Origin: Paracoccus sp. MBLB3053 | Lineage (GTDB): Bacteria > Pseudomonadota > Alphaproteobacteria > Rhodobacterales > Rhodobacteraceae | Direction of reading: 5' to 3' | NCBI RefSeq assembly: GCF_031822435.1 | Contig: NZ_JAVQLW010000002.1 | Location: 186,001-250,000, forward strand | Length of the DNA: 64,000 nucleotides | In this document: positions 1-64,000 of the stretch, piece after piece | Layout of the letters: every line of letters starts with the position of its first letter | Position numbering within the stretch: position 1 is the stretch's first letter | The notes under the pieces: generated by a model | What the model was told of the DNA's origin: nothing | The model's input: the letters and a program-made list of their open reading frames with translations, nothing else | Databases searched by the model: none | Program-made: the position numbers and the translations under genes

Positions 1-1224
1 AGCCACCATCACGCCGGTCAGCCCCCCGGCGGTGAATATCGCGACGGCCCCCGCGATCCAGAGCATCGGCAGGATCATCCGCACCCGCCCGACCATCAGC
101 GTCGCGAGAAAGGCGAATATCTGAACTCCGGTCGGAATGACCACGGCTTCGGAGGCGGCTGAAAAGAAGCCCAGGGACAAGGCCGGAAGGCCCGTGGTGA
201 ACATGTGATGCACCCAGAGCCCGAAGCTGAGGAAACCCGTCCCCACGGCCGATAGCACGATCCAGCTATAGCCCGTGATAGGGACACGCGCCGCCGTCGG
301 CACGATCATCGCGGCAATCGCGATCGAGGGCAGGAAGACGATATAGACCTCGGGGTGGCCGAAGATCCAGAACAGGTGCTGCCACAGCAGCGGATCGCCG
401 CCACGCTCGGGGTCGAAGAAGGGCCAGTCGAGTGAGCGCTGCAACTCGAAAAGGAAATCCCCGGCGATCAGCGGCGGAAATGCGAAAAGGATCATCCCGC
501 CTACGACCAGCACATACCAGGCATAAAGCGGCATCAGATTGACGCGCATCCCGGGCGGGCGGCATTTGATGACGCCGACGATCAGTTCGACCGCCGCCGC
601 AATCGAGGCGACCTCGATGAAGGACAGACCCAGTAGCCAGATATCGGCGCCGATCCCTTCGCTTTCCGTTGCGAGCGGCGGATACATGAACCAGCCGGAA
701 TTGGGCGCGGTGTCGAACAGGACCGAACCCATGACGAACGCGCCGCCGATCAGGAAACACCAATATCCATAGGCCGAAAGCCGCGGAAAGGGCAGGTCGC
801 GCGCGCCAAGCATTGCTGGCAAAAGCAGGATCGAGATGGCTTCGAACATGGGAACGGCGAAGAGGAACATCATCGCCGAGCCATGCATCGTGAAGAACTG
901 GTTGAACCGGTCGGAATCGAGAAATCCGTTTTCCGGCACGGCAAGCTGGACGCGCATCAACAGTGCCAGCATTCCCGCCCCCAGCATGAAGGCCAAGGCC
1001 GTCATCGCGTACCATTTGCCGATATGGGTATTGTTCACGGCAGTGAGGTGCCGCCAGCCGCGCGGAGTTGCCCATGCCTTGCGCAATCGCTCGGCCTGAG
1101 CGCGCGACAGGTCGGGATCGACGGGCGCGGCCAGCATCTCGGGGGTGGGGGGCCAAACGCCCTGCGTCGGGCCGTCGAGAATGCCCGAGCTTGCGCGGGC
1201 TTGGGGAAAATCGCTCGCGCTCAT
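1..1224 (-). CDS. ctaD: Cytochrome c oxidase subunit I, 3' part beyond window
   Basis: Catalytic subunit of a haem-copper oxidase that reduces oxygen to water in the inner membrane. Translating the minus strand from the ATG at 1224 gives 408 codons open to the window edge. Diagnostic motifs are visible: MHGSAMMF with a low-spin haem histidine, FGHPEVY with the CuB histidine, the proton-channel Glu and the cross-linked Tyr, and WVHHMFT with the two further CuB histidines. Several hydrophobic helices surround them. The ATG overlaps the subunit II stop codon in an ATGA junction, so the two are translationally coupled. The C-terminus, including any fused subunit III, is outside the window. Confidence 0.95.
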   Translation of the reverse strand, partial: MSASDFPQARASSGILDGPTQGVWPPTPEMLAAPVDPDLSRAQAERLRKAWATPRGWRHLTAVNNTHIGKWYAMTALAFMLGAGMLALLMRVQLAVPENGFLDSDRFNQFFTMHGSAMMFLFAVPMFEAISILLLPAMLGARDLPFPRLSAYGYWCFLIGGAFVMGSVLFDTAPNSGWFMYPPLATESEGIGADIWLLGLSFIEVASIAAAVELIVGVIKCRPPGMRVNLMPLYAWYVLVVGGMILFAFPPLIAGDFLFELQRSLDWPFFDPERGGDPLLWQHLFWIFGHPEVYIVFLPSIAIAAMIVPTAARVPITGYSWIVLSAVGTGFLSFGLWVHHMFTTGLPALSLGFFSAASEAVVIPTGVQIFAFLATLMVGRVRMILPMLWIAGAVAIFTAGGLTGVMVA

Positions 1225-2219
1225 TCCAGACCCTCCAGATAGGTTGCAAGATCGGCAAGATCGGCTTCCGGCAGGTGGCTATAGGCGGGCATGCGCGCAC
1301 CCGGTTTGATCTTGGCAGGATCGCGAAGCCAGTCGATCAGCGCGGACCTTTCCATCGGCAGGCTTGCAGCCGCCAGCGAGCGCCGCCCGCCCAGATGGGT
1401 CAGGTCCGGCCCGGCCTGCCCCTGCGCCGGAGTGCCCCGTATGGTGTGGCAACCGCCGCAGCCCTCGCGCAAGAAGATGTCGTGCCCGCGCCCCGCCTCG
1501 GGGCTTGAGGGCTCGGCTGCAGGGTCTGCCTGCGCTTCCAGCCAAGCCGCGAAATCCTGTGGTTCCATCGCGACGCCGATCAGCGCCATGCGGGCATGGC
1601 TTTCGCCGCAGAATTCGGCGCATTGGCCGCGATATTCACCGGTCGCGATGGGTTCAAGCGACATCCGCGTCGTCCGGCCCGGGATCATGTCGGTCTTGCC
1701 GCCGAAGGCGGGTATCCAGAAGGAATGGATATATTCGCTGGCTTCAAGCACAAGTTCGCTTCGGCTGCCTGTGGGCAGGCGCAGTTCGTTCGCACTCGCG
1801 ACGGGCGCGCCGTCACGCAGATATTCGACCCGCCACCACCAGCTTTCCCCCGTCACGCGCACGGTAAGGCCGCTGCCCGCTTCGCGCTGGCGGGGCATCT
1901 CGCGCAGGGCAAAGATCAGCAGCCCGCTCAGCAACAAGGTGGGCATGACGATGCCGCCGCCAATGATCAGCGCTTCGGCCAGACGCCGGGAATGTGGGCG
2001 CGGGTTCAGTCGGGCGATGTACAGCATGAGACCGTTCACCGCGAGCCACAGCACCACCGCGCCCGAAAGAAGAACCCAGAACAGTCCGGCCAGCACCTCG
2101 GCATCCCGCCCAGCCGGATCCAGAACCGATTGCGGACCCTTGCAACCGGCGACGAGCAGCGCGCAAAGCCACGCTGCCAGGCGGATGCTATCGAGGCGAT
2201 ACGGCACTGGGTTGACCAT
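1221..2219 (-). CDS. ctaC: Cytochrome c oxidase subunit II with fused cytochrome c (caa3 type)
   Basis: Electron-entry subunit of the oxidase encoded just downstream. The N-terminus is a lipoprotein signal (lipobox near LLVAGC). One further membrane helix follows, then a cupredoxin domain with a complete CuA site: YIHSFW upstream, then CAEFCGESHARM giving Cys, Glu, Cys, His and Met. The C-terminal part is a class I cytochrome c domain with CGGCH haem attachment and a later MPAY methionine ligand, so it is caa3 type. I chose the ATG at 2219 because an AGGGA-like Shine-Dalgarno precedes it and it gives a clean signal peptide; a GTG at 2246 would add nine residues. The stop overlaps the subunit I start. 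Confidence 0.94.
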   Translation of the reverse strand: MVNPVPYRLDSIRLAAWLCALLVAGCKGPQSVLDPAGRDAEVLAGLFWVLLSGAVVLWLAVNGLMLYIARLNPRPHSRRLAEALIIGGGIVMPTLLLSGLLIFALREMPRQREAGSGLTVRVTGESWWWRVEYLRDGAPVASANELRLPTGSRSELVLEASEYIHSFWIPAFGGKTDMIPGRTTRMSLEPIATGEYRGQCAEFCGESHARMALIGVAMEPQDFAAWLEAQADPAAEPSSPEAGRGHDIFLREGCGGCHTIRGTPAQGQAGPDLTHLGGRRSLAAASLPMERSALIDWLRDPAKIKPGARMPAYSHLPEADLADLATYLEGLE

Positions 2220-2285
2220 GATATCCCTGTCGGCAATCAAGGTCACAACGATCCGGACGCGAAAAAGTGCCCCGTGTTGCTCCGC

Positions 2286-3683
2286 TTATTGCATCGGGGG
2301 CGCGCTTGCTCGCATGTCGGTGCCGACGGGCGCGTCAATGACCGCGCCGTCCGCAGGAGCCACGCGCCAGACCGTGTTGCCGGCATCATCCGCGATCAGC
2401 AGCGCGCCGGTGCCGTCGATGCCCAGCCCGACGGGGCGCCCGCGCGCGACGTCACCATCCAGAAACCCCGTTACCACATCCTGCGGCTTGCCGGCGGGGC
2501 TGCCGTTCTCGAACGGTACATAGACGACCTTGTAGCCGTTGAAATGATTTCGGTTCCAGCTGCCATGCTCGCCCACGAAAGCGCCATTGTCATAAGGCGC
2601 GGGCATGGCCGAGCCCTCGGTAAAAGCTAGCCCCAGCGCCGCGACATGGCTCGACAGCGCGTAATCCGGGGCGATGGCCTTTTCGACCATGTCAGGTCGT
2701 TTCGGCCTGACCCGGCGGTCGACATGCTCGCCATAATAGCTATAGGGCCAGCCATAGAACGCCCCTTCCTGAACACTGGTCATGTAATCCGGCACCAGAT
2801 TGGGGCCCAGCTCATCGCGTTCGTTCACCACGGTCCAAAGCACGCCTGTCTCGGGGTGAAAGGTCAGCCCGTTCGGATTGCGCAGACCCGAGGCATAGAC
2901 CCGGCTTGCCCCCGTCGCGCGATCGATCTCGAGGATGGCGGCGCGGCGTTTTTCGGCCTCCATGCCGTTCTCGGCAATGTTGGAATTGGACCCGACCGAG
3001 GCGTAAAGCAGCCGTCCGTCCGGGCTCAGCGCCAGATCCTTTGTCCAGTGGTGGTTGATCGGCCCGCCCGGCAGCGGGGTGAGGACGCGCGGGGCCTCGG
3101 TGATCTCGGTTTGCCCCAACACATAGGGATAGGCCAGAACGGCGCCGCTTTCGGCGACATAGAGCGTGTCATCGATCCAGGCGACGCCAAAGGGTGAATC
3201 CAGCCCGGTCAGCAGGTCGCTGCGTTCATCGACCGTGCCGTCGCGGTCGGTGTCGCGCAACAGGGTGATCAGGTTGCTTTCCTTCTGCGCGCCTCCACCG
3301 CCGCCATGAGCCATCGCCATGATCCAGCCCCGGACAAAGTCCTTGGGTCGCGATTTGGGCTTGCCCTCTGGTGCACGGGACTGCACCGCCAACACATCCC
3401 CATTGGGCAGTGTGTGGACCGTGCGCGGATTGACCAGATCCCTGGCATAGGCGGTGATCGTCAGCCCGTCCGGGACGTTGGGGGTCTGTCCTTCGGACCA
3501 GCCGACGACTTCGGCCACCTTCAACTGCGGCCACAGGCTGATGTAATCCGGCTCTGGCAGAACGGGATCGGGGCCGGTCTGGCTGAGCGTGTCGAAATCA
3601 TCCTGCGCTTCCCCGGCGGTTGCCAGGACCAGCGTGCAGCTAACGGCAAGGACGAGGCGGGCGGAATTTGCGGTAAAGGTCAT
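2286..3683 (-). CDS. Secreted sorbosone/glucose dehydrogenase-type beta-propeller
   Basis: Probable periplasmic PQQ-dependent sugar or aldose dehydrogenase (GSDH superfamily), 465 residues. A Sec signal peptide ends near TAGEAQ. Family landmarks are INHHW, LRNPNGLTF, VNERDELG, GAFYGWPYSYYGEH and GEHGSWNR, which in the family line the PQQ/calcium site. The start at 3683 is set by an ATGA overlap with the upstream membrane-protein gene; the open frame runs further upstream without coding appearance. It sits directly before caa3 oxidase genes, so it may feed electrons to the oxidase. No PQQ synthesis genes are in the window. Substrate is unknown. Confidence 0.85.
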   Translation of the reverse strand: MTFTANSARLVLAVSCTLVLATAGEAQDDFDTLSQTGPDPVLPEPDYISLWPQLKVAEVVGWSEGQTPNVPDGLTITAYARDLVNPRTVHTLPNGDVLAVQSRAPEGKPKSRPKDFVRGWIMAMAHGGGGGAQKESNLITLLRDTDRDGTVDERSDLLTGLDSPFGVAWIDDTLYVAESGAVLAYPYVLGQTEITEAPRVLTPLPGGPINHHWTKDLALSPDGRLLYASVGSNSNIAENGMEAEKRRAAILEIDRATGASRVYASGLRNPNGLTFHPETGVLWTVVNERDELGPNLVPDYMTSVQEGAFYGWPYSYYGEHVDRRVRPKRPDMVEKAIAPDYALSSHVAALGLAFTEGSAMPAPYDNGAFVGEHGSWNRNHFNGYKVVYVPFENGSPAGKPQDVVTGFLDGDVARGRPVGLGIDGTGALLIADDAGNTVWRVAPADGAVIDAPVGTDMRASAPPMQ

Positions 3684-4111
3684 GGTTGCCTCCGGCCTCG
3701 GCGGGCGTTGCGGCCCGAGAGAAACCCCGAGGCCAACATCAGAAACACGGTCACAATGGAAAGCGCGATGCCCCACGGCACCACCGCCGTCCAACCGTCC
3801 CCGGCATGGATGACGCTGTTCACGAATGCCGCGATCAGGATGGCAACCGCAAGCGCCATCCCCCGCCAGTGCGCGCCCCACCAGCCCATCATGAGGCCGA
3901 GCAGCCACCACAGAACGGCCATCGAACCGCACAGCAGACCAGCAGCCAACAGCCATGACGAGAAGTTTTGCCATAACAGGTTTTCGCTTCGCCAATAGGC
4001 GACATCGCACAGGAGTGTCAGGCTGAAGCAGGCGATGGGAAACGCCCACAGGACCGCGATCAGCCGTGAGCGGATCGGCGGCACGGGCAGGTCAGCTTGC
4101 CAGGACGACAT
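3680..4111 (-). CDS. DUF2231 four-helix membrane protein
   Basis: Predicted inner-membrane protein of 143 residues with about four hydrophobic segments and a basic C-terminus (GRNARRGRRQP). It resembles DUF2231 proteins, which have no assigned reaction. It is the first gene of the minus-strand operon leading into the dehydrogenase and caa3 oxidase, and its stop overlaps the dehydrogenase start (ATGA). The context suggests a membrane anchor or electron-transfer partner for the dehydrogenase, but nothing in the sequence shows a cofactor site. Family assignment is from overall pattern rather than a sharp motif. Confidence 0.75.
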   Translation of the reverse strand: MSSWQADLPVPPIRSRLIAVLWAFPIACFSLTLLCDVAYWRSENLLWQNFSSWLLAAGLLCGSMAVLWWLLGLMMGWWGAHWRGMALAVAILIAAFVNSVIHAGDGWTAVVPWGIALSIVTVFLMLASGFLSGRNARRGRRQP

Positions 4112-4253
4112 GGCAGAACTCCTCTATCGTGATGGTGGTTATGGCTACCCAAGCGCACCCCTGCTTGTTCCCCCATTCACCAAAATTTCATTGGAGATAG
4201 GCGCGGGAACAGATCGCATCGCCGAAGGTTTTGTCGCAAACGGAGTGTTCTGC

Positions 4254-4421
4254 ATGGCGAGCGACCAACCCAGTCCACGCCGACTGTCGCGCGCGTCGAT
4301 CGTCATCGTCGCGATCTTGTTTGTCACCGTCATCGTGTTCTTCGGGGGCCGATTGCTCTGGCATGCCGATGAGCTGACCGAGGATCCGCAGAGCCTGCAA
4401 GCACCAGACCAGCAACAATAG
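4254..4421 (+). CDS. Small single-pass membrane protein
   Basis: A 55-residue protein with a polar N-terminus, one strongly hydrophobic segment (about residues 13-35, ending GGRLLW) and a short acidic tail. A GGAG sequence eight bases before the ATG at 4254 supports translation from there; the same frame is open further upstream but that part does not look coding. It is transcribed divergently from the oxidase operon. No family is recognised. It could be a small subunit or assembly factor, or may not be expressed. Confidence 0.5.
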   Translation: MASDQPSPRRLSRASIVIVAILFVTVIVFFGGRLLWHADELTEDPQSLQAPDQQQ

Positions 4422-4568
4422 TGACAACGCGGGCAGCCCGCCACGGGCCTCGAACGATGTTCGGGCGAGCGGTTGAACAAACCACCACGGAACAATCCGA
4501 CGCGGCGGATTGTTGACCCGTTGATCGTCAGGGCTCGCGCACTGACCCGGCAAAACGGGAGAGATTAT

Positions 4569-5027
4569 ATGACCCAGCCCCTTGGCAACGGCACCTGGAT
4601 TCTTCTGGCGGACGGGGAAAAGGCCATTTTCCTGGTCAATGAGGGGGATGCGCAGAATCTCTCTCTGACCGTTCAGCGCGAGATGTCTCAGGACAATCCT
4701 CCGGACCGCGACCAATCCGCCAACCGCCCAGGCCGGCAGCACCAGAGCGTGGGTCCGGGTCGCTCTGCCTATGAGGATACCGACTGGCACGAGCTTGCCA
4801 AAGAGCGTTTCGCAGGGCACCTCGCTGAAATCCTATACGAAAAAGCGCATAAATCTGCCTTCCAGCGCATCGTGCTCATCGCAGCACCGCAGGTTCTTGC
4901 CGAACTGCGCGTCAAGATGCACAAGGAGGTGGCCGACCGCGTCGTCGCCGAAATCCCGAAGGTGCTGACCAACCATCCGCTTCCCGAGATCGAGAGCCTG
5001 CTCATGGCCCAGTTTTCGCAAGAATAG
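4569..5027 (+). CDS. Host-attachment family protein (baeRF-like)
   Basis: A 152-residue protein resembling proteins annotated as required for attachment to host cells, a family related to archaeal release-factor-like (baeRF) domains. It opens with WILLADGEKA, the usual first strand of the family. The C-terminal half has the FAGHLAEIL helix, the IVLIAAPQVLAELR strand-helix and a VAEIPKVLTNHPLPEIE end. The ATG at 4569 follows a GGGAGAG ribosome-binding site; an upstream ATG at 4473 would add 32 residues without family similarity. Biochemical function of the family is not established. A second small gene follows after four bases. Confidence 0.78.
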   Translation: MTQPLGNGTWILLADGEKAIFLVNEGDAQNLSLTVQREMSQDNPPDRDQSANRPGRQHQSVGPGRSAYEDTDWHELAKERFAGHLAEILYEKAHKSAFQRIVLIAAPQVLAELRVKMHKEVADRVVAEIPKVLTNHPLPEIESLLMAQFSQE

Positions 5028-5031
5028 GCGC

Positions 5032-5304
5032 ATGATGAAGGCCACCCTGATCCTGAGCGGAATCCAGCCGGTCGCCGGTTCGGTCACGCTCACGCCGACC
5101 GGTTTTGTCTTTGCTGTTGAACGCATGATCCTGCCCCGGGGCGAGATGCCACGCGACCTCGTCGCGACCTTGCATCTGGCGCAGGGCGAGGCCCATCAGG
5201 TGCATATCGAGAACGTCAATGTCTCGCGCATCGAGAATGAGCTCGATGAATGGTGCTATCGCGGCCGCATCATGCTTCGCGCCGAAAACGCGCCGGAGCC
5301 CTAG
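5032..5304 (+). CDS. Hypothetical protein
   Basis: A 90-residue, probably all-beta cytoplasmic protein with alternating hydrophobic strands and no signal peptide or membrane segment. It starts four bases after the attachment-family gene, so the two form an operon. A two-methionine start leaves the exact first codon ambiguous by one. I do not recognise the family; the strand pattern loosely recalls PilZ-type barrels, but the RxxxR and (D/N)xSxxG motifs of PilZ are absent. Confidence 0.65.
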   Translation: MMKATLILSGIQPVAGSVTLTPTGFVFAVERMILPRGEMPRDLVATLHLAQGEAHQVHIENVNVSRIENELDEWCYRGRIMLRAENAPEP

Positions 5305-5450
5305 TCACTGCGGCTCAGGGACGATTTGCCCGCCAGCAAGGCAAACCGTTCCACAATATGCTCACCCAGACGATCAGGCAGGAACAACCAGCCACCCGAG
5401 CAGGTTGAACAGTGCATCGATGATTGATGTGGTTTCAATTCGAGGTAGCA

Positions 5451-6842
5451 ATGGCCGGGCGATTGATCGTCATTTCAAACCGCATTCCCATGGGTGAGAC
5501 GGTGTCCGGCGGGCTTGTCGTAGCGCTGCATGATGCCCTGGGCTGCGCCGGAGGGATCTGGATCGGCGCGCATCCCGAAACGGGTGCGGGCGACGACGCG
5601 GTCGAAGAACTGGGCACCGCACCTTATCGCCGCCTGGCCTTTCGCCTGACCGAGGAAGAGCAGGCAAATTATTATCTCGGCTATGCCAATTCGGTGCTAT
5701 GGCCGCTATGCCATCGACGCGGCGATCTGGTCGAGATGCGCTCGGAATATCAGGCCGCCTATCAGGCAGTGAATGCCCGCGTCGCGCGCATCGTCGCGCG
5801 CATTGCCCGCCCTGATGATCTGATCTGGGTACATGATTATCATTTCCTGCCTCTGGCCACGGAAATGCGCGCGCTTGGCTTGCCCAACCGGATCGGCTTT
5901 TTCCTGCATATCCCCTTTCCCGCTCTTGGGGATCTGTCTGTCCTGTCTCAGCCCGAGCGCTTCGCCGATGATCTGGCGCATTACAACCTGATCGGGCTGC
6001 AAACCCGCGGCGATGTGGCGCGCTGTCTGGAAATGTTCCGCGCCGATCCACGAGCCGAGTTCATGCCCGACGGCAGCATCAAGTTCCGCGACCGCATCAC
6101 CTCAGTGCGCTCTTTCCCGATCGGCATTGACACTGCAGGTTTCGCCGCCGATGCCGCGCAAGAGGCCGTTAATCCCTTTGGGCGCGAGAGCCCCGGCCGA
6201 TTCATCATCGGGGTTGACCGGCTCGACTATTCCAAGGGCCTGCCCAACCGGTTTCGCGGCTTTGCCCGATATCTGGAAAACCGGCCCGAGGGCGTGCGCC
6301 CCTGTCTTGTCCAGATTGCGCCGCCGACCCGCCAGCAGGTGCGGGCCTATCAGGACATCACCCGCGAGTTGGAAGAGATCGCGGGCCATGTAAATGGCGC
6401 CTTTGCCGAATTGGACTGGACCCCGTTGCGTTATATCCACCGCGCGGTGCCTCGGGTCGAGCTGGCCCGGCTTTACCGCAAGGCCAGCGCCTGCCTGGTG
6501 ACATCCTACGCTGACGGAATGAACCTTGTCGCGAAAGAGTTCGTGGCCGCGCAGGATCCGGAAAATCCCGGCGTGCTGCTGCTCTCGCGCTTTGCCGGGG
6601 CGGCCGAGGACATGACCGATGCCCTGCAGATCAACCCCTATGATGTTGAGGACGTGGCGGCGGCAATCGGTGCGGCGCTGGAGATGCCACTGGAAGAACG
6701 CCGGAAAAGGCACGAAGCCTGTCTTGAGGTGGTCCGGAAAACCGATGTCACGAACTGGTCGACAGATTTCCTGCGCGTTCTGATGACTTGCACGCCGTCC
6801 TTTGATTTTCCGGATTTTCATGCCTATCGCGCGGCCTTCTGA
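5451..6842 (+). CDS. otsA: Trehalose-6-phosphate synthase
   Basis: GT20 glycosyltransferase (463 residues) making trehalose-6-phosphate from a nucleotide-glucose and glucose-6-phosphate; trehalose protects against osmotic and drying stress. Family landmarks: RLIVISNRIP at the N-terminus, SGGLVVAL loop, IWVHDYHFLPL, FFLHIPFP, GVDRLDYSKGLPNR, and SYADGMNLVAKEFVA near the C-terminus. The ATG at 5451 has a GAGGTAGC ribosome-binding site and starts right at the conserved strand. Length is normal. No trehalose-6-phosphatase (otsB) gene lies beside it here, so the second step must be encoded elsewhere. Confidence 0.95.
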   Translation: MAGRLIVISNRIPMGETVSGGLVVALHDALGCAGGIWIGAHPETGAGDDAVEELGTAPYRRLAFRLTEEEQANYYLGYANSVLWPLCHRRGDLVEMRSEYQAAYQAVNARVARIVARIARPDDLIWVHDYHFLPLATEMRALGLPNRIGFFLHIPFPALGDLSVLSQPERFADDLAHYNLIGLQTRGDVARCLEMFRADPRAEFMPDGSIKFRDRITSVRSFPIGIDTAGFAADAAQEAVNPFGRESPGRFIIGVDRLDYSKGLPNRFRGFARYLENRPEGVRPCLVQIAPPTRQQVRAYQDITRELEEIAGHVNGAFAELDWTPLRYIHRAVPRVELARLYRKASACLVTSYADGMNLVAKEFVAAQDPENPGVLLLSRFAGAAEDMTDALQINPYDVEDVAAAIGAALEMPLEERRKRHEACLEVVRKTDVTNWSTDFLRVLMTCTPSFDFPDFHAYRAAF

Positions 6843-7139
6843 TCAGGTCCTGCGGCCAACCGGGGTCATGCGCCGTGCGGCCCGAGCTCGCCACTGACGC
6901 GGCGGTGCGGGGCGATCCTGACCCAGGCCCGACCCAGATTGTGCGATGTGCTCGGGAAGGGATCGGCAAACCCTCGTCGCGTCTGCTAAGGCCAAGCGCC
7001 CCCGTCTTTCATCCGGTTCGAGGCATCAAGTATTGCTGATCCATGCATCGGGGGATTGCCCTTCCCCGCGCCGTGGGTCACTACGCGGTCCCCGGCGGAT
7101 CGGACGAATCCGCAAGGCCCAGGAAAGGACCAGCATTCG

Positions 7140-7316
7140 ATGCCCAAACTCCCCATCAGATCCATCTGTGCCCTGGTGCTCACGCTTGGTGCTTGCGGGC
7201 CCGACACGGCGACACGCGCCACCACTGGCGCCGCAGCGGGGGCAATCGTCGCAGGTCCGGTCGGTGCGGTCGCCGGGGCGGCGATTGGCGGTAGCGGCGC
7301 GGTCAGGATCAGATAG
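7140..7316 (+). CDS. Small glycine-zipper lipoprotein
   Basis: A 58-residue predicted lipoprotein. The signal peptide ends in a lipobox (LTLGAC) and is followed by an alanine/glycine-rich segment with glycine-zipper spacing (GAAAGAIVAGPVGAVAGAAIGG). An AGGAAAGGA ribosome-binding site precedes the ATG at 7140. Such small zipper lipoproteins are common envelope proteins in this bacterial group; no specific role is known. It converges on the next gene. Confidence 0.7.
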   Translation: MPKLPIRSICALVLTLGACGPDTATRATTGAAAGAIVAGPVGAVAGAAIGGSGAVRIR

Positions 7317-7442
7317 GATGCCGCGTCGGGCGCAGCGCTTCCGGTCATCAGCCATTGGCCCATCTGCCCAAAACCCTACGCTACTGGCTTCGGATTTGAT
7401 TCGGCCTCGATCTTTGACCAGCAGGGCGGCCAATGCGCCTGA

Positions 7443-7679
7443 TCAGGAAGGCAGCCGCTGTTTGTCCCGGTTATCGGGCCGCTTCTCGAGCGAGCCGATA
7501 AACATGCGCACGCCCTCTTCGGTGACCGCCCAGATCCCGAAATCCCGCAACTCAAGTGTGACCGGCTGATCGCGGTCGTCCACCATCATCGATAGCATCT
7601 GCACCATCCCGGCATCCAGCCTCGCAGAGGCTCGAAGCGGGTTCTCGCGCAAAGCGGCAGTGGGGCTGCAGATTATCAT
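7443..7679 (-). CDS. Hypothetical protein
   Basis: A 78-residue soluble protein of unknown family. A strong ribosome-binding site (CAGGAGAATCC) precedes the ATG at 7679, so I prefer this start over the longer open frame reaching 7766. The middle contains an IWAVTEEGVRMFIGSLEKR stretch suggesting a helix-rich end. It stands alone between a convergent lipoprotein gene and the end of the aromatic operon. A 7-bp inverted repeat lies about 65 bases upstream of its start. Confidence 0.55.
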   Translation of the reverse strand: MIICSPTAALRENPLRASARLDAGMVQMLSMMVDDRDQPVTLELRDFGIWAVTEEGVRMFIGSLEKRPDNRDKQRLPS

Positions 7680-7742
7680 GGATTCTCCTGCTCCGATTCG
7701 TCGTTCGCCAGAAGCTGGCCGATCCTTCGCAAGGAAACATAT

Positions 7743-7762
7743 ACCTGTCTTTTTGGACAGGT
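7743..7762. promoter_or_regulatory. Perfect 7-bp inverted repeat upstream of the 7679 gene
   Basis: ACCTGTC and GACAGGT form a perfect dyad around a six-base T-rich loop. It lies in the gap between the aromatic operon's end and the small minus-strand gene. No run of T follows on the minus strand, so it fits an operator better than a terminator, but this is a guess from position alone. Confidence 0.35.
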
Positions 7763-7895
7763 TCATTAAGAATCTCGTCTCGGGGCCCAGATCGATGATT
7801 TTAGGGCTGGTTCATGCCTCGTGAACCCGCCTGGTCTGCGATCCCAGCCCTTTCTGGCGCCTCTCGGGCGCGATCAAACCGTGCGGATCGCGGTT

Positions 7896-8951
7896 TTATC
7901 CGATCGGATAGACGTCCCCCTCCATCAGCTTGCGTGCGGTCCGCAGAGTGCCAGCACCTGTCACCAGCCCCTGCTGATCACGTTCGATCAGGACTTCTGC
8001 CGCGCCTGTCGGGTGCTCGATCACGAAGCGGCCGTCAGCCGGCGGCCGGGCCAGTTCGGCGGCCGGGGTGCCGGGCAGGGTGCAAGCCGTCGCCACGCTG
8101 ACGGCGGCAAATACCCCGATCGAGGCATGGCAACGATGCGGAATGAAACTGCGCGTGCTGATCGTGCCGCCCTGCAGGGCGGGCGAAACAAGGGTCATCT
8201 TTGGCACGGATTTCTCGGTCACGTCGCCAAGGTTCATCAACGGGCCGGCTTGCAACCGAATGGCTTCGATCCGCGCCTTCAGGGCCGCGTCGGCATCCAG
8301 TGCCTCACGGGGCTCCTGCCCAGTCAGGCCGAAATCGCGCGCGGCCATGATGACGCAGGGCATGCCGTTGTCGATGAGCGTGCAGGCAACATGGTCGATC
8401 TGATCGACCGGGTTTCCGCTTGGCAGCAAGGCGCCGCACATCGATCCGGCAATGTTCTGGAACATCAGCGGCACCGGAGCGGCCGTGCCGGGCACGCCAT
8501 CGATCGAGGCCGGTCCAGCATAGGTGACACGCCCGCCGGGCGTCTGGATCTGTGCCAGCGCAACCTCGCCCGTGTTCAGCATGTGGATGCGGACCGGGGT
8601 GACCTCGCCATGAACTGCGACCAGCCCACGTTCTATCGCGGCAGGACCAACCCCGGCCAGGATATTGCCACAGCCCTGCGCATCCGAAACCAGCGCCTGA
8701 TCGACGAAGACCTGCAGGAAAAGATAGTCGACATCGGCATCGGGCCGCGAGGATGGCGAAAGGATCGCGACCTTCGAGGTCAGCGGATCCGCACCTCCGA
8801 TCCCGTCGATCTGGCGCGGATCTGGACTGCCCATGATCCGCAACAGCAGCGCGTCACGCGCCGCGGGATCGGCCGGCAGGTCAGAGGCCAGGAAATAGGC
8901 CCCCTTGGACGTGCCGCCACGCATCCAGAGGCAGGGAATGCCATCAGACAT
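7896..8951 (-). CDS. galD: 4-oxalomesaconate tautomerase (PrpF family)
   Basis: PrpF-fold isomerase of 351 residues, close in pattern to GalD, which interconverts keto and enol forms of oxalomesaconate in gallate and protocatechuate 4,5-cleavage pathways. Landmarks are [14 protein letters not shown] at the N-terminus, [15 protein letters not shown], a [11 protein letters not shown] active-site cysteine region, and the [12 protein letters not shown] and IPHRCHAS segments. Last gene of the five-gene minus-strand operon; its start overlaps the end of the aldolase gene by eight bases. Substrate is inferred from neighbours encoding the next two steps of the same pathway. Confidence 0.88.
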
Positions 8952-9615
8952 ATTTCAGTCCCTTGTCGGCAAGGCGCGGGCGCATGTCATAGATGTCCAG
9001 GCCCAGTTCGCCCGCTGCAAGGCGCTGCCGCTTGGCCTCTTCGGCATCCATGCGCTTGCGGGCGGCAGCCAGCACGGCCTCGGAATCGGCGCGGCGCACG
9101 ACGCAGACCCCGTCATCATCCGCGACGATGACATCCCCCGCCTCGATCGCCTGGCCGGCGCAAACAACGGGCACGTTGACCGAGCCCAGCGTTTCCTTGA
9201 CCGTACCTTGTGCACTGATCGCCTTGGACCAGACCGGAAAACCCATCCCGGTTAGGTCTCGAATGTCGCGCACTCCCGCATCGATCACCAGTCCCTGGCA
9301 GCCACGCGCCATTGCGCTGGTCGCCAGCAGGTCGCCGAAATAGCCGTTGTCGCAGGGCGAGGTCGGGGCGAGGACGAGGATGTCGCCCTCGCGCAGCTGC
9401 TCGATCGCGACATGCAGCATCCAGTTGTCGCCGGGGGGCGCCGAGATCGTCACCGCCGATCCGGCGATGCGCGCACCCGGATAGATCGGGCGCATGTAGC
9501 TGGCAAGGCAGCCGATCCGGCCCTGAGCCTCGTGGACGGTGGCCACGCCTGCCTCGGCGAGGCCCGCGATGACCGCATCATCTGCACGGGTGATGTTCTG
9601 AACAACCTTGGCCAT
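8944..9615 (-). CDS. ligK: 4-carboxy-4-hydroxy-2-oxoadipate aldolase (RraA-like)
   Basis: Class II aldolase of the RraA/LigK fold, 223 residues, predicted to split 4-carboxy-4-hydroxy-2-oxoadipate into pyruvate and oxaloacetate. The phosphate/pyruvate loop PPGDNWMLH and the catalytic GVRDIRDL (Arg-Asp metal site) are visible, and the extended C-terminal helices match the aldolase subfamily rather than the RNase E inhibitor RraA. The start lies two bases after the dioxygenase stop, preceded by an AAAGG ribosome-binding site. The hydratase- and tautomerase-type genes in the same operon fix the pathway. Confidence 0.88.
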
Positions 9616-9617
9616 GA

Positions 9618-10571
9618 TCAGCCTTTCTTGACCGGCGGTGTGCCGTGGGTATGGAATGTCTCGATGGTCTTCAGGCCCCAGGCCTGGCCCTTCTTGCGAT
9701 CGGTCTCGGTCCAGACGATCGGCTTCCAGTCGGGCGCAAGGATCAGGCGCGCGCCGGAATTGGCAAGCTCGACCCGGTTCCCGGCGGGCTCCCAGACATA
9801 CAGGAAGAAGGTGCCCTGGATCGCGTGCTTGTGCGGCCCGGTCTCGATATGGATGCCGTTCTGCAGGAAGATGTCGGCGGCGCGCAGGATGTCCTCGCGC
9901 TGGTCGGTGGCATAGGTCACGTGATGCAGCCGCCCCTGACCGCCGCCATGTTCCTCGGTGCAGGCAAGGTCATAGGTCTTGTTGTTGACGGTGAACCAGC
10001 AGCCGCCGATGCGCCCGTTATCGAGCTGGATCATCTCGGTCACGCGAGAGCCCAGACAGGTTTCCATGAAGCGGCGGAACTCGGTCACGTCCGAGGCCAG
10101 CAGGTTCAGGTGGTCGATCCGGCGCGGCGCGGCCCCGGTGAATGCGCTCGCGGTATTCTTCAGCGCAGCCTGATCCTCGGCCGGGGCCTCGAACCAGACC
10201 GTGTCGTAATAGATCTCGAAGACATGGCCGAACGGGTCCTCGAAGCGGAAGGCACGGCCATGGCTCTGATCGCCTTCGACCCAGCCATGGGTCTTGTAGC
10301 CCGAGGCCTCGATGGCCGCGACGCGACGCTCAAGAGCCTCGGGCGAGGCGGCGCGATAGGCGACATGGCCGATGCCGGTGGTCTCGGCGCGGGTCAGTTT
10401 CAGCGAGGCATGTTCGTAATCGTCCCAGGCGCGCAGATAGGCGCTGGTTTCGTCCTGTCCCGAAAGCTTCAGCCCATAGACGCGGGTGAAGAAGTCGAGG
10501 CTTTCCTCGAAGCGGTCGGTCAGCATCTCGACATGGGCGAGATGCGCCAGGTCTTGGCAAGTTTCAGGCAC
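9618..10571 (-). CDS. Extradiol ring-cleavage dioxygenase, catechol 2,3-dioxygenase type
   Basis: Type I (vicinal-oxygen-chelate) extradiol dioxygenase of 317 residues. Two VOC halves are seen (about 10-125 and 150-275). Iron ligands fit His154, one histidine of the RLHHVTY pair (216/217) and Glu268; His249 and Tyr258 match second-sphere residues of catechol 2,3-dioxygenases. It starts with GTG at 10571 behind a strong AAAGGAGG ribosome-binding site. It is the only ring-cleavage enzyme in the operon, where gallate/protocatechuate pathways usually carry a LigAB-type enzyme. The substrate is therefore uncertain: a carboxylated catechol whose product enters the oxalomesaconate branch is expected. 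Confidence 0.87.
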
Positions 10572-10625
10572 TCGTGCCTCCTTTGGGTAGGAATGCGGCG
10601 CGGGCCAGCGGGCCCGCTGCCGCGA

Positions 10626-11531
10626 TCAGAATTCGTCCAGGTCGTTGGCCAGAATTACCGGGCCGTCATAAAGGGCCTCAATCTCGGTCCGGGCGGTCTC
10701 GATCGGGGCGCCGTAATGCAGGATATGGGTCAGGACCAGCGTCCCGGGCCGCGCCTCGTTGGCGATCCTTGCCAGTTCGCTGGTCAGCGTATGCGAGCTG
10801 TGGTGATATTCCTGCCAGTTCGGCTCCAGCGCCTTCCAGCCCTCTTCGCTGATGACCTCGTGGACGAGGACATCGACACCCTTGGCCTTCTCGGCAAGCG
10901 TCTCGCTATAGGTCGTGTCGCCTGAGAAAACGATGGTCTTGTCCGGCGTGGTGATCTTGTAGCCATAGGCAGGGTGGATGTCTCCGTGATCCACGGAGAA
11001 GGCTTCGACGGTGACGCCGTTCTCGTCGAGGATGATCCCGTCCTGTGAAATCTCATGGACCCCGACCTGATACATTGTCGGGTCCTGGACAGGCTGGTTG
11101 CCGCTGGTGCGCAGATGGATATCAACCGCCTGCATGTCGTAATAACCGTCGGTCATGGCTTGAAGCCCGACCGGCCCATAGGCCTCGATACGCGCATCCC
11201 GGCGCCACCAATAGGTCGCCGCCAGTTCGGGAAAGTCGATCGTGTGGTCGCTGTGCAGATGGCTGATGAACAGGTGCTTGACGTTCATCGGCATCAGTTC
11301 CTTGATACCCTTGTCCTGGGCTGCTTCGATCATGCGGCGAACGACGCCGGCGCCGATGTCGAAAACATATGCCTCACCGTCATGGATTACCGCCATGCCC
11401 GGGCCTGCGCGCTGGAAGTCGGGAACGGGGGTTCCGGTGCCCAGGATGACCACGCGGGTCTCGGCAAGGGCAGGGCCGGCCAAACAGAGCCCTGCGGAGA
11501 ACGCCATCGTCAGGATTGTGCAGGTTTTCAC
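10626..11531 (-). CDS. Secreted metallo-beta-lactamase-fold hydrolase
   Basis: MBL-fold protein of 301 residues with an N-terminal Sec signal (cleavage near GPALAE) and RNase Z/AtsA-like architecture. The zinc motif SHLHSDH is complete, with later VDHGD, FSGDTTYS, and LTHI segments supplying further ligands. A GTG start at 11531 with GGGAGG ribosome-binding site gives a clean signal peptide; the frame is open upstream without coding character. It lies second in the aromatic operon. A periplasmic hydrolase there could release an aromatic acid from an ester or sulfate, or open a lactone, but the substrate cannot be read from sequence. Confidence 0.8.
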   Translation of the reverse strand: MKTCTILTMAFSAGLCLAGPALAETRVVILGTGTPVPDFQRAGPGMAVIHDGEAYVFDIGAGVVRRMIEAAQDKGIKELMPMNVKHLFISHLHSDHTIDFPELAATYWWRRDARIEAYGPVGLQAMTDGYYDMQAVDIHLRTSGNQPVQDPTMYQVGVHEISQDGIILDENGVTVEAFSVDHGDIHPAYGYKITTPDKTIVFSGDTTYSETLAEKAKGVDVLVHEVISEEGWKALEPNWQEYHHSSHTLTSELARIANEARPGTLVLTHILHYGAPIETARTEIEALYDGPVILANDLDEF

Positions 11532-11607
11532 GACTTTCCTCCCCTGGTCGTGTCGATGAATTAGGGAACGGCAGTGCGGAAATCGCCCTGCCGCCCGATT
11601 CATCTTG

Positions 11608-12339
11608 TCACAGTTCGTCCACCGTGCGCGGGAAGATCGACTGGAATCCTTCCGCGTATCTGCAGTCGCGCCCACCGGACTGGCCGCCGGAATTGCGCTT
11701 GAAGTGGTTCGCGCGCTGCTGGGCGACGCGGGTGTAATAATCCCACAGATGGACCTGGCCGTTCATGTGCTCCATCGCGGCGCGCTTCTTTTCCCAGACC
11801 GGAGTGATGTCGAGGAAGGTGTCGGGCTTCCAGCCCATCTGCTCGGTCTGGTGCGGCTCGAACAGGTAAAGCTGCGGCGCGCCCAACACCTTCTCGCCCG
11901 GGTTATGGCCCCAGGCCTGCGCGACCATGCGGCATTCCAGCGCCACCTGGGTCATGTACATGTGGTCGGTGTTATAGGGGTCGTATTGGCTATGGCTCAT
12001 CATGAAGCTCGGCTGGACCTTGCGGATCAGGTCGACCAGCTTGAACTTGTCTTCGCGCTCGAGATGCAGCGGATAGTCGCCCAGGTCGAAGCATTCGAGG
12101 TGATGGACCCCCAGAACATCTGCCGCCGCCTCGGCCTCGGCCCGGCGGATCGCCTTGACTTCGTCGAGCGACTTGCCCTCTTTCCACAACTTCGCGCTTT
12201 CGCCGCGCTCGCCGAAGGACAGGCAGGCGACGGTGACGTCGTAGCCCATCTCGGCATGGAGCGCGATCGCACCGCCGCAGCGCCAGACGAAATCGGCGGC
12301 ATGGGCGGAAATGACCAATGCGGTCTTCTTGGCGGACAT
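11608..12339 (-). CDS. galB: 4-oxalomesaconate hydratase, PIG-L/LmbE fold (GalB-like)
   Basis: PIG-L-fold zinc protein of 243 residues. The N-terminal ISAHAADFVWRCGGAIA carries the family's modified metal motif (HAAD in place of HPDD), as in Pseudomonas GalB, which hydrates oxalomesaconate to 4-carboxy-4-hydroxy-2-oxoadipate rather than deacetylating sugars. Further family segments are ACLSFGERGES, MMSHSQYDPYNTDH and YLFEPHQTEQ. Strong GGAGGAGAG ribosome-binding site before the ATG at 12339. First gene of the minus-strand aromatic operon, divergent from the TRAP transporter. Confidence 0.87.
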   Translation of the reverse strand: MSAKKTALVISAHAADFVWRCGGAIALHAEMGYDVTVACLSFGERGESAKLWKEGKSLDEVKAIRRAEAEAAADVLGVHHLECFDLGDYPLHLEREDKFKLVDLIRKVQPSFMMSHSQYDPYNTDHMYMTQVALECRMVAQAWGHNPGEKVLGAPQLYLFEPHQTEQMGWKPDTFLDITPVWEKKRAAMEHMNGQVHLWDYYTRVAQQRANHFKRNSGGQSGGRDCRYAEGFQSIFPRTVDEL

Positions 12340-12592
12340 CTTCTCTCCTCCGGATCAATTGCCCGAAATCTGGCGCGAGAAGGTCGTCAGGACAAATTGG
12401 AAGCGCGGCAAGCGCAATAAGTTTCTGCTATATTGACGTTTGGAAACCGTGATCTTGGTGAGCCGACCACGGAAGTCTATAGCGCAAAATTATGATCTGA
12501 GGGCGGCTTTGAATTGGCGCTTCCCCGTCCCGGGCGCGTAGTTCCGTCTTATTCGCGGGCCCAGGAAGACGGCCCGCCAAGGGGAGGAAGTC
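12340..12592. promoter_or_regulatory. Divergent control region between aromatic operon and TRAP operon
   Basis: This gap must hold promoters for both directions. It is AT-richer than its surroundings between about 12420 and 12500. A GTTTC/GAAAC dyad (12421-12425 and 12443-12447) encloses a TATATTGACG stretch, and TCTATAGCGC lies near 12480. These are plausible sites for the LysR regulator encoded after the transporter genes, but no convincing single consensus operator can be named. Confidence 0.4.
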
Positions 12593-13564
12593 ATGAGATC
12601 CAAGTTCACACTTGCCGCGCTCGCTCTGACGCTGAGCAGTAGCGCCCTGTTCGCTGAAGAATTGAAATTCGCCAATTTCATGCCGCCGACGCATCCCTAT
12701 GTCGCCGGCGCCTTCGAGCCCTTTGCCAAGGCCGTTTCCGAGGGCACCAAAGGCGAAGTCACCGTCAAGCTTTATAACGGCGGCGAATTGGGCGCAGGCC
12801 CGGTCGAGCAATATTCCCGCGTCGTCGATGGCGTGGCTGAACTGGCCGTTTCGCTGCCCGGCTACACCGCCTCGCAATTCCCGCTCACGCTGACGGCTGA
12901 ACTGCCTGGCGTTCTGGACGAGGCGACCGGAACCGAGACATTGTGGAACAACCTGGGTGCGTTCGATCACGATTACCGTCGTGTCCAGCTTGTCGCACTG
13001 TGGTCCAGCGCCGAGAACCTGCTGTTCACGCGCGACAAGCCGGTCCGTAGCCTGTCCGATGTGAAGGGCATGAAGATCCGTGTGCCGTCGCGCAATACAG
13101 GCCTGCTGGTCGAGGCCTGGGGCGGCACGCCGGTTTCGATGCCCGTCTCGGAAATCTACAACGCCATGCAGACCGGCGTGATCGATGCGGCGATGATCGA
13201 CGGCACCGGGATCAATGCCTTCAAGCTGGCCGAGGTGGCGAATTACATCACGAAGGGGATGAAGACCACAAACTCGCCCTTTTTCATCATCATGAACCGG
13301 GATGCCTTCGGCGATCTGAGCGCGGAACAGCAAGCGGCGGTCAAGGCTGCCGGTCAGCAGGCCTCGCTGGACGGGCAGAACGTGCAGCTGACAGTCGCTG
13401 AAAAGGGGCTCGAAGCCTTTGCCGGAACGGCCGGGAAAGAGGTCATCACGCTTGACGAGGCCGCTGCGGCCGAATTCGACGCCGCTGCCGCCAAGGTCAC
13501 TGAAAGCGTCCTGGCGGGAACCGATGGCGCTCAGGCCGTCGCAGATGCGCTGAAGGTCCAGTAA
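12593..13564 (+). CDS. dctP: TRAP transporter substrate-binding protein
   Basis: Periplasmic solute-binding component (DctP family, 323 residues) of a sodium-coupled TRAP importer for organic acids. A Sec signal peptide ends near LFAEE. Family segments are visible: VTVKLYNGGELGAGP, VKGMKIRVPSRNTG, with the conserved Arg that binds substrate carboxylates, and EIYNAMQTGVIDA. Ribosome-binding site GGGGAGGAAG before the ATG at 12593. It is divergent from the ring-cleavage operon, so an aromatic acid or its precursor is the likely ligand. Confidence 0.93.
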   Translation: MRSKFTLAALALTLSSSALFAEELKFANFMPPTHPYVAGAFEPFAKAVSEGTKGEVTVKLYNGGELGAGPVEQYSRVVDGVAELAVSLPGYTASQFPLTLTAELPGVLDEATGTETLWNNLGAFDHDYRRVQLVALWSSAENLLFTRDKPVRSLSDVKGMKIRVPSRNTGLLVEAWGGTPVSMPVSEIYNAMQTGVIDAAMIDGTGINAFKLAEVANYITKGMKTTNSPFFIIMNRDAFGDLSAEQQAAVKAAGQQASLDGQNVQLTVAEKGLEAFAGTAGKEVITLDEAAAAEFDAAAAKVTESVLAGTDGAQAVADALKVQ

Positions 13565-13568
13565 GCCG

Positions 13569-14069
13569 ATGCGCCGGTTTCTGAACATTGCCCGGTCGGA
13601 TTGTCTTGACCGGGCGACCCTGTGGCTGGCCGTGCTGGCCGCAGGGGCACTGATCTTCATGGTGGTGACGATTTCGGCGGGGGTGATCCTGCGCTATGCC
13701 TTCGGCAGCCCCGTCCTGGGCTTGAACGAGATAAACCAGATGACCGCCGTGGTCCTGGTGATGGCCGCTCTGCCCTATTGCACGGCGCGCGCGGGTCATG
13801 TCGGTGTCGATGTCTTCGACCAAAGGATCGGGCGCTGGGGGCGCTTCATTGGAGATATAGGCTCGCGGATGCTGTCGGGGATCGTGCTTTCGGTCCTGGT
13901 CTGGCGCGCGGTGCTCAAGGCGCTGGATGCGCGCGAATTCGAGGATACGACGAATATGCTGGGCCTGCCGATCTGGCCGTTCTACGGGGTTCTGGCGCTT
14001 GGCATGGCCTTGTGCGTGCTGGTCTTTGCGGTCCAGATCATCGGCCTTCTTCGCGAGGGGGCACGGTAA
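13569..14069 (+). CDS. dctQ: TRAP transporter small membrane subunit
   Basis: DctQ-type subunit, 166 residues with four predicted membrane helices and the family's conserved central region (LRYAFGSPVLGLNEINQM). It starts four bases after dctP, and its TAA stop shares one base with the dctM start, consistent with one operon. It forms the scaffold for the large DctM subunit in the inner membrane. Confidence 0.91.
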   Translation: MRRFLNIARSDCLDRATLWLAVLAAGALIFMVVTISAGVILRYAFGSPVLGLNEINQMTAVVLVMAALPYCTARAGHVGVDVFDQRIGRWGRFIGDIGSRMLSGIVLSVLVWRAVLKALDAREFEDTTNMLGLPIWPFYGVLALGMALCVLVFAVQIIGLLREGAR

Positions 14070-15373
14070 TGGAACCGACCACGATTGGCCTTCTGGGCAT
14101 TGCCTTCCTCTTCCTACTGATGATCTTCCGCACGCCGGTGGCCTTTGCCATGCTGCTGTCGGGATTCTTCGGCATGTGGGCGCTGGAAGGGTTCCGCACC
14201 GCCGGCGCCCTGATCCTGACGGAGAGCTACGCTTCGGTCGCGAGCGAAACGCTGATCGTCGTGCCGATGTTCGTTCTGCTGGGTAATATCGCCTCGGCCG
14301 CGGGTTTTTCGCGCGGGCTTTATGACGCTGCATTCGCCTGGGTCGGGCATTTCCGGGGCGGGCTCGCCTCGGCCTCGGTGCTGGGCTGCGCGGCGTTCTC
14401 GGCTGTTTCGGGGTCTTCTGTCGCGACGGCCGTCACCATCGGCAAGGTGGCGCTGCCCGAAATGCGGCGGTTGGGTTATGGCGATGCGCTCGCGACCGGA
14501 TCGGTTGCGGCGGGCGGCACGCTTGGCTTTCTCATCCCACCCTCGACCGGCTTCGTGCTTTACGCGATCCTGACCGAGCAGTCGATCGGCCGGCTGTTCA
14601 TGGCGGGCATCCTTCCCGGCATCCTGCTGATGGCCCTGTTCATGGCGACGGTCTGGCTGGTTGCGCTGCGTGATCCCGCAAGTGCCCCTGCCGGTCCGAA
14701 TGTCCCGATGGCGCAGCGGTTCCGTATCCTGGGTCGCGCGGCACCGCTGCTCGTGGTGATGGTGCTGACGATCGGCGGGATCTATGTCGGGGCCTTTACC
14801 CCGGTCGAGGCATCCGGGATCGGCGCGGCGCTGGTCATCATTCTGGCGCTGCTCGGCCGGCGGCTGGCCTGGGCGGGGTTCTGCGACGCCATGCTGGACA
14901 CGCTGAAGACGACGGCGATGCTTTACATGATCGTCATCGGTGCCAATGTGCTGAACCCGTTCTTCGCGGTGACCCAGATCCCAGCGACTCTGGGCGAGGG
15001 GCTGCAATCCCTGGGGCTCGGGCCTTATGGCACGCTGATCGTCATCATCTTGGCCTATGTCGTGATGGGGATGTTCATGGACGGGCTGTCGATGCTCGTG
15101 ATTTCCATCCCGATCGTCTATCCGGTGATCCTCGCGCTTGGCTTCGATCCGATCTGGTTCGGCGTTGTCGCGGTGATCGTGATCGAGATGGGCATGATCA
15201 CCCCGCCCGTGGGGCTGAATGTCTTCGTGGTGCGGGGCGTGGCGGTCGATGTTCCGCTGGCCACGGTGTTCCGGGGCGTGGCGCCGTTCCTTGCCGCGAT
15301 GATCCTGGGCCTGATCCTGATCATCCTGGTGCCGCAGATCGCCCTTCTCATCCCGAACTCGATGTTCGGATAG
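14069..15373 (+). CDS. dctM: TRAP transporter large permease subunit
   Basis: DctM-type permease of 434 residues with about a dozen hydrophobic helices. Characteristic stretches are RTPVAFAMLLSG, AFSAVSGSSVATAVTIG, GSVAAGGTLGFLIPPS, PVEASGIGA and a C-terminal ITPPVGLNVFVV. The ATG at 14069 overlaps the dctQ stop by one base; a much longer open frame starting at 13622 overlaps dctQ and is not the real start. Transport is expected to be driven by a sodium gradient. Confidence 0.93.
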   Translation: MEPTTIGLLGIAFLFLLMIFRTPVAFAMLLSGFFGMWALEGFRTAGALILTESYASVASETLIVVPMFVLLGNIASAAGFSRGLYDAAFAWVGHFRGGLASASVLGCAAFSAVSGSSVATAVTIGKVALPEMRRLGYGDALATGSVAAGGTLGFLIPPSTGFVLYAILTEQSIGRLFMAGILPGILLMALFMATVWLVALRDPASAPAGPNVPMAQRFRILGRAAPLLVVMVLTIGGIYVGAFTPVEASGIGAALVIILALLGRRLAWAGFCDAMLDTLKTTAMLYMIVIGANVLNPFFAVTQIPATLGEGLQSLGLGPYGTLIVIILAYVVMGMFMDGLSMLVISIPIVYPVILALGFDPIWFGVVAVIVIEMGMITPPVGLNVFVVRGVAVDVPLATVFRGVAPFLAAMILGLILIILVPQIALLIPNSMFG

Positions 15374-15386
15374 GGCTCGTCAGCCC
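15373..15386. terminator. Small hairpin between convergent dctM and LysR genes
   Basis: GGGCT and AGCCC form a perfect five-base stem with a CGTC loop straddling the ends of the two convergent genes. No T tract follows on either strand, so this is only a weak candidate for a shared terminator. Confidence 0.25.
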
Positions 15387-16546
15387 GCGCCGAGTCGCAG
15401 TGCGGTCTGACGCAGGATATCCAGAAACTCGCTTTGCGCCCGCGTCGGTTCCCAACCGGCGCGGGTCGTCAATCCGATGGGGCGCATCGCACCGGGCAGG
15501 GTCAGCGGCAGGATGGAAAGCGATCCGCCTTCGACCTCGGCCTGCATGCGCGACACGCCGCCGAGGTGGTCGCTGCCCCGCAAAAGTTCGCGCATCATGA
15601 TCACCGACGAGGTTTCGATGACATTGCTGGGCCGATGTTCGGCCAGCAGGCTGTCGAGAATTCCACGAATGGGGGTCGAGACGCGCGGCATCACCCAGGG
15701 ATAGTCCGCCAGATCTTCGGTCCTTATTCGTGTCTGAGCCACCAGAGGATGGTGCTTGCGGGCGACGACGACAACCTCATCGTCGAACAAACGTTCCTGA
15801 GAAATGTCGGCGATCGGGCTTGGCAGGCGAAGCGCGCCCAGCATCATGTCGATTTCGCCCCGCCGAAGCCCGGTCAGCAGTTCGTCGTAACGTCCGTCGA
15901 TCACCTCGAAGGGAAAGCTGGGCCGCCTTTCGCGAAAGGCGAGAATCGCCGAAGGCAGCCAGCCGGAACGCGAAAGGGGCAGCGCCCCGATCACGATCGA
16001 GCCAACCTCACGTCCGGCAAGCGCGGCAAGGTCCGATGCCGCCTGGTCGATCTCGGCCATCGCAAGCCGTGCGGCCTGCGCCAGGTTCTGTCCCAAACGG
16101 GTTGTGATGAGTCCATGCGCGGTGCGCTGAAACAGGGTGACGCCGGCTGCGTGTTCCAGGGTCGTGGTCGAACGATGCACGGTCGGCTGCGCCAAGCCCA
16201 GCTTGCGCGCGGCCAAGGTGAAGTTCTCCATCTCGGTCACCGCAATCAGCGCCGAAAGCTGCGCCCAAGTCGCCTGTACGCGCACCGGCCGGGCCATTTC
16301 GGCCATGGCAATGTCCAGCAGGCGCAGCGCCCGACCCGCCCGATGAGCAAGTATCTCGCCCGCATCGGTCAGAAACAGGCCTTGCGGGCTGCGGTGAAAC
16401 AGGACATGGCCGGTTTCCTGCGCGATCTTGTTCATTGCCTGCGTCACGGCGGGCTGCGAGACGTGGCAGAGTTCGGCGGCGCGCGTGACCGAATTGCTGC
16501 GCCCCAGCGCGAGAAACATCCTCAGATGACGAAGACTGGGCAGCAT
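15380..16546 (-). CDS. LysR-family regulator with two helix-turn-helix domains
   Basis: A 388-residue LysR-type regulator, about 85 residues longer than usual. The N-terminus is a complete LysR winged HTH (about residues 3-62, recognition helix near SQPAVTQAMNK). A second LysR-like HTH follows (about 93-150, recognition helix near AQPTVHRSTTTLE), each with its FHR/FQR...G wing. The effector-binding domain runs from about 180 to the end. The ATG at 16546 has an AAGGAC ribosome-binding site. It converges on the TRAP genes and probably controls the transporter and ring-cleavage operons in response to the aromatic substrate or a pathway intermediate. Confidence 0.9.
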   Translation of the reverse strand: MLPSLRHLRMFLALGRSNSVTRAAELCHVSQPAVTQAMNKIAQETGHVLFHRSPQGLFLTDAGEILAHRAGRALRLLDIAMAEMARPVRVQATWAQLSALIAVTEMENFTLAARKLGLAQPTVHRSTTTLEHAAGVTLFQRTAHGLITTRLGQNLAQAARLAMAEIDQAASDLAALAGREVGSIVIGALPLSRSGWLPSAILAFRERRPSFPFEVIDGRYDELLTGLRRGEIDMMLGALRLPSPIADISQERLFDDEVVVVARKHHPLVAQTRIRTEDLADYPWVMPRVSTPIRGILDSLLAEHRPSNVIETSSVIMMRELLRGSDHLGGVSRMQAEVEGGSLSILPLTLPGAMRPIGLTTRAGWEPTRAQSEFLDILRQTALRLGAG

Positions 16547-17006
16547 GGTGGTGTCCTTGGCAATGCACCTTGCGTATAGGGATTGGCCGGTCAGTGCAAA
16601 TCCGCCGTATGTTTATGAAAAGGGACATCGTGACGGCATGTCGCCCCGGTGGAGCGTGCCGGTCTGCAGGCCGAGCCTGCACCAGACTGGGATGTCGGAG
16701 CGCCTGCATCGACAGATCTTTGGGTGACATGGATCGTCCTGCCCAACACGATCAAGGCAATCCCGGCAAACGGGTTCCTGAGTGCCCCCAAGCGCGCGGT
16801 CCATCCCAATATCCGTGACTTGTTTGCTGGCGTCACGTTTCGCGGTCTTGCTCCATCTCTCGACGCGGGGACTTACTGCCTTCCGCACAGGATCGGGCAG
16901 GCAGGGCGACTGTCCGATCCAATCCGTTCGACCGAAGAATTGGTGCATAGGGCGCCTTGCCCGATTTGCACCCGTTCACATCACGGGCAGGCAGGGTCCA
17001 TGGCGG
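16547..17006. other. Gene-free gap
   Basis: About 460 bases between the LysR gene and the DUF3141 gene. Open frames here overlap one another, lack ribosome-binding sites and resemble nothing I recognise. It includes the LysR promoter next to 16547; no clear hairpin terminator for the DUF3141 gene was found. Confidence 0.5.
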
Positions 17007-19364
17007 TCAGGTTGACTTGGCGGCGCGGGGCTTGCGAGGTCCAGGTCGCGGGTTGCGTCTGGCTGTCGGCTTGGGCGCTGCCGGCTTGGGTGTTTCCGGA
17101 TCACGGGCTTTTGGCTCGGGCGCCTCGGTCGTGGCGGCGCTGACCTTTGGTTCGGAACCCTTGGCCAGAGGCAACGGGGAATCGCCTACACCGAACAGCT
17201 CGGCCAGATGTCGCAGCCGCACGGCCACCTCTCCATCCGGCTCGAATGCGGCCGACAGGACATTCTTCAGCATCTCGAACCCGGCTCGCCGCTCGGTCTC
17301 GTCTGCCGGCAAGAGCTTGGGCAGGGCGGCCATGGCTGCATCCTCATCGATCAGCAGCATGAAGAACTGCTCGCGCAGCATCTTGCGGAAATATTCGAAC
17401 GAGCGTTTGCTCAGATCAGGGTCCGCCTCGCAGAAGCGGCGCACGGCCTCGAAACTGCGCTCATCGACCCCTCCGCGTGGCGCACCGGCATAGAAGAGCG
17501 AACGCGCGAGGGCCTCGTTCATCCCGCCTCGCCCCATCGCGGCCCGCAACTCGGCGATGCGCAGGCTGACGGCATGGGCATGCATCGGGCTGATCGCGGC
17601 CTTGCGCTTGGGCCGGTCGCTTTGATCCACGCCAAGCGCCGATTGCAGCAGGTCACGGCCATAGAAGCTCAGGAAGGCTTCTTCGGCCCAGCGTTCGCTG
17701 ATCTGGCGCATCGTCTCGAATCCAGCGACGATTTGCTCGGAGACGCGTTCCTGCATCGCGAGGAAGGGGTTCGCTGGCGATACGGGACGGCGTTCGGCGC
17801 GAACATGTTCGGCCGTCGCCCCGATCCAGCCGGCAAGCGCGCTGCCGGGCCCCAGGAATTCATACTGAAGCCGCAGGGGATGCATGCGCTGAAGAACGCT
17901 CGGCAGGCCCGGGGGGATCATCGCGCGGACGACGGGCTGGGCAAATGTGCGGTAAATCGCGAGGTTCATCTCGGACAGGCGCGCAGCCGCGTCGAAGCGG
18001 CGTTCATCTTCGGGATCGTTGCTGCCAATCGCGCGGATATCGTCAAGGGTGCGTTCCTCGCAGCGCATTACCCATTCGCCGGTGACAAGTTCGGGATTGC
18101 GCACCGCTTCGCCCTTGGGCGTCAGCTTGGCCTCGTAGAGTCCGGGCGGCAGCAAGTCGAGCATATCGATGTTCGAGGCAAATTTCTGATGCTCCTTCCG
18201 GGCAACGCCAGCCGAGACGAAAATTCCCAGATGGCCGATGCGTTCATGCACCGTATAGACGATTGTCTGGCCGCAGGCGCGGATATCGTCGACGCTGTCA
18301 TAGAGTTCGAGAATCCAGTCCAGCGCCTGCTGTGGCGGGGTGATGTTGTCGCCCTTGGAGCAGAAGACGACGATCGGCGCGCGGATGTTTCGAAGATCGA
18401 TCGCCTTGCCTTCGTTGGTTCGGATCTCGCCCGCCGCAAGGTGGTTTCCGACGAAAAGCTCATCGACGATGAACTGCATTTCTTCGGCGTTCAGAAGGAC
18501 ATGCCCGCCCCACCATTTCTCGAAGCCCAGATAGCGCTCGGCCTCGCTGTCGATCTTGGACCACAGGTTGTATTGCTTGGTCCAATAGGTGTTGGCCGGG
18601 TTCTGGTTTTCGAAGTTCTGGACCAGCCACGCCCCGTCGAAGACGCCGCCGCCAAGGTCGCCGGTCAGCGCGGTCAGCCAGCTTCCGCCCAGCAAGCCGC
18701 CGGAATAGCGCATCGGGTTCTGTCCCCTTACCCCCGCCCAATAGGATAGCGGTGAGCCGGCAAGGATGATGGGTCCGAAGAGTTCGGGATAAAGCGCCGC
18801 GACCATCGTGACGGACCAGCCCGCCTGGCAATTGCCGATGACGCAGGGTTTGCCCTCGGCCTCGGGGTGGCGGGCAATGACGACACGCAGGAATTCCGCC
18901 TTGGCATGGACGACGTCCTCGATCGTCTGTCCGGGCATCGGTTCGGGCAGGAAGCCGATGAAATAGCAAGGATGCCCGGCCCGCAATGCCACGCCGATCT
19001 CGCTATCGGCCTTGAAGCCACCGATGCCGGGCCCATGACCCGCGCGGGGGTCGATCACGACGAAGGGGCGCTTGCGCGGATCGGGCGCGTTGCCAGGTTC
19101 GGGCAAGATCCGGCCCATCAGGTAATTCACGGGGCGATCGAGCTCTCTCCCGTCGCAGATCAGCTCTGCCTTGTAGTCCAAGACATGCGGCAGCTCTTGC
19201 GCCGCATGTTCGCGATACTGTTCGGCGCGCTGGCGCATCACGTCAAGGTAAAGCACCGAACGCTGCCAGGAATCCAGCAGATAGGCATGCGCGGCAAAGG
19301 GCAGGGCCCATGGTGGTTCGGTGGCCGATGTCGGCTTGCTGGTTGGACGGGGTCGATTCGGCAT
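17007..19364 (-). CDS. DUF3141 alpha/beta-hydrolase (PHA synthase-like)
   Basis: A 785-residue protein of the DUF3141 group, related in fold to class III/PhaC polyhydroxyalkanoate synthases. The N-terminal half has IDPRAGHGPGIGGF and a lipase-box-like GNCQAGW with Cys179 as probable nucleophile, as in PHA synthases. A later VVFCSKGDNITPP supplies the acid and ERIGHLGIF the histidine. A helical middle region follows, then a Pro/Ala/Lys/Arg-rich tail (about 735-785) resembling DNA- or granule-binding tails. Ribosome-binding site TTAAGGAGCG before the ATG at 19364. Whether it polymerises, hydrolyses or binds polyester is unknown. Confidence 0.83.
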   Translation of the reverse strand: MPNRPRPTSKPTSATEPPWALPFAAHAYLLDSWQRSVLYLDVMRQRAEQYREHAAQELPHVLDYKAELICDGRELDRPVNYLMGRILPEPGNAPDPRKRPFVVIDPRAGHGPGIGGFKADSEIGVALRAGHPCYFIGFLPEPMPGQTIEDVVHAKAEFLRVVIARHPEAEGKPCVIGNCQAGWSVTMVAALYPELFGPIILAGSPLSYWAGVRGQNPMRYSGGLLGGSWLTALTGDLGGGVFDGAWLVQNFENQNPANTYWTKQYNLWSKIDSEAERYLGFEKWWGGHVLLNAEEMQFIVDELFVGNHLAAGEIRTNEGKAIDLRNIRAPIVVFCSKGDNITPPQQALDWILELYDSVDDIRACGQTIVYTVHERIGHLGIFVSAGVARKEHQKFASNIDMLDLLPPGLYEAKLTPKGEAVRNPELVTGEWVMRCEERTLDDIRAIGSNDPEDERRFDAAARLSEMNLAIYRTFAQPVVRAMIPPGLPSVLQRMHPLRLQYEFLGPGSALAGWIGATAEHVRAERRPVSPANPFLAMQERVSEQIVAGFETMRQISERWAEEAFLSFYGRDLLQSALGVDQSDRPKRKAAISPMHAHAVSLRIAELRAAMGRGGMNEALARSLFYAGAPRGGVDERSFEAVRRFCEADPDLSKRSFEYFRKMLREQFFMLLIDEDAAMAALPKLLPADETERRAGFEMLKNVLSAAFEPDGEVAVRLRHLAELFGVGDSPLPLAKGSEPKVSAATTEAPEPKARDPETPKPAAPKPTARRNPRPGPRKPRAAKST

Positions 19365-20199
19365 GGCACGCTCCTTAACCGGGTCGGTTCGCGGCCGGAC
19401 GCAACTGGCAGACCGGCGCCGGGTTGACGGGGACGTTGTGGGGCCAGACTAGATCGCGCAGTCCGCATCTATCCAGCCCCGGTACGCAAATTTGGGTGAA
19501 ATGCCTTCACGAAGGCGTGGTTCTGTCGACTATTGCGGCAGGGCGTCCGCGCCTGCATGGCGTGAAGGCCGCAAACCGGTGATCCGGGCGGTTTCGAATT
19601 ATCCCCCGGTGGCGAATCTCGCCGACCCGCACCGCCTGTGCGACCGCGACGGATATCGTTGCCTTATGGACATCCAGCCCGATGAAGATGCCGATCTGCA
19701 TCTCGTCTCTGCCCCATTCCTGAGGCTCGGCACCAGCCATTCTGGTGTAACCCCCGAACGGAGATTGCCGCGGGAGAGGCACCGACCCAGTCGGCTCACT
19801 TCCTGACCATGGGATCTAATCGTTTGCAGCTGCTCATAACTTTCCGATTCTTTCAAATGCCAAGATTGGAGCGCGGCGAGCATGTCCATGCCAAAGCCCG
19901 ACTTCGCGGCGCCGCATAATCGTGCATCTTCAGACTGACCGCTGCTGGATGCTGACCATTTCCCCTGATCGGTCAATCGGTTGCCCAACCTTCTTCGTGA
20001 CGTTTGGAACGCTGGTTCGCGACGCGCGTCTGCCGCAAAAAGATGCTCTGGAGAACGGAACTGAAACGGGATTTCCTCCCTGATTACCTAAACGACGTAA
20101 ATATCTATCGACTCACTCGTTATTTAGGCTACGCTCGCGATCACAGTCCCTCAAATGTCCCGGCTGATCCTATCGCCGGGCGCAGCAAAGGATCGAGAC
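19365..20199. other. Gene-poor gap with an IS110 fragment
   Basis: About 835 bases between divergent genes. Apart from a short IS110 transposase N-terminus (19576-19701) I see no gene. The stretch from about 20060 to 20150 is AT-rich (ATCTATCGACTCACTCG, TTATTTAGG) and probably carries the promoter of the sulfonate operon. No CysB- or Cbl-like site could be assigned. Confidence 0.5.
19576..19701 (-). pseudogene. IS110-family transposase, N-terminal remnant
   Basis: Starting at the ATG at 19701, about 42 codons match the start of IS110-type transposases: an IFIGLDVHKATISVAVAQ stretch (the first catalytic Asp of the DEDD site) followed by GEIRHRGIIRNRPDH. Similarity stops abruptly there although the frame stays open to 19507. 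No terminal repeats or rest of the element were seen, so it is a scrap of an old insertion. Confidence 0.65.
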
Positions 20200-21387
20200 A
20201 TGACCATTTCCGCGCCGGAAAAGATCAAGGTGCTGTGGTTCCTACCGACCCATGGCGACAGCAGATATCTTGGAACGTCAGAAGGCGGGCGGGCAGTGAC
20301 GCTGCCCTATCTTCGCCAGATCGCGCAGGCAACCGAGGCGCTCGGCTATTACGGCGTCCTCTTGCCGACGGGGCGCAGCTGCGACGACAGCTGGGTCGTG
20401 GCGGCGGCCCTGGCCTCGCAAACCGAACGGCTGCGTTTCCTTGTCGCGGTCAGGCCCGGTCTGCAATCGCCTGCATTGGCGGCGCGCATGACGGCGACGC
20501 TGGACCGGATGTCGAACGGAAGGCTGCTGATCAATGTCGTGACCGGAGGCGACCCGGTGGAGAATGCCGGTGACGGCATCCATCTGAGCCATGCCGAGCG
20601 TTACGAGGTGACGCAGCAATTCCTTGATATCTACAAGGCGCTGCTGGACGGGCAGACGGTGAATTACGAAAGCACGCATTTCCGCATCATTGACGGCAAG
20701 CTGCTTTTCGCGCCGCTGCAGCCCGGAGGGCCGCAGCTGTTCTTCGGCGGCTCGTCCGAGGCGGCAAATGCCGTGGCGGCAAAACAGGTCGACAAGTACC
20801 TGACCTGGGGCGAGCCGCCCGAGCAGGTGCGCGCCAAGATCGACACCGTGCGCCGTCTGGCCGCGGCAGAGGGACGCGAGGTCAGCTTTGGAATTCGCCT
20901 GCATGTCATCGTGCGCGAAACCCAGTCCGAAGCCTGGGAGGCAGCCGAGCAACTGATCAGCAAGCTGGACGATGCGACCATTGCCAAGGCGCAAGAAACG
21001 TTGGCAAGAATGGATTCGGTCGGCCAGCGGCGCATGGCCGAATTGCATGGGGGCCGCCGCGACAGGCTCGAGATCAGCCCGAACCTTTGGGCGGGTGTGG
21101 GCCTGGTGCGGGGCGGCGCGGGCACGGCACTGGTGGGTGACGCCGAAACGGTTGCCGAGCGGATCGACGAATACCGCCGCATCGGCATCGACAGCTTCAT
21201 CCTGTCGGGCTATCCGCATCTCGAAGAGGCCTACAGCTTTGGCGAACGCGTCCTGCCCCTGCTGCCGCTGGACCATCCGCTGCCCCTGACTGGGCTTTCG
21301 GCCAATATGGGGCCTTTTGGCGAGACGGTCGGCAATGATTTCCGCCCTGTCACGCCGCCTCGCCCCCAGCTTGTGACCGGGGGTTGA
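20200..21387 (+). CDS. ssuD: FMNH2-dependent alkanesulfonate monooxygenase
   Basis: Bacterial-luciferase-fold monooxygenase, 395 residues, releasing sulfite from alkanesulfonates using reduced flavin and oxygen. Family segments include [55 protein letters not shown] and a C-terminal [13 protein letters not shown]. The ATG at 20200 has an AAAGGATC ribosome-binding site; a start at 20155 would add 15 unlikely residues. First gene of the operon; ssuE downstream supplies the reduced flavin. Confidence 0.94.
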
Positions 21388-21390
21388 GCC

Positions 21391-22854
21391 ATGAGCCTCA
21401 ATTATCCCTTTCGCCTGAGAGTGGTGATCATCGGGGGCGGATTCTCGGGCGCGACGCTGGCCTGGCAACTGGCTGAAGAGCAGGTGCCGGTCCGGATCTC
21501 GGTGGTCGAGCCGCGCCCCGAATTGGGGCGGGGGCTTGCCTATTCCTCCGGCGAACCCTGTCATAGGATCAACGTCCCGGCCCATCGCATGACGATGCAG
21601 CCCGAACGGCCCGAGGATTTCATGCACTGGCTGGTCCGGGGCAGGGCCTCGGGCCGGCTGGAAACTGACCCCGAAGAGATCACATTGCAGGGCGAGCATT
21701 TTCCCCGTCGCGAGATTTTCGGGCGCTATGTCGCCGAGCGCCTGGCCCCGCATCTGCAAAGCGGCCGCATCCGCCATCACCGCGCGCGCGTCGCCGACCT
21801 GGCCAAGGCGATCGACGGGTCCTTCGAACTGATGCTTTCGGATGACAGTCGCATCCGCGGCGATATCCTGGTGCTGGCGACGGGCCACCCGCCCACGGCC
21901 CTGCCGCGTCCGCTTGCCGAATTGCGCGACCGCCCGCAACTGATAGGCGAGGCCGATGACCCGGCCCGGATTGCGAGCCTTGGCAAGGATGCGCGCGTTC
22001 TCATCTTGGGTGCCGGGCTGGGGTCTGCAGATGTCGTGGCGCGGCTTGACCGGCAGGGACATGAAGGCCCGATCACCTGCCTGTCGCGCCACGGCCTGCG
22101 CTCGCGCGGTCATGTACCGGCCGGCGGGGAGTCGCGGGCGGACTTCACCGATCCACCCATCCGGCGCGCTTCGAAGTTGCTGCGTCGGGTCCGCGACGCA
22201 GTGGTGGATGACGAGGCGCAAGGCCAGGATTGGCACGCGACCTTCCATCGCCTGCGCGCCCAGGGTGCCCAGATCTGGGCCGGGCTCGACCAATGCAACC
22301 GTGCGCGCCTGCTGCGTCACCTGCGCACGCTTTGGGACGTGCATCGCTACCGGCTGGCGCCACAGGTCGAAGCGGTGCTGGAACGGCGGATTGTCGAAGG
22401 CAAGCTCAGCTATGTCGCGGGGCGCCTTGTAGAGGTCGAAGGGCAGGGCGCAACGGTCCGGGTCAGCTGGCGACCGCGCGGCGGAAACGCCGCAGAACAG
22501 GCCGATTTCGATGCGGTGATCAACACGACCGGCCCGGCTCAGGGCCGAACTATCGAAAGCAATCCCGCGCTCTGGGCGCTGGCCCGGCTGGGGCTGATTG
22601 CGCCCGATCCGTTGGGGCTTGGGCTGGCGACCTCGCAGACCTGTCAGGCGGTCGATGCGGCCGGCATGGCCAATCCCCGGATCCTGATCGCCGGCCCGCT
22701 GGCCCGCGGCCATCTGGGCGAACTGGTCGGCGCGCCCGAATGCGCGGCACAAGTCGGCGCCATCGCGCGCGAGATTGCCCGGCAGGCCCTGCTTGTCCCG
22801 ATCCTTCGCCCCGTCATCGTCTCAACTGGCGGTGCGACCGCCAATCCCACCTGA
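21391..22854 (+). CDS. FAD/NAD(P)-binding oxidoreductase in the ssu operon
   Basis: A 487-residue flavoprotein with an N-terminal VVIIGGGFSGATLA dinucleotide-binding motif, a second Rossmann motif near ARVLILGAGLGSADV, and INTTGPAQG near the C-terminus. It resembles the FAD-NAD(P)-binding family (PF13454-like), sometimes linked to hydroxylases or lycopene-cyclase-like proteins. It starts three bases after ssuD and is followed by ssuE, so it is co-transcribed. A dedicated role in sulfonate or taurine metabolism, or in flavin chemistry, is suggested only by context. Confidence 0.8.
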   Translation: MSLNYPFRLRVVIIGGGFSGATLAWQLAEEQVPVRISVVEPRPELGRGLAYSSGEPCHRINVPAHRMTMQPERPEDFMHWLVRGRASGRLETDPEEITLQGEHFPRREIFGRYVAERLAPHLQSGRIRHHRARVADLAKAIDGSFELMLSDDSRIRGDILVLATGHPPTALPRPLAELRDRPQLIGEADDPARIASLGKDARVLILGAGLGSADVVARLDRQGHEGPITCLSRHGLRSRGHVPAGGESRADFTDPPIRRASKLLRRVRDAVVDDEAQGQDWHATFHRLRAQGAQIWAGLDQCNRARLLRHLRTLWDVHRYRLAPQVEAVLERRIVEGKLSYVAGRLVEVEGQGATVRVSWRPRGGNAAEQADFDAVINTTGPAQGRTIESNPALWALARLGLIAPDPLGLGLATSQTCQAVDAAGMANPRILIAGPLARGHLGELVGAPECAAQVGAIAREIARQALLVPILRPVIVSTGGATANPT

Positions 22855-22878
22855 CACCATAACCGCAGGAGATCGCAG

Positions 22879-23460
22879 ATGACGATCAAGACCATCACCG
22901 GTTTTGCCGGCAGCCTTTCCATGCCCTCACGCAGCCGCGCCCTTGTCCAGACCGCAGTCGATCTTGCCGCCGCGCGCTTCGGCGCCCTGGGTCATGTCTT
23001 TGACCTATCCGAGATTGGGCCCTCGCTGGGGACGGCCCGGCATCTGGCGGATCTCGAACCCGAGGCGCTGGAACTGGTCGGCTCTCTCATCCATTCAGAC
23101 GCGCTGGTGATCGCGACGCCTGTTCACAAAGGCAGCTATTCCGGGCTTTTCAAGCATGTCTTCGACCTGCTCGATCCGGGCATGCTGGCGGGCAAGCCTG
23201 TCCTGCTGGCGGCCTCGGGTGGGGGTGAACGCCATGCCCTTGTCATCGAACACCATCTGCGCCCGCTGATGGGATTTTTCGAGGCCCAGACCCTGCCGAC
23301 CGGTGTCTATGTGTCCGATCGCGACTTCATCGGCGGCAAGCTGGTGGACGAGGCCGCACGGTTGCGCCTTGGCCGCGCCGTCGGCCAATTCGCCCCCTTC
23401 CTTTCCCATCCGTCCGGCTCGACCGAGGCGCAGGCCGCCCCATTCGTCAACGCCCGCTGA
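22879..23460 (+). CDS. ssuE: NAD(P)H-dependent FMN reductase
   Basis: Flavodoxin-fold reductase of 193 residues that supplies FMNH2 to SsuD. The phosphate-binding loop GSLSMPSRSRAL is at the N-terminus and the family motif TPVHKGSYSGLFKHVFDLL is central, followed by LLAASGGGERHAL. Ribosome-binding site GCAGGAGATC precedes the ATG at 22879. Length and context match MsuE/SsuE. Confidence 0.92.
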   Translation: MTIKTITGFAGSLSMPSRSRALVQTAVDLAAARFGALGHVFDLSEIGPSLGTARHLADLEPEALELVGSLIHSDALVIATPVHKGSYSGLFKHVFDLLDPGMLAGKPVLLAASGGGERHALVIEHHLRPLMGFFEAQTLPTGVYVSDRDFIGGKLVDEAARLRLGRAVGQFAPFLSHPSGSTEAQAAPFVNAR

Positions 23461-23474
23461 AAAGGAGCATTGCC

Positions 23475-24452
23475 ATGACCATCAACCTGACCCGCCGCGC
23501 CACATTCGGCCTTGGCCTCGGATCAGCCCTTGCCTCACTCGCCGCGCCCGGGTTGCTGCGCGCGGCTCCGGCGCGTGAATTGCGGGTCGGCTGGCAGAAG
23601 GGCGGCCTGCTGGGACTCGTGAAGGGTTCTCGCGCCTTCGATCGAGTACTTGCAGATCAGGGGATCAAGGTCAGTTGGGCCGAATTCACCTCGGGGCCGC
23701 CGCTGCTTGAGGCGCTGTCTGCCGACGCGCTCGATTTCGGCTATACGGGGAACGTGCCGCCGATCTTTGCCCATGCGGCGCGGGGCAATCTGGTATTCGT
23801 GGGGGCCGGGCAGGGATCTCGCGAAGGGCATGCGATCCTTGTTCCTGAAAGTTCGCCCATCGGCTCGATCGCCGATCTGAAAGGGCAGAAGATCGCCTTC
23901 AAGCGGGGCAGTTCGGCCCATTACGCGACGATCAAGCTGCTGGCCACGGCCGGGCTGACGCTTGACGATATCACGGCGCAGGACCTGTCTCCCCCCGATG
24001 CGATCGCGGCCTTTGACGCCGGGGCGATCGGCGCCTGGGCGATTTGGGACCCCTATTTCGCGATGGCGCAGGATCGCCCGAACACCCGCGTCCTTGCCAC
24101 GACCGAGATCGTCGAGCCGGACTACAATTTCTATTCGGCCAATCGCGATTTCGCGAAGGCGAACCCGGCGCTGATCCGAGGGCTGATAGAGACCATTCAG
24201 GCCGTCGGCCGGCAAGGCCAGGCCGATCTGGAGGTCACGATCAAGACCTTCGCGCAGGAAACCGGGCTGAGTGAGGGGGTGATGCGTCGCGCACTGACCC
24301 GCAAGGGTGCGGATCTGGGGCTGCAGGGATTCATCGAGCCAAGGCATGTCGCCTATGAACAGGGCATCGCGGACGAATTTTTCAGGCTCGGGATCATTCC
24401 TCGTCAGCTCGATATCGCCTCGGTGGTCTGGACCCCTCAAACGGCAAGCTGA
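23475..24452 (+). CDS. ssuA: Aliphatic sulfonate ABC transporter, substrate-binding protein
   Basis: Periplasmic binding protein of 325 residues (SsuA/NitT-TauA group). The N-terminus, LTRRATFGLGLGS, is a twin-arginine signal, suggesting Tat export. The mature part has RVGWQKGG, the TSGPPLLEAL and GYTGNVPPIFA ligand-loop segments, KRGSSAHYATIK, and AIWDPYFA. Ribosome-binding site AAAGGAGC before the ATG. It delivers alkanesulfonates to the SsuBC importer encoded next. Confidence 0.93.
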   Translation: MTINLTRRATFGLGLGSALASLAAPGLLRAAPARELRVGWQKGGLLGLVKGSRAFDRVLADQGIKVSWAEFTSGPPLLEALSADALDFGYTGNVPPIFAHAARGNLVFVGAGQGSREGHAILVPESSPIGSIADLKGQKIAFKRGSSAHYATIKLLATAGLTLDDITAQDLSPPDAIAAFDAGAIGAWAIWDPYFAMAQDRPNTRVLATTEIVEPDYNFYSANRDFAKANPALIRGLIETIQAVGRQGQADLEVTIKTFAQETGLSEGVMRRALTRKGADLGLQGFIEPRHVAYEQGIADEFFRLGIIPRQLDIASVVWTPQTAS

Positions 24453-24463
24453 AGGAGGATGCC

Positions 24464-25288
24464 ATGAACCTGACCCAACCCCTTGCCGCGGCCAGCGACC
24501 CCGCCCCCGGCTGGCGACCTTGCTGGCCCGCGCGCGCCACACTGCTGCCTTATGCCGTGCCTGCGGCAATCATGATCCTGTGGGAAATCGCCGGGGCAGC
24601 CGGGCTGATCGCGGAAACACTCATGCCGCGCCCTTCGGTCATCCTGGCGACGGCCCTGCGAATGACGCTTTCGGGAGAGCTTCCGGCCCATCTCGGCATC
24701 TCGGCCCTGCGCGCGCTAGCGGGGCTTGCGGTCGGGGGCGGCATAGGCTTCGCCCTTGGCATCGCAAACGGCGTCTCGCGTCTTTCCGAGACGCTGACGG
24801 ATGCCACGCTGCAGATGGTGCGCAATATCCCGCATCTGGCGCTGATCCCGCTGGTGATCCTGTGGTTCGGGATCGGCGAAGGGGCCAAGCTGTTCCTTGT
24901 CGCGCTTGGGGTGTTCTTCCCGATCTACCTCAACACGCTGCACGGCATCCGCAACATCGACCCACAGCTTATCGAGATGGGGCGGGCCTATGGGATGAGC
25001 AGGCGCGAGATGTTTCGCCGGATCGTTCTGCCCGGCGCACTTCCCTCGATCTTCACGGGCCTGCGCTACGGGCTTGGCATCATGTGGCTCACGCTGATCG
25101 TGGCGGAAACGCTTTCGGCCTCGTCAGGCCTTGGCTACATGGCGATGAAGGCGCGCGAGTTCATGGTTCTCGACGTCATCGTGCTGTCCATCCTGCTTTA
25201 TGCGGCATTCGGCAAGATCGCCGATGGCCTGACCCGCGCGCTGGAACGCCGCGCCCTGAAATGGAACCCAGCCTATGCCAAGCCCTGA
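24464..25288 (+). CDS. ssuC: Aliphatic sulfonate ABC transporter permease
   Basis: Inner-membrane permease of 274 residues with six predicted helices and the ATPase-docking EAA-type loop near EMGRAYGMSRREMFRRIVLPGALPS. Ribosome-binding site GAAGGAGG precedes the ATG at 24464, twelve bases after ssuA. Its 3' end overlaps the ssuB start by 14 bases, indicating coupled translation. Confidence 0.93.
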   Translation: MNLTQPLAAASDPAPGWRPCWPARATLLPYAVPAAIMILWEIAGAAGLIAETLMPRPSVILATALRMTLSGELPAHLGISALRALAGLAVGGGIGFALGIANGVSRLSETLTDATLQMVRNIPHLALIPLVILWFGIGEGAKLFLVALGVFFPIYLNTLHGIRNIDPQLIEMGRAYGMSRREMFRRIVLPGALPSIFTGLRYGLGIMWLTLIVAETLSASSGLGYMAMKAREFMVLDVIVLSILLYAAFGKIADGLTRALERRALKWNPAYAKP

Positions 25289-26099
25289 TCTCTTGCCCCG
25301 TGATATCGCACCACCGCCGCAGCCTCGCGGCAAGTCCGCCGCAACGGTTGCCATCCGGAATGTTTCGCGGGTCTTTGACGGCCACCGGGTGCTGTCGAAC
25401 CTGGACCTGGATGTCCGACCGGGCGAATTTCTCTCGATCGTCGGGAAAAGCGGCTGCGGCAAGTCCACACTTCTGCGGCTGGTTGCCGGGCTCGACCGAC
25501 CGGATGCAGGGACGGTCAGCATCGACGGCCAGCCTGCGCATCGTTCATCGGACCGGCTGCGGATCATGTTCCAGGAACCCCGACTGCTGCCCTGGGCCAG
25601 CATCGCCGAGAATGTCGCGGTCGGGCTGCGGCAGGGCGCGGATCCGGGCACGCTGGCCGGGGCTCTGACCGGGGCGCTGGCCTCGGTTCAGCTTTCGGAC
25701 AAGGCGGGCATGTGGCCGGCGGCGCTTTCGGGCGGACAGCGCCAACGCGTGGCGCTCGCACGCGCATTGATCAGCCGCCCCGGGCTTCTGGTGCTTGACG
25801 AACCTTTGGGGGCTCTTGACGCCTTGACGCGGCTGACGATGCAGAACCTCATCCGCGAGATACATGCACAGGCGGGCTTCACCGCGATCCTCGTGACGCA
25901 TGACGTGGCCGAGGCGGTGGCGCTGTCCGATCGGGTGATCGTTCTCGGGCAGGGGGGCATCCAGCACCGCGTCGCCATTCCGCGCGACGACCGGATGTTG
26001 CGCGGCAGCGTTGAGCTGGCCCCGATCGAGGAAGAGATCCTTGACGCCATCTTCCAGTCGCGCGCCCCTCGCGCTGGATCTCGCGCGCCGAGCCCGTAA
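25275..26099 (+). CDS. ssuB: Aliphatic sulfonate ABC transporter ATPase
   Basis: ATPase of 274 residues energising sulfonate uptake. Walker [10 protein letters not shown], signature [14 protein letters not shown], Walker [13 protein letters not shown], and H-loop VTHDVAEAV are all intact. The N-terminal 30 residues are a proline-rich extension before the ABC domain. It overlaps ssuC and is followed after 34 bases by a FAD oxidase gene that is probably in the same transcript. Confidence 0.94.
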
Positions 26100-26133
26100 G
26101 CTTGCGGGCGGGACAGCATCTTGGGGGGACGTG

Positions 26134-27249
26134 ATGGAAGATGTCGATTGCGTGGTGATCGGGGCTGGCGTGGTGGGGCTGGCCGCCGCGCGCGCGCTGG
26201 CCCTTTCCGGCCGCGAGGTGCTGGTGCTTGAGGCCACCGAGGCGATCGGTACCGGCACCTCCTCGCGCAACAGCGAAGTGATCCATGCAGGCATCTACTA
26301 TCCACCCGAGAGCCTGATGGCGCGGGCCTGCGTCGAGGGGCGGCGCATGCTTTACGACTATTGCGCCGACCATCAGGTCGAAACGCGGCGCTGCGGCAAG
26401 ATCATCGTTGCCACCGACGCGGCCGAGGCCAACCGCCTGGATGCGATCCGCGCCCGCGCCGAGGCGAATGGCGTCGAGAATATTCGCGCTCTGGGGCCGG
26501 GCGACCTGCGGGAAATGGAGCCCGCACTTGATTGCGTAGCGGGGCTTCTTTCGCCGGAGACGGGAATTGTCGACAGCCACGGGCTCATGCTGGCGCTGCG
26601 GGGCGATGCCGAGACACATGGTGCGGACATCGCCTTTCATAGCCCGGCCCTGTCGGGGCGAGCGACCGATGCCGGGATCGAGCTTGACGTGGGGGGCTCC
26701 GAGCCGATCGCCCTGCGGGCGCGATCCGTCGTCAATGCGGCGGGGCTTTCCGCGCCGGATCTGGCGGGCCGAGTAGCGGGGCTCGATCCCGCCCATGTGC
26801 CACGGGCCTATTTCGCAAAGGGGCATTACTTCCTGCTTCGGGGCAAAGCGCCATTCTTCCGGCTGATCTATCCGGTCCCGGTTCCCGGCGGGCTTGGCGT
26901 GCACCTGACGCTTGATCTGGGTGGTCAAGCCAAGTTCGGTCCCGACGTGAGCTGGATCGAGAAACCGGATTACGGTTTCGAGCCGGCACGGGCCGAAAGC
27001 TTCTACCATGCGATCCGCCGCTATTGGCCGGATCTGGAAGACGGAGCGCTGATGCCGGGCTATACCGGCATCCGCCCCAAGATTGTCCCGCAGGGCGCGG
27101 CGGCACAGGATTTTGTCGTCCAGGGGCCCGAGGCGCATGGCATCCCCGGGCTCGTCAATCTTTTCGGGATCGAAAGTCCGGGGCTGACGGCCTCGCTTTA
27201 TTTGGGACGGCTCGTCGCTGAAAGGCTCGGGTCGAAAGCAAAGGGGTAA
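26134..27249 (+). CDS. FAD-dependent oxidoreductase, L-2-hydroxyglutarate oxidase-like
   Basis: DAO-family flavoenzyme of 371 residues. The N-terminus has the FAD-binding [17 protein letters not shown] motif, then [15 protein letters not shown], characteristic of L-2-hydroxyglutarate oxidase/dehydrogenase (LhgO) relatives, with [16 protein letters not shown] and [14 protein letters not shown] near the C-terminus. The start at 26134 follows a GGGGGG-type ribosome-binding site; an upstream start inside ssuB is unlikely. Its place at the end of the ssu operon suggests oxidation of a 2-hydroxyacid left after desulfonation, which is speculative. Confidence 0.83.
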
Positions 27250-27252
27250 TCC

Positions 27253-27283
27253 GTCTTTCACGTCGAATATTCGCGGGAAAGAC
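27253..27283. terminator. Nested inverted repeat between convergent genes
   Basis: GTCTTTC (27253) pairs with GAAAGAC (27277), and between them lies the perfect palindrome CGAATATTCG. It sits in the 58-base gap between the ends of two convergent genes, where a bidirectional terminator is expected. The stem is interrupted and lacks a long T run, so activity is uncertain. Confidence 0.4.
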
Positions 27284-27307
27284 ACATCCGCCCGGCAGGG
27301 TCCGGGT

Positions 27308-28081
27308 TCAGTCCCGGTCAGACAGGCGCCTTTCGATATTCTCCAGCCGTTTCAGCACCTCGTCGCGGTAATCTGCTGTGGCGGCGTCCGATTCCTGGGA
27401 ATGCGCTTCCTGCATCGAATTCACGATCAGGCCGACGATCAGGTTGACCACTGCAAATGTGGTCACAAGGATGAACGGCACGAAAAACGCCCATGCATAG
27501 GGGTATACCTCCATCACCGGTCGCACGATGCCCATGGACCAGCTTTCAAGCGTCATGACCTGGAAAAGCGTATAGGCGGAATCGAAGATCGTGCCGAACC
27601 AGTCAGGAAAGCGGTCGCCGAAAAGCTGCGTCGCCATCACCGCGGCGATGTAGAAGATCAGCGCCATCAGCAGAAAGACCGAGGCCATGCCCGGCAAGGC
27701 GCTGACAAATCCTTCGACGACCCGCCGCAGTGTGGGGGCAACCGACACGATGCGGAACAATCGCAGGATACGCATGGCCCGAAGGACCGAAAGGACCTGC
27801 GCCGACGGCAAAAGCGCCACGCCGACGATGACGAAATCGAAGACGTTCCAGCCCGAACGAAAGAAGGCGGGACCGCGCGCAAAGATCTTTCCGGCCAGCT
27901 CGACCACAAAGATCGCAAGGCAGATCGCGTCCAGCGTGATGATCAGCCCGCCTGCGGCGGCCATCGCCCTGTCCGAGGTCTCGAACCCAAGCATCAAGGC
28001 ATTGAACAGGATCACGGCGGTGATGAAGTTGCGGGTGGCAGGCCGGTCAAAGAACGAGCCAAGTCGCTGGCGGGCGGTCAT
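27308..28081 (-). CDS. Voltage-gated sodium channel (NaChBac/NavAb type)
   Basis: Ion-transport protein of 257 residues with the six-helix layout of bacterial homotetrameric sodium channels. The S4 sensor has arginines at 101, 104, 107 and 110 (RAMRILRLFR). The selectivity filter TLESWSM (177-183) is identical to that of NavAb. After S6 a short acidic/basic segment (about 232-257) forms the expected C-terminal coiled coil. Ribosome-binding site CAGGAGAAG before the ATG. Such channels affect motility and pH or salt responses in other bacteria. Single gene, convergent with the sulfonate operon. Confidence 0.93.
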   Translation of the reverse strand: MTARQRLGSFFDRPATRNFITAVILFNALMLGFETSDRAMAAAGGLIITLDAICLAIFVVELAGKIFARGPAFFRSGWNVFDFVIVGVALLPSAQVLSVLRAMRILRLFRIVSVAPTLRRVVEGFVSALPGMASVFLLMALIFYIAAVMATQLFGDRFPDWFGTIFDSAYTLFQVMTLESWSMGIVRPVMEVYPYAWAFFVPFILVTTFAVVNLIVGLIVNSMQEAHSQESDAATADYRDEVLKRLENIERRLSDRD

Positions 28082-28253
28082 GTCTTCTCCTGAGGGTATA
28101 ACGCCCCTGCTTGGGGGAACCTCGGATCGCCATAAAGGCCCGGATGCGTTTGCACAACTGACGGGGCAATGTGCCGCTTCTCAGTGTGCCGCAAACGCGG
28201 CGGTCAGGTCGGGCGCCAGTGGCTTTGCGGCTCCGGTTGCCCAGGAACGCCGT

Positions 28254-28769
28254 CTATTTCACCTCCACCACAACGTTTCGGATGGCGCCCGTGACCCTCG
28301 TCGCATCGCGCCCGATATCGGCCGCGACCGGGAGGCTGGTTGTCCAGCCCCATATCCGCGCGAAGCCCTCGGCCTGTCGGGCAAAGAGGCGCCGATGATC
28401 TTCTGGCAGGCTGTCCCATGCCGCGAGATCGGCCGGACGCTCGGTGGGCCTCGTTCCCTTTGGCACGATGCAGAGTCGCAACTGGTGCGCGAGCCAATCT
28501 TCTCTGATCTGGTCCCATCCCTTGTCGAACTGGCCCTTGTAATGATCGGCCCAGTCCTTCGGCGCATGAACGTCGAGGGTGATCGACTACTGTGCCTTCA
28601 TCCATTCGATTACCTGCCACTTGCCGAAGCCGCCGTTGCTTTAGCTATTCAGGCGCAGCATCTCGGGCAGGGGCAGGATGCTCCGATCGGGTGTTTTGGC
28701 GGTCGTCAGACTGGGCGCAATCGACAAGAATGCGACGGCGCAGGCTTTCTGAAGCAGGGCGTCCTGCAT
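28254..28769 (-). pseudogene. Arylsulfatase remnant with internal deletions
   Basis: One reading frame from the ATG at 28769 to the stop at 28254 carries three separated pieces of a type I arylsulfatase. First comes a signal-peptide start ending KTPDRSILPLPE. Then, after an in-frame TAA and a further TAG, comes the internal HAPKDWADHYKGQFDKGWD region running to PEDHRRLFARQAEGFA. Last is a C-terminal strand pair ending in GAIRNVVVEVK. The Cys/Ser sulfatase active-site block and most of the catalytic domain are missing. At about 172 codons versus roughly 550 or more normally, it cannot be functional. Family assignment is from recognisable motifs only. Confidence 0.75.
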
Positions 28770-28988
28770 AGGGGTTTCCTCCCCCAAAGCTTTGATGTCC
28801 CGATGAGAAAATGGATTTCGCAAGAACAGCCTGAATGAGCGGCCAGATTCGGTCGAGAGTTGATCACCAGAAGCATGGCGGACATGGGGCCACGAAGGAC
28901 CGACACGCGGCAAGGACAGCACCCCGCGCAATCTGCCTCGCCGCGACCTCATTCGCGGCCCCGCGACGACGGCCCCGCAACCGAACGG

Positions 28989-29846
28989 CTAGGCCACGGC
29001 GCGCCGGTAAAGATGCCATGTCGCGTGGCCCAGAACGGGCAGCACAACGATCAGCCCCACGAAAAGCGGAATCATGCCCAGAACCAGCGATACGGCGACG
29101 ATCAGCCCCCAAAGCGCCGTCGCGCCGGGATTGCGGCGCGCAACGGCAAGGGAGGTCGCCAGTGCCACGGGCACGCCCACATGGCGGTCAATCAGCATGG
29201 GAAAAGACACCAGGCTCAGGCAGAGCACGATTGCGGCGAACAGAAAGCCCACTCCGCAACCGATGCCGATCATCATCCAACCGGCGCTGGTGGTGAATGT
29301 CGCGCGCAGAAAACCCGAAAGGCTGTCATAGGGCTCGGGTCCGAGGGTGACGGCCCATATCCCATGGGCAGCGAAAAGCCAAAGAGCGAAGATAGCCGCA
29401 AGAAGGCAACCTAGCGACAGCACTGGCCCAAGCACCCGGCCCGTGATCGTGGCCAGCGCGGCGGTCCAACTGGCGTCTTCGCCCTGCTCGCGCCGCCGGC
29501 TCATTTCATAAAGGCCGATCGCCGCGACCGGCCCCACCAGCGGAAAGCCCGCCGCCAGCGGAAAGAGCAGATGGAGCTGCCCCGCATTCAGCGCCCAGGC
29601 AGCAATGACGAAGCCGATCAGCGGATAAAGCGCCACAGCGATGACGACATCGGTGCGCAATGCCGCGAAATCATCTATGCCCCTTCTAAGCGCCGCCCCG
29701 ATATCGCGCGGGCCGATGTCGTTGATGCCGGGCAGGGTCGTGTCGTGGCTGCCAATTCCGTCCATCGCCTCCCCGGCGCTGCGACCAAGCTTTGCCAGCC
29801 TTTGCGCACTCCAACTCAGCGGATTTCCAATTGTCTCTCGGTGCAT
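28989..29846 (-). CDS. DUF2189 membrane protein
   Basis: Predicted integral membrane protein of 285 residues with about six hydrophobic segments, matching the DUF2189 pattern (internal DIGAALRRGIDDF followed by paired helices and a C-terminal LVLGMIPLFVGLIVVLPVLGHATWHLYRR). The ATG at 29846 has a GGGAGGATG ribosome-binding site; the frame is open to 30089 but that part looks non-coding. The family has no assigned function. It stands alone upstream of the arylsulfatase remnant. Confidence 0.82.
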   Translation of the reverse strand: MHRETIGNPLSWSAQRLAKLGRSAGEAMDGIGSHDTTLPGINDIGPRDIGAALRRGIDDFAALRTDVVIAVALYPLIGFVIAAWALNAGQLHLLFPLAAGFPLVGPVAAIGLYEMSRRREQGEDASWTAALATITGRVLGPVLSLGCLLAAIFALWLFAAHGIWAVTLGPEPYDSLSGFLRATFTTSAGWMMIGIGCGVGFLFAAIVLCLSLVSFPMLIDRHVGVPVALATSLAVARRNPGATALWGLIVAVSLVLGMIPLFVGLIVVLPVLGHATWHLYRRAVA

Positions 29847-30700
29847 GGCTGCATCCTCCCTTCCTGGAGGGCCCGGTACCGGGCAAGGCGTCAGCCGGAG
29901 ATCCCGGCGCCGCCCGAAGCTGCCGGGCCGAACCGTCCTCTTCCCATATCTTAGCAGACCCAACACCAAGATGCACTCTCGCAAAGGGTCGGCGGCGAGG
30001 GCCGAAATGTCGTCGGCCGGAGACCGGTTCCTGCACGCGGCTGGTCCGCGGCGCCGCCGTGACTGGGAGTTCGCTGCGCTACGGCCCACGGACCATTATG
30101 GCGCCGGGCCACGGGCGGATGACCACCTGCACCTCTCCTGTTAAGCAACAGGTCGGTCACGACCTTCTTCCGCCGCCTGGTCTCGACGTCGAATTGCTTC
30201 AGTGGCCGCATCGCGACGTCCGGCAGATCTTCGCGACCCGTGTGCCTTACTCACCCTGCTCAAGGACGAACGCCATCTGCGGGTCTGAAAAATCGCTCGT
30301 CTTCCTACGATCGCGCACTTCTCACAGGCAGAAAATCTTGGCGGAAAACTCATGCTTCGGTTGGTGATGTTTTTTGGAGGAAGCGCACATCCGACAAATC
30401 CGAGGGCCGAAATCCATTTCTCAATGAAGGCTTCTTTCTTAGCCCCCGACCAATTCGAGCGAAGGGAATCATCTGGATCGTGGCGAGAGTGACAATACCA
30501 TCCGCGACCACCTGACATTTGCCCGGAACGGATGAAGATGATCTGAACCGATAGAAATATTCGCAACAGAACAGAGTTTCTGCCTGAGCTCGTCCAAGCT
30601 TTGCGCAGGCTTGCACGGATCCGTGAAGAAAGGTTGACATGACGGTCACGCCTTCTGGTAGAGTTAAGGCTGTTCCGAGTACTTTGTTCTGGTGGGTGTT
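29847..30700. other. Gene-free gap at the left edge of the polysaccharide locus
   Basis: About 850 bases without a convincing gene. Several open frames up to about 140 codons exist on both strands but overlap each other, lack ribosome-binding sites and match nothing I know. Base composition becomes noticeably AT-richer from about 30250 on, as expected at a horizontally acquired boundary or a long control region. Confidence 0.5.
30634..30664 (+). promoter_or_regulatory. Candidate sigma70-type promoter for the sugar transferase
   Basis: A consensus TTGACA (30634-30639) is followed 17-19 bases later by GGTAGAGT, a weak -10 element, about 37 bases before the ATG at 30701. The -35 match is perfect but the -10 is poor, so this is a candidate only. 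Confidence 0.4.
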
Positions 30701-31429
30701 ATGACCAACGGGATTAAAGAGATCGACGGCCGGATTGAGGTAGGCAAACTGGTCGAATTCGCGGAAGGTGCGGACTGCCTAATCTCTCACCCTGATGTTT
30801 CCGGTGTCCGAAGCTTGACAGTCAAACGGTTGCTCGATTTGTCGGGTGCCTGTTTCATTCTGATGCTTTTCGGGCCGCTCATGCTATTGATTGCCGGATT
30901 GATCTGGGCGCGTGATGGCGGGCCGGTGCTGTTTGGGCATGAACGGATCGGCTATAACGGCAGGCGCTTCAGATGCTTGAAATACCGTACCATGGTGCGA
31001 AATTCGGAGGAGGTGCTGCAGTCCCTTCTGAGAAGGGACCCAGTCACCCGAGAGCATTGGTACACGCATTTCAAGCTTCAGGATGATCCTCGCATCATTC
31101 CGGGGATCGGCAAGCTCTTGCGTCTAAGTAGCCTTGATGAGTTGCCACAACTCTTCAACGTCCTTCGCGGCGAAATGAGCCTGGTCGGGCCTCGCCCTGT
31201 CACCGGTGAGGAGTTGGTGAAATACGGGGTGCACAGGAACCACTATCTTTCTGTCAAGCCGGGCTTGACCGGGCCTTGGCAGATTGGAGGACGATCGACC
31301 ACGACCTACGAAGGCAGGGTTGCCCTTGACGTCTGGTATGTGGAAAATGCCGGAAACTGGACGGATATCGTCATTCTGTTGCGCACCGCTCGCTATTTCT
31401 TGACTGGCGCTCTGAGCGGAGCGCGATAG
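30701..31429 (+). CDS. exoY: Undecaprenyl-phosphate sugar-1-phosphate transferase (ExoY-like)
   Basis: Priming enzyme for repeat-unit assembly: transfers hexose-1-phosphate from a nucleotide sugar to undecaprenyl phosphate. 242 residues, with one membrane helix (about 45-68) and the complete bacterial sugar-transferase domain: KRLLDLSGA, GPVLFGHERIGYNGR, FRCLKYRTM, LRLSSLDELPQLFNVLRGEMSLVGPRP (in family, the catalytic acidic and PRP regions) and LSVKPGLTGPWQ. The short form lacks the large N-terminal region of WbaP, so it resembles ExoY. The ATG at 30701 is preferred over a GTG nine bases earlier. First gene of the polysaccharide locus. Confidence 0.93.
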   Translation: MTNGIKEIDGRIEVGKLVEFAEGADCLISHPDVSGVRSLTVKRLLDLSGACFILMLFGPLMLLIAGLIWARDGGPVLFGHERIGYNGRRFRCLKYRTMVRNSEEVLQSLLRRDPVTREHWYTHFKLQDDPRIIPGIGKLLRLSSLDELPQLFNVLRGEMSLVGPRPVTGEELVKYGVHRNHYLSVKPGLTGPWQIGGRSTTTYEGRVALDVWYVENAGNWTDIVILLRTARYFLTGALSGAR

Positions 31430-31449
31430 GCCGTGCTTGTCGTCTTTTT

Positions 31450-31659
31450 CTAAGCTGAGCGCTTGGCGCTCTGCTTCTCCGACGCTCGGCGGCGTCCGCG
31501 GACCCGCACCCAGATTGCTGCCCAGATCAGGGTGAGCGGGGCCGCGAACAACCAGGTCGTCAACAACCATATCCAGAAACCGACACCGGTGGCGAAGGCA
31601 AAAGCTGCTGTCAGCAAGGCCGAGATGATGAAGGGAGGGACGAAGAGCCACAGCGACAT
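31450..31659 (-). CDS. Small two-helix membrane protein
   Basis: A 69-residue protein with two hydrophobic helices separated by a short loop and a very basic C-terminus (RVRGRRRASEKQSAKR). It converges on the sugar transferase, with 20 bases between the ends. An AGGAATAA sequence upstream of the ATG at 31659 is a possible ribosome-binding site. No function is recognised. Confidence 0.5.
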   Translation of the reverse strand: MSLWLFVPPFIISALLTAAFAFATGVGFWIWLLTTWLFAAPLTLIWAAIWVRVRGRRRASEKQSAKRSA

Positions 31660-32583
31660 AGAGGTCGTTATTCCTATTTCTCTGAGTCGGCGAGCGATGT
31701 TTCAAGAAATGCCTGAAGCAAAGCGGTCTTAACCTGCGATGCAGCCAGCTGCCTGAAATTGGTTCCCAAACTCGACAAGATGAACATTCGGCAGATATTG
31801 CCGAAAGCGTAGAACAGTTCAACAAAAGAGATTGCGTCGGTTTGGATCAGATTCTTCCCATCTTTACAACGCTTGCTCAAAATTCCGGACGGACAGCCCA
31901 TCCGTTACCTTTTCCAAGGCGCGACTATAGTCGGCCTGGGGTCTCATCCGTGATGGCCGTCCTGTGCCCGGTTCGTCCTGACGGACATCCCGACACGCGC
32001 ATTTGCCCCGAGAACTGGTGACGGGGACGTCCTGCGCAGAGATATGATGGGAATGCGGGGACGGACTTTGCCCTGCGCCGGAAGCTTGATCTTTCGAACC
32101 GTCCTCATCGGATTTCCCGGTCCGCAGGTTCAGAATGCCTGCACAGATTTTGGCGAAACAATCTGTCGGCCGTTTGTCGAGGGGCTATGCGGCGTCGTTC
32201 ATCCGGCCGGACTGATGCTGACCGCCGTGCAAGTCACTGATCAAAGACACCCTGACATCCGCGGCGCCGTCCAGTCGGGAATGACAAGGCAGGCCGGCGG
32301 GGTGGCGAAGGACAGGTTGCGACTTTCGGCGCACTTCGCCGTTGCACATGATACCCGCAGCCGAAAAGAAGTAATGCCAGCGTATAGAGCGACCCGTTCA
32401 TCGTCTGACTGCGAGATTCCCTCTCAGAACGACGCTTTCCTCCCCCGCATACGCGCGTGGCCCTGAGACATACCAACGGTTCGGATCGCTCCTTGATCAC
32501 AGAATAACCTTCGCGTCGGCGTCGTGTGGGAACGGGGCGCTCGTCTGACCGTCTAAAACATTAGAATTGAACTGGATTGCTGC
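31660..32583. other. Gene-poor gap inside the polysaccharide locus
   Basis: About 920 bases between two minus-strand genes. A 75-codon minus-strand frame (31674-31901) ends 15 bases before the small membrane-protein gene and could be its partner, but it lacks a clear ribosome-binding site. Other frames (for example 32044-32466 plus, and a 32234-32401 minus frame starting with a lipobox-like LLLFGCG) match no family I know. It may contain decayed genes. Confidence 0.45.
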
Positions 32584-34317
32584 TTACCTCGCTTCCCGCA
32601 GGACAATGCGATATTCAGTGACATCGCCACTCGAATTGCCTCCTGGTCCCACGACGATGTCAAGCCGCGCGCCGCGCCACATCGGAATCTCGGGCAGGGC
32701 GACGCTATAGCGATCCCGCACAGATGATTTGTGTTCAAGTACCTTGCCGTTCAGCAGAACCGTTATCTCGACACCGTCCTGGCTCCGTTCGGAAGGATTC
32801 CAGCTTGCCTCGAGGGCCACGACACGCTTGGTGTCGGCGACGTAACGATGGACAATTTCGACCGGATTCGTGTCAGACCCACCCGGAACCAGGGAATCCG
32901 CCAGCAACCGTGCCGGTCGATAGTGGCGGTTGCCCAGATAAGGCGTCCACGGAGTACCCTGCGCTTCCTGGCCTGGCATGGTCCGAAGCGGGACGCGGCG
33001 ATCTTTATGCCGCGCGAACCTCTGGAAAGGATCGGCAGATGCGAACGTTTCGTCTTCCGTCGGGTAGGAAAACTGATGATAGCTATCAGCCAGGATGCCG
33101 GTTGGCTCGAGCTTGACATCTTCCCCCAAAACGATGCGCTCGTCCGCGGTGAGTATGATCGGATCGGATTCCGAGAGTTCCAGCAGGACCTTGTCGAGCG
33201 TCACACCCAGCGCATTCGTCGCCTCGATTCCATCGGCAATCCAGACGGCCCGTCGCGCGCCCCAGATCACGAGGGTGTCTTCGCCAAACAGGCACGCGAT
33301 GGTGAACGGATCCGGACTGACATCCCGGACGGGGCGACCGGCCATCATCTTCTGCACACGCGCAAAGACGCGGCCCGTGTCGGTCGGGCGGCCGGAGTGG
33401 GTGTCTATAAGTGGCTCAAGACCGTCGCCACGGTCATGCAGCGGATACCAGGCGGCGCGCTCGACCCCGGAAAGGGCCATGGCGCAATACATGCGCATGA
33501 GGAAACTAGGTGCCTCGGCACGGCCCTTTTCGCCGAATTCCGTCACCTGGAGCGGGAGATCACTTGCCTGAGGATGACGGCGCAGCACGGCAATCTGGCG
33601 GGCAAGCTGCTCGGGCGGTGTGGTATAGGGGTGCAGAACAAGTGCATCCATGTAATCGGCCCCGCCCAGATCCAGCAATGGCCATATATATCCGCCAGGG
33701 ATCGAATGCGCTGCGCCGCCCAAAACAGCCACTTTCGGATGGCTGGCCTTCACCCGCAGATAGACCGCCTTTAGCAGCTCGAAATGCTGGGACGCACGCT
33801 CTTCGCGTGAGACGTCTTTGACGGGCCCTGTCACGAAATTCTGGCCATTGAACTCGTTGCCGACTTCCACAGCACTTATTGCGGGATGAGCGTCAAGCGC
33901 GGCCTCGGCAAACCTTGCGAAGGCAGCTCGTCCCTCAGGCGTGAAGGGGGTTTCACCTGCGTCGTGCAGTTCATTGCCCCAGTTGAGCGTCAGGCTCATC
34001 CGTCCGCCGGAAGCCGCAATCTCTTCGGGATAGATGGTCGTGAGCTTGTCAAAGCTATAGCTTTCACTTTCCGACTCCACCTTGCTCCAATAGATGATGT
34101 CGCGGAAATCGGTCACTCCAAGATCGATGGCACGACGCAAGAGATCGGGCTCCCAGCCATGTCCAAAATTCGACGCGGCCGCCAAGCTGGGGCCAGCACC
34201 CATTCCAGACGCCATTGGCAAGGGCGACTTCGTATCGGTCGTGTTCGCGATTGCCGCTGAGGCACTGGCGGCCAGAATGAATGACCCGACAAATATCGCT
34301 GAAATTCTTTTGTCCAC
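32584..34317 (-). CDS. Secreted clan GH-A glycoside hydrolase
   Basis: Predicted exported TIM-barrel glycosidase of about 577 residues. A signal peptide (start DKRISAIFVGSFILA, end near AIANT) is best served by the GTG at 34317; an ATG at 34362 would extend it by 15 residues. The barrel shows clan GH-A hallmarks: an EVGNEFNGQ segment with the acid/base Glu after Asn, and LQVTEFGEKG with the likely nucleophile Glu. It recalls GH39-like enzymes. The last ~150 residues form a beta-rich accessory domain. Placed next to sulfotransferase and polymerase genes, it may trim or release the polysaccharide. Confidence 0.82.
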   Translation of the reverse strand: MDKRISAIFVGSFILAASASAAIANTTDTKSPLPMASGMGAGPSLAAASNFGHGWEPDLLRRAIDLGVTDFRDIIYWSKVESESESYSFDKLTTIYPEEIAASGGRMSLTLNWGNELHDAGETPFTPEGRAAFARFAEAALDAHPAISAVEVGNEFNGQNFVTGPVKDVSREERASQHFELLKAVYLRVKASHPKVAVLGGAAHSIPGGYIWPLLDLGGADYMDALVLHPYTTPPEQLARQIAVLRRHPQASDLPLQVTEFGEKGRAEAPSFLMRMYCAMALSGVERAAWYPLHDRGDGLEPLIDTHSGRPTDTGRVFARVQKMMAGRPVRDVSPDPFTIACLFGEDTLVIWGARRAVWIADGIEATNALGVTLDKVLLELSESDPIILTADERIVLGEDVKLEPTGILADSYHQFSYPTEDETFASADPFQRFARHKDRRVPLRTMPGQEAQGTPWTPYLGNRHYRPARLLADSLVPGGSDTNPVEIVHRYVADTKRVVALEASWNPSERSQDGVEITVLLNGKVLEHKSSVRDRYSVALPEIPMWRGARLDIVVGPGGNSSGDVTEYRIVLREAR

Positions 34318-34575
34318 GACTTCGCACCCCACCGCTGCCGTGCCGAAGAGATTCGCAAGCATGATCCTGGCGGTGCTGGTCAGTCAGCGTGGCGGGGACC
34401 AAACAAGCACAGAAAAAAGTTGCCGTGGGCAGGGCTCGTCTGTCAAGGGGCGCGGCGCCGCCATGAACCTTGTCGAGATCTTGATTGCCCAGATGATCCG
34501 CAAACACCATCGGTCCGCCGACAGCCTAGGCGCAATCTTGACGATCGCCCCACAGATTGGACCCAATCCCAGATC

Positions 34576-35496
34576 CTAGCGTTCTGGCCGAAGTCGGTTT
34601 CGAAACTTCGGCGTGCGAAGGACCTGGATCGGGCTTGATGACAACCGCTCGTAAAGCCTCATATCCTCGGCGAAAAGCTCGGCAACGATCTCGGCTCCGG
34701 CACATTCAGGCTTTCCCAGGGAAGACGCATTGCTCCGCCCGATGATGCGTTCCTGTGGCAGGCAGGCGTGCAGCATCGCCTGAACCGTGTCCATCCGTTC
34801 CATGGAAAACAGGGCATCCACCAGCAGACGGCCATGTGAATCCGACACAAAAGCACATTGTTCCCGAAAATGATGCCACTTCGTCACGACGCGGCGGAAG
34901 GAGGGGTCTTCCAGGCGGGCCACGAAGGTTTCGAAATCGGCGATATCCGCCAGGTGATTGTCCCGGAAGCGAATATCGGCGGCAAAGGTCGGCATGGTCT
35001 TCAGATAGGCAAAGGCTGACCGGAAACGGGCGTAAGGATCGCGTAGGATTGCGAAGCTGAAAGCGCGTTCCGAAAGTTGTCTGGGCAAAGCTCCGCGTAA
35101 GAATTGCATGGAATGATGTCCGAGGGTGCCGCCATAAAGGCATTCGGTCACCGAGGAGCCGGCATTTTTCGGGACATGAACAAAGATCAGGCCTGTCGGG
35201 CCCATCGCCGAAGTCAGGCTGCGCGAGCGTCGTTCACGAAACCAGCCCTTGGTGAGCCTTATGGGTCGGGCAAAGGGGCGCGCGCCGGGGATCTTCCAGA
35301 TCGGATGGCCAGAGGGCGTCAATCCGGGCGGCGCGCCCTTGGGTTCGAACCGCTCGTCATCGTCAATGTCGGTCGCCTCACGTTGGCTGGCTAGCCACGC
35401 TGCCGCCCGGACGGCGGGTGACAGATACATGCCGCTCATCGAACATGCGACCATGGATTGCCGTCCCTGCCTTGCTGTATCACGATGGCTTTTCAT
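34576..35496 (-). CDS. Sulfotransferase (family 2-like)
   Basis: PAPS-dependent sulfotransferase of about 306 residues. The 5'-phosphosulfate loop VHVPKNAGSS and the 3'-phosphate motif LRDPYARFRSAFAY are both intact, in the arrangement of carbohydrate (Sulfotransfer_2-type) enzymes. The start is uncertain: ATG codons at 35529, 35496 and 35454 are in frame, and the first two overlap the upstream sulfotransferase gene. No signal or membrane segment, so it probably acts on cytoplasmic lipid-linked repeat units. Last gene of the wzy-wzx-sulfotransferase run. Confidence 0.85.
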   Translation of the reverse strand: MKSHRDTARQGRQSMVACSMSGMYLSPAVRAAAWLASQREATDIDDDERFEPKGAPPGLTPSGHPIWKIPGARPFARPIRLTKGWFRERRSRSLTSAMGPTGLIFVHVPKNAGSSVTECLYGGTLGHHSMQFLRGALPRQLSERAFSFAILRDPYARFRSAFAYLKTMPTFAADIRFRDNHLADIADFETFVARLEDPSFRRVVTKWHHFREQCAFVSDSHGRLLVDALFSMERMDTVQAMLHACLPQERIIGRSNASSLGKPECAGAEIVAELFAEDMRLYERLSSSPIQVLRTPKFRNRLRPER

Positions 35497-36442
35497 CGCC
35501 AAACCATCGAGTGCATAGGCAGGTGCCATAGGTTTGGTCGAACTCCCTGATGATAGGAAGAAAATGGTCCCGAAGCGCTGCCCTGACCTCGTTCTCTTCC
35601 TCGGCGCGGCGCGGAACCTCCTTCACTGTTGCCTTTCGCAGGGCCCGCAGGACGCCGCGTGGCAGGCGCGCGCGCAATCTATTCCAGGTGGGCGTGTCGC
35701 GCAGCGTCGTGACCAAGGGAAAACGCGCCATTCGCGTGGTGGCCGCCGTCGTGTTGCGTTCGGCCAGATCGGCCGGATCCAGCCTGTGCTCCGGCAGCCC
35801 CAGGGCGCGAAACAGCCCCGCGAGGGTGGTCTCTGGCGCGGCGCGGAGTTCTTCCGAAGCGACAATGTGAATATTGTCGAAGTGAGGCCGGTAGCGGTCC
35901 AGCTGTCGCTTGTAGTCGCTCGTGCAGAGATAGATGCTGTCGGGATCGGCAACAGCTTCGCTGAGCGACCGGTTTTCCTTCAGGATTTTTCGATCCTGCC
36001 AGTAATGGCTGATCGTCCTGTCGACGGGATTTCGAACCAAGTAGATGATCTGCGCGTGCGGCGAGGCAGCCGCAATCCGCTCGGGCACATTGGTGAAAAT
36101 CGGATAGCTCGAATAGGTGGGGCTGGCTTCCATTCGGTATCGGGTGGGTGGGCCCGCAAAGAGGTCGAGATAGGCGTCGAGGTCCCTCGCCTCGGGGCGC
36201 ATCGATTCCATGAGCTGCCGAGAGCGCAGTTCCGAAAGTTCTACAAAGAACGACGGCTCCTTCTCGCGCGATCCGGTGATCTCGGGATGGGCGCTCAAGT
36301 ACGAGTGCAGGGAGGTCGTGCCGCATTTCCCGGCTCCGATGAGAAACAGGTTCGGCATCAGGGAAATCTGCCTGTCGCTCAGATCTTGCCGGCGAATTGC
36401 AAAGCCATCGCGCGCGGCTTGAACGGACAGAACGCCCTTCAT
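35480..36442 (-). CDS. Sulfotransferase (heparan N-sulfotransferase-like)
   Basis: PAPS-dependent sulfotransferase of 320 residues with IGAGKCGTTSLHSYLSAHP (5'-phosphosulfate loop), KEPSFF, and YLVRNPVDRTISHYW (3'-phosphate motif), the pattern of heparan-sulfate and related bacterial enzymes. The ATG at 36442 overlaps the flippase stop in an ATGA junction, which fixes the start; the frame is open far upstream inside the flippase gene. Its 3' end overlaps the next sulfotransferase gene. Direct coupling to the flippase strongly suggests that repeat units are sulfated before export. Confidence 0.9.
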   Translation of the reverse strand: MKGVLSVQAARDGFAIRRQDLSDRQISLMPNLFLIGAGKCGTTSLHSYLSAHPEITGSREKEPSFFVELSELRSRQLMESMRPEARDLDAYLDLFAGPPTRYRMEASPTYSSYPIFTNVPERIAAASPHAQIIYLVRNPVDRTISHYWQDRKILKENRSLSEAVADPDSIYLCTSDYKRQLDRYRPHFDNIHIVASEELRAAPETTLAGLFRALGLPEHRLDPADLAERNTTAATTRMARFPLVTTLRDTPTWNRLRARLPRGVLRALRKATVKEVPRRAEEENEVRAALRDHFLPIIREFDQTYGTCLCTRWFGDEKPS

Positions 36443-37959
36443 CTTGCGCCAACCCTCGCCTTGCGCAACAGGGCGCGCAACTGCACCATGATCTTCGCCT
36501 CGACTCCGTCCGGCAGGCCCGAACTGTACCACAGCAGAAAAATCGTTCCAAAATAGACAATGCTGACGGCAAGGCACGCTCCGGCAAGCGCAACAGCAAG
36601 CGTCAGCCCGGTCAAACCATGCAGTACGACCGTGGCCGGCCACGCGATAAGGGCGGCCGGGACGGTCGCCGAGAGAATGCGCCAAGAGCCCGCCAGCTGC
36701 TTCGTAAGCGAGATCTTGGTGATGCGACGAATATAGAACATCGCCACAGCGGCGACGAGCACCGCCGAAATGCCGATGCCGAAGATGACCCCCTCGATCC
36801 CGGCGACGAACCAGCCCACCGCAACCGCCGGTATGCGCAAGAGCAGGGAGCAGACAGAGACGATGAACACATAGTCGGTCCGACCGACCGCCATTGCCAG
36901 CGGACGGAACGGGATGCGAAACAGTGCCGGAACCTGCGCCAGGGCCAGCCATTTCAACAGCGGCACCACTGACAGCCAGTTCTCTCCGAAGGCCAACAGG
37001 ACTAGGGGCTCTGCAAAGAAAAAGAGGATAAGATAGGCCGGGATCGCCGAGATCAAGATGGCGTTATCCGCAATCACATAGCCCCGTTGCAGCCTTTCGC
37101 GTTCAGATCCGGCGAGGACGAAGCCAGAGATCAGAGGATTGGTCACCGAGGTTCGGATGGATTGTTCGATGATCGAGGTCAGGTTGCTCGCGACGCTATA
37201 GAGACCCAGGGTTGCAGGGGCGACGAAGTGGCCAAGGAAGAGCCGATCAAACTGCCAGGATGCCGCAACGATGATTTGCGACGGAAACAGCCAGCCCAGG
37301 AAATCCCAGAAATAACGGATCTCGCTCAGGCACAGGGCGGGCCGGTAGGGGGCATAAAGATATGAGATCGGAAGGCCGACGATCCGACTGACAATGGGCG
37401 ACACGACCAAAGCCCAATAGCTGCCCGTCGCGAGGCCGAAGCCGATAGCGGCAGCGACGCCCAGACATTTGCCCACAATCTCTATCACGAAGGTTTGGCG
37501 ATATTGCAGCGTCTTGAACAGGCGGGCCATGTTCGGGCTCTGAAGCCCCCGCACGACGGTCGAGAGTGAGAGAACGATCAGCAGCGACGACAGTCGTGGA
37601 TCACCGTAGAAGCGGGCTATGGGAATGGCCAGCAAGCCGATCAATGCCAATATGATCAGCCCGCGGATAAGACCAAGGGTGAAGGCCGTGTCCAGATGGC
37701 GCTTTTCGACATGCTCGAGCCGCACGAGCGGCGTCACCATTGGCAGGTTGGTCACCACATCGAGGATCGCGACGACCGATGCGGCGATCGCGACCAGACC
37801 GAAATCTGCGGGAGAAAGCAGCCGCGTCAGAACAATGAGAAGGATGAAGTCGGAAAACCGTGCGGCAATGCGCGCGATGAGAATCCATGCCGTCCCGACA
37901 GCGGTTCTGCCGATCAGGCGTCGCGCACCATCGGGTGCTTCATTGGCAAGGCTTGTCAT
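36439..37959 (-). CDS. wzx: Polysaccharide flippase (Wzx-type)
   Basis: MOP-superfamily flippase moving lipid-linked repeat units across the inner membrane. 506 residues with about 12-14 hydrophobic helices and the family's N-terminal GTAWILIARIAARFSDFILLIVLTR-type start (positions about 22-46) followed by LSPADFGLVAIA. The true start is the ATG at 37959, in an ATGA overlap with the upstream gene; the open frame continues to 38364 only by chance. Downstream it is coupled to a sulfotransferase gene. Confidence 0.92.
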   Translation of the reverse strand: MTSLANEAPDGARRLIGRTAVGTAWILIARIAARFSDFILLIVLTRLLSPADFGLVAIAASVVAILDVVTNLPMVTPLVRLEHVEKRHLDTAFTLGLIRGLIILALIGLLAIPIARFYGDPRLSSLLIVLSLSTVVRGLQSPNMARLFKTLQYRQTFVIEIVGKCLGVAAAIGFGLATGSYWALVVSPIVSRIVGLPISYLYAPYRPALCLSEIRYFWDFLGWLFPSQIIVAASWQFDRLFLGHFVAPATLGLYSVASNLTSIIEQSIRTSVTNPLISGFVLAGSERERLQRGYVIADNAILISAIPAYLILFFFAEPLVLLAFGENWLSVVPLLKWLALAQVPALFRIPFRPLAMAVGRTDYVFIVSVCSLLLRIPAVAVGWFVAGIEGVIFGIGISAVLVAAVAMFYIRRITKISLTKQLAGSWRILSATVPAALIAWPATVVLHGLTGLTLAVALAGACLAVSIVYFGTIFLLWYSSGLPDGVEAKIMVQLRALLRKARVGAR

Positions 37960-38873
37960 CGACTGCGATTCTCCACATTTCCGAGGAGGGCGACGTCGGG
38001 AGGATGCTCGACACGGATATTGCGCGGCGCCCGAGTCATCATATGCCGCAGATGCGTTATGACAAAACGAAGCCTGCCCGAAACAGGTCGCTGCTGTGGG
38101 ACCGCGGCCAGCAACCCGAGGGCGCTGATGAACAAACGGGCACGATTTTCGACTATGCGCCCAGAAGGTGTGCGCGCCGAAAAGGGAACGCAGCTTAGCC
38201 AGGGCACGCCATAGCGCGACAAAGCAGTCGCAATGTCGTCCTCGTATCGACGTTCGCCGGTGAAGCCGTTGGCGGCCTTGTTGCCTCCGACGGGCTCGGT
38301 GTGGCGAATCGCGACCGCATCCAGCACTGCAAAGTTCGTCGCGCCAGGGCCCAGCAGGTTGCACCAGACGAGATCGATCCCGCTTTCCAGTCCCTGCCGG
38401 TAAAGGGGCAAGACCCGCGCGAGCGCGTCACGACGAAAGATAGGGCACATCATTTCGATGAAATTGACATACCGCAGAAGCCAGGCGGGTTGCTGCAACA
38501 GACCGGCATAGGTGAAATGGCTGTCATGGCTCAGGGCAGGCTGCGCAAGCAAAAGATCATGCGCGGCGCAAAGCCCGAAGGCGCGGTTGAGATCTTCTGC
38601 GGTCGTGTCGATATCCTCGTCCATGAGGCAGATATAATCGTAGTTCGACCACAGGCTTTTGCGCTCGGACAGGAAGGCGCCGTAGCCTTCTACTTTCCGG
38701 CCAGGTCGCTGTTCCTGGATGATACCCGGCCCATCGACCGGGACTGCCGTATCCGAATAGGCGCTGAGCACCGTATCGAACTGGCATTGCGCCGGATCAT
38801 CGAGCCAACGGTTATGCAGGCTTTTGGGTCCGATACGGGTCACGACCAGGAAACGCTTGTCAGCTGGCGCCAT
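37956..38873 (-). CDS. DUF707-like glycosyltransferase-type protein
   Basis: A 305-residue soluble protein resembling DUF707 proteins, which look like GT-A glycosyltransferases. It has a YDYICLMDEDIDTT segment (a DxD-like acidic cluster after a hydrophobic strand), LLLAQPALSHDSHFT and EMMCPIFRRDALARVLP, all matching the family layout. It overlaps the polymerase gene by 14 bases and the flippase start by four, so it is in the same operon and probably adds or caps a sugar. Donor and acceptor are unknown. Confidence 0.75.
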   Translation of the reverse strand: MAPADKRFLVVTRIGPKSLHNRWLDDPAQCQFDTVLSAYSDTAVPVDGPGIIQEQRPGRKVEGYGAFLSERKSLWSNYDYICLMDEDIDTTAEDLNRAFGLCAAHDLLLAQPALSHDSHFTYAGLLQQPAWLLRYVNFIEMMCPIFRRDALARVLPLYRQGLESGIDLVWCNLLGPGATNFAVLDAVAIRHTEPVGGNKAANGFTGERRYEDDIATALSRYGVPWLSCVPFSARTPSGRIVENRARLFISALGLLAAVPQQRPVSGRLRFVITHLRHMMTRAPRNIRVEHPPDVALLGNVENRSR

Positions 38874-40293
38874 GGCTGCTCACTCCGAACGCGGGCCTTT
38901 CCGACCGACCCTGTGCCATTCGCCGTGGCTCGGCCGCCGTCAGCCCCACGATGGCCCCTGCCATGACATAAAAGAGAAACCCCATATTGGGCGTGGCAGC
39001 CACGACCAGCGTGCGCATGATCAATGCCAGACAGCCCATTTTCAGCGCCATCAGGACATTCGCGCTTGCAATGTCCATCCTGGAAGACGGGGCCGCGAAC
39101 AGTCGCGCGTAAAAGACCAGGCTGAGAATGATGCCCGGCAGGCCGATCGAGCCCAGCGTTGCCAGAATCCAGTTCGAGGCCCGGACCGAGCCGAGCCCCG
39201 CCCCAAGCAAGGCCGTGTCGAGAAAATTCTGGAAGGCCTGTGCATTCCAACTCATCCGTTCGTTTCCCGAGTCGCTCGACAGCTTGTTGAGCAGCGAGCG
39301 ATCAATGAATTCCGCAAACCCCGGAGAGAACGTATACGCGACATAGGCACCCATCGCGGCGAGGGGCAGTATCGCCACAGAAAGGACGATGATGCTGGCT
39401 CCAGCCCTGCTCATCCGGGTGCTTCGTGCCAGGCGGAACAGCAGAAACACGAAATAGAAGCCTGCGGCCCCCACATAGGCAGAAGACGATGTGCAACGCA
39501 GCAGCGCAAAGGCCGAGAGCGCGAGCCAGATCCCCGATCCCTTCCGACCGGTATTACGCGACGACATCCAGTGGCTGACCCAGAATCCGAAAAGACCCAG
39601 CGAGTAATATCCGAACGTCGAAGCCTCGGGGAAGCCGCCGATCATTCTTCTCATCCCCGCCAGTCTCTGTCCAAGGGTCAGTGCATAATTCGCCGTGCGA
39701 ATGGGTGACAGGATCGCCGAGAACCCTCCGGCGGCGCTGATGATATCGACCACTCCAAGTGCGATATGGATGCCGGTCGCCAGTTTCATCGCGCTCAGGA
39801 TGGCATCCGGATCAGGCCTCCGCCGCACCACCACGGCCATGGCGAGCAGGGCGCAGAGACCAAGGAGGTATCGAAAAAGCTGCGACAGATTGCCAGTCGT
39901 CGGCGCGAGCGGGATCGACACGATCCCTTCCTTGTTCGCAATGCGGCTGAGACTGAATACTTCTGTCTGCCCGGCGAAGATCCTGGGAAAGAACAGGGTC
40001 GCAAAGATGATATATGCGAGCAGGATCAGAAGCGGCATCGCGATCCCGCCCGGCCTGAAGATGACGGCCAAATCGCGCTCGATACCCACGCGCAGCAGAA
40101 CAAGCGCAAACAGGGTCAGGATCAACAGGTCCGTCGCGAGAATCGACATCCCGCCAACCGCAGGCAGGTTGAAGGCCGCCATCATTCCGAAGGGGGTGAC
40201 GGCGACGAGGATTTTCAGTCCGGCATAGGGGCCCCTCGACACCATCAGCAGGACAAGCGCGAAAACGATTGGGGTACTGAGCACAGGTTGCAA
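38860..40293 (-). CDS. wzy: Polysaccharide polymerase (Wzy / O-antigen ligase family)
   Basis: Inner-membrane protein of 477 residues with about 11-12 helices. A conserved O-antigen-ligase-type region GGFPEASTFGYYSLGLFGF is followed by a large periplasmic loop, containing SGNERMSWNAQAFQNF and LLGAGLGSVRASNW, typical of Wzy_C polymerases/ligases. Located between a sulfotransferase-like gene and the flippase gene, it most likely polymerises repeat units. No other polymerase candidate was found in the locus. Confidence 0.86.
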   Translation of the reverse strand: MQPVLSTPIVFALVLLMVSRGPYAGLKILVAVTPFGMMAAFNLPAVGGMSILATDLLILTLFALVLLRVGIERDLAVIFRPGGIAMPLLILLAYIIFATLFFPRIFAGQTEVFSLSRIANKEGIVSIPLAPTTGNLSQLFRYLLGLCALLAMAVVVRRRPDPDAILSAMKLATGIHIALGVVDIISAAGGFSAILSPIRTANYALTLGQRLAGMRRMIGGFPEASTFGYYSLGLFGFWVSHWMSSRNTGRKGSGIWLALSAFALLRCTSSSAYVGAAGFYFVFLLFRLARSTRMSRAGASIIVLSVAILPLAAMGAYVAYTFSPGFAEFIDRSLLNKLSSDSGNERMSWNAQAFQNFLDTALLGAGLGSVRASNWILATLGSIGLPGIILSLVFYARLFAAPSSRMDIASANVLMALKMGCLALIMRTLVVAATPNMGFLFYVMAGAIVGLTAAEPRRMAQGRSERPAFGVSSHGAS

Positions 40294-40464
40294 GTTGTCC
40301 GTCCTTCGTGAACCGCAACTGCTCGGGCGTCGAATAGACTACTTCTGGAAAAGCCTAGCACGACATACCGTACCGGGAAAGATTGGCCTGGAACGGTGCG
40401 TCATTTGCGCCTGCAGCGTCACCGCCCGACCCGGCGAGGGGAAATCAATGCGGCTTGCCCACCC

Positions 40465-41304
40465 TCAATAGGCATAGCCCAGCCGTGCCTCGGTGGTGAG
40501 ATCGATCTGGCTCAGGATGAAATCCCGTTCGTTTTTAATCGACGACCGCGCCTCCTGATAACGTTCGCCTGCATCATATTTCCACTCCGCACCCATGCGC
40601 GCGGGGGGCTTTCTGCCTGCCTTGCGAAGGCCGAAGCCATAGAGATTTGCCATGTCGCGCAACACCGCTTCGGGCCGAGCGGTGAAGGCTTCATGGCGGC
40701 AGAAGGCCACATTGCCATCCTGATGGGCAAGTCCGAGATAGGCTTGGGTCTTGAGATTGCGCATCTGCAAAATGTTCGAAAAGCGCTGGCCGGTGATCGG
40801 GTGCCGATCCAGCCGAAGCGGCAGCCCCTCGAAGTCCTGCGCATTGGGCATGTCGAAATACCGTGTCGGCCGGTCGACGCGCGCATCCCATTCCGCCCGA
40901 ATGAATTCCCTGAAGCTCAGCGACAACATGCCATCGTCGATATGCCAGGGTTTGGCATACATGCTGACAAGCCAGTCGAAGAGATTGCGAAAGGACACGA
41001 TGACAAGATCCTTGCGTCCGATTGTGGGAAAGGTGGGAAAGCCATGCTTCCACCCGTAAGGTCCCAGGCTTTTTTCCTTGATGTTCAGGCCAAGCGTTTT
41101 CGATACCTTCCGAGCGAGCGCGTTGCCCTTCAGGGGATCGCGGTTGGCGTATGTCAGGGAAGAATTCTCATCGATCATCCACTGAATGAAGTTGGTGCCG
41201 GAACTGCGCTCTCCCAAGACCTGATATCGCTGCACGCTGGCGCCCTCGCGCGCCAGCAGATGCCAGCCCTGATGCGTCATATCCACGGTCAATCGATCTT
41301 CCAT
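40465..41304 (-). CDS. Sulfotransferase-like protein, divergent
   Basis: A 279-residue protein with a nucleotide-loop-like LGERSSGTNFIQWMI and a matching VSFRNLFDWLVSMYAKPWH, which correspond in spacing to the 5'- and 3'-phosphate motifs of sulfotransferases, although the loop sequence is unusual. The ATG at 41304 has a GGGCGGGAG ribosome-binding site; an ATG at 41412 in the same frame is also possible. It precedes the polymerase gene by 171 bases on the same strand. It may sulfate the polysaccharide or be a related nucleotide-binding protein. Confidence 0.7.
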   Translation of the reverse strand: MEDRLTVDMTHQGWHLLAREGASVQRYQVLGERSSGTNFIQWMIDENSSLTYANRDPLKGNALARKVSKTLGLNIKEKSLGPYGWKHGFPTFPTIGRKDLVIVSFRNLFDWLVSMYAKPWHIDDGMLSLSFREFIRAEWDARVDRPTRYFDMPNAQDFEGLPLRLDRHPITGQRFSNILQMRNLKTQAYLGLAHQDGNVAFCRHEAFTARPEAVLRDMANLYGFGLRKAGRKPPARMGAEWKYDAGERYQEARSSIKNERDFILSQIDLTTEARLGYAY

Positions 41305-41572
41305 GCTCCCGCCCTGACCCTCGACAATGCCCGGCCCGATCTTCAACTGGCCCCGCGTGCTCATCATCATAGGCGCCCCGGGACAGATCGCCGAACCCCA
41401 TCCGCTATTCATGCCTGTGCAGCCTGCCCAGGAACGGGTCTGACCGAGGTCGGGCGCGGAACCCCAGATTGGAAGACATGTGCCAGGTCACACGGTGAAA
41501 TGGCGCGCCCACGCGTTCGAAGTGTATGCGATCGCCGGATGGAGGCAGCATCATAGCCCGGCCCACAGCCCG

Positions 41573-44500
41573 TTACGCGAAGACAAATTCGTCGTTGATG
41601 TATTTCTGCTGCAAATAGGTCTCCATCGCCATCCTGTCTTCATCCGAAAGGGCTTCGTCGAAGATAAAGGCCGCGCCGATATCCATGGGTTTTCTTCCTG
41701 CACCCCCGATTTCCTCACCTATCACCAGCCGCTGTGGGTCGGTGGCGAATTGGTGTGTGCCGATGTCGATAAGCTCACCGTTGAGGTAATGCTCGAACAC
41801 GTTGTCTTCCAGCACCACCGATTGCACGACCCACCCCGAACTCGGGACGCCAGAGTCGAAATCATTGCTGCCACCCCATCCCTGCAGCAGCATGGCCTGC
41901 TTGCGTCCTGCGGAGGTCAAGCCGAACGTCTCGTTCCCGGAGTTGTCCCCATAGGCAAAGCCAACGGGCTGCCGAAGCGTTCCCCCGTAGTCCAGCACGA
42001 AGAACATTGTCCTGTCCGAAGACCCTGAGGGCAACAGATGCAAGGTTTCACCCGAGGCATTTGTTCTTTCAAGGAAATCGTCAACGCCGTCCAGCCTGAT
42101 CGCCGCAGCTCCGGTCGGGGTCGCGTTCTGTATCAGAAGCGGATTGCCGCTGGCTGCCAGATCATTGCCAAGTCCAGCGCTGTCGATCCAACCGACAACC
42201 ACATTCCCCCCTGTCGTCGAGACCTGCATGTCAGATTCAAATGCTGCAACGAGGCCCTCGCCGACCGGGATGTTTGCAGTGCCCACAGTGACGCTGACGG
42301 TCGCCGTATCACTTCCGTCATCGTCGGTGATCGTATAGGTGAACTGCGCTGTTCCGGCGAACCCACTATTCGGCGTGAAAAGCAACCGGTCGTCAGTAGC
42401 ATCCGTCGGCGTCCCGTTGTCGTCAATCGTGACGGTTCCACTGCTGCCAGAAGTGAAGGCAGTGATCGTGAAGGGATCGCCGTCATCATCATAGTCGTTG
42501 CCCATGACGTCGATCAGAACCGCAACGTTCTCGGGGGTCATGGCAGTATCGTCAAGGGCAACCGGCAGCGAGCTGCCAGGCGGCGGCGCGACGGAAACCG
42601 TCACGACAGCCGTGTCGGATCCGTCGTCATCGGCGATCGTGTAAGAGAAGCTGTCTTCGCCTACGAAGCCTGAATTGGGCGTATATAGGATCTGGTCGTC
42701 ATTCGGATTGCCGGGTGTGTCGTTGTCAAAGATCTCGACCGTCCCGTGCAGGGCAGGCGTGAACGAGGTGATCGTGAGAGGGTCGTTGGTCGGATCGGTG
42801 TCGTTGCTGAGAACGCTGATCAGAACGGCAGTGTCTCTTTCCGTCGTTGCGTTGTCGTCGACCGCATCAGGGGGAAGCATGTCCGCCGACGGCGTGACGG
42901 TAATGCTCACAACCGCCGAGTCAGAGCCATCATCTCCGACAATGGTATACATGAACCCGTCCGTCCCGAAGAAATCGCTATCAGGCGTGTACACGACGAA
43001 ATCGTCCGAGAAGTCATCGGGGGTGCCGTTGTCGTTGATTTCTGCCGTCCCGTTGCCAGGTGCGCTGACCTCAAGAAACTGGAAGGAATCTCCGTCCGGG
43101 TCCAGATCATTGGCCAGCACGTCGATCTCGATCGACGAATTTGCCATCACGGTAATGTCCAGATCATCATTCGCGACAGGTGGCGTGTCGAGGGCGGGTC
43201 CCGAGATATAGGTCGTCTTCAAAAAATTCTCGACCTGCACGCGTTCGGATTCAGAGAGGGCGCGGTTGTAGATCAGCACCGCCGCGACCTTCATTTCCGA
43301 TTGACCCTTGTCGTTGATTTCGCCACCGATGATCAGGCGCTCGATCTGGGTATTGAAGCTGTGCGCGTCTGTATCGATCAAGGTACCGTTGCGGTACTGG
43401 GACAGTGTGCCTGCGGACAGGATTGCCGATTGCACCAGGAAGCCGCCCTGCAATCCATCCACACCGGTGGAGAAATCATTGGCGCCGCCATATCCCTGCA
43501 CCGCCAGTTCGCCCTGCTTGTTGACCACACCAAAGGTCTTGTTTCGGCCGCCATCCCCATATGCCACGCCGGAGACGCTATAATTGGGATTGATGTAGTC
43601 GACGACGAGAAAGACCGTGCGGTCGGATGAGCCCGAAGGCAGGTTCAGGATCGGGTCATTATCGTGAACGCGTTCGAGCAGATCCTCACTGCCATCGAAC
43701 ACAATCGCCGGCTGCCCTGTCGGCGTCTGGTCGGCCAAAAGCTGCGGATTGCCCTGAGCGATCAGATTGTTGCCGTTGCCGGAACCGTCAAGCCAGGACA
43801 CCACGGTGCTCCCTGCCGTCAGCCCGATCTTGATGTTGGACTGCAGCAGAAGCGACAAACCGTTCGTAACAGGCACCTCTTGGACTTCTCCGACCACGAT
43901 GGTCACGTCGCCCGAAATCGTCGAATCCGTCCCGTCGCTCACCTCAAGATAGGCATCGAAACTGCCTTCGGCCTCGAAGACGTGACTCGCGGTGACAATG
44001 CCATCGGCCGGCACTTGACCCGAAACGCTGTGCCCGTCGCCGAAATGCCAAGTATAGGTCATCGCGTCTGCATTGGGGTCGGACACGGTGGCGCTAAAGG
44101 TCACCTCGGTGTCTCCCGGTTCGGCAACGCCGGTGCTGGCACCTTCTCCACTGATCGCTGGAGGATAATTCACGTCTCCCGCGAGAATCTCATAGACCGG
44201 TGAGAAGGTGGTCCTGCTGCCATCCGTGACACTGAAGGAAACAAGGTAGCGGCCGTCAGCCGTATAGGTATAGCTGACCGAGACAACGCCATTCGATCCG
44301 ACATTGCCAACGATAGGCCCGCTGGCATCGCCGAAATTCAAGGTATAGGTCAGCGCATCGCCATCGGGATCAGTGACGATCGCGTTGAAGGTGATCTCGA
44401 GCGGCAGTCCGCCGATTTCTGGATCCACGTCCGATGATGTGACGATGGGCGCGGAATTAGTGGTGCCGGGGCCCTCATAGACGATGCGCCTGACTTCGCC

Positions 44501-45718
44501 GGTTCCGATCTCGGCCCAGTAAAGCGCGCCGTCATTGCCGACGCCGACCCAAGCTACCGAATTGGCCTTGTCCGGCAAGTCGGACGTGGGTTTGAAAGCG
44601 AAGTCGCCAAGCACCTCTGTCCCGGTTTCGTCCAGAACCAGATATCGAATATGAGTACGCGTGTAGTCGCCATAAAAGAAAACGCCATTCCATTCCTCGG
44701 GAAACATGGAGCCGCGATAGACTTCGCCTGCGGTCATCGAGGCCCGTTCGCCGTTATGCGCCAGCGACCATATCGGCGCTGAGTAATAATCTCCTTCCGC
44801 GACGCTTGCGATGTCGTCATCGGGTGCCGGAAAGTCGTTCGGGTCATATTCGCTTAGTCCGCCGTTCACATATGTGTTGGTCGTTCCCTCATAGAACGGC
44901 CAACCATAGAAAGCGCCGGCCTGATCCAGGCTTGCCGTGTGAAGGTCTTCATGCGCGAGGTCCTGCTGATTTCCGCCCACCTCGCCGATGTACATCTGTC
45001 CGTATTCGAAATCCCAACGTGCCCGGAACGGGTTACGCAAACCGTAGGCCCAGATCGAATCGTCATTGCCGCCGGGCCCGTCGATGAACGGGTTCGCCGC
45101 CCAGCCATCACTGCCGTCGGGGATGGTGCCATCGGAATTGATGCGAATGATCTTTCCCGAACTTGAGGCGAGATTAAGCATCAGGTCCAGATCATAGCCC
45201 GAGCCTTCCCCCGGAGTACTGGTTCTGAACTTGTCTGAAGTTGTCAGCCAGATCTTGCCATCGGGACCGAAGTCAAGACCGCCGCCATAGTGGCAGCAGC
45301 GCAGATATCCGTCTGTATCCTGCCAGATGATTTCCTGGCTCCCGACATCGCCTTCCGATGTCAGCCCACCATCGTTCTCGACATGCTGGAACTTGGCGAT
45401 GACCGGGGTAAGCGGAGAGTCACCCGGCGTAAAGTAGAGGTAGAAGAGTCCGTTCGATTCGAAGTCCGGATCGAGCGTGATGTCGAGCAGCCCTTTTTCA
45501 AAGTCCGCATCAACATTCAGCGTCATGTAAATGCTACTGTTTCCAGATTCCGGATCGACGATGCGAATGACGCCTGTCTTGGACAGCAGCAGAATTCGAT
45601 TGTCCGGCAGAAAGGCCATTGAGATCGGTTGGAAATCCGCTTCAATGCCGGTGCGATCAGTGACCAGTTCTTCGGAAAACCCGTCAAGCGAAAGAGAGTC
45701 CATCGAAGTACGCTCCAT
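41573..45718 (-). CDS. Giant mosaic surface protein: GSDH propeller, PKD, LamG and tandem-95 repeats
   Basis: A 1381-residue protein. Order: a glucose/sorbosone dehydrogenase-type beta-propeller (about 10-420, with LRNPFRARWD, GAFYGWPF and GLDFGPDGK landmarks), two PKD domains (about 422-515 and 517-613), a LamG-like domain (about 618-850), three Ig/cadherin-like tandem-95 repeats with VLANDLDPDGD- and DDDGSDTA-type calcium sites (about 845-1148), and a second LamG-like domain (about 1150-1381). The two LamG copies share a DFLER...LPSGSSDRT core. Strongly acidic. No N-terminal signal, so type I secretion is likely, but no secretion genes are nearby. Probable adhesin or matrix protein binding the polysaccharide. 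No ribosome-binding site is obvious at 45718. Confidence 0.88.
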   Translation of the reverse strand: MERTSMDSLSLDGFSEELVTDRTGIEADFQPISMAFLPDNRILLLSKTGVIRIVDPESGNSSIYMTLNVDADFEKGLLDITLDPDFESNGLFYLYFTPGDSPLTPVIAKFQHVENDGGLTSEGDVGSQEIIWQDTDGYLRCCHYGGGLDFGPDGKIWLTTSDKFRTSTPGEGSGYDLDLMLNLASSSGKIIRINSDGTIPDGSDGWAANPFIDGPGGNDDSIWAYGLRNPFRARWDFEYGQMYIGEVGGNQQDLAHEDLHTASLDQAGAFYGWPFYEGTTNTYVNGGLSEYDPNDFPAPDDDIASVAEGDYYSAPIWSLAHNGERASMTAGEVYRGSMFPEEWNGVFFYGDYTRTHIRYLVLDETGTEVLGDFAFKPTSDLPDKANSVAWVGVGNDGALYWAEIGTGEVRRIVYEGPGTTNSAPIVTSSDVDPEIGGLPLEITFNAIVTDPDGDALTYTLNFGDASGPIVGNVGSNGVVSVSYTYTADGRYLVSFSVTDGSRTTFSPVYEILAGDVNYPPAISGEGASTGVAEPGDTEVTFSATVSDPNADAMTYTWHFGDGHSVSGQVPADGIVTASHVFEAEGSFDAYLEVSDGTDSTISGDVTIVVGEVQEVPVTNGLSLLLQSNIKIGLTAGSTVVSWLDGSGNGNNLIAQGNPQLLADQTPTGQPAIVFDGSEDLLERVHDNDPILNLPSGSSDRTVFLVVDYINPNYSVSGVAYGDGGRNKTFGVVNKQGELAVQGYGGANDFSTGVDGLQGGFLVQSAILSAGTLSQYRNGTLIDTDAHSFNTQIERLIIGGEINDKGQSEMKVAAVLIYNRALSESERVQVENFLKTTYISGPALDTPPVANDDLDITVMANSSIEIDVLANDLDPDGDSFQFLEVSAPGNGTAEINDNGTPDDFSDDFVVYTPDSDFFGTDGFMYTIVGDDGSDSAVVSITVTPSADMLPPDAVDDNATTERDTAVLISVLSNDTDPTNDPLTITSFTPALHGTVEIFDNDTPGNPNDDQILYTPNSGFVGEDSFSYTIADDDGSDTAVVTVSVAPPPGSSLPVALDDTAMTPENVAVLIDVMGNDYDDDGDPFTITAFTSGSSGTVTIDDNGTPTDATDDRLLFTPNSGFAGTAQFTYTITDDDGSDTATVSVTVGTANIPVGEGLVAAFESDMQVSTTGGNVVVGWIDSAGLGNDLAASGNPLLIQNATPTGAAAIRLDGVDDFLERTNASGETLHLLPSGSSDRTMFFVLDYGGTLRQPVGFAYGDNSGNETFGLTSAGRKQAMLLQGWGGSNDFDSGVPSSGWVVQSVVLEDNVFEHYLNGELIDIGTHQFATDPQRLVIGEEIGGAGRKPMDIGAAFIFDEALSDEDRMAMETYLQQKYINDEFVFA

Positions 45719-45835
45719 CAAACCAAAACACTAGGAAACCGGGGAGCAAGTTTACAAAAAATCGGCGTTCCAATAAATGATTCTCAAGGGATACGAATAG
45801 ATATCGCATCCAGACTTTAAATGACAATCAGTTCA

Positions 45836-45849
45836 AAATGCATTATCCG
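45836..45849 (+). promoter_or_regulatory. ATGCATTA-type motif, copy 1
   Basis: AAATGCATTATCCG in the divergent gap between the giant surface protein and a glycosyltransferase. Near copies occur at 50053-50066 (as the reverse complement) and 51293-51306, in each case in a gap upstream of a polysaccharide gene. A shared regulator site is a guess. Confidence 0.35.
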
Positions 45850-45853
45850 TCTG

Positions 45854-45870
45854 AAAAAATTTAATTTTTT
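45854..45870. promoter_or_regulatory. Perfect AT palindrome in divergent gap
   Basis: A run of six A, TTTAA and six T gives a perfect 17-base palindrome with eight-base arms, just beside the ATGCATTA motif. It could be an operator or a bent-DNA site; as a terminator it makes little sense between two divergent starts. Confidence 0.4.
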
Positions 45871-45945
45871 GTTTCGCATGCCACTGAGCGAATTTTGCTA
45901 AATCAACCTCGCGCCTTGTCGTCTCTGTCTTCCATTTGCTATTTT

Positions 45946-47004
45946 ATGAGGCAGGCTCAAGGAGAATTGCCAAATTCTCCGGAAAGAAAGTCCTGCTTGA
46001 TTGAACGCCTTCAACGGCCAATACTGGCCTCACAGTTCACGAGTGATCGGTTGTGCCGCGTGAAGAATATTGTCGAATTTCCCGATGATGGCTTGGAGCA
46101 ACCGCCGCGGATTGCTGTGGTTATAAGTTCCGTAGGCCGGCCCGAATGTGTTGCCTTCCTGTGGCGTCGGCTCTGCTTGCAGCGCGTTCTGCCCGACAGG
46201 GTCGTGTTCTGTGTCACAAGGCCGGAAGATCTGCCATCGACTTGGCCCGAGACCGGCACCGATGCCCCTCCCGTGCAGCTGCTCTTTTCGGATAAGGGCC
46301 TGCCTCGCCAACGAAATAGGGGGATGGAAGCCGTCCTCGGAGAGACGGACCTCATGGTCTTCTTCGATGACGATTTCATCCCATCAAGCTCTGCGCTCTT
46401 GGGCATCGCGCGCACATTCGAGGCTTTTCCGGAAGTGACGGGCCTCACCGGTACCTTGCTGGCCGATGGTATTGGCGGGCCGGGGCTGGAACTCGAGATG
46501 GCAGGTCAGATCATCGATTGTTGGGATGCAGAAGCAAAGACCGCCGAGGCTGTCGCATCGCCGCGCGAGCTCGCCACCCGAATTGGGTTATACGGATGCA
46601 ACATGGCCTTCCGATCCACCGCGATCGGTGAGATTCGCTTTGATGAGAGGCTCCCGCTCTATGGCTGGCAGGAAGATATCGATTTCTCAGCCCGCATTCC
46701 CGGGCGAAAGATCGTGACCGACGGTCTGGTCGGAGTGCATTGCGGCATCAAACGCGGCCGCGAGCGTGGCCGCCTCCTCGGCTACAGTCAGATTGCCAAT
46801 CCGGTGTATCTCTGGCGCAAAGGATCCATGAAGGGCCGCTTTGCGCTCAAACTCTGCCTTCGCAACTTGCTTTCGAACCACGCGCGCGCGCTGTGGCCCG
46901 AGCCCTGGATAGATCGCCGCGGAAGGTTGCGCGGGAATTGGCGGGCCATCATCGATCTTTGCCTCGGCAGGGCCGATCCGGAGCGGATCCTTGAATGGCA
47001 ATGA
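45946..47004 (+). CDS. Family 2 glycosyltransferase
   Basis: GT-A fold glycosyltransferase of about 352 residues. The nucleotide-binding strand AVVISSVGRPECVAFLWRRL, the DLMVFFDDDFIPS segment with its metal-binding DxD, and the acceptor-side GWQEDIDFSARI (ED motif) are clear. The first ~45 residues are not conserved, so the start is uncertain: ATG at 45946, an upstream TTG at 45895 or a GTG at 46060 are all possible. It is divergent from the giant surface protein. Confidence 0.85.
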   Translation: MRQAQGELPNSPERKSCLIERLQRPILASQFTSDRLCRVKNIVEFPDDGLEQPPRIAVVISSVGRPECVAFLWRRLCLQRVLPDRVVFCVTRPEDLPSTWPETGTDAPPVQLLFSDKGLPRQRNRGMEAVLGETDLMVFFDDDFIPSSSALLGIARTFEAFPEVTGLTGTLLADGIGGPGLELEMAGQIIDCWDAEAKTAEAVASPRELATRIGLYGCNMAFRSTAIGEIRFDERLPLYGWQEDIDFSARIPGRKIVTDGLVGVHCGIKRGRERGRLLGYSQIANPVYLWRKGSMKGRFALKLCLRNLLSNHARALWPEPWIDRRGRLRGNWRAIIDLCLGRADPERILEWQ

Positions 47005-47052
47005 GGTCGGATCTCATCCGATTTCAATGAATGACTGCCTCCGATTCAAATA

Positions 47053-47078
47053 ACGCGATGCATGGCTTTGCATTGCGT
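47053..47078. promoter_or_regulatory. Inverted repeat upstream of GT4 gene
   Basis: ACGCGATGCA and TGCATTGCGT form a dyad with nine of ten positions paired and a six-base spacer, about 100 bases before the glycosyltransferase start. Each arm resembles a shortened ATGCAT/GCG element seen upstream of other genes in the locus. Possible operator. Confidence 0.38.
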
Positions 47079-47175
47079 GAAACGTAGAGTTTTTGTCGTA
47101 AGAATCACGCGATTACACGATTGGTGAAACAAGTTATATCAGGGGCTTGCGTGAAATTCTGGCTAGGACGATCCA

Positions 47176-48249
47176 ATGAAAACAGTTGCGATAAACGGCA
47201 AGTTTCTCGGCGCACCGCTCAACGGCGTTCATCGCACTGCAGCGCTTTACACCGAGGCAATGATTGCGCATCGCACGACAGACTTGAACGTCGACATCAT
47301 CGCACCACGCAATCTCTCGCAAGATTCGACCTTTTCGACCCTCGAGCCCATTGTCCTTCGCAGCCCGCTGGGCATGGGACAGGCTTGGGAAATGATTTCC
47401 CTGCCCTTGGCAACGCGCAAACATCTTCTGTTGAACTTCTGCAATCTCGCTCCGGCGATCCATCCAAACTTCGTGGTCATGATCCACGATGCACAGACCT
47501 ATCTCTATCCTGAGGATTACTCTGGCCGACAGGCAGTCGCCTACCGCGCCCTGCTGCCCCTGATCGCGCGGCGGGCACGAAAGGTCCTGACCGTTTCCGA
47601 ATTCGCAAGGGACTCCCTCGCCCGCCATCGGGTTGCGCCACTTGATAAGATATCGGTGGTTCACAACGGGACCGATCACCTGCTGCGGGTCAGACCCGAT
47701 AATGCAGTTCTTGACCGGCATAGGCTTCGCCCCAAGGAATATGCCTTGGCGATCGGTTCTGCCAAATCCTACAAGAACATTGCCCGCCTTTTCGACGCCT
47801 TTGCCCATCGCGATCTGGCAGACTTTCCACTCGTGATTGCTGGCGGGCCACCGCCTGACCGCTACAAGAACCTCGCATCGCCCCCACCAGCCAATATCCG
47901 CTTCCTGGGTCCGGTCAGTGATCCAGAACTGCGCGCGCTCTACAGTCACGCCGCCATGTTCCTCTTTCCGTCCCGGACAGAAGGCTTTGGCCTGCCGCCG
48001 CTGGAAGCCATGAACCTCGGATGCGCGGTAATTGCGGCCGATGCGGGGGCAATGCCGGAGATATGTGCCGAGGGGGCGTTGCTGATCGACCCGGAAGACA
48101 CGGTGGCGTGGCGAAATGCTGTAATTGCGTTTCGCGATCCTGCACGAAGGCAAGCACGCTCGGCCGCCGCCGAAGCACGCGCACGTTTCTTTTCATGGGA
48201 GCGTGCCGGAGCGCGGCTTTGGGAAGTGGTCGAAGACCTTGTTCTCTAA
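47176..48249 (+). CDS. Family 4 glycosyltransferase
   Basis: GT-B glycosyltransferase of 357 residues. The N-terminal domain has GVHRTAALY and MIHDAQTYLYPE; the C-terminal donor domain has YALAIGSAKSYKNIARLFDAF, FLGPVSDPELRALYSHA and the signature FPSRTEGFGLPPLEAMNLGCAVIAAD (about residues 273-298) with its EGFGLPPLE nucleotide-sugar site. An AGGAC ribosome-binding site precedes the ATG. Likely adds one sugar to the repeat unit. Confidence 0.92.
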   Translation: MKTVAINGKFLGAPLNGVHRTAALYTEAMIAHRTTDLNVDIIAPRNLSQDSTFSTLEPIVLRSPLGMGQAWEMISLPLATRKHLLLNFCNLAPAIHPNFVVMIHDAQTYLYPEDYSGRQAVAYRALLPLIARRARKVLTVSEFARDSLARHRVAPLDKISVVHNGTDHLLRVRPDNAVLDRHRLRPKEYALAIGSAKSYKNIARLFDAFAHRDLADFPLVIAGGPPPDRYKNLASPPPANIRFLGPVSDPELRALYSHAAMFLFPSRTEGFGLPPLEAMNLGCAVIAADAGAMPEICAEGALLIDPEDTVAWRNAVIAFRDPARRQARSAAAEARARFFSWERAGARLWEVVEDLVL

Positions 48250-48563
48250 GCGGGCTTAACCGTTTGCCGGCATTCCGGTGCAGTCAGCTTCGTGCGACTG
48301 TCTCGGGCATGGGTTTCGGATCAAGCGTCGACATTGGGGAATTGCCCGACCAGGTCTTGGATCGCGGGGTTGCTATGCGAGCCAGATCAAGAGCAACGCG
48401 CCCGCGAAGGCCCGGGGCATGAGTTGGGATCGGATCGGGATTCCGGTTGCGCGAATCATTCATCGCGCGCCTCATATGTTTTTCCTCCATCTGGAGCGAA
48501 ACCGTGGATGGAACTGTTCGAACAGACCGGCTTCCGCCCGAGCCGCCAAGTCCCCCCACGCAG
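48250..48563. other. Gene-free gap
   Basis: About 310 bases between two plus-strand genes. Nothing recognisable; the frame of the following gene is open back to 48447 but that part does not look coding. Confidence 0.5.
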
Positions 48564-49907
48564 ATGAGCGCGGAATTCGTTGTTCTTGGCGCGGGCGCGG
48601 CTGGCCTGACCGCAGCCTACGAACTGAACAGGGCAGGTCATGATGTCGTGGTGATAGATCGTTCTGCGGAATGCGGAGGGACGCATCGCTCGACCAATAT
48701 CGGAGGCTACACTTTCGACGCCGGCAGTATTTTCTTCGAACAGGCACACCCTTTTTTCGCTATGTTCCCAGGCGTGAAGGAGCTTTGCACGACGACATTT
48801 CGGCGCCAGGCCAGGATCGCTCCGGATGGCCAGATCCGACATTATCCTTTCGAGCCAAAGGAAGTGCTGAGCTGGTCCCGCCTGCGGCAGATGCAGGCAG
48901 TTCTGGATCTTGCCCGCGACAGGACGATCATCCGTTCGCCACAGGATGCCGAGGCGTTTTGCAGGTCCCGTATCGGCAAGACGGCTTATGAAACCTCCGG
49001 ACTGAAGCACTACATTGCGCGTTTCCATCAGGAGGATCCGGCGCAGATCGACGTGCTTTTCTGTCAGCGAAGAATGAGATTCGTCGCTCAGGAAGTGCGG
49101 CCAAGGGCCCTGGCGCGAGTCGCCTTGCGCCTTGTGGCGCGCACCCGCGAAAAGCCCAAGCCTCCCCGTCCGCTGTTCGTGAGGCCCCGCGACGGTTTCG
49201 ACAAGTTCTACGGCGCTGTGCGCAGCCAGCTTGAGGCGAAAGGCGTCCGGTTTCTCATGGAATGCGACATAGACCATATCGCGCGAGAGCAGGGGCGCTT
49301 TCATGTCTCGACCGCCGCGGGCACCGTCAGTGCCCATCATGTGGTGGGAGCGATCCCCCTGGATACGATGCACGAAATGCTGTTCGGGACCGGGCTCGGG
49401 CTGGAAAGCATCGACCTTGTCACCTTGTTCGTCAGCGTCTCCGAGATAACCGGGTTCGAGGGCAATGTGCTGTTCAACTTCCACCCGCTCGGGAGATGGA
49501 AGCGCATTACCTGCTATTCGCGGATCTACGGGGTCGAGCAGGGCCGACATTATTTTGCCGTCGAGATCACGCAGCGCAAGCACGAGGCAAAGGATGCCGC
49601 TGCCGCATTCGACGATTTTCGCCGCCATGTCGCCCAGTTCGGGATCTTCGGCCATGATCTGACGCTCGAGGGATATGAGATTGTCGAGGACGCCTATCCG
49701 CTTTATCGCAAGGGCTGCGGACCAACGGTCGAACAGGGGATCGAGCGTCTGATGGACTTCGGGATCACACCGGTGGGTCGCCAGGGGCGGTTTGCATATC
49801 TTCCCATATCGGCGCTCGTCATCTCGCAGACGCGGGACCAGCTTGGGGCCGCTGGCCCGTCCCCTCTGGCGGAAGAAACCGAAGTCGGAAATCGCGTCGG
49901 GCACTGA
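48564..49907 (+). CDS. FAD-dependent amine-oxidase/UDP-galactopyranose-mutase-like protein
   Basis: A 447-residue flavoprotein. The N-terminus has the FVVLGAGAAGLTAAYEL dinucleotide motif and a CGGTHRSTNIGGYTFDAG segment typical of the protoporphyrinogen oxidase/UDP-galactopyranose mutase superfamily. The start at 48564 places the motif at residue 4; the frame is open 39 codons further upstream. Such genes occur in polysaccharide loci, where they may make a furanose donor or oxidise a sugar, but this protein lacks the standard mutase signature (GGNIYD), so its reaction is open. Confidence 0.78.
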   Translation: MSAEFVVLGAGAAGLTAAYELNRAGHDVVVIDRSAECGGTHRSTNIGGYTFDAGSIFFEQAHPFFAMFPGVKELCTTTFRRQARIAPDGQIRHYPFEPKEVLSWSRLRQMQAVLDLARDRTIIRSPQDAEAFCRSRIGKTAYETSGLKHYIARFHQEDPAQIDVLFCQRRMRFVAQEVRPRALARVALRLVARTREKPKPPRPLFVRPRDGFDKFYGAVRSQLEAKGVRFLMECDIDHIAREQGRFHVSTAAGTVSAHHVVGAIPLDTMHEMLFGTGLGLESIDLVTLFVSVSEITGFEGNVLFNFHPLGRWKRITCYSRIYGVEQGRHYFAVEITQRKHEAKDAAAAFDDFRRHVAQFGIFGHDLTLEGYEIVEDAYPLYRKGCGPTVEQGIERLMDFGITPVGRQGRFAYLPISALVISQTRDQLGAAGPSPLAEETEVGNRVGH

Positions 49908-50052
49908 GACACACGGGCAAACCTCGGTCCGGTAGTCGGGATCTCGGCCTGCGGCATCAGATATTCTGCACTGTGTTTACGCAGCCGACATGACGAAGGC
50001 GGATTTCGGGCGGCCTGAAGGGACTGCGGAATTGGTTGTGACCGACATATAG

Positions 50053-50066
50053 CGCATAATGCATTT
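50053..50066 (-). promoter_or_regulatory. ATGCATTA-type motif, copy 2
   Basis: Read on the minus strand this is AAATGCATTATGCG, matching copy 1 at 12 consecutive bases plus one more. It lies about 50 bases before the next glycosyltransferase start, close to where an operator or core promoter would be. Confidence 0.38.
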
Positions 50067-50116
50067 GAAGGCTTCAGGCCCCCATGTGCGAGTGACGAGT
50101 CGGAGTGGAGCAGGAG

Positions 50117-51226
50117 ATGCGGGTAGCCGTCATCCATTACTGGCTCGTTGGCATGCGAGGGGGGGAGAGGGTTCTTGAGCAGATCCTCCAATGCTATCCG
50201 GAGGCTGATATATTCACGCATGTGCTCGATCCCGCGCGTGTTTCGGACCAGATCCTGAGCCACAAGATAACCGAAAGCTTCGTTGGACGTTTCCCCGGTG
50301 CCAAGAAGCATTACCAGAAATATCTTGGCCTTATGCCGCGTGCTCTCGAGGAATTGGACCTGACGGATTACGACTTGATCATCTCGTCGGAATCAGGCCC
50401 TGCGAAGGGAGTCCTTGCGCCTCCACACGCCCTTCATGTCTGCTATTGCCATACCCCCATGCGTTATATCTACGATCATTATCCCAAATACAGGGCAAGC
50501 CTCGGTCCGATTGGTCGGAGATATTTCTCGCAATTGACCCATCGGCTGCGGCAATGGGATTTTGCTTCGGCAGCGCGCGTCGATTCCATCATCGCAAATT
50601 CCAGTTTCACCGCGTCCCGCATCCGCCGCTACTGGGGCCGCACTGCGCAGGTCGTGCATCCGCCGGTCGATCTGGAGCTTTACTCGCCGGGGCCCGCCGG
50701 GGCAGAGCCATATTATCTCGCGGTGTCTGAACTGGTCGGTTACAAGCGCATGGATCTGGCGATCGATGCGTTTCGTGGAACGGGAAAGCGCCTGGTCATC
50801 GTCGGCGACGGTGAACAGCGCGCCGCATTGATGCGCCGGTCAAGCGACGAGATCGAGTTCCGAGGCCGCGTATCCAACGGCGAACTGCGTGACCTGTACC
50901 GGGGGGCAAAAGCGCTTATCTTTCCCGGAGAGGAGGATTTCGGGATCGTACCCGTCGAGGCCATGGCCTGTGGTCTGCCGGTCATCGCCTACGGCTCGGG
51001 CGGCGCGCTCGACACGGTTCGTGACGGACAAACCGGAACTTTCTTCGCCGAAGCCGATCCCGTCTCCCTGCGCGGCGCCGTCGAAAAGTTCGAGACCATG
51101 CACTTTGATCGCGATGTAATCGTGCGCCATGCCCAAGGTTTTTCAAATGAGGCGTTTCGCTCTGGTCTCCTGATCGCGATTGACGAAGCGGCCAATCGAC
51201 AATCCCTCCGCTCGGCTGCCGAGTGA
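50117..51226 (+). CDS. Family 4 glycosyltransferase (mannosyltransferase-like)
   Basis: GT-B enzyme of 369 residues resembling WbaZ/mannosyltransferase-type proteins: VIHYWLVGMRGGERVLEQI at the N-terminus, CYCHTPMRYIYDHY, IIANSSFTASRIRRYW, then the donor domain with AVSELVGYKRMDLAIDAF and FPGEEDFGIVPVEAMACGLPVIAY. The ATG at 50117 follows a GGAGCAGGAG stretch; a GTG at 50105 is an alternative. Predicted to add a hexose, perhaps mannose, to the lipid-linked chain. Confidence 0.9.
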   Translation: MRVAVIHYWLVGMRGGERVLEQILQCYPEADIFTHVLDPARVSDQILSHKITESFVGRFPGAKKHYQKYLGLMPRALEELDLTDYDLIISSESGPAKGVLAPPHALHVCYCHTPMRYIYDHYPKYRASLGPIGRRYFSQLTHRLRQWDFASAARVDSIIANSSFTASRIRRYWGRTAQVVHPPVDLELYSPGPAGAEPYYLAVSELVGYKRMDLAIDAFRGTGKRLVIVGDGEQRAALMRRSSDEIEFRGRVSNGELRDLYRGAKALIFPGEEDFGIVPVEAMACGLPVIAYGSGGALDTVRDGQTGTFFAEADPVSLRGAVEKFETMHFDRDVIVRHAQGFSNEAFRSGLLIAIDEAANRQSLRSAAE

Positions 51227-51588
51227 TTTTGCGTGCCCAACCGGGTACACGATTCGCTCCCATCAGCAAGGCAATAACGCACTTCCTTGGTAACGCGTAA
51301 TGCACTGATATTCATCATTTGATGCCGTGATTTAATCAAATATCTTGCTCGGGGTTGGGATCAATCCGGCAAAACAATTGTGACATCGCGATCGCCGAAT
51401 TTGCGCTATGATTTATTCACGGACGATCGAAGTGTGGCAGGTTCTGATTGCGCGAAAGCGCTTTGCGCATCTAGCGTTGATCTGAACCGGGCTAACGGGT
51501 TCAGTTGTTGAGCACGGCGCAAATGCGGCAAAGTGGAACTGATGTTAATGGTAGCCGATGGTGATAACCATGATGTTAGACAGGTAAA
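51227..51588. promoter_or_regulatory. AT-rich control region upstream of the wzc operon
   Basis: A 360-base gap rich in symmetrical elements: an ATGCATTA-like copy (51293-51306), a seven-base dyad with 11-base spacer (51317-51341), a perfect palindrome AAAGCGCTTT (51455-51464) and a seven-base dyad CTGAACC/GGTTCAG (51482-51504). A TATGAT box sits at 51407-51412 without a good -35. No other gap in the window has as many symmetrical elements, so the export/co-polymerase operon may be tightly regulated. Confidence 0.5.
51317..51341. promoter_or_regulatory. LysR-type dyad (seven-base arms, 11-base spacer)
   Basis: ATTTGAT and ATCAAAT are perfect inverted repeats separated by exactly 11 bases, which fits the T-N11-A layout of LysR-type operators. 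Location upstream of wzc suggests a regulatory site. Which regulator binds is unknown; none is encoded within the locus. Confidence 0.42.
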
Positions 51589-53871
51589 ATGAACACTCAA
51601 GCACCGCCACCGCGGCTGTCCGAGAGTGTCAGGGACACTCCGCCGGTTGGCAGCGACGACGGGGACATCATAAACCTGTTCGATCTCCTTCGGAGCATCT
51701 GGCGCCGAAAATGGATCATTGTGGGCTCGGCGATATTTCTCGGCATGCTCGTCGCGATTGTCGTCAGTTTCGTAACGCCGCGCTATAGCGCCATCGCGAG
51801 GATCATGCTTAATCCGCGCGAAACACGGGTCGTTACCTCGCAAGAGGTCGTCTCGGATCTCGATCTCAGCAATCCCGTGATCGAAAGCGAGGTGGCCCTG
51901 ATCCGGTCGAGCGTCCTTCTTGAATCCACAGTTCGCGAGATCGGTGTCGAGAACCTGATGGAGTTCGATCCGCGAAGAATGTCAGAGCAAGGCTGGACGG
52001 TTCGTCTGAATAGAGCCATCGAACGCGTGACGATGCTGCTGGAAGGGGAGGAGGGGGCGACAAAGGTGGCAACGCCGTTGCCCGATGACAGTCAGGTTGA
52101 GCAGGCAGATCCCGATGTTCGGCCAGTTGGCCCCACCGACAACCTCTACCGTCGGATAGTGGGGCAGATGCGCGGCTATCTCACCATCGAGCAACTGGGC
52201 AATTCCTACGTCATCTCCATTTCAGCGAGCGCCGAGGATCCGCAGGTTGCGGCGCTGCTCGTCAACACCATAGCCGAGCGCTATATCGCCACCCAGCTTG
52301 AGGAACGTATCGAAGGAACTCGCCGCGCGACGCGGTGGCTTCAGACCCGCGTTGCCGATCTGCGCGAGCAGGTCGCAACGGCTGAAGCGGCGATCGAGGC
52401 CCGCAGGGCCGAGAAGCTGACCGCCGACGGTGGAGGCGTTGAGACCGCCTCGCAGCAACTTGGGGCCATGTCGGTGCAGCTCTCGGCAGCGCGTGCCGAC
52501 TACGCCGAGGCACAGGCGCGCTACGATCAGATCCGGCAACTCGTCGAAACGGAAGGTTTCACTGCGGCGGCCGATGTGCTTTCCTCTACGCTGGTTCTCA
52601 ATCTGCGCGAGAACCACGCCGCGCTGCTGCGCCATCAGGCGGATCTGGCCAGCCGCTATGGCCCCGAACATCCCGACCGAATGCGCGTCGCGGCCGAAAT
52701 TGCCCGTGCAGAGGAAGGTCTTGCCGCCGAGATTGGCAACCTCATAAAGGGGCTCGCGAGAGAGGTCGAGGTGGCCGGCATTCGTCAGAGATCAGTGGCT
52801 GCCGATGTGCTGGCGCTTGAGGAACGTGTCTCGTCGATCTCCGGCACTTCCACCGACTTGCGAGATCTCGAACGCGAGGCCAAGGCACTGAGCACGGTCT
52901 ACGAAAACATGCTGTCGCGCCTGAAGGAGACCCGCGCCCATGAAGCCCTGGCGCAGGCCGAAGCCAAGGTCATCGAATATGCACTTCCGCCCGGGGCGCC
53001 ATCCTATCCGCGCTCTAAGCTCTTGATCTCGGCGGCTGTGGTCGCTGGGGCCGGTCTGGGGCTCGGGCTGGTCTTGGTGATGGAGCTGAGTTCGAACACG
53101 TTCCATTCGACCCCTGAGGTCTTGCGCGAAACCCGCTTGCCGGTTCTCGCGGCACTGCCGCGCAGCCGGCGCCGTGATGGGCCAGACGCGCTGAGAGGGC
53201 TGATCGCCGCCGACGATGGCGTTTACGGCGAGCGCATCCGCCAACTCCGAACGGCATTGATCTTTGGCGTCGGTGAACCGCCGCGCAGCGTCAACATCAC
53301 CTCATCGCTGCCGGGCGAGGGCAAGACAGACACCACGCTGGCCTTGGCACATATGAACGCGCTCATGGGCCGCCGGGTGATCGTGGTTGACTGCGATTTC
53401 CGTCGCGCAGCGCTTTGCAAGGCCTTCGGCTGGCGGCCCGCCAAGGATTTCGCGGCCGTGCTGCGGGACGAGGCTTCCCTTGATGATGCCATCTTGTCGG
53501 AAGCGACGGTTGGATTCGACGTGCTGCCCGTTGCCAAACCCGTGGCCAACGTCACGGATATGCTTCACCCGGCACGGTTCCGCGCCATCGTGGACAAACT
53601 GTCGGAACGATACGATCTCGTCCTCGTCGATGCACCGAGCGTGCTGCACACCGCGGATGCATTGGTCGTCGCGCGCTCGGCAGAGACACTTATCTACCTG
53701 GTAAAATGGGACAGCACGCCGAAGAAGGTCGTTCGTCAGGGTCTTGGCGCTCTTGCCGAGTTCGGGATTGCGCCACAGGGTATCGTGCTGACCCAGGTGA
53801 ACCGCAGACGCATAGGCGAATTTCACCAGGCATCCGATCCCGTCGCGGGTCGCAGCGAGGCAAGGGCATGA
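51589..53871 (+). CDS. wzc: Polysaccharide co-polymerase with bacterial tyrosine-kinase domain (Wzc-like)
   Basis: Inner-membrane protein of 760 residues controlling chain length and export. Two membrane helices (about 43-65 and 478-500) flank a periplasmic Wzz domain with coiled coils (about 230-450). The cytoplasmic BY-kinase domain has Walker A PGEGKT (576-580 region), Walker A' VIVVDCD and Walker B LVLVDAPS. The C-terminal tail ends GRSEARA and has no tyrosine cluster, so the usual autophosphorylation switch appears to be missing. Ribosome-binding site CAGG before the ATG at 51589; its stop overlaps the export gene start (ATGA). Confidence 0.92.
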   Translation: MNTQAPPPRLSESVRDTPPVGSDDGDIINLFDLLRSIWRRKWIIVGSAIFLGMLVAIVVSFVTPRYSAIARIMLNPRETRVVTSQEVVSDLDLSNPVIESEVALIRSSVLLESTVREIGVENLMEFDPRRMSEQGWTVRLNRAIERVTMLLEGEEGATKVATPLPDDSQVEQADPDVRPVGPTDNLYRRIVGQMRGYLTIEQLGNSYVISISASAEDPQVAALLVNTIAERYIATQLEERIEGTRRATRWLQTRVADLREQVATAEAAIEARRAEKLTADGGGVETASQQLGAMSVQLSAARADYAEAQARYDQIRQLVETEGFTAAADVLSSTLVLNLRENHAALLRHQADLASRYGPEHPDRMRVAAEIARAEEGLAAEIGNLIKGLAREVEVAGIRQRSVAADVLALEERVSSISGTSTDLRDLEREAKALSTVYENMLSRLKETRAHEALAQAEAKVIEYALPPGAPSYPRSKLLISAAVVAGAGLGLGLVLVMELSSNTFHSTPEVLRETRLPVLAALPRSRRRDGPDALRGLIAADDGVYGERIRQLRTALIFGVGEPPRSVNITSSLPGEGKTDTTLALAHMNALMGRRVIVVDCDFRRAALCKAFGWRPAKDFAAVLRDEASLDDAILSEATVGFDVLPVAKPVANVTDMLHPARFRAIVDKLSERYDLVLVDAPSVLHTADALVVARSAETLIYLVKWDSTPKKVVRQGLGALAEFGIAPQGIVLTQVNRRRIGEFHQASDPVAGRSEARA

Positions 53872-55145
53872 AACGTCTGGGTCGTTTCGTGACATCATTC
53901 ACCCGTTTTCGAGTGGTGGCTGCGCTGCTGCTCGTTTTCGGCGCCGCCTGTTCAGCAGCGGCAGAGCCCTATCGGCTTGTGCCCGGTGACAGGCTCGATG
54001 TGGCGGTCCTGGGCGAGCCGGAACGCTGGGAAGTTCAGATCGATCTGGACGGTGCGCTCAGATTGCCGACCCTCGGTCGGGTTTCGGCCGACGGCATGAC
54101 GCTTGACGAGGCCGAGGCCGCGCTTTCCGCGGCGATGCGGGAGACGGGCCTTTACGTTTCGCCGCAGGTTGCCGTGTCAGTTGCGACCTATGCCCCTGTT
54201 CTGGTCACCGGTGCGGTCCGCGCCCCCGGGCTCTTTGATTTCACACCGGCGCTGACGGCAAACGCAGCAACAGCCATGGCCGGTGGCATCGCGCTGACCG
54301 GTCTCGACGGCACCGCGCTTTCTCTCGAGGCAACGCAGTTTACGGGCCAGCTGCGCATCATCGAGACCGATATCCAGAGCACGCTGGTGCGGATCGCGAG
54401 GGTCGAGGCGCAGCTCGAGGATCGAGACGATTTCACATTCGATCCCGGGCCACGCTTTTCTGCGGTAAAATTCGATGCGGAACTCATCGAACATCTCATG
54501 TCGCGGGAGCGGGCCATCCTGACCGAGGAACGGCAGGCGGCGGCGGAGTTGGGTCGGCTGCGGCAAATCGAGTTAGACAATGTCGAGAAGCAGATCGACA
54601 TCCTGATGGAACGAAGCAAGGTCCAGGACGATCTGATCGCCTTGCAGCAAGAGGAACGCGACGCCGCCGACGCGCTTGACGCTCGTGGGCTCAGGACGCG
54701 CTCGGATATGGCTCGGGTCGACCGCATGGAGGCCGATCTACGCGCCCAGGTCCTCGATATCGAAGCTGCCTTGTCACAGGCCCGAACGCGCCGGGCCGAT
54801 ATCGCCAGCACCATCGCGCAGGCCGGCATCGATCGGAGGATGGCATTTCTCGAGGATTCTGCCAGCCTGCGCACCGAACTTGAGCGGCAGATGCACAATC
54901 GCCGGACCGTGCTGCAGAAAAGCTTCATCCTGGGCGATCCCTTGGCCATCGCGCTTTCCGGGGAAGCCGGGCCAACGATCACGCACACCATACACCGGCG
55001 CCGAGGAGGCTCGATCAAGACCATCGTAGCTGGTCCGGAAGACGTGATGATGCCCGGAGATACGCTTGTGGTCGAAGTAGAGGTTCCCCCCAAGGCGGCG
55101 CAGACACAAGCCGACACGGTCGATCTGGCGGGGACCGACGGATGA
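53868..55145 (+). CDS. wza: Polysaccharide export protein (Wza/ExoF type)
   Basis: Outer-membrane polysaccharide export (OPX) protein of 425 residues. A signal peptide with a possible lipobox (FGAAC) precedes the Poly_export domain (YRLVPGDRLDVAVLGEPE, then RLPTLGRVSADGMTLDEAEAAL) and an SLBB-like strand region (VLVTGAVRAPGLFDF). A long coiled coil (about 175-330) follows, then a C-terminal region with GPEDVMMPGDTLVV. The coiled coil resembles ExoF-type periplasm-spanning members rather than Escherichia Wza. The start overlaps the wzc stop, and its stop overlaps the next start. Confidence 0.9.
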   Translation: MKRLGRFVTSFTRFRVVAALLLVFGAACSAAAEPYRLVPGDRLDVAVLGEPERWEVQIDLDGALRLPTLGRVSADGMTLDEAEAALSAAMRETGLYVSPQVAVSVATYAPVLVTGAVRAPGLFDFTPALTANAATAMAGGIALTGLDGTALSLEATQFTGQLRIIETDIQSTLVRIARVEAQLEDRDDFTFDPGPRFSAVKFDAELIEHLMSRERAILTEERQAAAELGRLRQIELDNVEKQIDILMERSKVQDDLIALQQEERDAADALDARGLRTRSDMARVDRMEADLRAQVLDIEAALSQARTRRADIASTIAQAGIDRRMAFLEDSASLRTELERQMHNRRTVLQKSFILGDPLAIALSGEAGPTITHTIHRRRGGSIKTIVAGPEDVMMPGDTLVVEVEVPPKAAQTQADTVDLAGTDG

Positions 55146-56521
55146 TGCAGTTCACGTCCTTTCCCACCCGACTGTCCGGCAGAGCCGCAAGAACGCGACA
55201 GGCGGGAAGGGGCCAGAACCGTGCCTTGCAGATGAGAGACAATTCGGAAACGTCCTTCGACGCGAACAGCGTTTCGACGACGCCTTCTTCCCCGAGCGAG
55301 ACTGCGCGACAATCCGATGGTGAAAGCGCCCCTACGGTGCTTGTCTACTACGGCGATACCCTGTCGAGCGCGTCGAATGGCAGCCAGGTTCGAACGCTGG
55401 GCCTGCTTGCGTTTCTTTGTGGGCGATATGATGACGTCGTGCTTTACCGCTATGGCGAATCAGCCGGGAATGGTTGGCCGGCCGAGGAAACCGCCGCGCT
55501 GACGTCGCGCTTTCCGCAGTTGCGCCTTGTTTCCGATCCGGACGGCATTGGGCTGCGGCTTTTCGACAAGCTGAAGAAGTTCGTCGTTCTTTCCTGGCCG
55601 GGTCTTGCGCGACACGCCTATCGCTGGGCAATTCCGGGCCGTGCCCCCAATTTCGCGGCGATCCGCGACCGGAACAGCAACATGCTGTACGTCGTGAATT
55701 ATGTCGACAGCCTCGCCCGGTTGAACGGCATCGACGAGAACAGAACGGTAGTGGAGACCCATGACCTGCGCTATTTCCGGCGGGTGAAGGGAACCAGTGC
55801 CTCTCTCATCTCATGGAAACATCTTCTTAACTTGCGCTATGAAATTGCGGCACTGGCCAGCGTGCGGGCCCTTGTCGCGATCACGGGCAATGAGGCCTAT
55901 TTCTATCGCAACATGCTGCCGTCGTCGAAGGTCTATTATGTCCCCGACTACCAGCCCGTCGACGCAATTCCACATTCACCGGAAGAACGGCTTGACTACG
56001 ATCTTCTGTTTGCCGGCTCGGGAAACGTGATCAATCGCGACGGGCTTCTGCGCCTGTTCGAAAGCCATGGCCCACGGCTTCGAAGCCTTCGGATCGCGCT
56101 CTGCGGTCTGATCTGCGACCGACCCGAAATCAGGGAACTGGCGACGCTCAATCCGAACCTGATTCTCTTGGGATTTCTGTCCGCAGAGGAGCTGGAAAAT
56201 ACCTATGCAAGATCGCGCGCCTGCCTTTCCCCGACCCATGGAACGGGCCTGAACATCAAGCTCGTCGAAGCACTGCGCCACCGTAAGCCGGTTTTTGCCT
56301 CGGACGATTCGCGTGCCGGATTGACCGCCGGATACGAGCGCTGCGTATTCCCCCTGGACCCTGATCTGATGACATCACTGCTGAGAGATCCCGGTCGGCT
56401 TCAGGCAGCGTCCGAGGCGGCGGCGAACTATTATCATCACTTTTCCAGAACTGGAGATCTTCCGGCTTTGGGCGAAGCTCTTGACCAGATCCTTTCGGCC
56501 GATTGCAGGCCCGAGGGTTAG
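55142..56521 (+). CDS. GT-B glycosyltransferase
   Basis: A 459-residue glycosyltransferase. The first ~65 residues are low-complexity and probably disordered. Then come VLVYYGDTLSSASNGSQVRTL (the N-terminal nucleotide-fold start), VVETHDLRYFRR, ITGNEAYFYRNMLPSSKVYYVPDY, LLFAGSGNVINRDGL and a C-terminal HGTGLNIKLVEALRHRKPVFAS donor-site segment. The ATG at 55142 overlaps the wza stop (ATGA). Sugar specificity cannot be assigned. Role in the repeat unit follows from its operon position. Confidence 0.87.
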   Translation: MMQFTSFPTRLSGRAARTRQAGRGQNRALQMRDNSETSFDANSVSTTPSSPSETARQSDGESAPTVLVYYGDTLSSASNGSQVRTLGLLAFLCGRYDDVVLYRYGESAGNGWPAEETAALTSRFPQLRLVSDPDGIGLRLFDKLKKFVVLSWPGLARHAYRWAIPGRAPNFAAIRDRNSNMLYVVNYVDSLARLNGIDENRTVVETHDLRYFRRVKGTSASLISWKHLLNLRYEIAALASVRALVAITGNEAYFYRNMLPSSKVYYVPDYQPVDAIPHSPEERLDYDLLFAGSGNVINRDGLLRLFESHGPRLRSLRIALCGLICDRPEIRELATLNPNLILLGFLSAEELENTYARSRACLSPTHGTGLNIKLVEALRHRKPVFASDDSRAGLTAGYERCVFPLDPDLMTSLLRDPGRLQAASEAAANYYHHFSRTGDLPALGEALDQILSADCRPEG

Positions 56522-56595
56522 TCGAAGGGCCGATCGCGCATGGCAGCCGAGCGGTTTTCCGGTTTCAATGCAGCAAGACCTCGGAGATTGTGAAT

Positions 56596-57564
56596 ATGAC
56601 CACGTCCATGAGTGCCGAGCAAACGACCGAACATTTGTCGGGCTACCAAAACCGCGATTGGAAGATCGTCGATTACCACATGTACGAACATGGCCGATCC
56701 GGATTGTCGTTCCGGGGTCCTGCGCCGGCATTGGTGCCGGGCGAATATGCCACATGCCTCGGTGCCGCTCAGACGCTCGGCTGCTTCTGCAGGACGCCAT
56801 TTCCGGAGATACTGCATCAAAAGCTGAATATCGAGTTCGTCAATTTCGGGTATGGCGGTGCCGGGCCGCGCTTTTACCTGCGCCACCCGGAATTGCTCGA
56901 GGTGGTCAATCGGGGTCGCTTTGCCATCGTCCAAGTGATGTCTGGGCGGAGCGAGGATAACCGTCTTTTCCAGAGCAACGGGTTGGAATACCTGGTTGAA
57001 CGCGCAAGCGGCAGGCGGCTCTCGGCTGATGAGGCCTACCGGCGACTTTTGGAACAGCACTCTCTAGACAGCATCCCGGCGCCGGCCGCTCGTGTCTTGC
57101 GCATGTTCCATGCGCCGGAAGAATTGCGCGCGGTACTGCGCGAAACCCGCGACAATTGGCTCGCGAGCTACCAGGCTCTCTTCGCTGAAATCACGGTGCC
57201 GATCATTCTGCTGTGGTTTTCGAAACGAAGCCCGGGCCTGCATCGCGGCAAGAAGCTCGTTTGGTGGTGGCAGCGCTACGACAACGTCCACGCCATGTTT
57301 GGCAAGTTCCCGCAATTGGTCAATTCACAGATGATGCGCGTGATAGCACCCGAGGCTGCGCATTACGTGGAATGCGTTTCATCGCGGGGCTCACCGCAAC
57401 GGCTGATCGACCGCTTCACAGGCGAACCGACGACCATCAACACGTCAGATGATCGGCCTGACTTCACTGGAGTCTGGTCCTACAACGCCTATTATCCGTC
57501 GCCGGAAATGCACGAGGACGCAGCGGACCTACTGGAGCCCGTCTGTCGCAAGCTGCTCTCCTAG
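56596..57564 (+). CDS. DUF6473-like protein
   Basis: A 322-residue protein resembling DUF6473, a family of unknown function seen in Rhodobacteraceae. It contains FRGPAPALVPGEYATCLGAAQTLG and PFPEILHQKLNIEFVNFGYGGAGPRFYL; the GAAQT and FGYGGAG blocks recall the serine and Gly/Asn blocks of SGNH hydrolases. The ATG at 56596 is preferred; the frame is open back to 56503, overlapping the previous gene. It lies between a glycosyltransferase and a sulfotransferase gene, so a role in decorating or editing the polysaccharide is likely but unproven. Confidence 0.7.
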   Translation: MTTSMSAEQTTEHLSGYQNRDWKIVDYHMYEHGRSGLSFRGPAPALVPGEYATCLGAAQTLGCFCRTPFPEILHQKLNIEFVNFGYGGAGPRFYLRHPELLEVVNRGRFAIVQVMSGRSEDNRLFQSNGLEYLVERASGRRLSADEAYRRLLEQHSLDSIPAPAARVLRMFHAPEELRAVLRETRDNWLASYQALFAEITVPIILLWFSKRSPGLHRGKKLVWWWQRYDNVHAMFGKFPQLVNSQMMRVIAPEAAHYVECVSSRGSPQRLIDRFTGEPTTINTSDDRPDFTGVWSYNAYYPSPEMHEDAADLLEPVCRKLLS

Positions 57565-57575
57565 GTCGCGGGACA

Positions 57576-58520
57576 GTGCAGGTCGATCGCCCGATACTGG
57601 TCACCGGCTGCCCGCGCAGCGGCACAACCTGGACAGGCAATGTCATTGGCGCCGCGCGCGAGGTATTCCTGATCTACGAACCGTTCAATGACGATGTCGG
57701 TGCCCGCCTTCGCCTGCCAGAACGCTTCATGCGCCTGACCGACGGCAACAGCGCCCCGCACCGCCAGGAAATCGACGATCTGATCGCGCTTGGTCGCTTG
57801 TCGCGACGCAGCGCGCTGGCCATGCGCGGAATTGCAGAACGCTGGCGCCCCGGAGAAAAACGCTACACGCCAGGCTGGCTCGCGTTCCGGCGACTTCACA
57901 GCCAGGGGCAAGATTTCTTTGGCCCCCGAAGGGTCTGCATCAAGGATCCGATCGCCTTCTACTCAAGCGAATGGCTGGCTGACACCTATGATGCGCAGGT
58001 GATCGTGATGGTGCGCCATCCCTGCAGTGTCATTGCCAGCTATCTTTCGCTTGGGTGGGAAAGTGAAGTCGAAGCCATGCTTCCACATCCGGTACCCGAA
58101 GGCTTTGCCGGCCTTCGCGACGAGATCGAGGCGCGCAACGGCCCGGTGCAAGACAGGCTCACCGATCTGATCCTGCAATGGAAGCTTTTCACGGCCGAGA
58201 CGCTGGACCTTCAGCGTCGGCGTCCGGACTGGACCTATATTCTGCATGATGACCTTTGCCTGCGACCATTGCACTATTTCGAGGCGATCTTCGCGAAGCT
58301 TGGGCTTTCGTTCACCTCGGACATAGCTGACAAGGTTCGGCGGGAAAGCTCCGGCACAAAAAATGCGGCCAACGGCAAGCCCGTCCAGCATCGCCATGAA
58401 AGGGACAGCAGATCCGTGATCGACGCTTGGCAGGAAAAGCTGCCAGGCGAGATCGCCGAGCGGATCCTTAGGGAAACGGCGGAACTTTGGGAGGAGGCGC
58501 AGCGACGCCTTCTGACCTAG
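57576..58520 (+). CDS. Sulfotransferase
   Basis: PAPS-dependent sulfotransferase of 314 residues with the 5'-phosphosulfate loop TGCPRSGTTWTGNVI, IKDPIAFYSSEWL, and the 3'-phosphate motif VMVRHPCSVIASYL, all intact. It begins with GTG at 57576, eleven bases after the DUF6473-like gene. Its 3' end overlaps the convergent acyltransferase gene by 53 bases. Cytoplasmic; expected to sulfate lipid-linked repeat units or a sugar precursor. Confidence 0.9.
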   Translation: MQVDRPILVTGCPRSGTTWTGNVIGAAREVFLIYEPFNDDVGARLRLPERFMRLTDGNSAPHRQEIDDLIALGRLSRRSALAMRGIAERWRPGEKRYTPGWLAFRRLHSQGQDFFGPRRVCIKDPIAFYSSEWLADTYDAQVIVMVRHPCSVIASYLSLGWESEVEAMLPHPVPEGFAGLRDEIEARNGPVQDRLTDLILQWKLFTAETLDLQRRRPDWTYILHDDLCLRPLHYFEAIFAKLGLSFTSDIADKVRRESSGTKNAANGKPVQHRHERDSRSVIDAWQEKLPGEIAERILRETAELWEEAQRRLLT

Positions 58521-59676
58521 CCCTCTGCCGAAATCCCCCAAGCCCAATGCCGGCCCCACGCGAGACCCGCTTCAGCCAGGTCACGACCGGGCGCTCCAGC
58601 AGGACATAGACGAAGGACCCTGCGGTTAGACCGGCAATGATGTAGATCAGCGCGATCCCGACCAGCACCGCCGCCGGGGCGGACTGGGTGTCGACAAAGA
58701 TGCCGATCACCTTGCCGGTGAACTGGAAGGCGAGGAGGTGGAAAATATAGATCGAATAGCTCGCCGCGCCCATGAACTGCATCCAGCCTGCACTCAGTTT
58801 GCGCCCGGAACGTTCGAGCATGAGGGCGCCCGAGACGATCAGGACGGCAGGTATCCCCGCGCTCATCGCGCGCCACGGATCAAGCCCGCTTCCGACCGGG
58901 GTGATCGCTGTTCCCAGGACAAGCCCACCGAACCCTGTCGCCAGCAAGGCAATGCCGGTGGCCGCCGATTTCTGCGATGCGCGCTGAAGATGCGTATAGA
59001 GGTATCCCAGGAAGCATCCCGCCAGGAATTCGAGGATGATGGGATTGGTATACGATGCCGCGAGTGGCGTCGCATTGGTGAAATCGGCGAATAGCCCGAT
59101 GGCGACCAGGCCAAGAAACAGCGCCGTGATCAGCGAGAGCGAAACCATGTGAGAGCGGAAAAACAGCGTCAGTCCGAAGACCAGATAAAAGAACATTTCG
59201 TAGTTCAGCGTCCATCCGACATTCAGAAGCGGCGCGAAGGCGCCATCTGCCCTGACATGGGGGATGAAAAACAGCGTGGTGAGAAGGTCTGATGTATCGA
59301 ATGCCATGAGACCGTTGGGGCGAAGTCCGGCGGCAAAAAGCAGGACGATCACGGCGATCGCTGCCCAGTAGACCGGTACGATCCTGATGATCCTGTCGAT
59401 CCAGAACTCGACCACCGTCCTGGAAAAGCCGCGCGTGGTGAAGATCATTATGAATCCGGAAATGACGAAGAAGATATCGACCCCTGCGGCGAGAAAATCA
59501 GTCCCACCCTGCCAGCCCAGCCGCTCCAACGGGGGTTTGCTGGCATGGTAGAGAACGACCATCAGCGCGCCCATGAAGCGCAGGACCTGAATGTTGTCCA
59601 CCCGTTCTCGCAGGGGCGGCGCCCCCAGGTTCAAGACCGGCACGGAATGTCGGCGGGAGTTTCTGTCATTGAGCAT
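58468..59676 (-). CDS. Membrane acyltransferase (acyltransferase 3 family)
   Basis: OafA/YrhL-type inner-membrane acyltransferase of 402 residues with about ten helices. The catalytic N-terminal region NIQVLRFMGALMVVLYHASKP has the conserved histidine, and the paired motifs FFVISGFIM and FWIDRIIRIVPVYW follow. Typical substrates are extracellular sugars, acetylated or succinylated. The ATG at 59676 is used; longer starts upstream add a cysteine-rich stretch unlike the family. It is the right-hand end of the polysaccharide locus. Confidence 0.9.
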   Translation of the reverse strand: MLNDRNSRRHSVPVLNLGAPPLRERVDNIQVLRFMGALMVVLYHASKPPLERLGWQGGTDFLAAGVDIFFVISGFIMIFTTRGFSRTVVEFWIDRIIRIVPVYWAAIAVIVLLFAAGLRPNGLMAFDTSDLLTTLFFIPHVRADGAFAPLLNVGWTLNYEMFFYLVFGLTLFFRSHMVSLSLITALFLGLVAIGLFADFTNATPLAASYTNPIILEFLAGCFLGYLYTHLQRASQKSAATGIALLATGFGGLVLGTAITPVGSGLDPWRAMSAGIPAVLIVSGALMLERSGRKLSAGWMQFMGAASYSIYIFHLLAFQFTGKVIGIFVDTQSAPAAVLVGIALIYIIAGLTAGSFVYVLLERPVVTWLKRVSRGAGIGLGGFRQRARSEGVAAPPPKVPPFP

Positions 59677-60277
59677 GCTGAGCACCCATTTCCAGATGTT
59701 CTCTCGGCTGCCAGGCGGAAGAAAACTTCCGCGCTCGAAACGCAATCGACACTGCGAGCAGCAGCATCGGCAGTCATATCGTCCTTGGGCCCAGCCGGCT
59801 TCCCTAAGCGGCAAGGCTTAGGCCCGCGATGCCGCGCCCATGTCGGGCGCCCGGGGGCTGCCCGATTAAACATGCAACATCTCAGGAACGCGATACGGAA
59901 CCGAAAGGCCGGCTACGCTGCCCCTGGCTTGAATGTTATGTCAGGCAGGCAGCTATGTCTTCGAAATTCGAAGTGGCAAGGTGATAGCCGGCCACCATGA
60001 GCTCAACATGCTGCATTTGCACGCAATTGTCTTGCACAGAAAGCGGAAGCCATCTTTTCCCCAAACGGGCAAGCTATCTCATGGCACCCGCTGTCGTGCC
60101 GTGACTGGAACGGGTCATTGGCTGGAAGGCAAGTGGCAAAGATCGGCGGAACCGGGCTGAATCGGACGCTTTGGAGCGGTCAGCCTGCGACCAAACATTC
60201 ACCGAATGGTCGCATTCTTGTTCAGCCATTGTCACTGTTTGGCGAGACATGTGCCCCGACCAAAAGCAGGGGCAGAA
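59677..60277. other. Gene-free gap before the phosphonate transporter
   Basis: About 600 bases between divergent genes. I see no gene; short frames on both strands look random. It should hold promoters for the acyltransferase and the phnC operon. I looked for a PhoB box (paired CTGTCAT elements) and found none; the nearest is a single TTGTCACTG near 60227. Confidence 0.5.
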
Positions 60278-61102
60278 ATGCGGATCGAAGCGCATAGCGT
60301 AACACGGATTTTCGGAAGCACGCGTGCGGTGGATGCCGTCAGCTTCGTGATCGATCGGCCGATGATGGTCGGCGTCATCGGCAGTTCGGGGGCAGGCAAG
60401 TCCACCCTGCTGCGCATCTTCAACCGGCTTACCGATCCGAGCGAAGGCTCGCTGCGCGTGGACGGCCGCGATGTGCTGAGGCTGCGGGGTGCCGAGCGGC
60501 GCTCGTGGCAGGCTGATTGCGCGATGATCTTTCAGCAATTCAACCTCGTGCCCCGGCTCGACGTCGTCAGCAACGTGCTCCATGGCCTGCTCAACAAGCG
60601 CAGCTTGGCGACAAGCCTGCTAAATCTCTGGCCAAAGAGCGATATCGAGCGCGCGGTCCAGATCCTTGACAGGCTTGGTATCGCCGAGCAGGCGGCCAAA
60701 CGCGCCGAGGCCCTGTCCGGCGGTCAGCAGCAGCGCGTGGCGATTGCCCGCGCGCTGATGCAGGATCCTCGGGTTATCCTTGCGGACGAGCCGATCGCCA
60801 GCCTGGACCCCATGAATGCGCAGATCGTGATGGACACGCTGCGCCGCATTCATGACGAGGACGGCCGGACCGTCATCGCAAACCTCCATACGCTCGATAC
60901 CGCGCGCCACTACTGCGACCGGATCATCGGCATGCGTAAGGGCCGGGTCGTTTTCGACGGGACGCCCGAGCAGCTGACCACCGGGGTCGCGCGCGACATC
61001 TACGGGGCCGGTGCCAGCTTCACCGAAGCCACGACTTCAACTGCCATCGAAACGGACGCCACGGGCGACGCGGACTACGCCGCCCGCCTTCTCGTTGACT
61101 AA
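60278..61102 (+). CDS. phnC: Phosphonate ABC transporter ATPase
   Basis: ATPase subunit of a phosphonate/phosphite-type importer, 274 residues. Walker [10 protein letters not shown], signature [15 protein letters not shown], and Walker [13 protein letters not shown] are intact, with the PhnC-typical [18 protein letters not shown]-loop. The ATG at 60278 has a GGGGCAG ribosome-binding site; the frame is open to 60206 without a plausible start. First gene of phnC-phnD-phnE-phnE. Confidence 0.94.
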
Positions 61103-61124
61103 GTTCCACCTCCAGGAGATCCAG

Positions 61125-62039
61125 ATGAAACGGACGCTCACCCTTTTTGCCCTGACCACCGCGCTGGCCCTGCCGCAACTGGCTGCCGCCGAGGCGATCA
61201 AGGAATTCAACATCGGCGTCATGGGCGGCGAAAACGCCCAAGACCGCATGACCAGCAACGAATGCCTGCGCAAATATGCCGAGGAAGAGCTGGGCGTTCC
61301 GGTCAAGCTGTTCACTCCGGCCGACTATGACGGCGTGATCCAGGGCCTGCTTGGCGGATCGCTCGACATGGCCTGGCTGGGGGCCTCGGCTTACGCCAAG
61401 GCCTTCCTGACGAATCCCGAAGCGGTCGAGCCCGTGCTGGTCAAGGCCAACCTGGATGGCAGCACGACCTATTTCTCGATCGGCATCGCCCGCAAGGACC
61501 GCGGCGTCGCATCGCTTGAAGATCTCAAGGGCAAGGTCCTGGGCTTTGGTGATCCGAATTCCACCTCAGGCTATCTCATCCCTTCTGTCGAGCTGCCGAA
61601 ATCCGGCTTCTCGGTCGAGCCGGGGCAGTATTTCTCGGATGTGAAATTCACCGGCGGGCATGAGCAGACCATCGTTGCAGTGAACAACGGCGATGTCGAT
61701 GGCGGGGTGACCTGGGCCGACGGCCAGGGTGAATGGGAAGATGGCTACAATTCCGGCGCCCTTCGCAAGGCCGTGGATGCGGGCCTTGTCGACATGAATG
61801 ATCTGGTCGAGATCTGGCGCTCGAAACCTATCCCCGAGGGCCCGGTGGTCTTGCGCAAGTCGCTGCCGCAAGACGTCAAGGACAAGATGACCGCGCTGGT
61901 CGCCGGTCTGATCGAGACGGACAAGGACTGCGCCTATGGCGTGGCCGCCGGTGAGACCGCCGGTTTCAAGCCCGTCACCCACGACGCCTATGAAAGCATC
62001 ATCGAAGTTCGCAAGCTCGAGGAAGCCAAGGGCAGCTGA
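61125..62039 (+). CDS. phnD: Phosphonate ABC transporter, substrate-binding protein
   Basis: Periplasmic PhnD-type binding protein of 304 residues with a Sec signal (cleavage near AAAEA). Family segments are IGVMGGENAQDRM, VPVKLFTPADYDGVIQGLLGG, AWLGASAYAKAF, GDPNSTSGYLIPS and NNGDVDGGVTW. Strong ribosome-binding site CCAGGAGATCC before the ATG at 61125. In this family these residues bind the phosphonate group; whether the ligand is phosphonate, phosphite or a phosphate ester cannot be told here. Confidence 0.94.
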   Translation: MKRTLTLFALTTALALPQLAAAEAIKEFNIGVMGGENAQDRMTSNECLRKYAEEELGVPVKLFTPADYDGVIQGLLGGSLDMAWLGASAYAKAFLTNPEAVEPVLVKANLDGSTTYFSIGIARKDRGVASLEDLKGKVLGFGDPNSTSGYLIPSVELPKSGFSVEPGQYFSDVKFTGGHEQTIVAVNNGDVDGGVTWADGQGEWEDGYNSGALRKAVDAGLVDMNDLVEIWRSKPIPEGPVVLRKSLPQDVKDKMTALVAGLIETDKDCAYGVAAGETAGFKPVTHDAYESIIEVRKLEEAKGS

Positions 62040-62103
62040 TCGTTGCCACTTGACGGGCGCGGGTCATGCGACCTGCGCCCATTCTATTTTCAGAAGGCTC
62101 GGC

Positions 62104-62973
62104 ATGACTGACGCATCCGACATCGCTGCCAATTACCGTGCGCAGCTTTCCCGCAGACGCAGCTATGGCGCCCTGCTTTGGGGTATCTTCGCGCTCTTGA
62201 TGATCTCGGGCTTCCGCCTCGCGAATGAGCGCAATGCCGGGGGGTTCTGGCAGGGACTGCCCCAGGTCTTCGATTTCCCCGCAGAACTGGTGGCCGAGGC
62301 AGTCCAGAAGGCTGCAAACTTGCCCGGACTTATGGCGAAGGCCCTGCCAGCGCTGGTCGAGACGCTGAATATTGCGGCCGTCTCGACGCTGCTCGGTGCC
62401 GCAGGCGGCGCGATCATGGCGCTTCTGTCAACGCGCGGCCTGGCCCCCTGGCCCCGACTGGTCCCGGTCTTTCGAAGGCTTCTGGACGTCTCTCGCGCAA
62501 TCCCCGAACTTGTCATCGCACTTGTGCTGATCTTCGTTCTGGGCGGAGGTCCTGTTCCCGCGGCCATCGCCATCGCGTTCCACACGACCGGCGCGCTCGG
62601 AAAGCTATTCTCGGAGGTGGCCGAGAACGCCAGCCTGAAACCGGTCGAGGGGCTGCAGTCTGTCGGGGCCGGGTGGCTTCAGCGTGTCTGGTTCGGCGTC
62701 GTTCCGCAGGTAGCTCCGAACTGGGCGAGCTACGCGATGCTGCGCTTTGAAATCAACATTCGTGCCAGCGCGATCTTGGGTTTCGTTGGGGCCGGTGGCA
62801 TCGGTTACGAGTTGCGAAACGCGATCAGCTGGGGGCAGGGCAGATACGACGCCGCGGCAGCGATCTTTCTTCTGCTTTTCGCCACGATCGTTTTCTTCGA
62901 CCAACTGACGTCGATGGCGCGCGCGCGATTGGTGCGTGGACAGGAACGGGGCGAAGCCGGGGGACGGATCTGA
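62104..62973 (+). CDS. phnE: Phosphonate ABC transporter permease 1
   Basis: PhnE-type permease of 289 residues with six hydrophobic helices and a MetI-like domain: PALVETLNIAAVSTLLGA, LLDVSRAIPELVIALVLI, TTGALGKLFSEVAENA and the C-terminal FVGAGGIGYELR. The ATG at 62104 sits behind AGAAGG. Its TGA stop shares one base with the second permease start, so both are translated together. Confidence 0.93.
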   Translation: MTDASDIAANYRAQLSRRRSYGALLWGIFALLMISGFRLANERNAGGFWQGLPQVFDFPAELVAEAVQKAANLPGLMAKALPALVETLNIAAVSTLLGAAGGAIMALLSTRGLAPWPRLVPVFRRLLDVSRAIPELVIALVLIFVLGGGPVPAAIAIAFHTTGALGKLFSEVAENASLKPVEGLQSVGAGWLQRVWFGVVPQVAPNWASYAMLRFEINIRASAILGFVGAGGIGYELRNAISWGQGRYDAAAAIFLLLFATIVFFDQLTSMARARLVRGQERGEAGGRI

Positions 62974-64000
62974 TGGCAACTCTGGACATAATGCCGGCGC
63001 AGCGCCTGATCGGCCGCAAAAGGCTCTTTTCGCTTTCAGTGCCCGCACTGCTCGTCGCCTATCTGCTTTATGTCGCGTTCGCATTCGATCTGCCGGGACT
63101 TGCGGGCAGGGCGCGCTGGGACAATGGCGCGACCCTTCTTCAGGATTTCTGGTCCTACAAGGTTCACGTCACGCGCGACAACCGCGGTGACGGGGCGATC
63201 ACAGCATCGATCGAAGGGATGCGCAACGCGACCTTTGATGCCGCCAATGAACCTGACTGGGTTGTCACAAGGGCTGATGGCGGTCGCGACATTGTCTTGC
63301 CGGGCGATGCGCGGGTCAGCATTGCAGGAAATGGCAATGTCACGCTTTCGACTTCCGAGGGCAGCTATCTGATCCGACCCACCGCGGACGGAATCCAGAC
63401 AGACATTGCAGAACCGCCGGAAACCTTCAGCATTTCGGACAAGCGCTTCTCGGCCGAGTTGCCCGAGGGGGCGCGGCTCAGCGTCACCCGTTCGCGCACC
63501 GAGATATTCCGCCGCGAACCGGGTTGGGAGCTGTTCTTCTTCGACCTGTCGAGCCCGTTTTACGGCACTTCGTTCTTAGAACGCGTGCACTTGGCCTTCA
63601 GCGCAGAAAGGCTGCGGCCGGAAAGATCGAATATTGCCGGAATGTGGCACGACTTCTGGAGCAACAGCGTCTGGCATCACGGCGACGTGGCCTGGGCCAT
63701 GTTCGAGACCGTGCTGATGGCGTTCCTGGGAACCTTTGGTGCCGGGCTCGTTGCCTTGCCGGTCGCCTTCATGGCCGCGTCGAATTTCGCTCCGTCCCGC
63801 CTCCTTCGCCAGTCATTCCGCCGCTTTTTCGACTTCCTCCGTGGCGTGGATGCCCTGATCTGGACCATAGTCCTGTCGCGCGCCTTCGGTCCCGGCCCGA
63901 TGACAGGCAGCCTTGCGATCCTGCTCACCGAAACGGGCACCTTCGGCAAGCTCTTCTCGGAAGCCATGGAGAACATAGATGAAAAGCCCGTCGAAGGATT
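62973..64000 (+). CDS. phnE: Phosphonate ABC transporter permease 2, cut by window edge
   Basis: Second PhnE permease, 342 codons present and open at the edge. After one membrane helix (about residues 18-38) comes a soluble, beta-rich insertion of roughly 190 residues, then MetI-like helices with WAMFETVLMAFLGTFGAGLVA, FLRGVDALIWTIVL and TGTFGKLFSEAMENIDEKPVEG at the edge. The large periplasmic insertion is seen in second PhnE copies of some alphaproteobacteria. The start overlaps the phnE1 stop. C-terminus is outside the window. Confidence 0.9.
   Translation, partial: MATLDIMPAQRLIGRKRLFSLSVPALLVAYLLYVAFAFDLPGLAGRARWDNGATLLQDFWSYKVHVTRDNRGDGAITASIEGMRNATFDAANEPDWVVTRADGGRDIVLPGDARVSIAGNGNVTLSTSEGSYLIRPTADGIQTDIAEPPETFSISDKRFSAELPEGARLSVTRSRTEIFRREPGWELFFFDLSSPFYGTSFLERVHLAFSAERLRPERSNIAGMWHDFWSNSVWHHGDVAWAMFETVLMAFLGTFGAGLVALPVAFMAASNFAPSRLLRQSFRRFFDFLRGVDALIWTIVLSRAFGPGPMTGSLAILLTETGTFGKLFSEAMENIDEKPVEG

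Follow-up and report, generated by a model that had tools for sequence, protein, structure and literature searches.

A Wzx/Wzy-type polysaccharide locus of Paracoccus sp. MBLB3053 with four sulfotransferase-type genes and a likely sulfated exopolysaccharide

The window, a stretch of 64,000 nucleotides from contig C2 of Paracoccus sp. MBLB3053, carries an exopolysaccharide (EPS) cluster of the Wzx/Wzy type that spans positions 30692–59676 and, according to profile searches and predicted folds, includes four proteins of the PAPS-sulfotransferase type. The priming undecaprenyl-phosphate sugar phosphotransferase of the WbaP/EPS type is encoded at 30692–31429 on the plus strand (PF02397, E 2.5e-57; TIGR03022 gives 289 bits, under its cut-off of 403). 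The Wzx oligosaccharide flippase (36439–37959, minus strand) matches PF13440 with E 8.4e-56 when scanned as the longer open reading frame 36439–38364. The Wzc co-polymerase and tyrosine autokinase (51589–53871, plus strand) matches PF02706, PF13807 and PF13614, and the Wza outer-membrane export protein (53868–55145, plus strand) matches PF02563 (E 2.8e-18, longer frame scanned from 53706). The Wzy-like polymerase (38860–40293, minus strand) has nine hydrophobic windows and relatives in 15 of 18 loci that bear the hydrolase described below; it has no Pfam match even at E 5 and no useful similarity to the O-antigen ligase of Phaeobacter (E 1.2). The locus is classed as Wzx/Wzy-dependent on the joint presence of priming transferase, Wzx, Wzy, PCP (Wzc) and OPX (Wza), of which Wzy is assigned by topology and conserved position only. 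The earlier note had placed these five functions and an acyltransferase in one locus, and Pfam searches, together with hydrophobic windows and recurrence for Wzy, locate them about where it put them.

Glycosyltransferases of the GT4 type are encoded on the plus strand at 47176–48249 (PF00534, E 2e-25), 50117–51226 (PF00534, E 4.7e-26; part of the EPS core, up to 71% in relatives) and 55142–56521 (PF13692, E 1.9e-10). A family 2-like glycosyltransferase at 45895–47004 on the same strand matches PF00535 weakly (E 0.013, below the cut-off) and has relatives in EPS loci (up to 66%). The DUF707-like protein (37956–38873, minus strand; PF05212, 27.2 bits with a cut-off of 24.1) may be a further glycosyltransferase. 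The plus strand also encodes an FAD oxidoreductase of the amine-oxidase type (48564–49907; PF01593, E 5.4e-14, longer frame) and a DUF6473 protein that may be a modifying enzyme (56503–57564; PF20078, E 8.7e-33), and the acyltransferase family 3 membrane protein is encoded on the minus strand (58468–59676; PF01757, E 1.2e-27, longer frame). The secreted glycosidase proposed earlier corresponds to the glycoside hydrolase-like protein of the EPS core at 32584–34362 (minus strand), which has a hydrophobic N-terminus and no Pfam match of its own; among the 120 family members listed, 7 carry PF11790, the protein itself being counted. Of 394 family genomes, 19 have this hydrolase, the present genome being one of them. 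The large protein encoded at 41573–45721 was rejected as a glycosidase, its Pfam matches being GSDH, PKD and cadherin repeats.

Two of the four sulfotransferases are clear members of Sulfotransfer_3. ST3a (35480–36442, minus strand; Sulfotransfer_3/1) matches PF13469 with 63.8 bits (cut-off 27) and PF00685 with 44 bits, and carries the motifs GAGKCGTTS and RNPVDRTIS. ST3b (57576–58520, plus strand) matches PF13469 with 48.6 bits (cut-off 27), carries GCPRSGTTW and RHPCSVIAS, and scores 19.8 bits with PF00685, under the cut-off of 22. A sequence search of the PDB with ST3a returned 3rnl (E 4.2e-17) and heparan sulfate NDST/3-OST entries (E 9e-7 to 3.6e-5); no relative of ST3b was found there. 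ST2 (34576–35529, minus strand; its start may be 35496) belongs to Sulfotransfer_2, of the heparan sulfate 2-O/6-O type. Its Pfam score is marginal, barely above the cut-off, both motifs are present, and its nearest relative, P0122, is a clear member of PF03567. The predicted fold of ST2 best fits heparan sulfate 6-O/2-O-sulfotransferases, three of the five fold models being poor, and a PDB search with its profile returned HS2ST/HS6ST entries only (E 0.27–0.64). Each of the four proteins has a P-loop-like motif followed by an R-x7-S motif; alignments of two of the families show both motifs to be fully or almost fully conserved. None of the four frames is interrupted, and the proteins have no useful pairwise similarity to one another.

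The fourth protein, STx (40465–41412, minus strand; its start may be 41367), has no match in Pfam (E up to 0.01) or NCBIfam (E up to 0.1), and a PDB sequence search with its profile gave none. It is placed by its fold and by both motifs: the fold model is confident, and the 50 structures listed for it are sulfotransferases without exception. Predicted folds thus back two of the four assignments, those of ST2 and STx. The objection that STx is not a sulfotransferase since profiles miss it is ruled out by the predicted fold, and, on the modelled structure, the family of 40465 is a sulfotransferase family missing from Pfam and NCBIfam and new to annotators. Of the four sulfotransferases named in the earlier note for comparison with Pfam, two are clear and one is marginal, and the fourth is in no profile yet has a predicted sulfotransferase fold; the search placed none of them outside the PAPS-dependent sulfotransferases.

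The usual setting of the STx family is a chromosomal site beside a glycosyltransferase, with a family-2 glycosyltransferase within 600 bp in 75 of 80 loci. EPS export genes were not found nearby in 78 of the 80 loci fetched, which rules out STx as a general marker of EPS loci. In the phylogenetic tree, the EPS-located STx proteins are separate from a clade of 77 rows whose members are mostly chromosomal (support 99/95) and do not form a single clade; three changes are forced. Phaeobacter inhibens, Rhodovulum robiginosum and Albibacillus kandeliae each have a polysaccharide locus in which further sulfotransferases accompany an STx relative.

STx, Wzy, DUF707, Wzx, ST3a and ST2 form a run on one strand, with successive overlaps from Wzy to ST2 of 14, 4, 4 and then 17 or 50 bp. 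The ATGA overlap that had been said to couple a sulfotransferase to the flippase is confirmed, Wzx ending at 36439 and ST3a starting at 36442, and the open reading frame start at 36952 is unlikely to be the gene start of ST3a. Nine sulfotransferase-like places were found in the whole genome, a count that derives from the families and queries used, excludes PF03567 as a genome-wide family and has two places below the cut-off; four of the nine lie inside these 29 kb. With independent placement assumed, the probability of at least four of 8–12 places falling in 29 kb is 1.1e-7 to 7.5e-7, and the clustering is more than chance.

PAPS supply is represented in the genome by two APS kinases, one within a cysD-cysNC pair; both are outside the locus on other contigs and could supply PAPS. 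CysNC occurs in 10 of 36 congeners and is therefore not specific to the locus. None of the four sulfotransferases has a hydrophobic segment, which fits a cytosolic PAPS pool.

The core EPS cluster recurs in other Rhodobacteraceae. A sulfotransferase was detected in 3 of the 18 hydrolase-bearing relatives; in the other 15 none was found in the stretch fetched, and some of these stretches end at contig ends. Homologous core loci with sulfotransferases occur in genomes G299, G253 and G323, in Salipiger sp. CCB-MM3 and in Limimaricola variabilis, and the ST2-type protein of Limimaricola also adjoins the flippase. The Wzc of the locus is absent from the 24 congeners searched, and the best plasmid matches are from Paracoccus for two of three stretches of the genome. 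The sulfotransferases appear to have been added to an EPS core, which may spread horizontally among Rhodobacteraceae. Comparison across relatives tells the shared core apart from a swappable sulfation module, so that the role of sulfate can be tested by gene removal.

The locus, probably acquired horizontally, probably serves the Wzx/Wzy-type synthesis of a heteropolysaccharide that four cytosolic PAPS sulfotransferases would sulfate before flipping. The priming transferase and about five glycosyltransferases would assemble a lipid-linked repeat unit on the cytosolic side of the inner membrane. The four PAPS-dependent enzymes, which are of different subfamilies, would sulfate this unit, presumably at different positions on the sugars; their PAPS would come from CysD/CysNC and the Sat-APS-kinase, which are encoded elsewhere in the genome. 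Wzx would flip the sulfated unit, Wzy would polymerise it and Wzc and Wza would export the product, which the acyltransferase and the secreted hydrolase may modify or trim. The suggestion of the earlier note that the product is a likely sulfated exopolysaccharide is supported, at the level of sequence and predicted structure, by the profile matches, the fold of STx, the Wzx/Wzy export parts and the sulfotransferases in some homologous Rhodobacteraceae loci.

It is quite possible that the EPS is sulfated but carries fewer than four kinds of sulfate, at least one of the four proteins being without activity, unexpressed or something other than a sulfotransferase (a protein related in fold only, for example); this is a weaker form of the main reading. 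The marginal Pfam score of ST2 and the placement of STx by fold and motifs alone, a fold showing no function, point in this direction, as does synechan, in which loss of xssE, one of two sulfotransferases, left bloom formation and EPS accumulation largely unchanged (PMC8205485). The four open frames with both motifs kept in each, and the clear PF03567 membership of the nearest relative of ST2, argue for four working enzymes. That the sulfotransferases instead modify lipopolysaccharide, a glycolipid or a small molecule and share only a surface-glycan island with the EPS genes, leaving little or no sulfate in the EPS, is improbable: it would agree with the setting of most STx relatives, with the many related core loci in which no sulfotransferase was found and with the assignment of one of the sulfotransferase genes of Vibrio sp. 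KMM 8419 to the O-antigen (PMC11641403), but two of the four genes overlap the flippase gene or each other in the wzy–wzx run, a third lies 11 bp 3' of DUF6473 in the wzc–wza run, and Limimaricola repeats the adjacency to the flippase.

Sulfated polysaccharides had been described in the earlier note as rarely genetically defined in bacteria, which has to be corrected, as several bacterial sulfated-polymer clusters are published (PMC8205485, PMC11641403, PMC11766843, PMC13390465). The synechan xss cluster of Synechocystis sp. PCC 6803 is alike in its Wzx/Wzy-type EPS, glycosyltransferases, co-polymerase and sulfotransferases of distinct subfamilies. According to the passages cited, it is a cyanobacterial megaplasmid cluster with two sulfotransferases, internal regulators and no OPX gene (PMC8205485), whereas the present locus has four sulfotransferases and Wza and is from the Alphaproteobacteria. 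The capsule clusters of Vibrio sp. KMM 8419 and Cobetia marina KMM 1449 also hold sulfotransferases in a polysaccharide locus. Their passages describe ABC-transporter export, internal PAPS genes and chemically established sulfate (PMC11641403, PMC11766843), whereas the present locus is of the Wzx/Wzy type and has its PAPS genes elsewhere. The wps-1 cluster of Actinoplanes missouriensis shares Wzx/Wzy, a glycoside hydrolase and sulfotransferases that belong to different families and include a heparan sulfate type, but is from an actinomycete and has two sulfotransferases and a proposed sulfate (PMC13390465). Given these precedents, the locus is of a known type and unusually rich among known bacterial sulfated-polymer loci. 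No Rhodobacterales gene cluster for a sulfated EPS was found among the open-access papers listed, as judged by titles, abstract starts and passages. The pPGA2_239 locus of Phaeobacter inhibens has an STx relative directly 3' of Wzc, a second sulfotransferase, an O-antigen-ligase protein and a GH16 hydrolase; its glycosyltransferases and hydrolase are different ones, and flippase and Wza are not annotated in the stretch, for which the gene table is incomplete.

ST3a resembles heparan sulfate NDST/3-OST by sequence, and ST2 resembles 6-OST/2-OST best by fold. The best-known sulfated polymers are those of animals, algae and cyanobacteria, and heparan sulfate sulfotransferases are animal Golgi enzymes whose substrate is the finished chain. 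Unlike these enzymes, the present proteins are bacterial and lack a membrane segment. Bacterial sulfated polysaccharides are wanted as replacements for animal heparin-like polymers, and defined gene sets are few. A sulfated polysaccharide has been reported from a subspecies of Paracoccus zeaxanthinifaciens, its genes being unnamed in the review passage (PMC4189415); together with the Paracoccus plasmid matches, this makes the locus a candidate for the type of gene set behind such polymers. More speculatively, and with some doubt, the product could be an EPS of glycosaminoglycan type, densely sulfated at four distinct positions by four unrelated-looking sulfotransferases, one from an uncatalogued family, and the chromosomal STx family could mean that many roseobacter-type genomes encode a second sulfated surface glycan, one not described in the literature searched.

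Neither a tRNA nor an Rfam match at gathering score was found in the window, and 30692–55600 has no close DNA match in the plasmid collection. RepC, the replicon type searched, is matched on contigs C4 and C6 and not on C2. The genome has eight matches to the sulfatase family PF00884, one of which is short with an internal stop.

The exopolysaccharide (EPS) locus extends from a priming transferase gene (30692) to an acyltransferase gene (59676), and overlaps together with an 11-bp gap tightly join three of its four predicted sulfotransferase genes to adjoining genes of the locus. The minus-strand series comprises STx (40465–41412), Wzy (38860–40293; identity assigned from topology and position), a DUF707-like protein (37956–38873), Wzx (36439–37959), the sulfotransferases ST3a (35480–36442) and ST2 (34576–35529), and a secreted glycoside hydrolase-like protein (32584–34362). 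The Wzy and DUF707 genes overlap by 14 bp, DUF707 and Wzx by 4 bp, Wzx and ST3a by 4 bp, and ST3a and ST2 by 17 or 50 bp, according to the start chosen. On the plus strand, 4-bp overlaps link Wzc (51589–53871) to Wza (53868–55145) and Wza to a glycosyltransferase gene, and the fourth sulfotransferase, ST3b (57576–58520), is separated by 11 bp from the DUF6473 gene (56503–57564). The exception is STx, which lies 171 bp ahead of Wzy. None of the four sulfotransferases contains a hydrophobic segment, which fits cytosolic enzymes that would draw on cytosolic PAPS. We infer that the repeat unit would be sulfated in the cytosol from the PAPS pool and subsequently flipped by Wzx. Between STx and a GT2 gene, the locus encodes a 1382-aa protein (41573–45721, minus strand) with glucose/sorbosone dehydrogenase, PKD, and cadherin/Big_9 repeat domains; it is not a glycosidase.

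The genome encodes two APS kinases, both on contigs other than that of the EPS locus. On contig C3 (L163:9767–12626), a fused CysNC protein adjoins a CysD-like protein, and the second APS kinase, on contig C1, is part of a Sat-like fusion; the designations CysD and Sat are based on sequence features. The cysD-cysNC pair and the Sat/APS-kinase-like fusion form a doubled PAPS route. Within the genus, 11 of 37 genomes, this one included, encode CysNC, which is thus an accessory gene, yet not specific to the EPS locus.

Sulfated polysaccharides have been described for synechan (PMC8205485), the capsules of Vibrio KMM 8419 (PMC11641403) and Cobetia KMM 1449 (PMC11766843), and proposed for the Actinoplanes wps-1 cluster (PMC13390465), and the present locus is therefore not the first of its type. 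It is a further predicted case, with four putative sulfotransferases compared to two each in synechan and wps-1. The synechan paper states that sulfated polysaccharides come exclusively from cyanobacteria; however, this is contradicted by the Vibrio and Cobetia papers, and by a review naming a Paracoccus (PMC4189415). According to a study of Shark Bay mat genomes (PMC9723792), some alphaproteobacterial orders combine sulfotransferase, glycosyltransferase, and export genes, and a sulfotransferase was reported from Nautella sp. R11 (PMC3230580), there without EPS context. Among the open-access papers listed by the literature searches, as far as their text was available, there was no sulfated-EPS gene cluster from Rhodobacterales.

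The locus is located on contig C2 (531,790 bp) of the 4.6 Mb genome, which consists of eight contigs. Its GC content of 0.591 is lower than that of both the left (0.635) and right (0.618) flanks. To the right of the locus are an ABC-transporter gene and, past the window end, C-P lyase-type genes named from their matches; neither appears to belong to the locus. Paracoccus supplied the top plasmid records (74.7–81.5% identity over about 2–6 kb) for the first 25 kb of the window as well as for 20 kb on its right side, and Rhizobium those for a stretch of contig C3; by number of records, Paracoccus came first in only one of the compared stretches, the first 25 kb of the window.

The hydrolase was found in 19 of 394 same-family genomes, this one included (E up to 1e-40). 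The stretches surrounding it in all 18 relatives, some cut by contig ends, contain Wzc in 16, Wzy in 15, and the priming transferase in 12 cases. Pfam and profile searches identified sulfotransferases in three of the 18 (G299, G253, and G323), leaving out two weak profile matches (E 0.025 and 0.028). Genome G110, added for its ST3a relative, encodes two sulfotransferases. The ST2 query matched two of 61 genomes, including its own, the other match being weak with an internal stop; a looser ST2-family profile matched 84 of the 394. The window Wzc had no match at E 1e-60 in the 24 congeners searched.

Hydrolase relatives occur in six plasmid records, of which two were examined. The Salipiger sp. 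CCB-MM3 locus encodes one Sulfotransfer_3 protein, and its Wzc gene, AYJ57_RS22615, is named as an EPS gene in the Yangia paper (PMC7892980), in the accessible text of which no mention of the sulfotransferase was found. In Limimaricola variabilis, an ST2-type protein adjoins the flippase; it scores 21.5 bits with PF03567, marginally short of the 22-bit cut-off, and matches the profile at E 1.1e-14. This homologous core is accompanied by a pyruvyl transferase and a sialate O-acetylesterase, indicating that the modification set varies. These gene comparisons suggest that the EPS core is mobile and that its sulfation module can be exchanged.

The STx family was found in 32 of 149 same-family genomes, this one included. 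The best 80 of 160 confirmed loci from named genomes were compared, from which own-genome records were perhaps left out. In 75 of these 80, a family-2 glycosyltransferase relative (L036:9006–9995, PF13704) lies within 600 bp of the STx homologue, divergently upstream in 66 of the 75. In many cases, gcpE and a RodZ-like gene lie close to the pair of STx homologue and Glyco_tranf_2_4 glycosyltransferase (e.g., L036:9006–10780; L036–L115); GcpE, RodZ-like, and M20-peptidase neighbours are common to 35–44 of the best 80 loci. The pairing may reflect a widespread sulfated surface glycan. Two of the 80 are EPS loci with additional sulfotransferases: that of Rhodovulum robiginosum has two confirmed by Pfam and a third matched by profile alone, and that of Albibacillus kandeliae has one. 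On Phaeobacter inhibens pPGA2_239, Wzc is followed after 7 bp by the STx relative, and another sulfotransferase is encoded close by.

A tree was built from 93 STx-family proteins; a number of its rows are long-branched, and its bootstrap had not converged. In this tree, the five EPS-labelled rows all lie outside one 77-row clade (support 99/95), as do eleven rows without this label. The five do not form one clade, and three changes are forced. One family member (L060) comes from a record that bears the name of an actinomycete, Enemella evansiae, and falls well inside the roseobacter clade; the record is probably misnamed.
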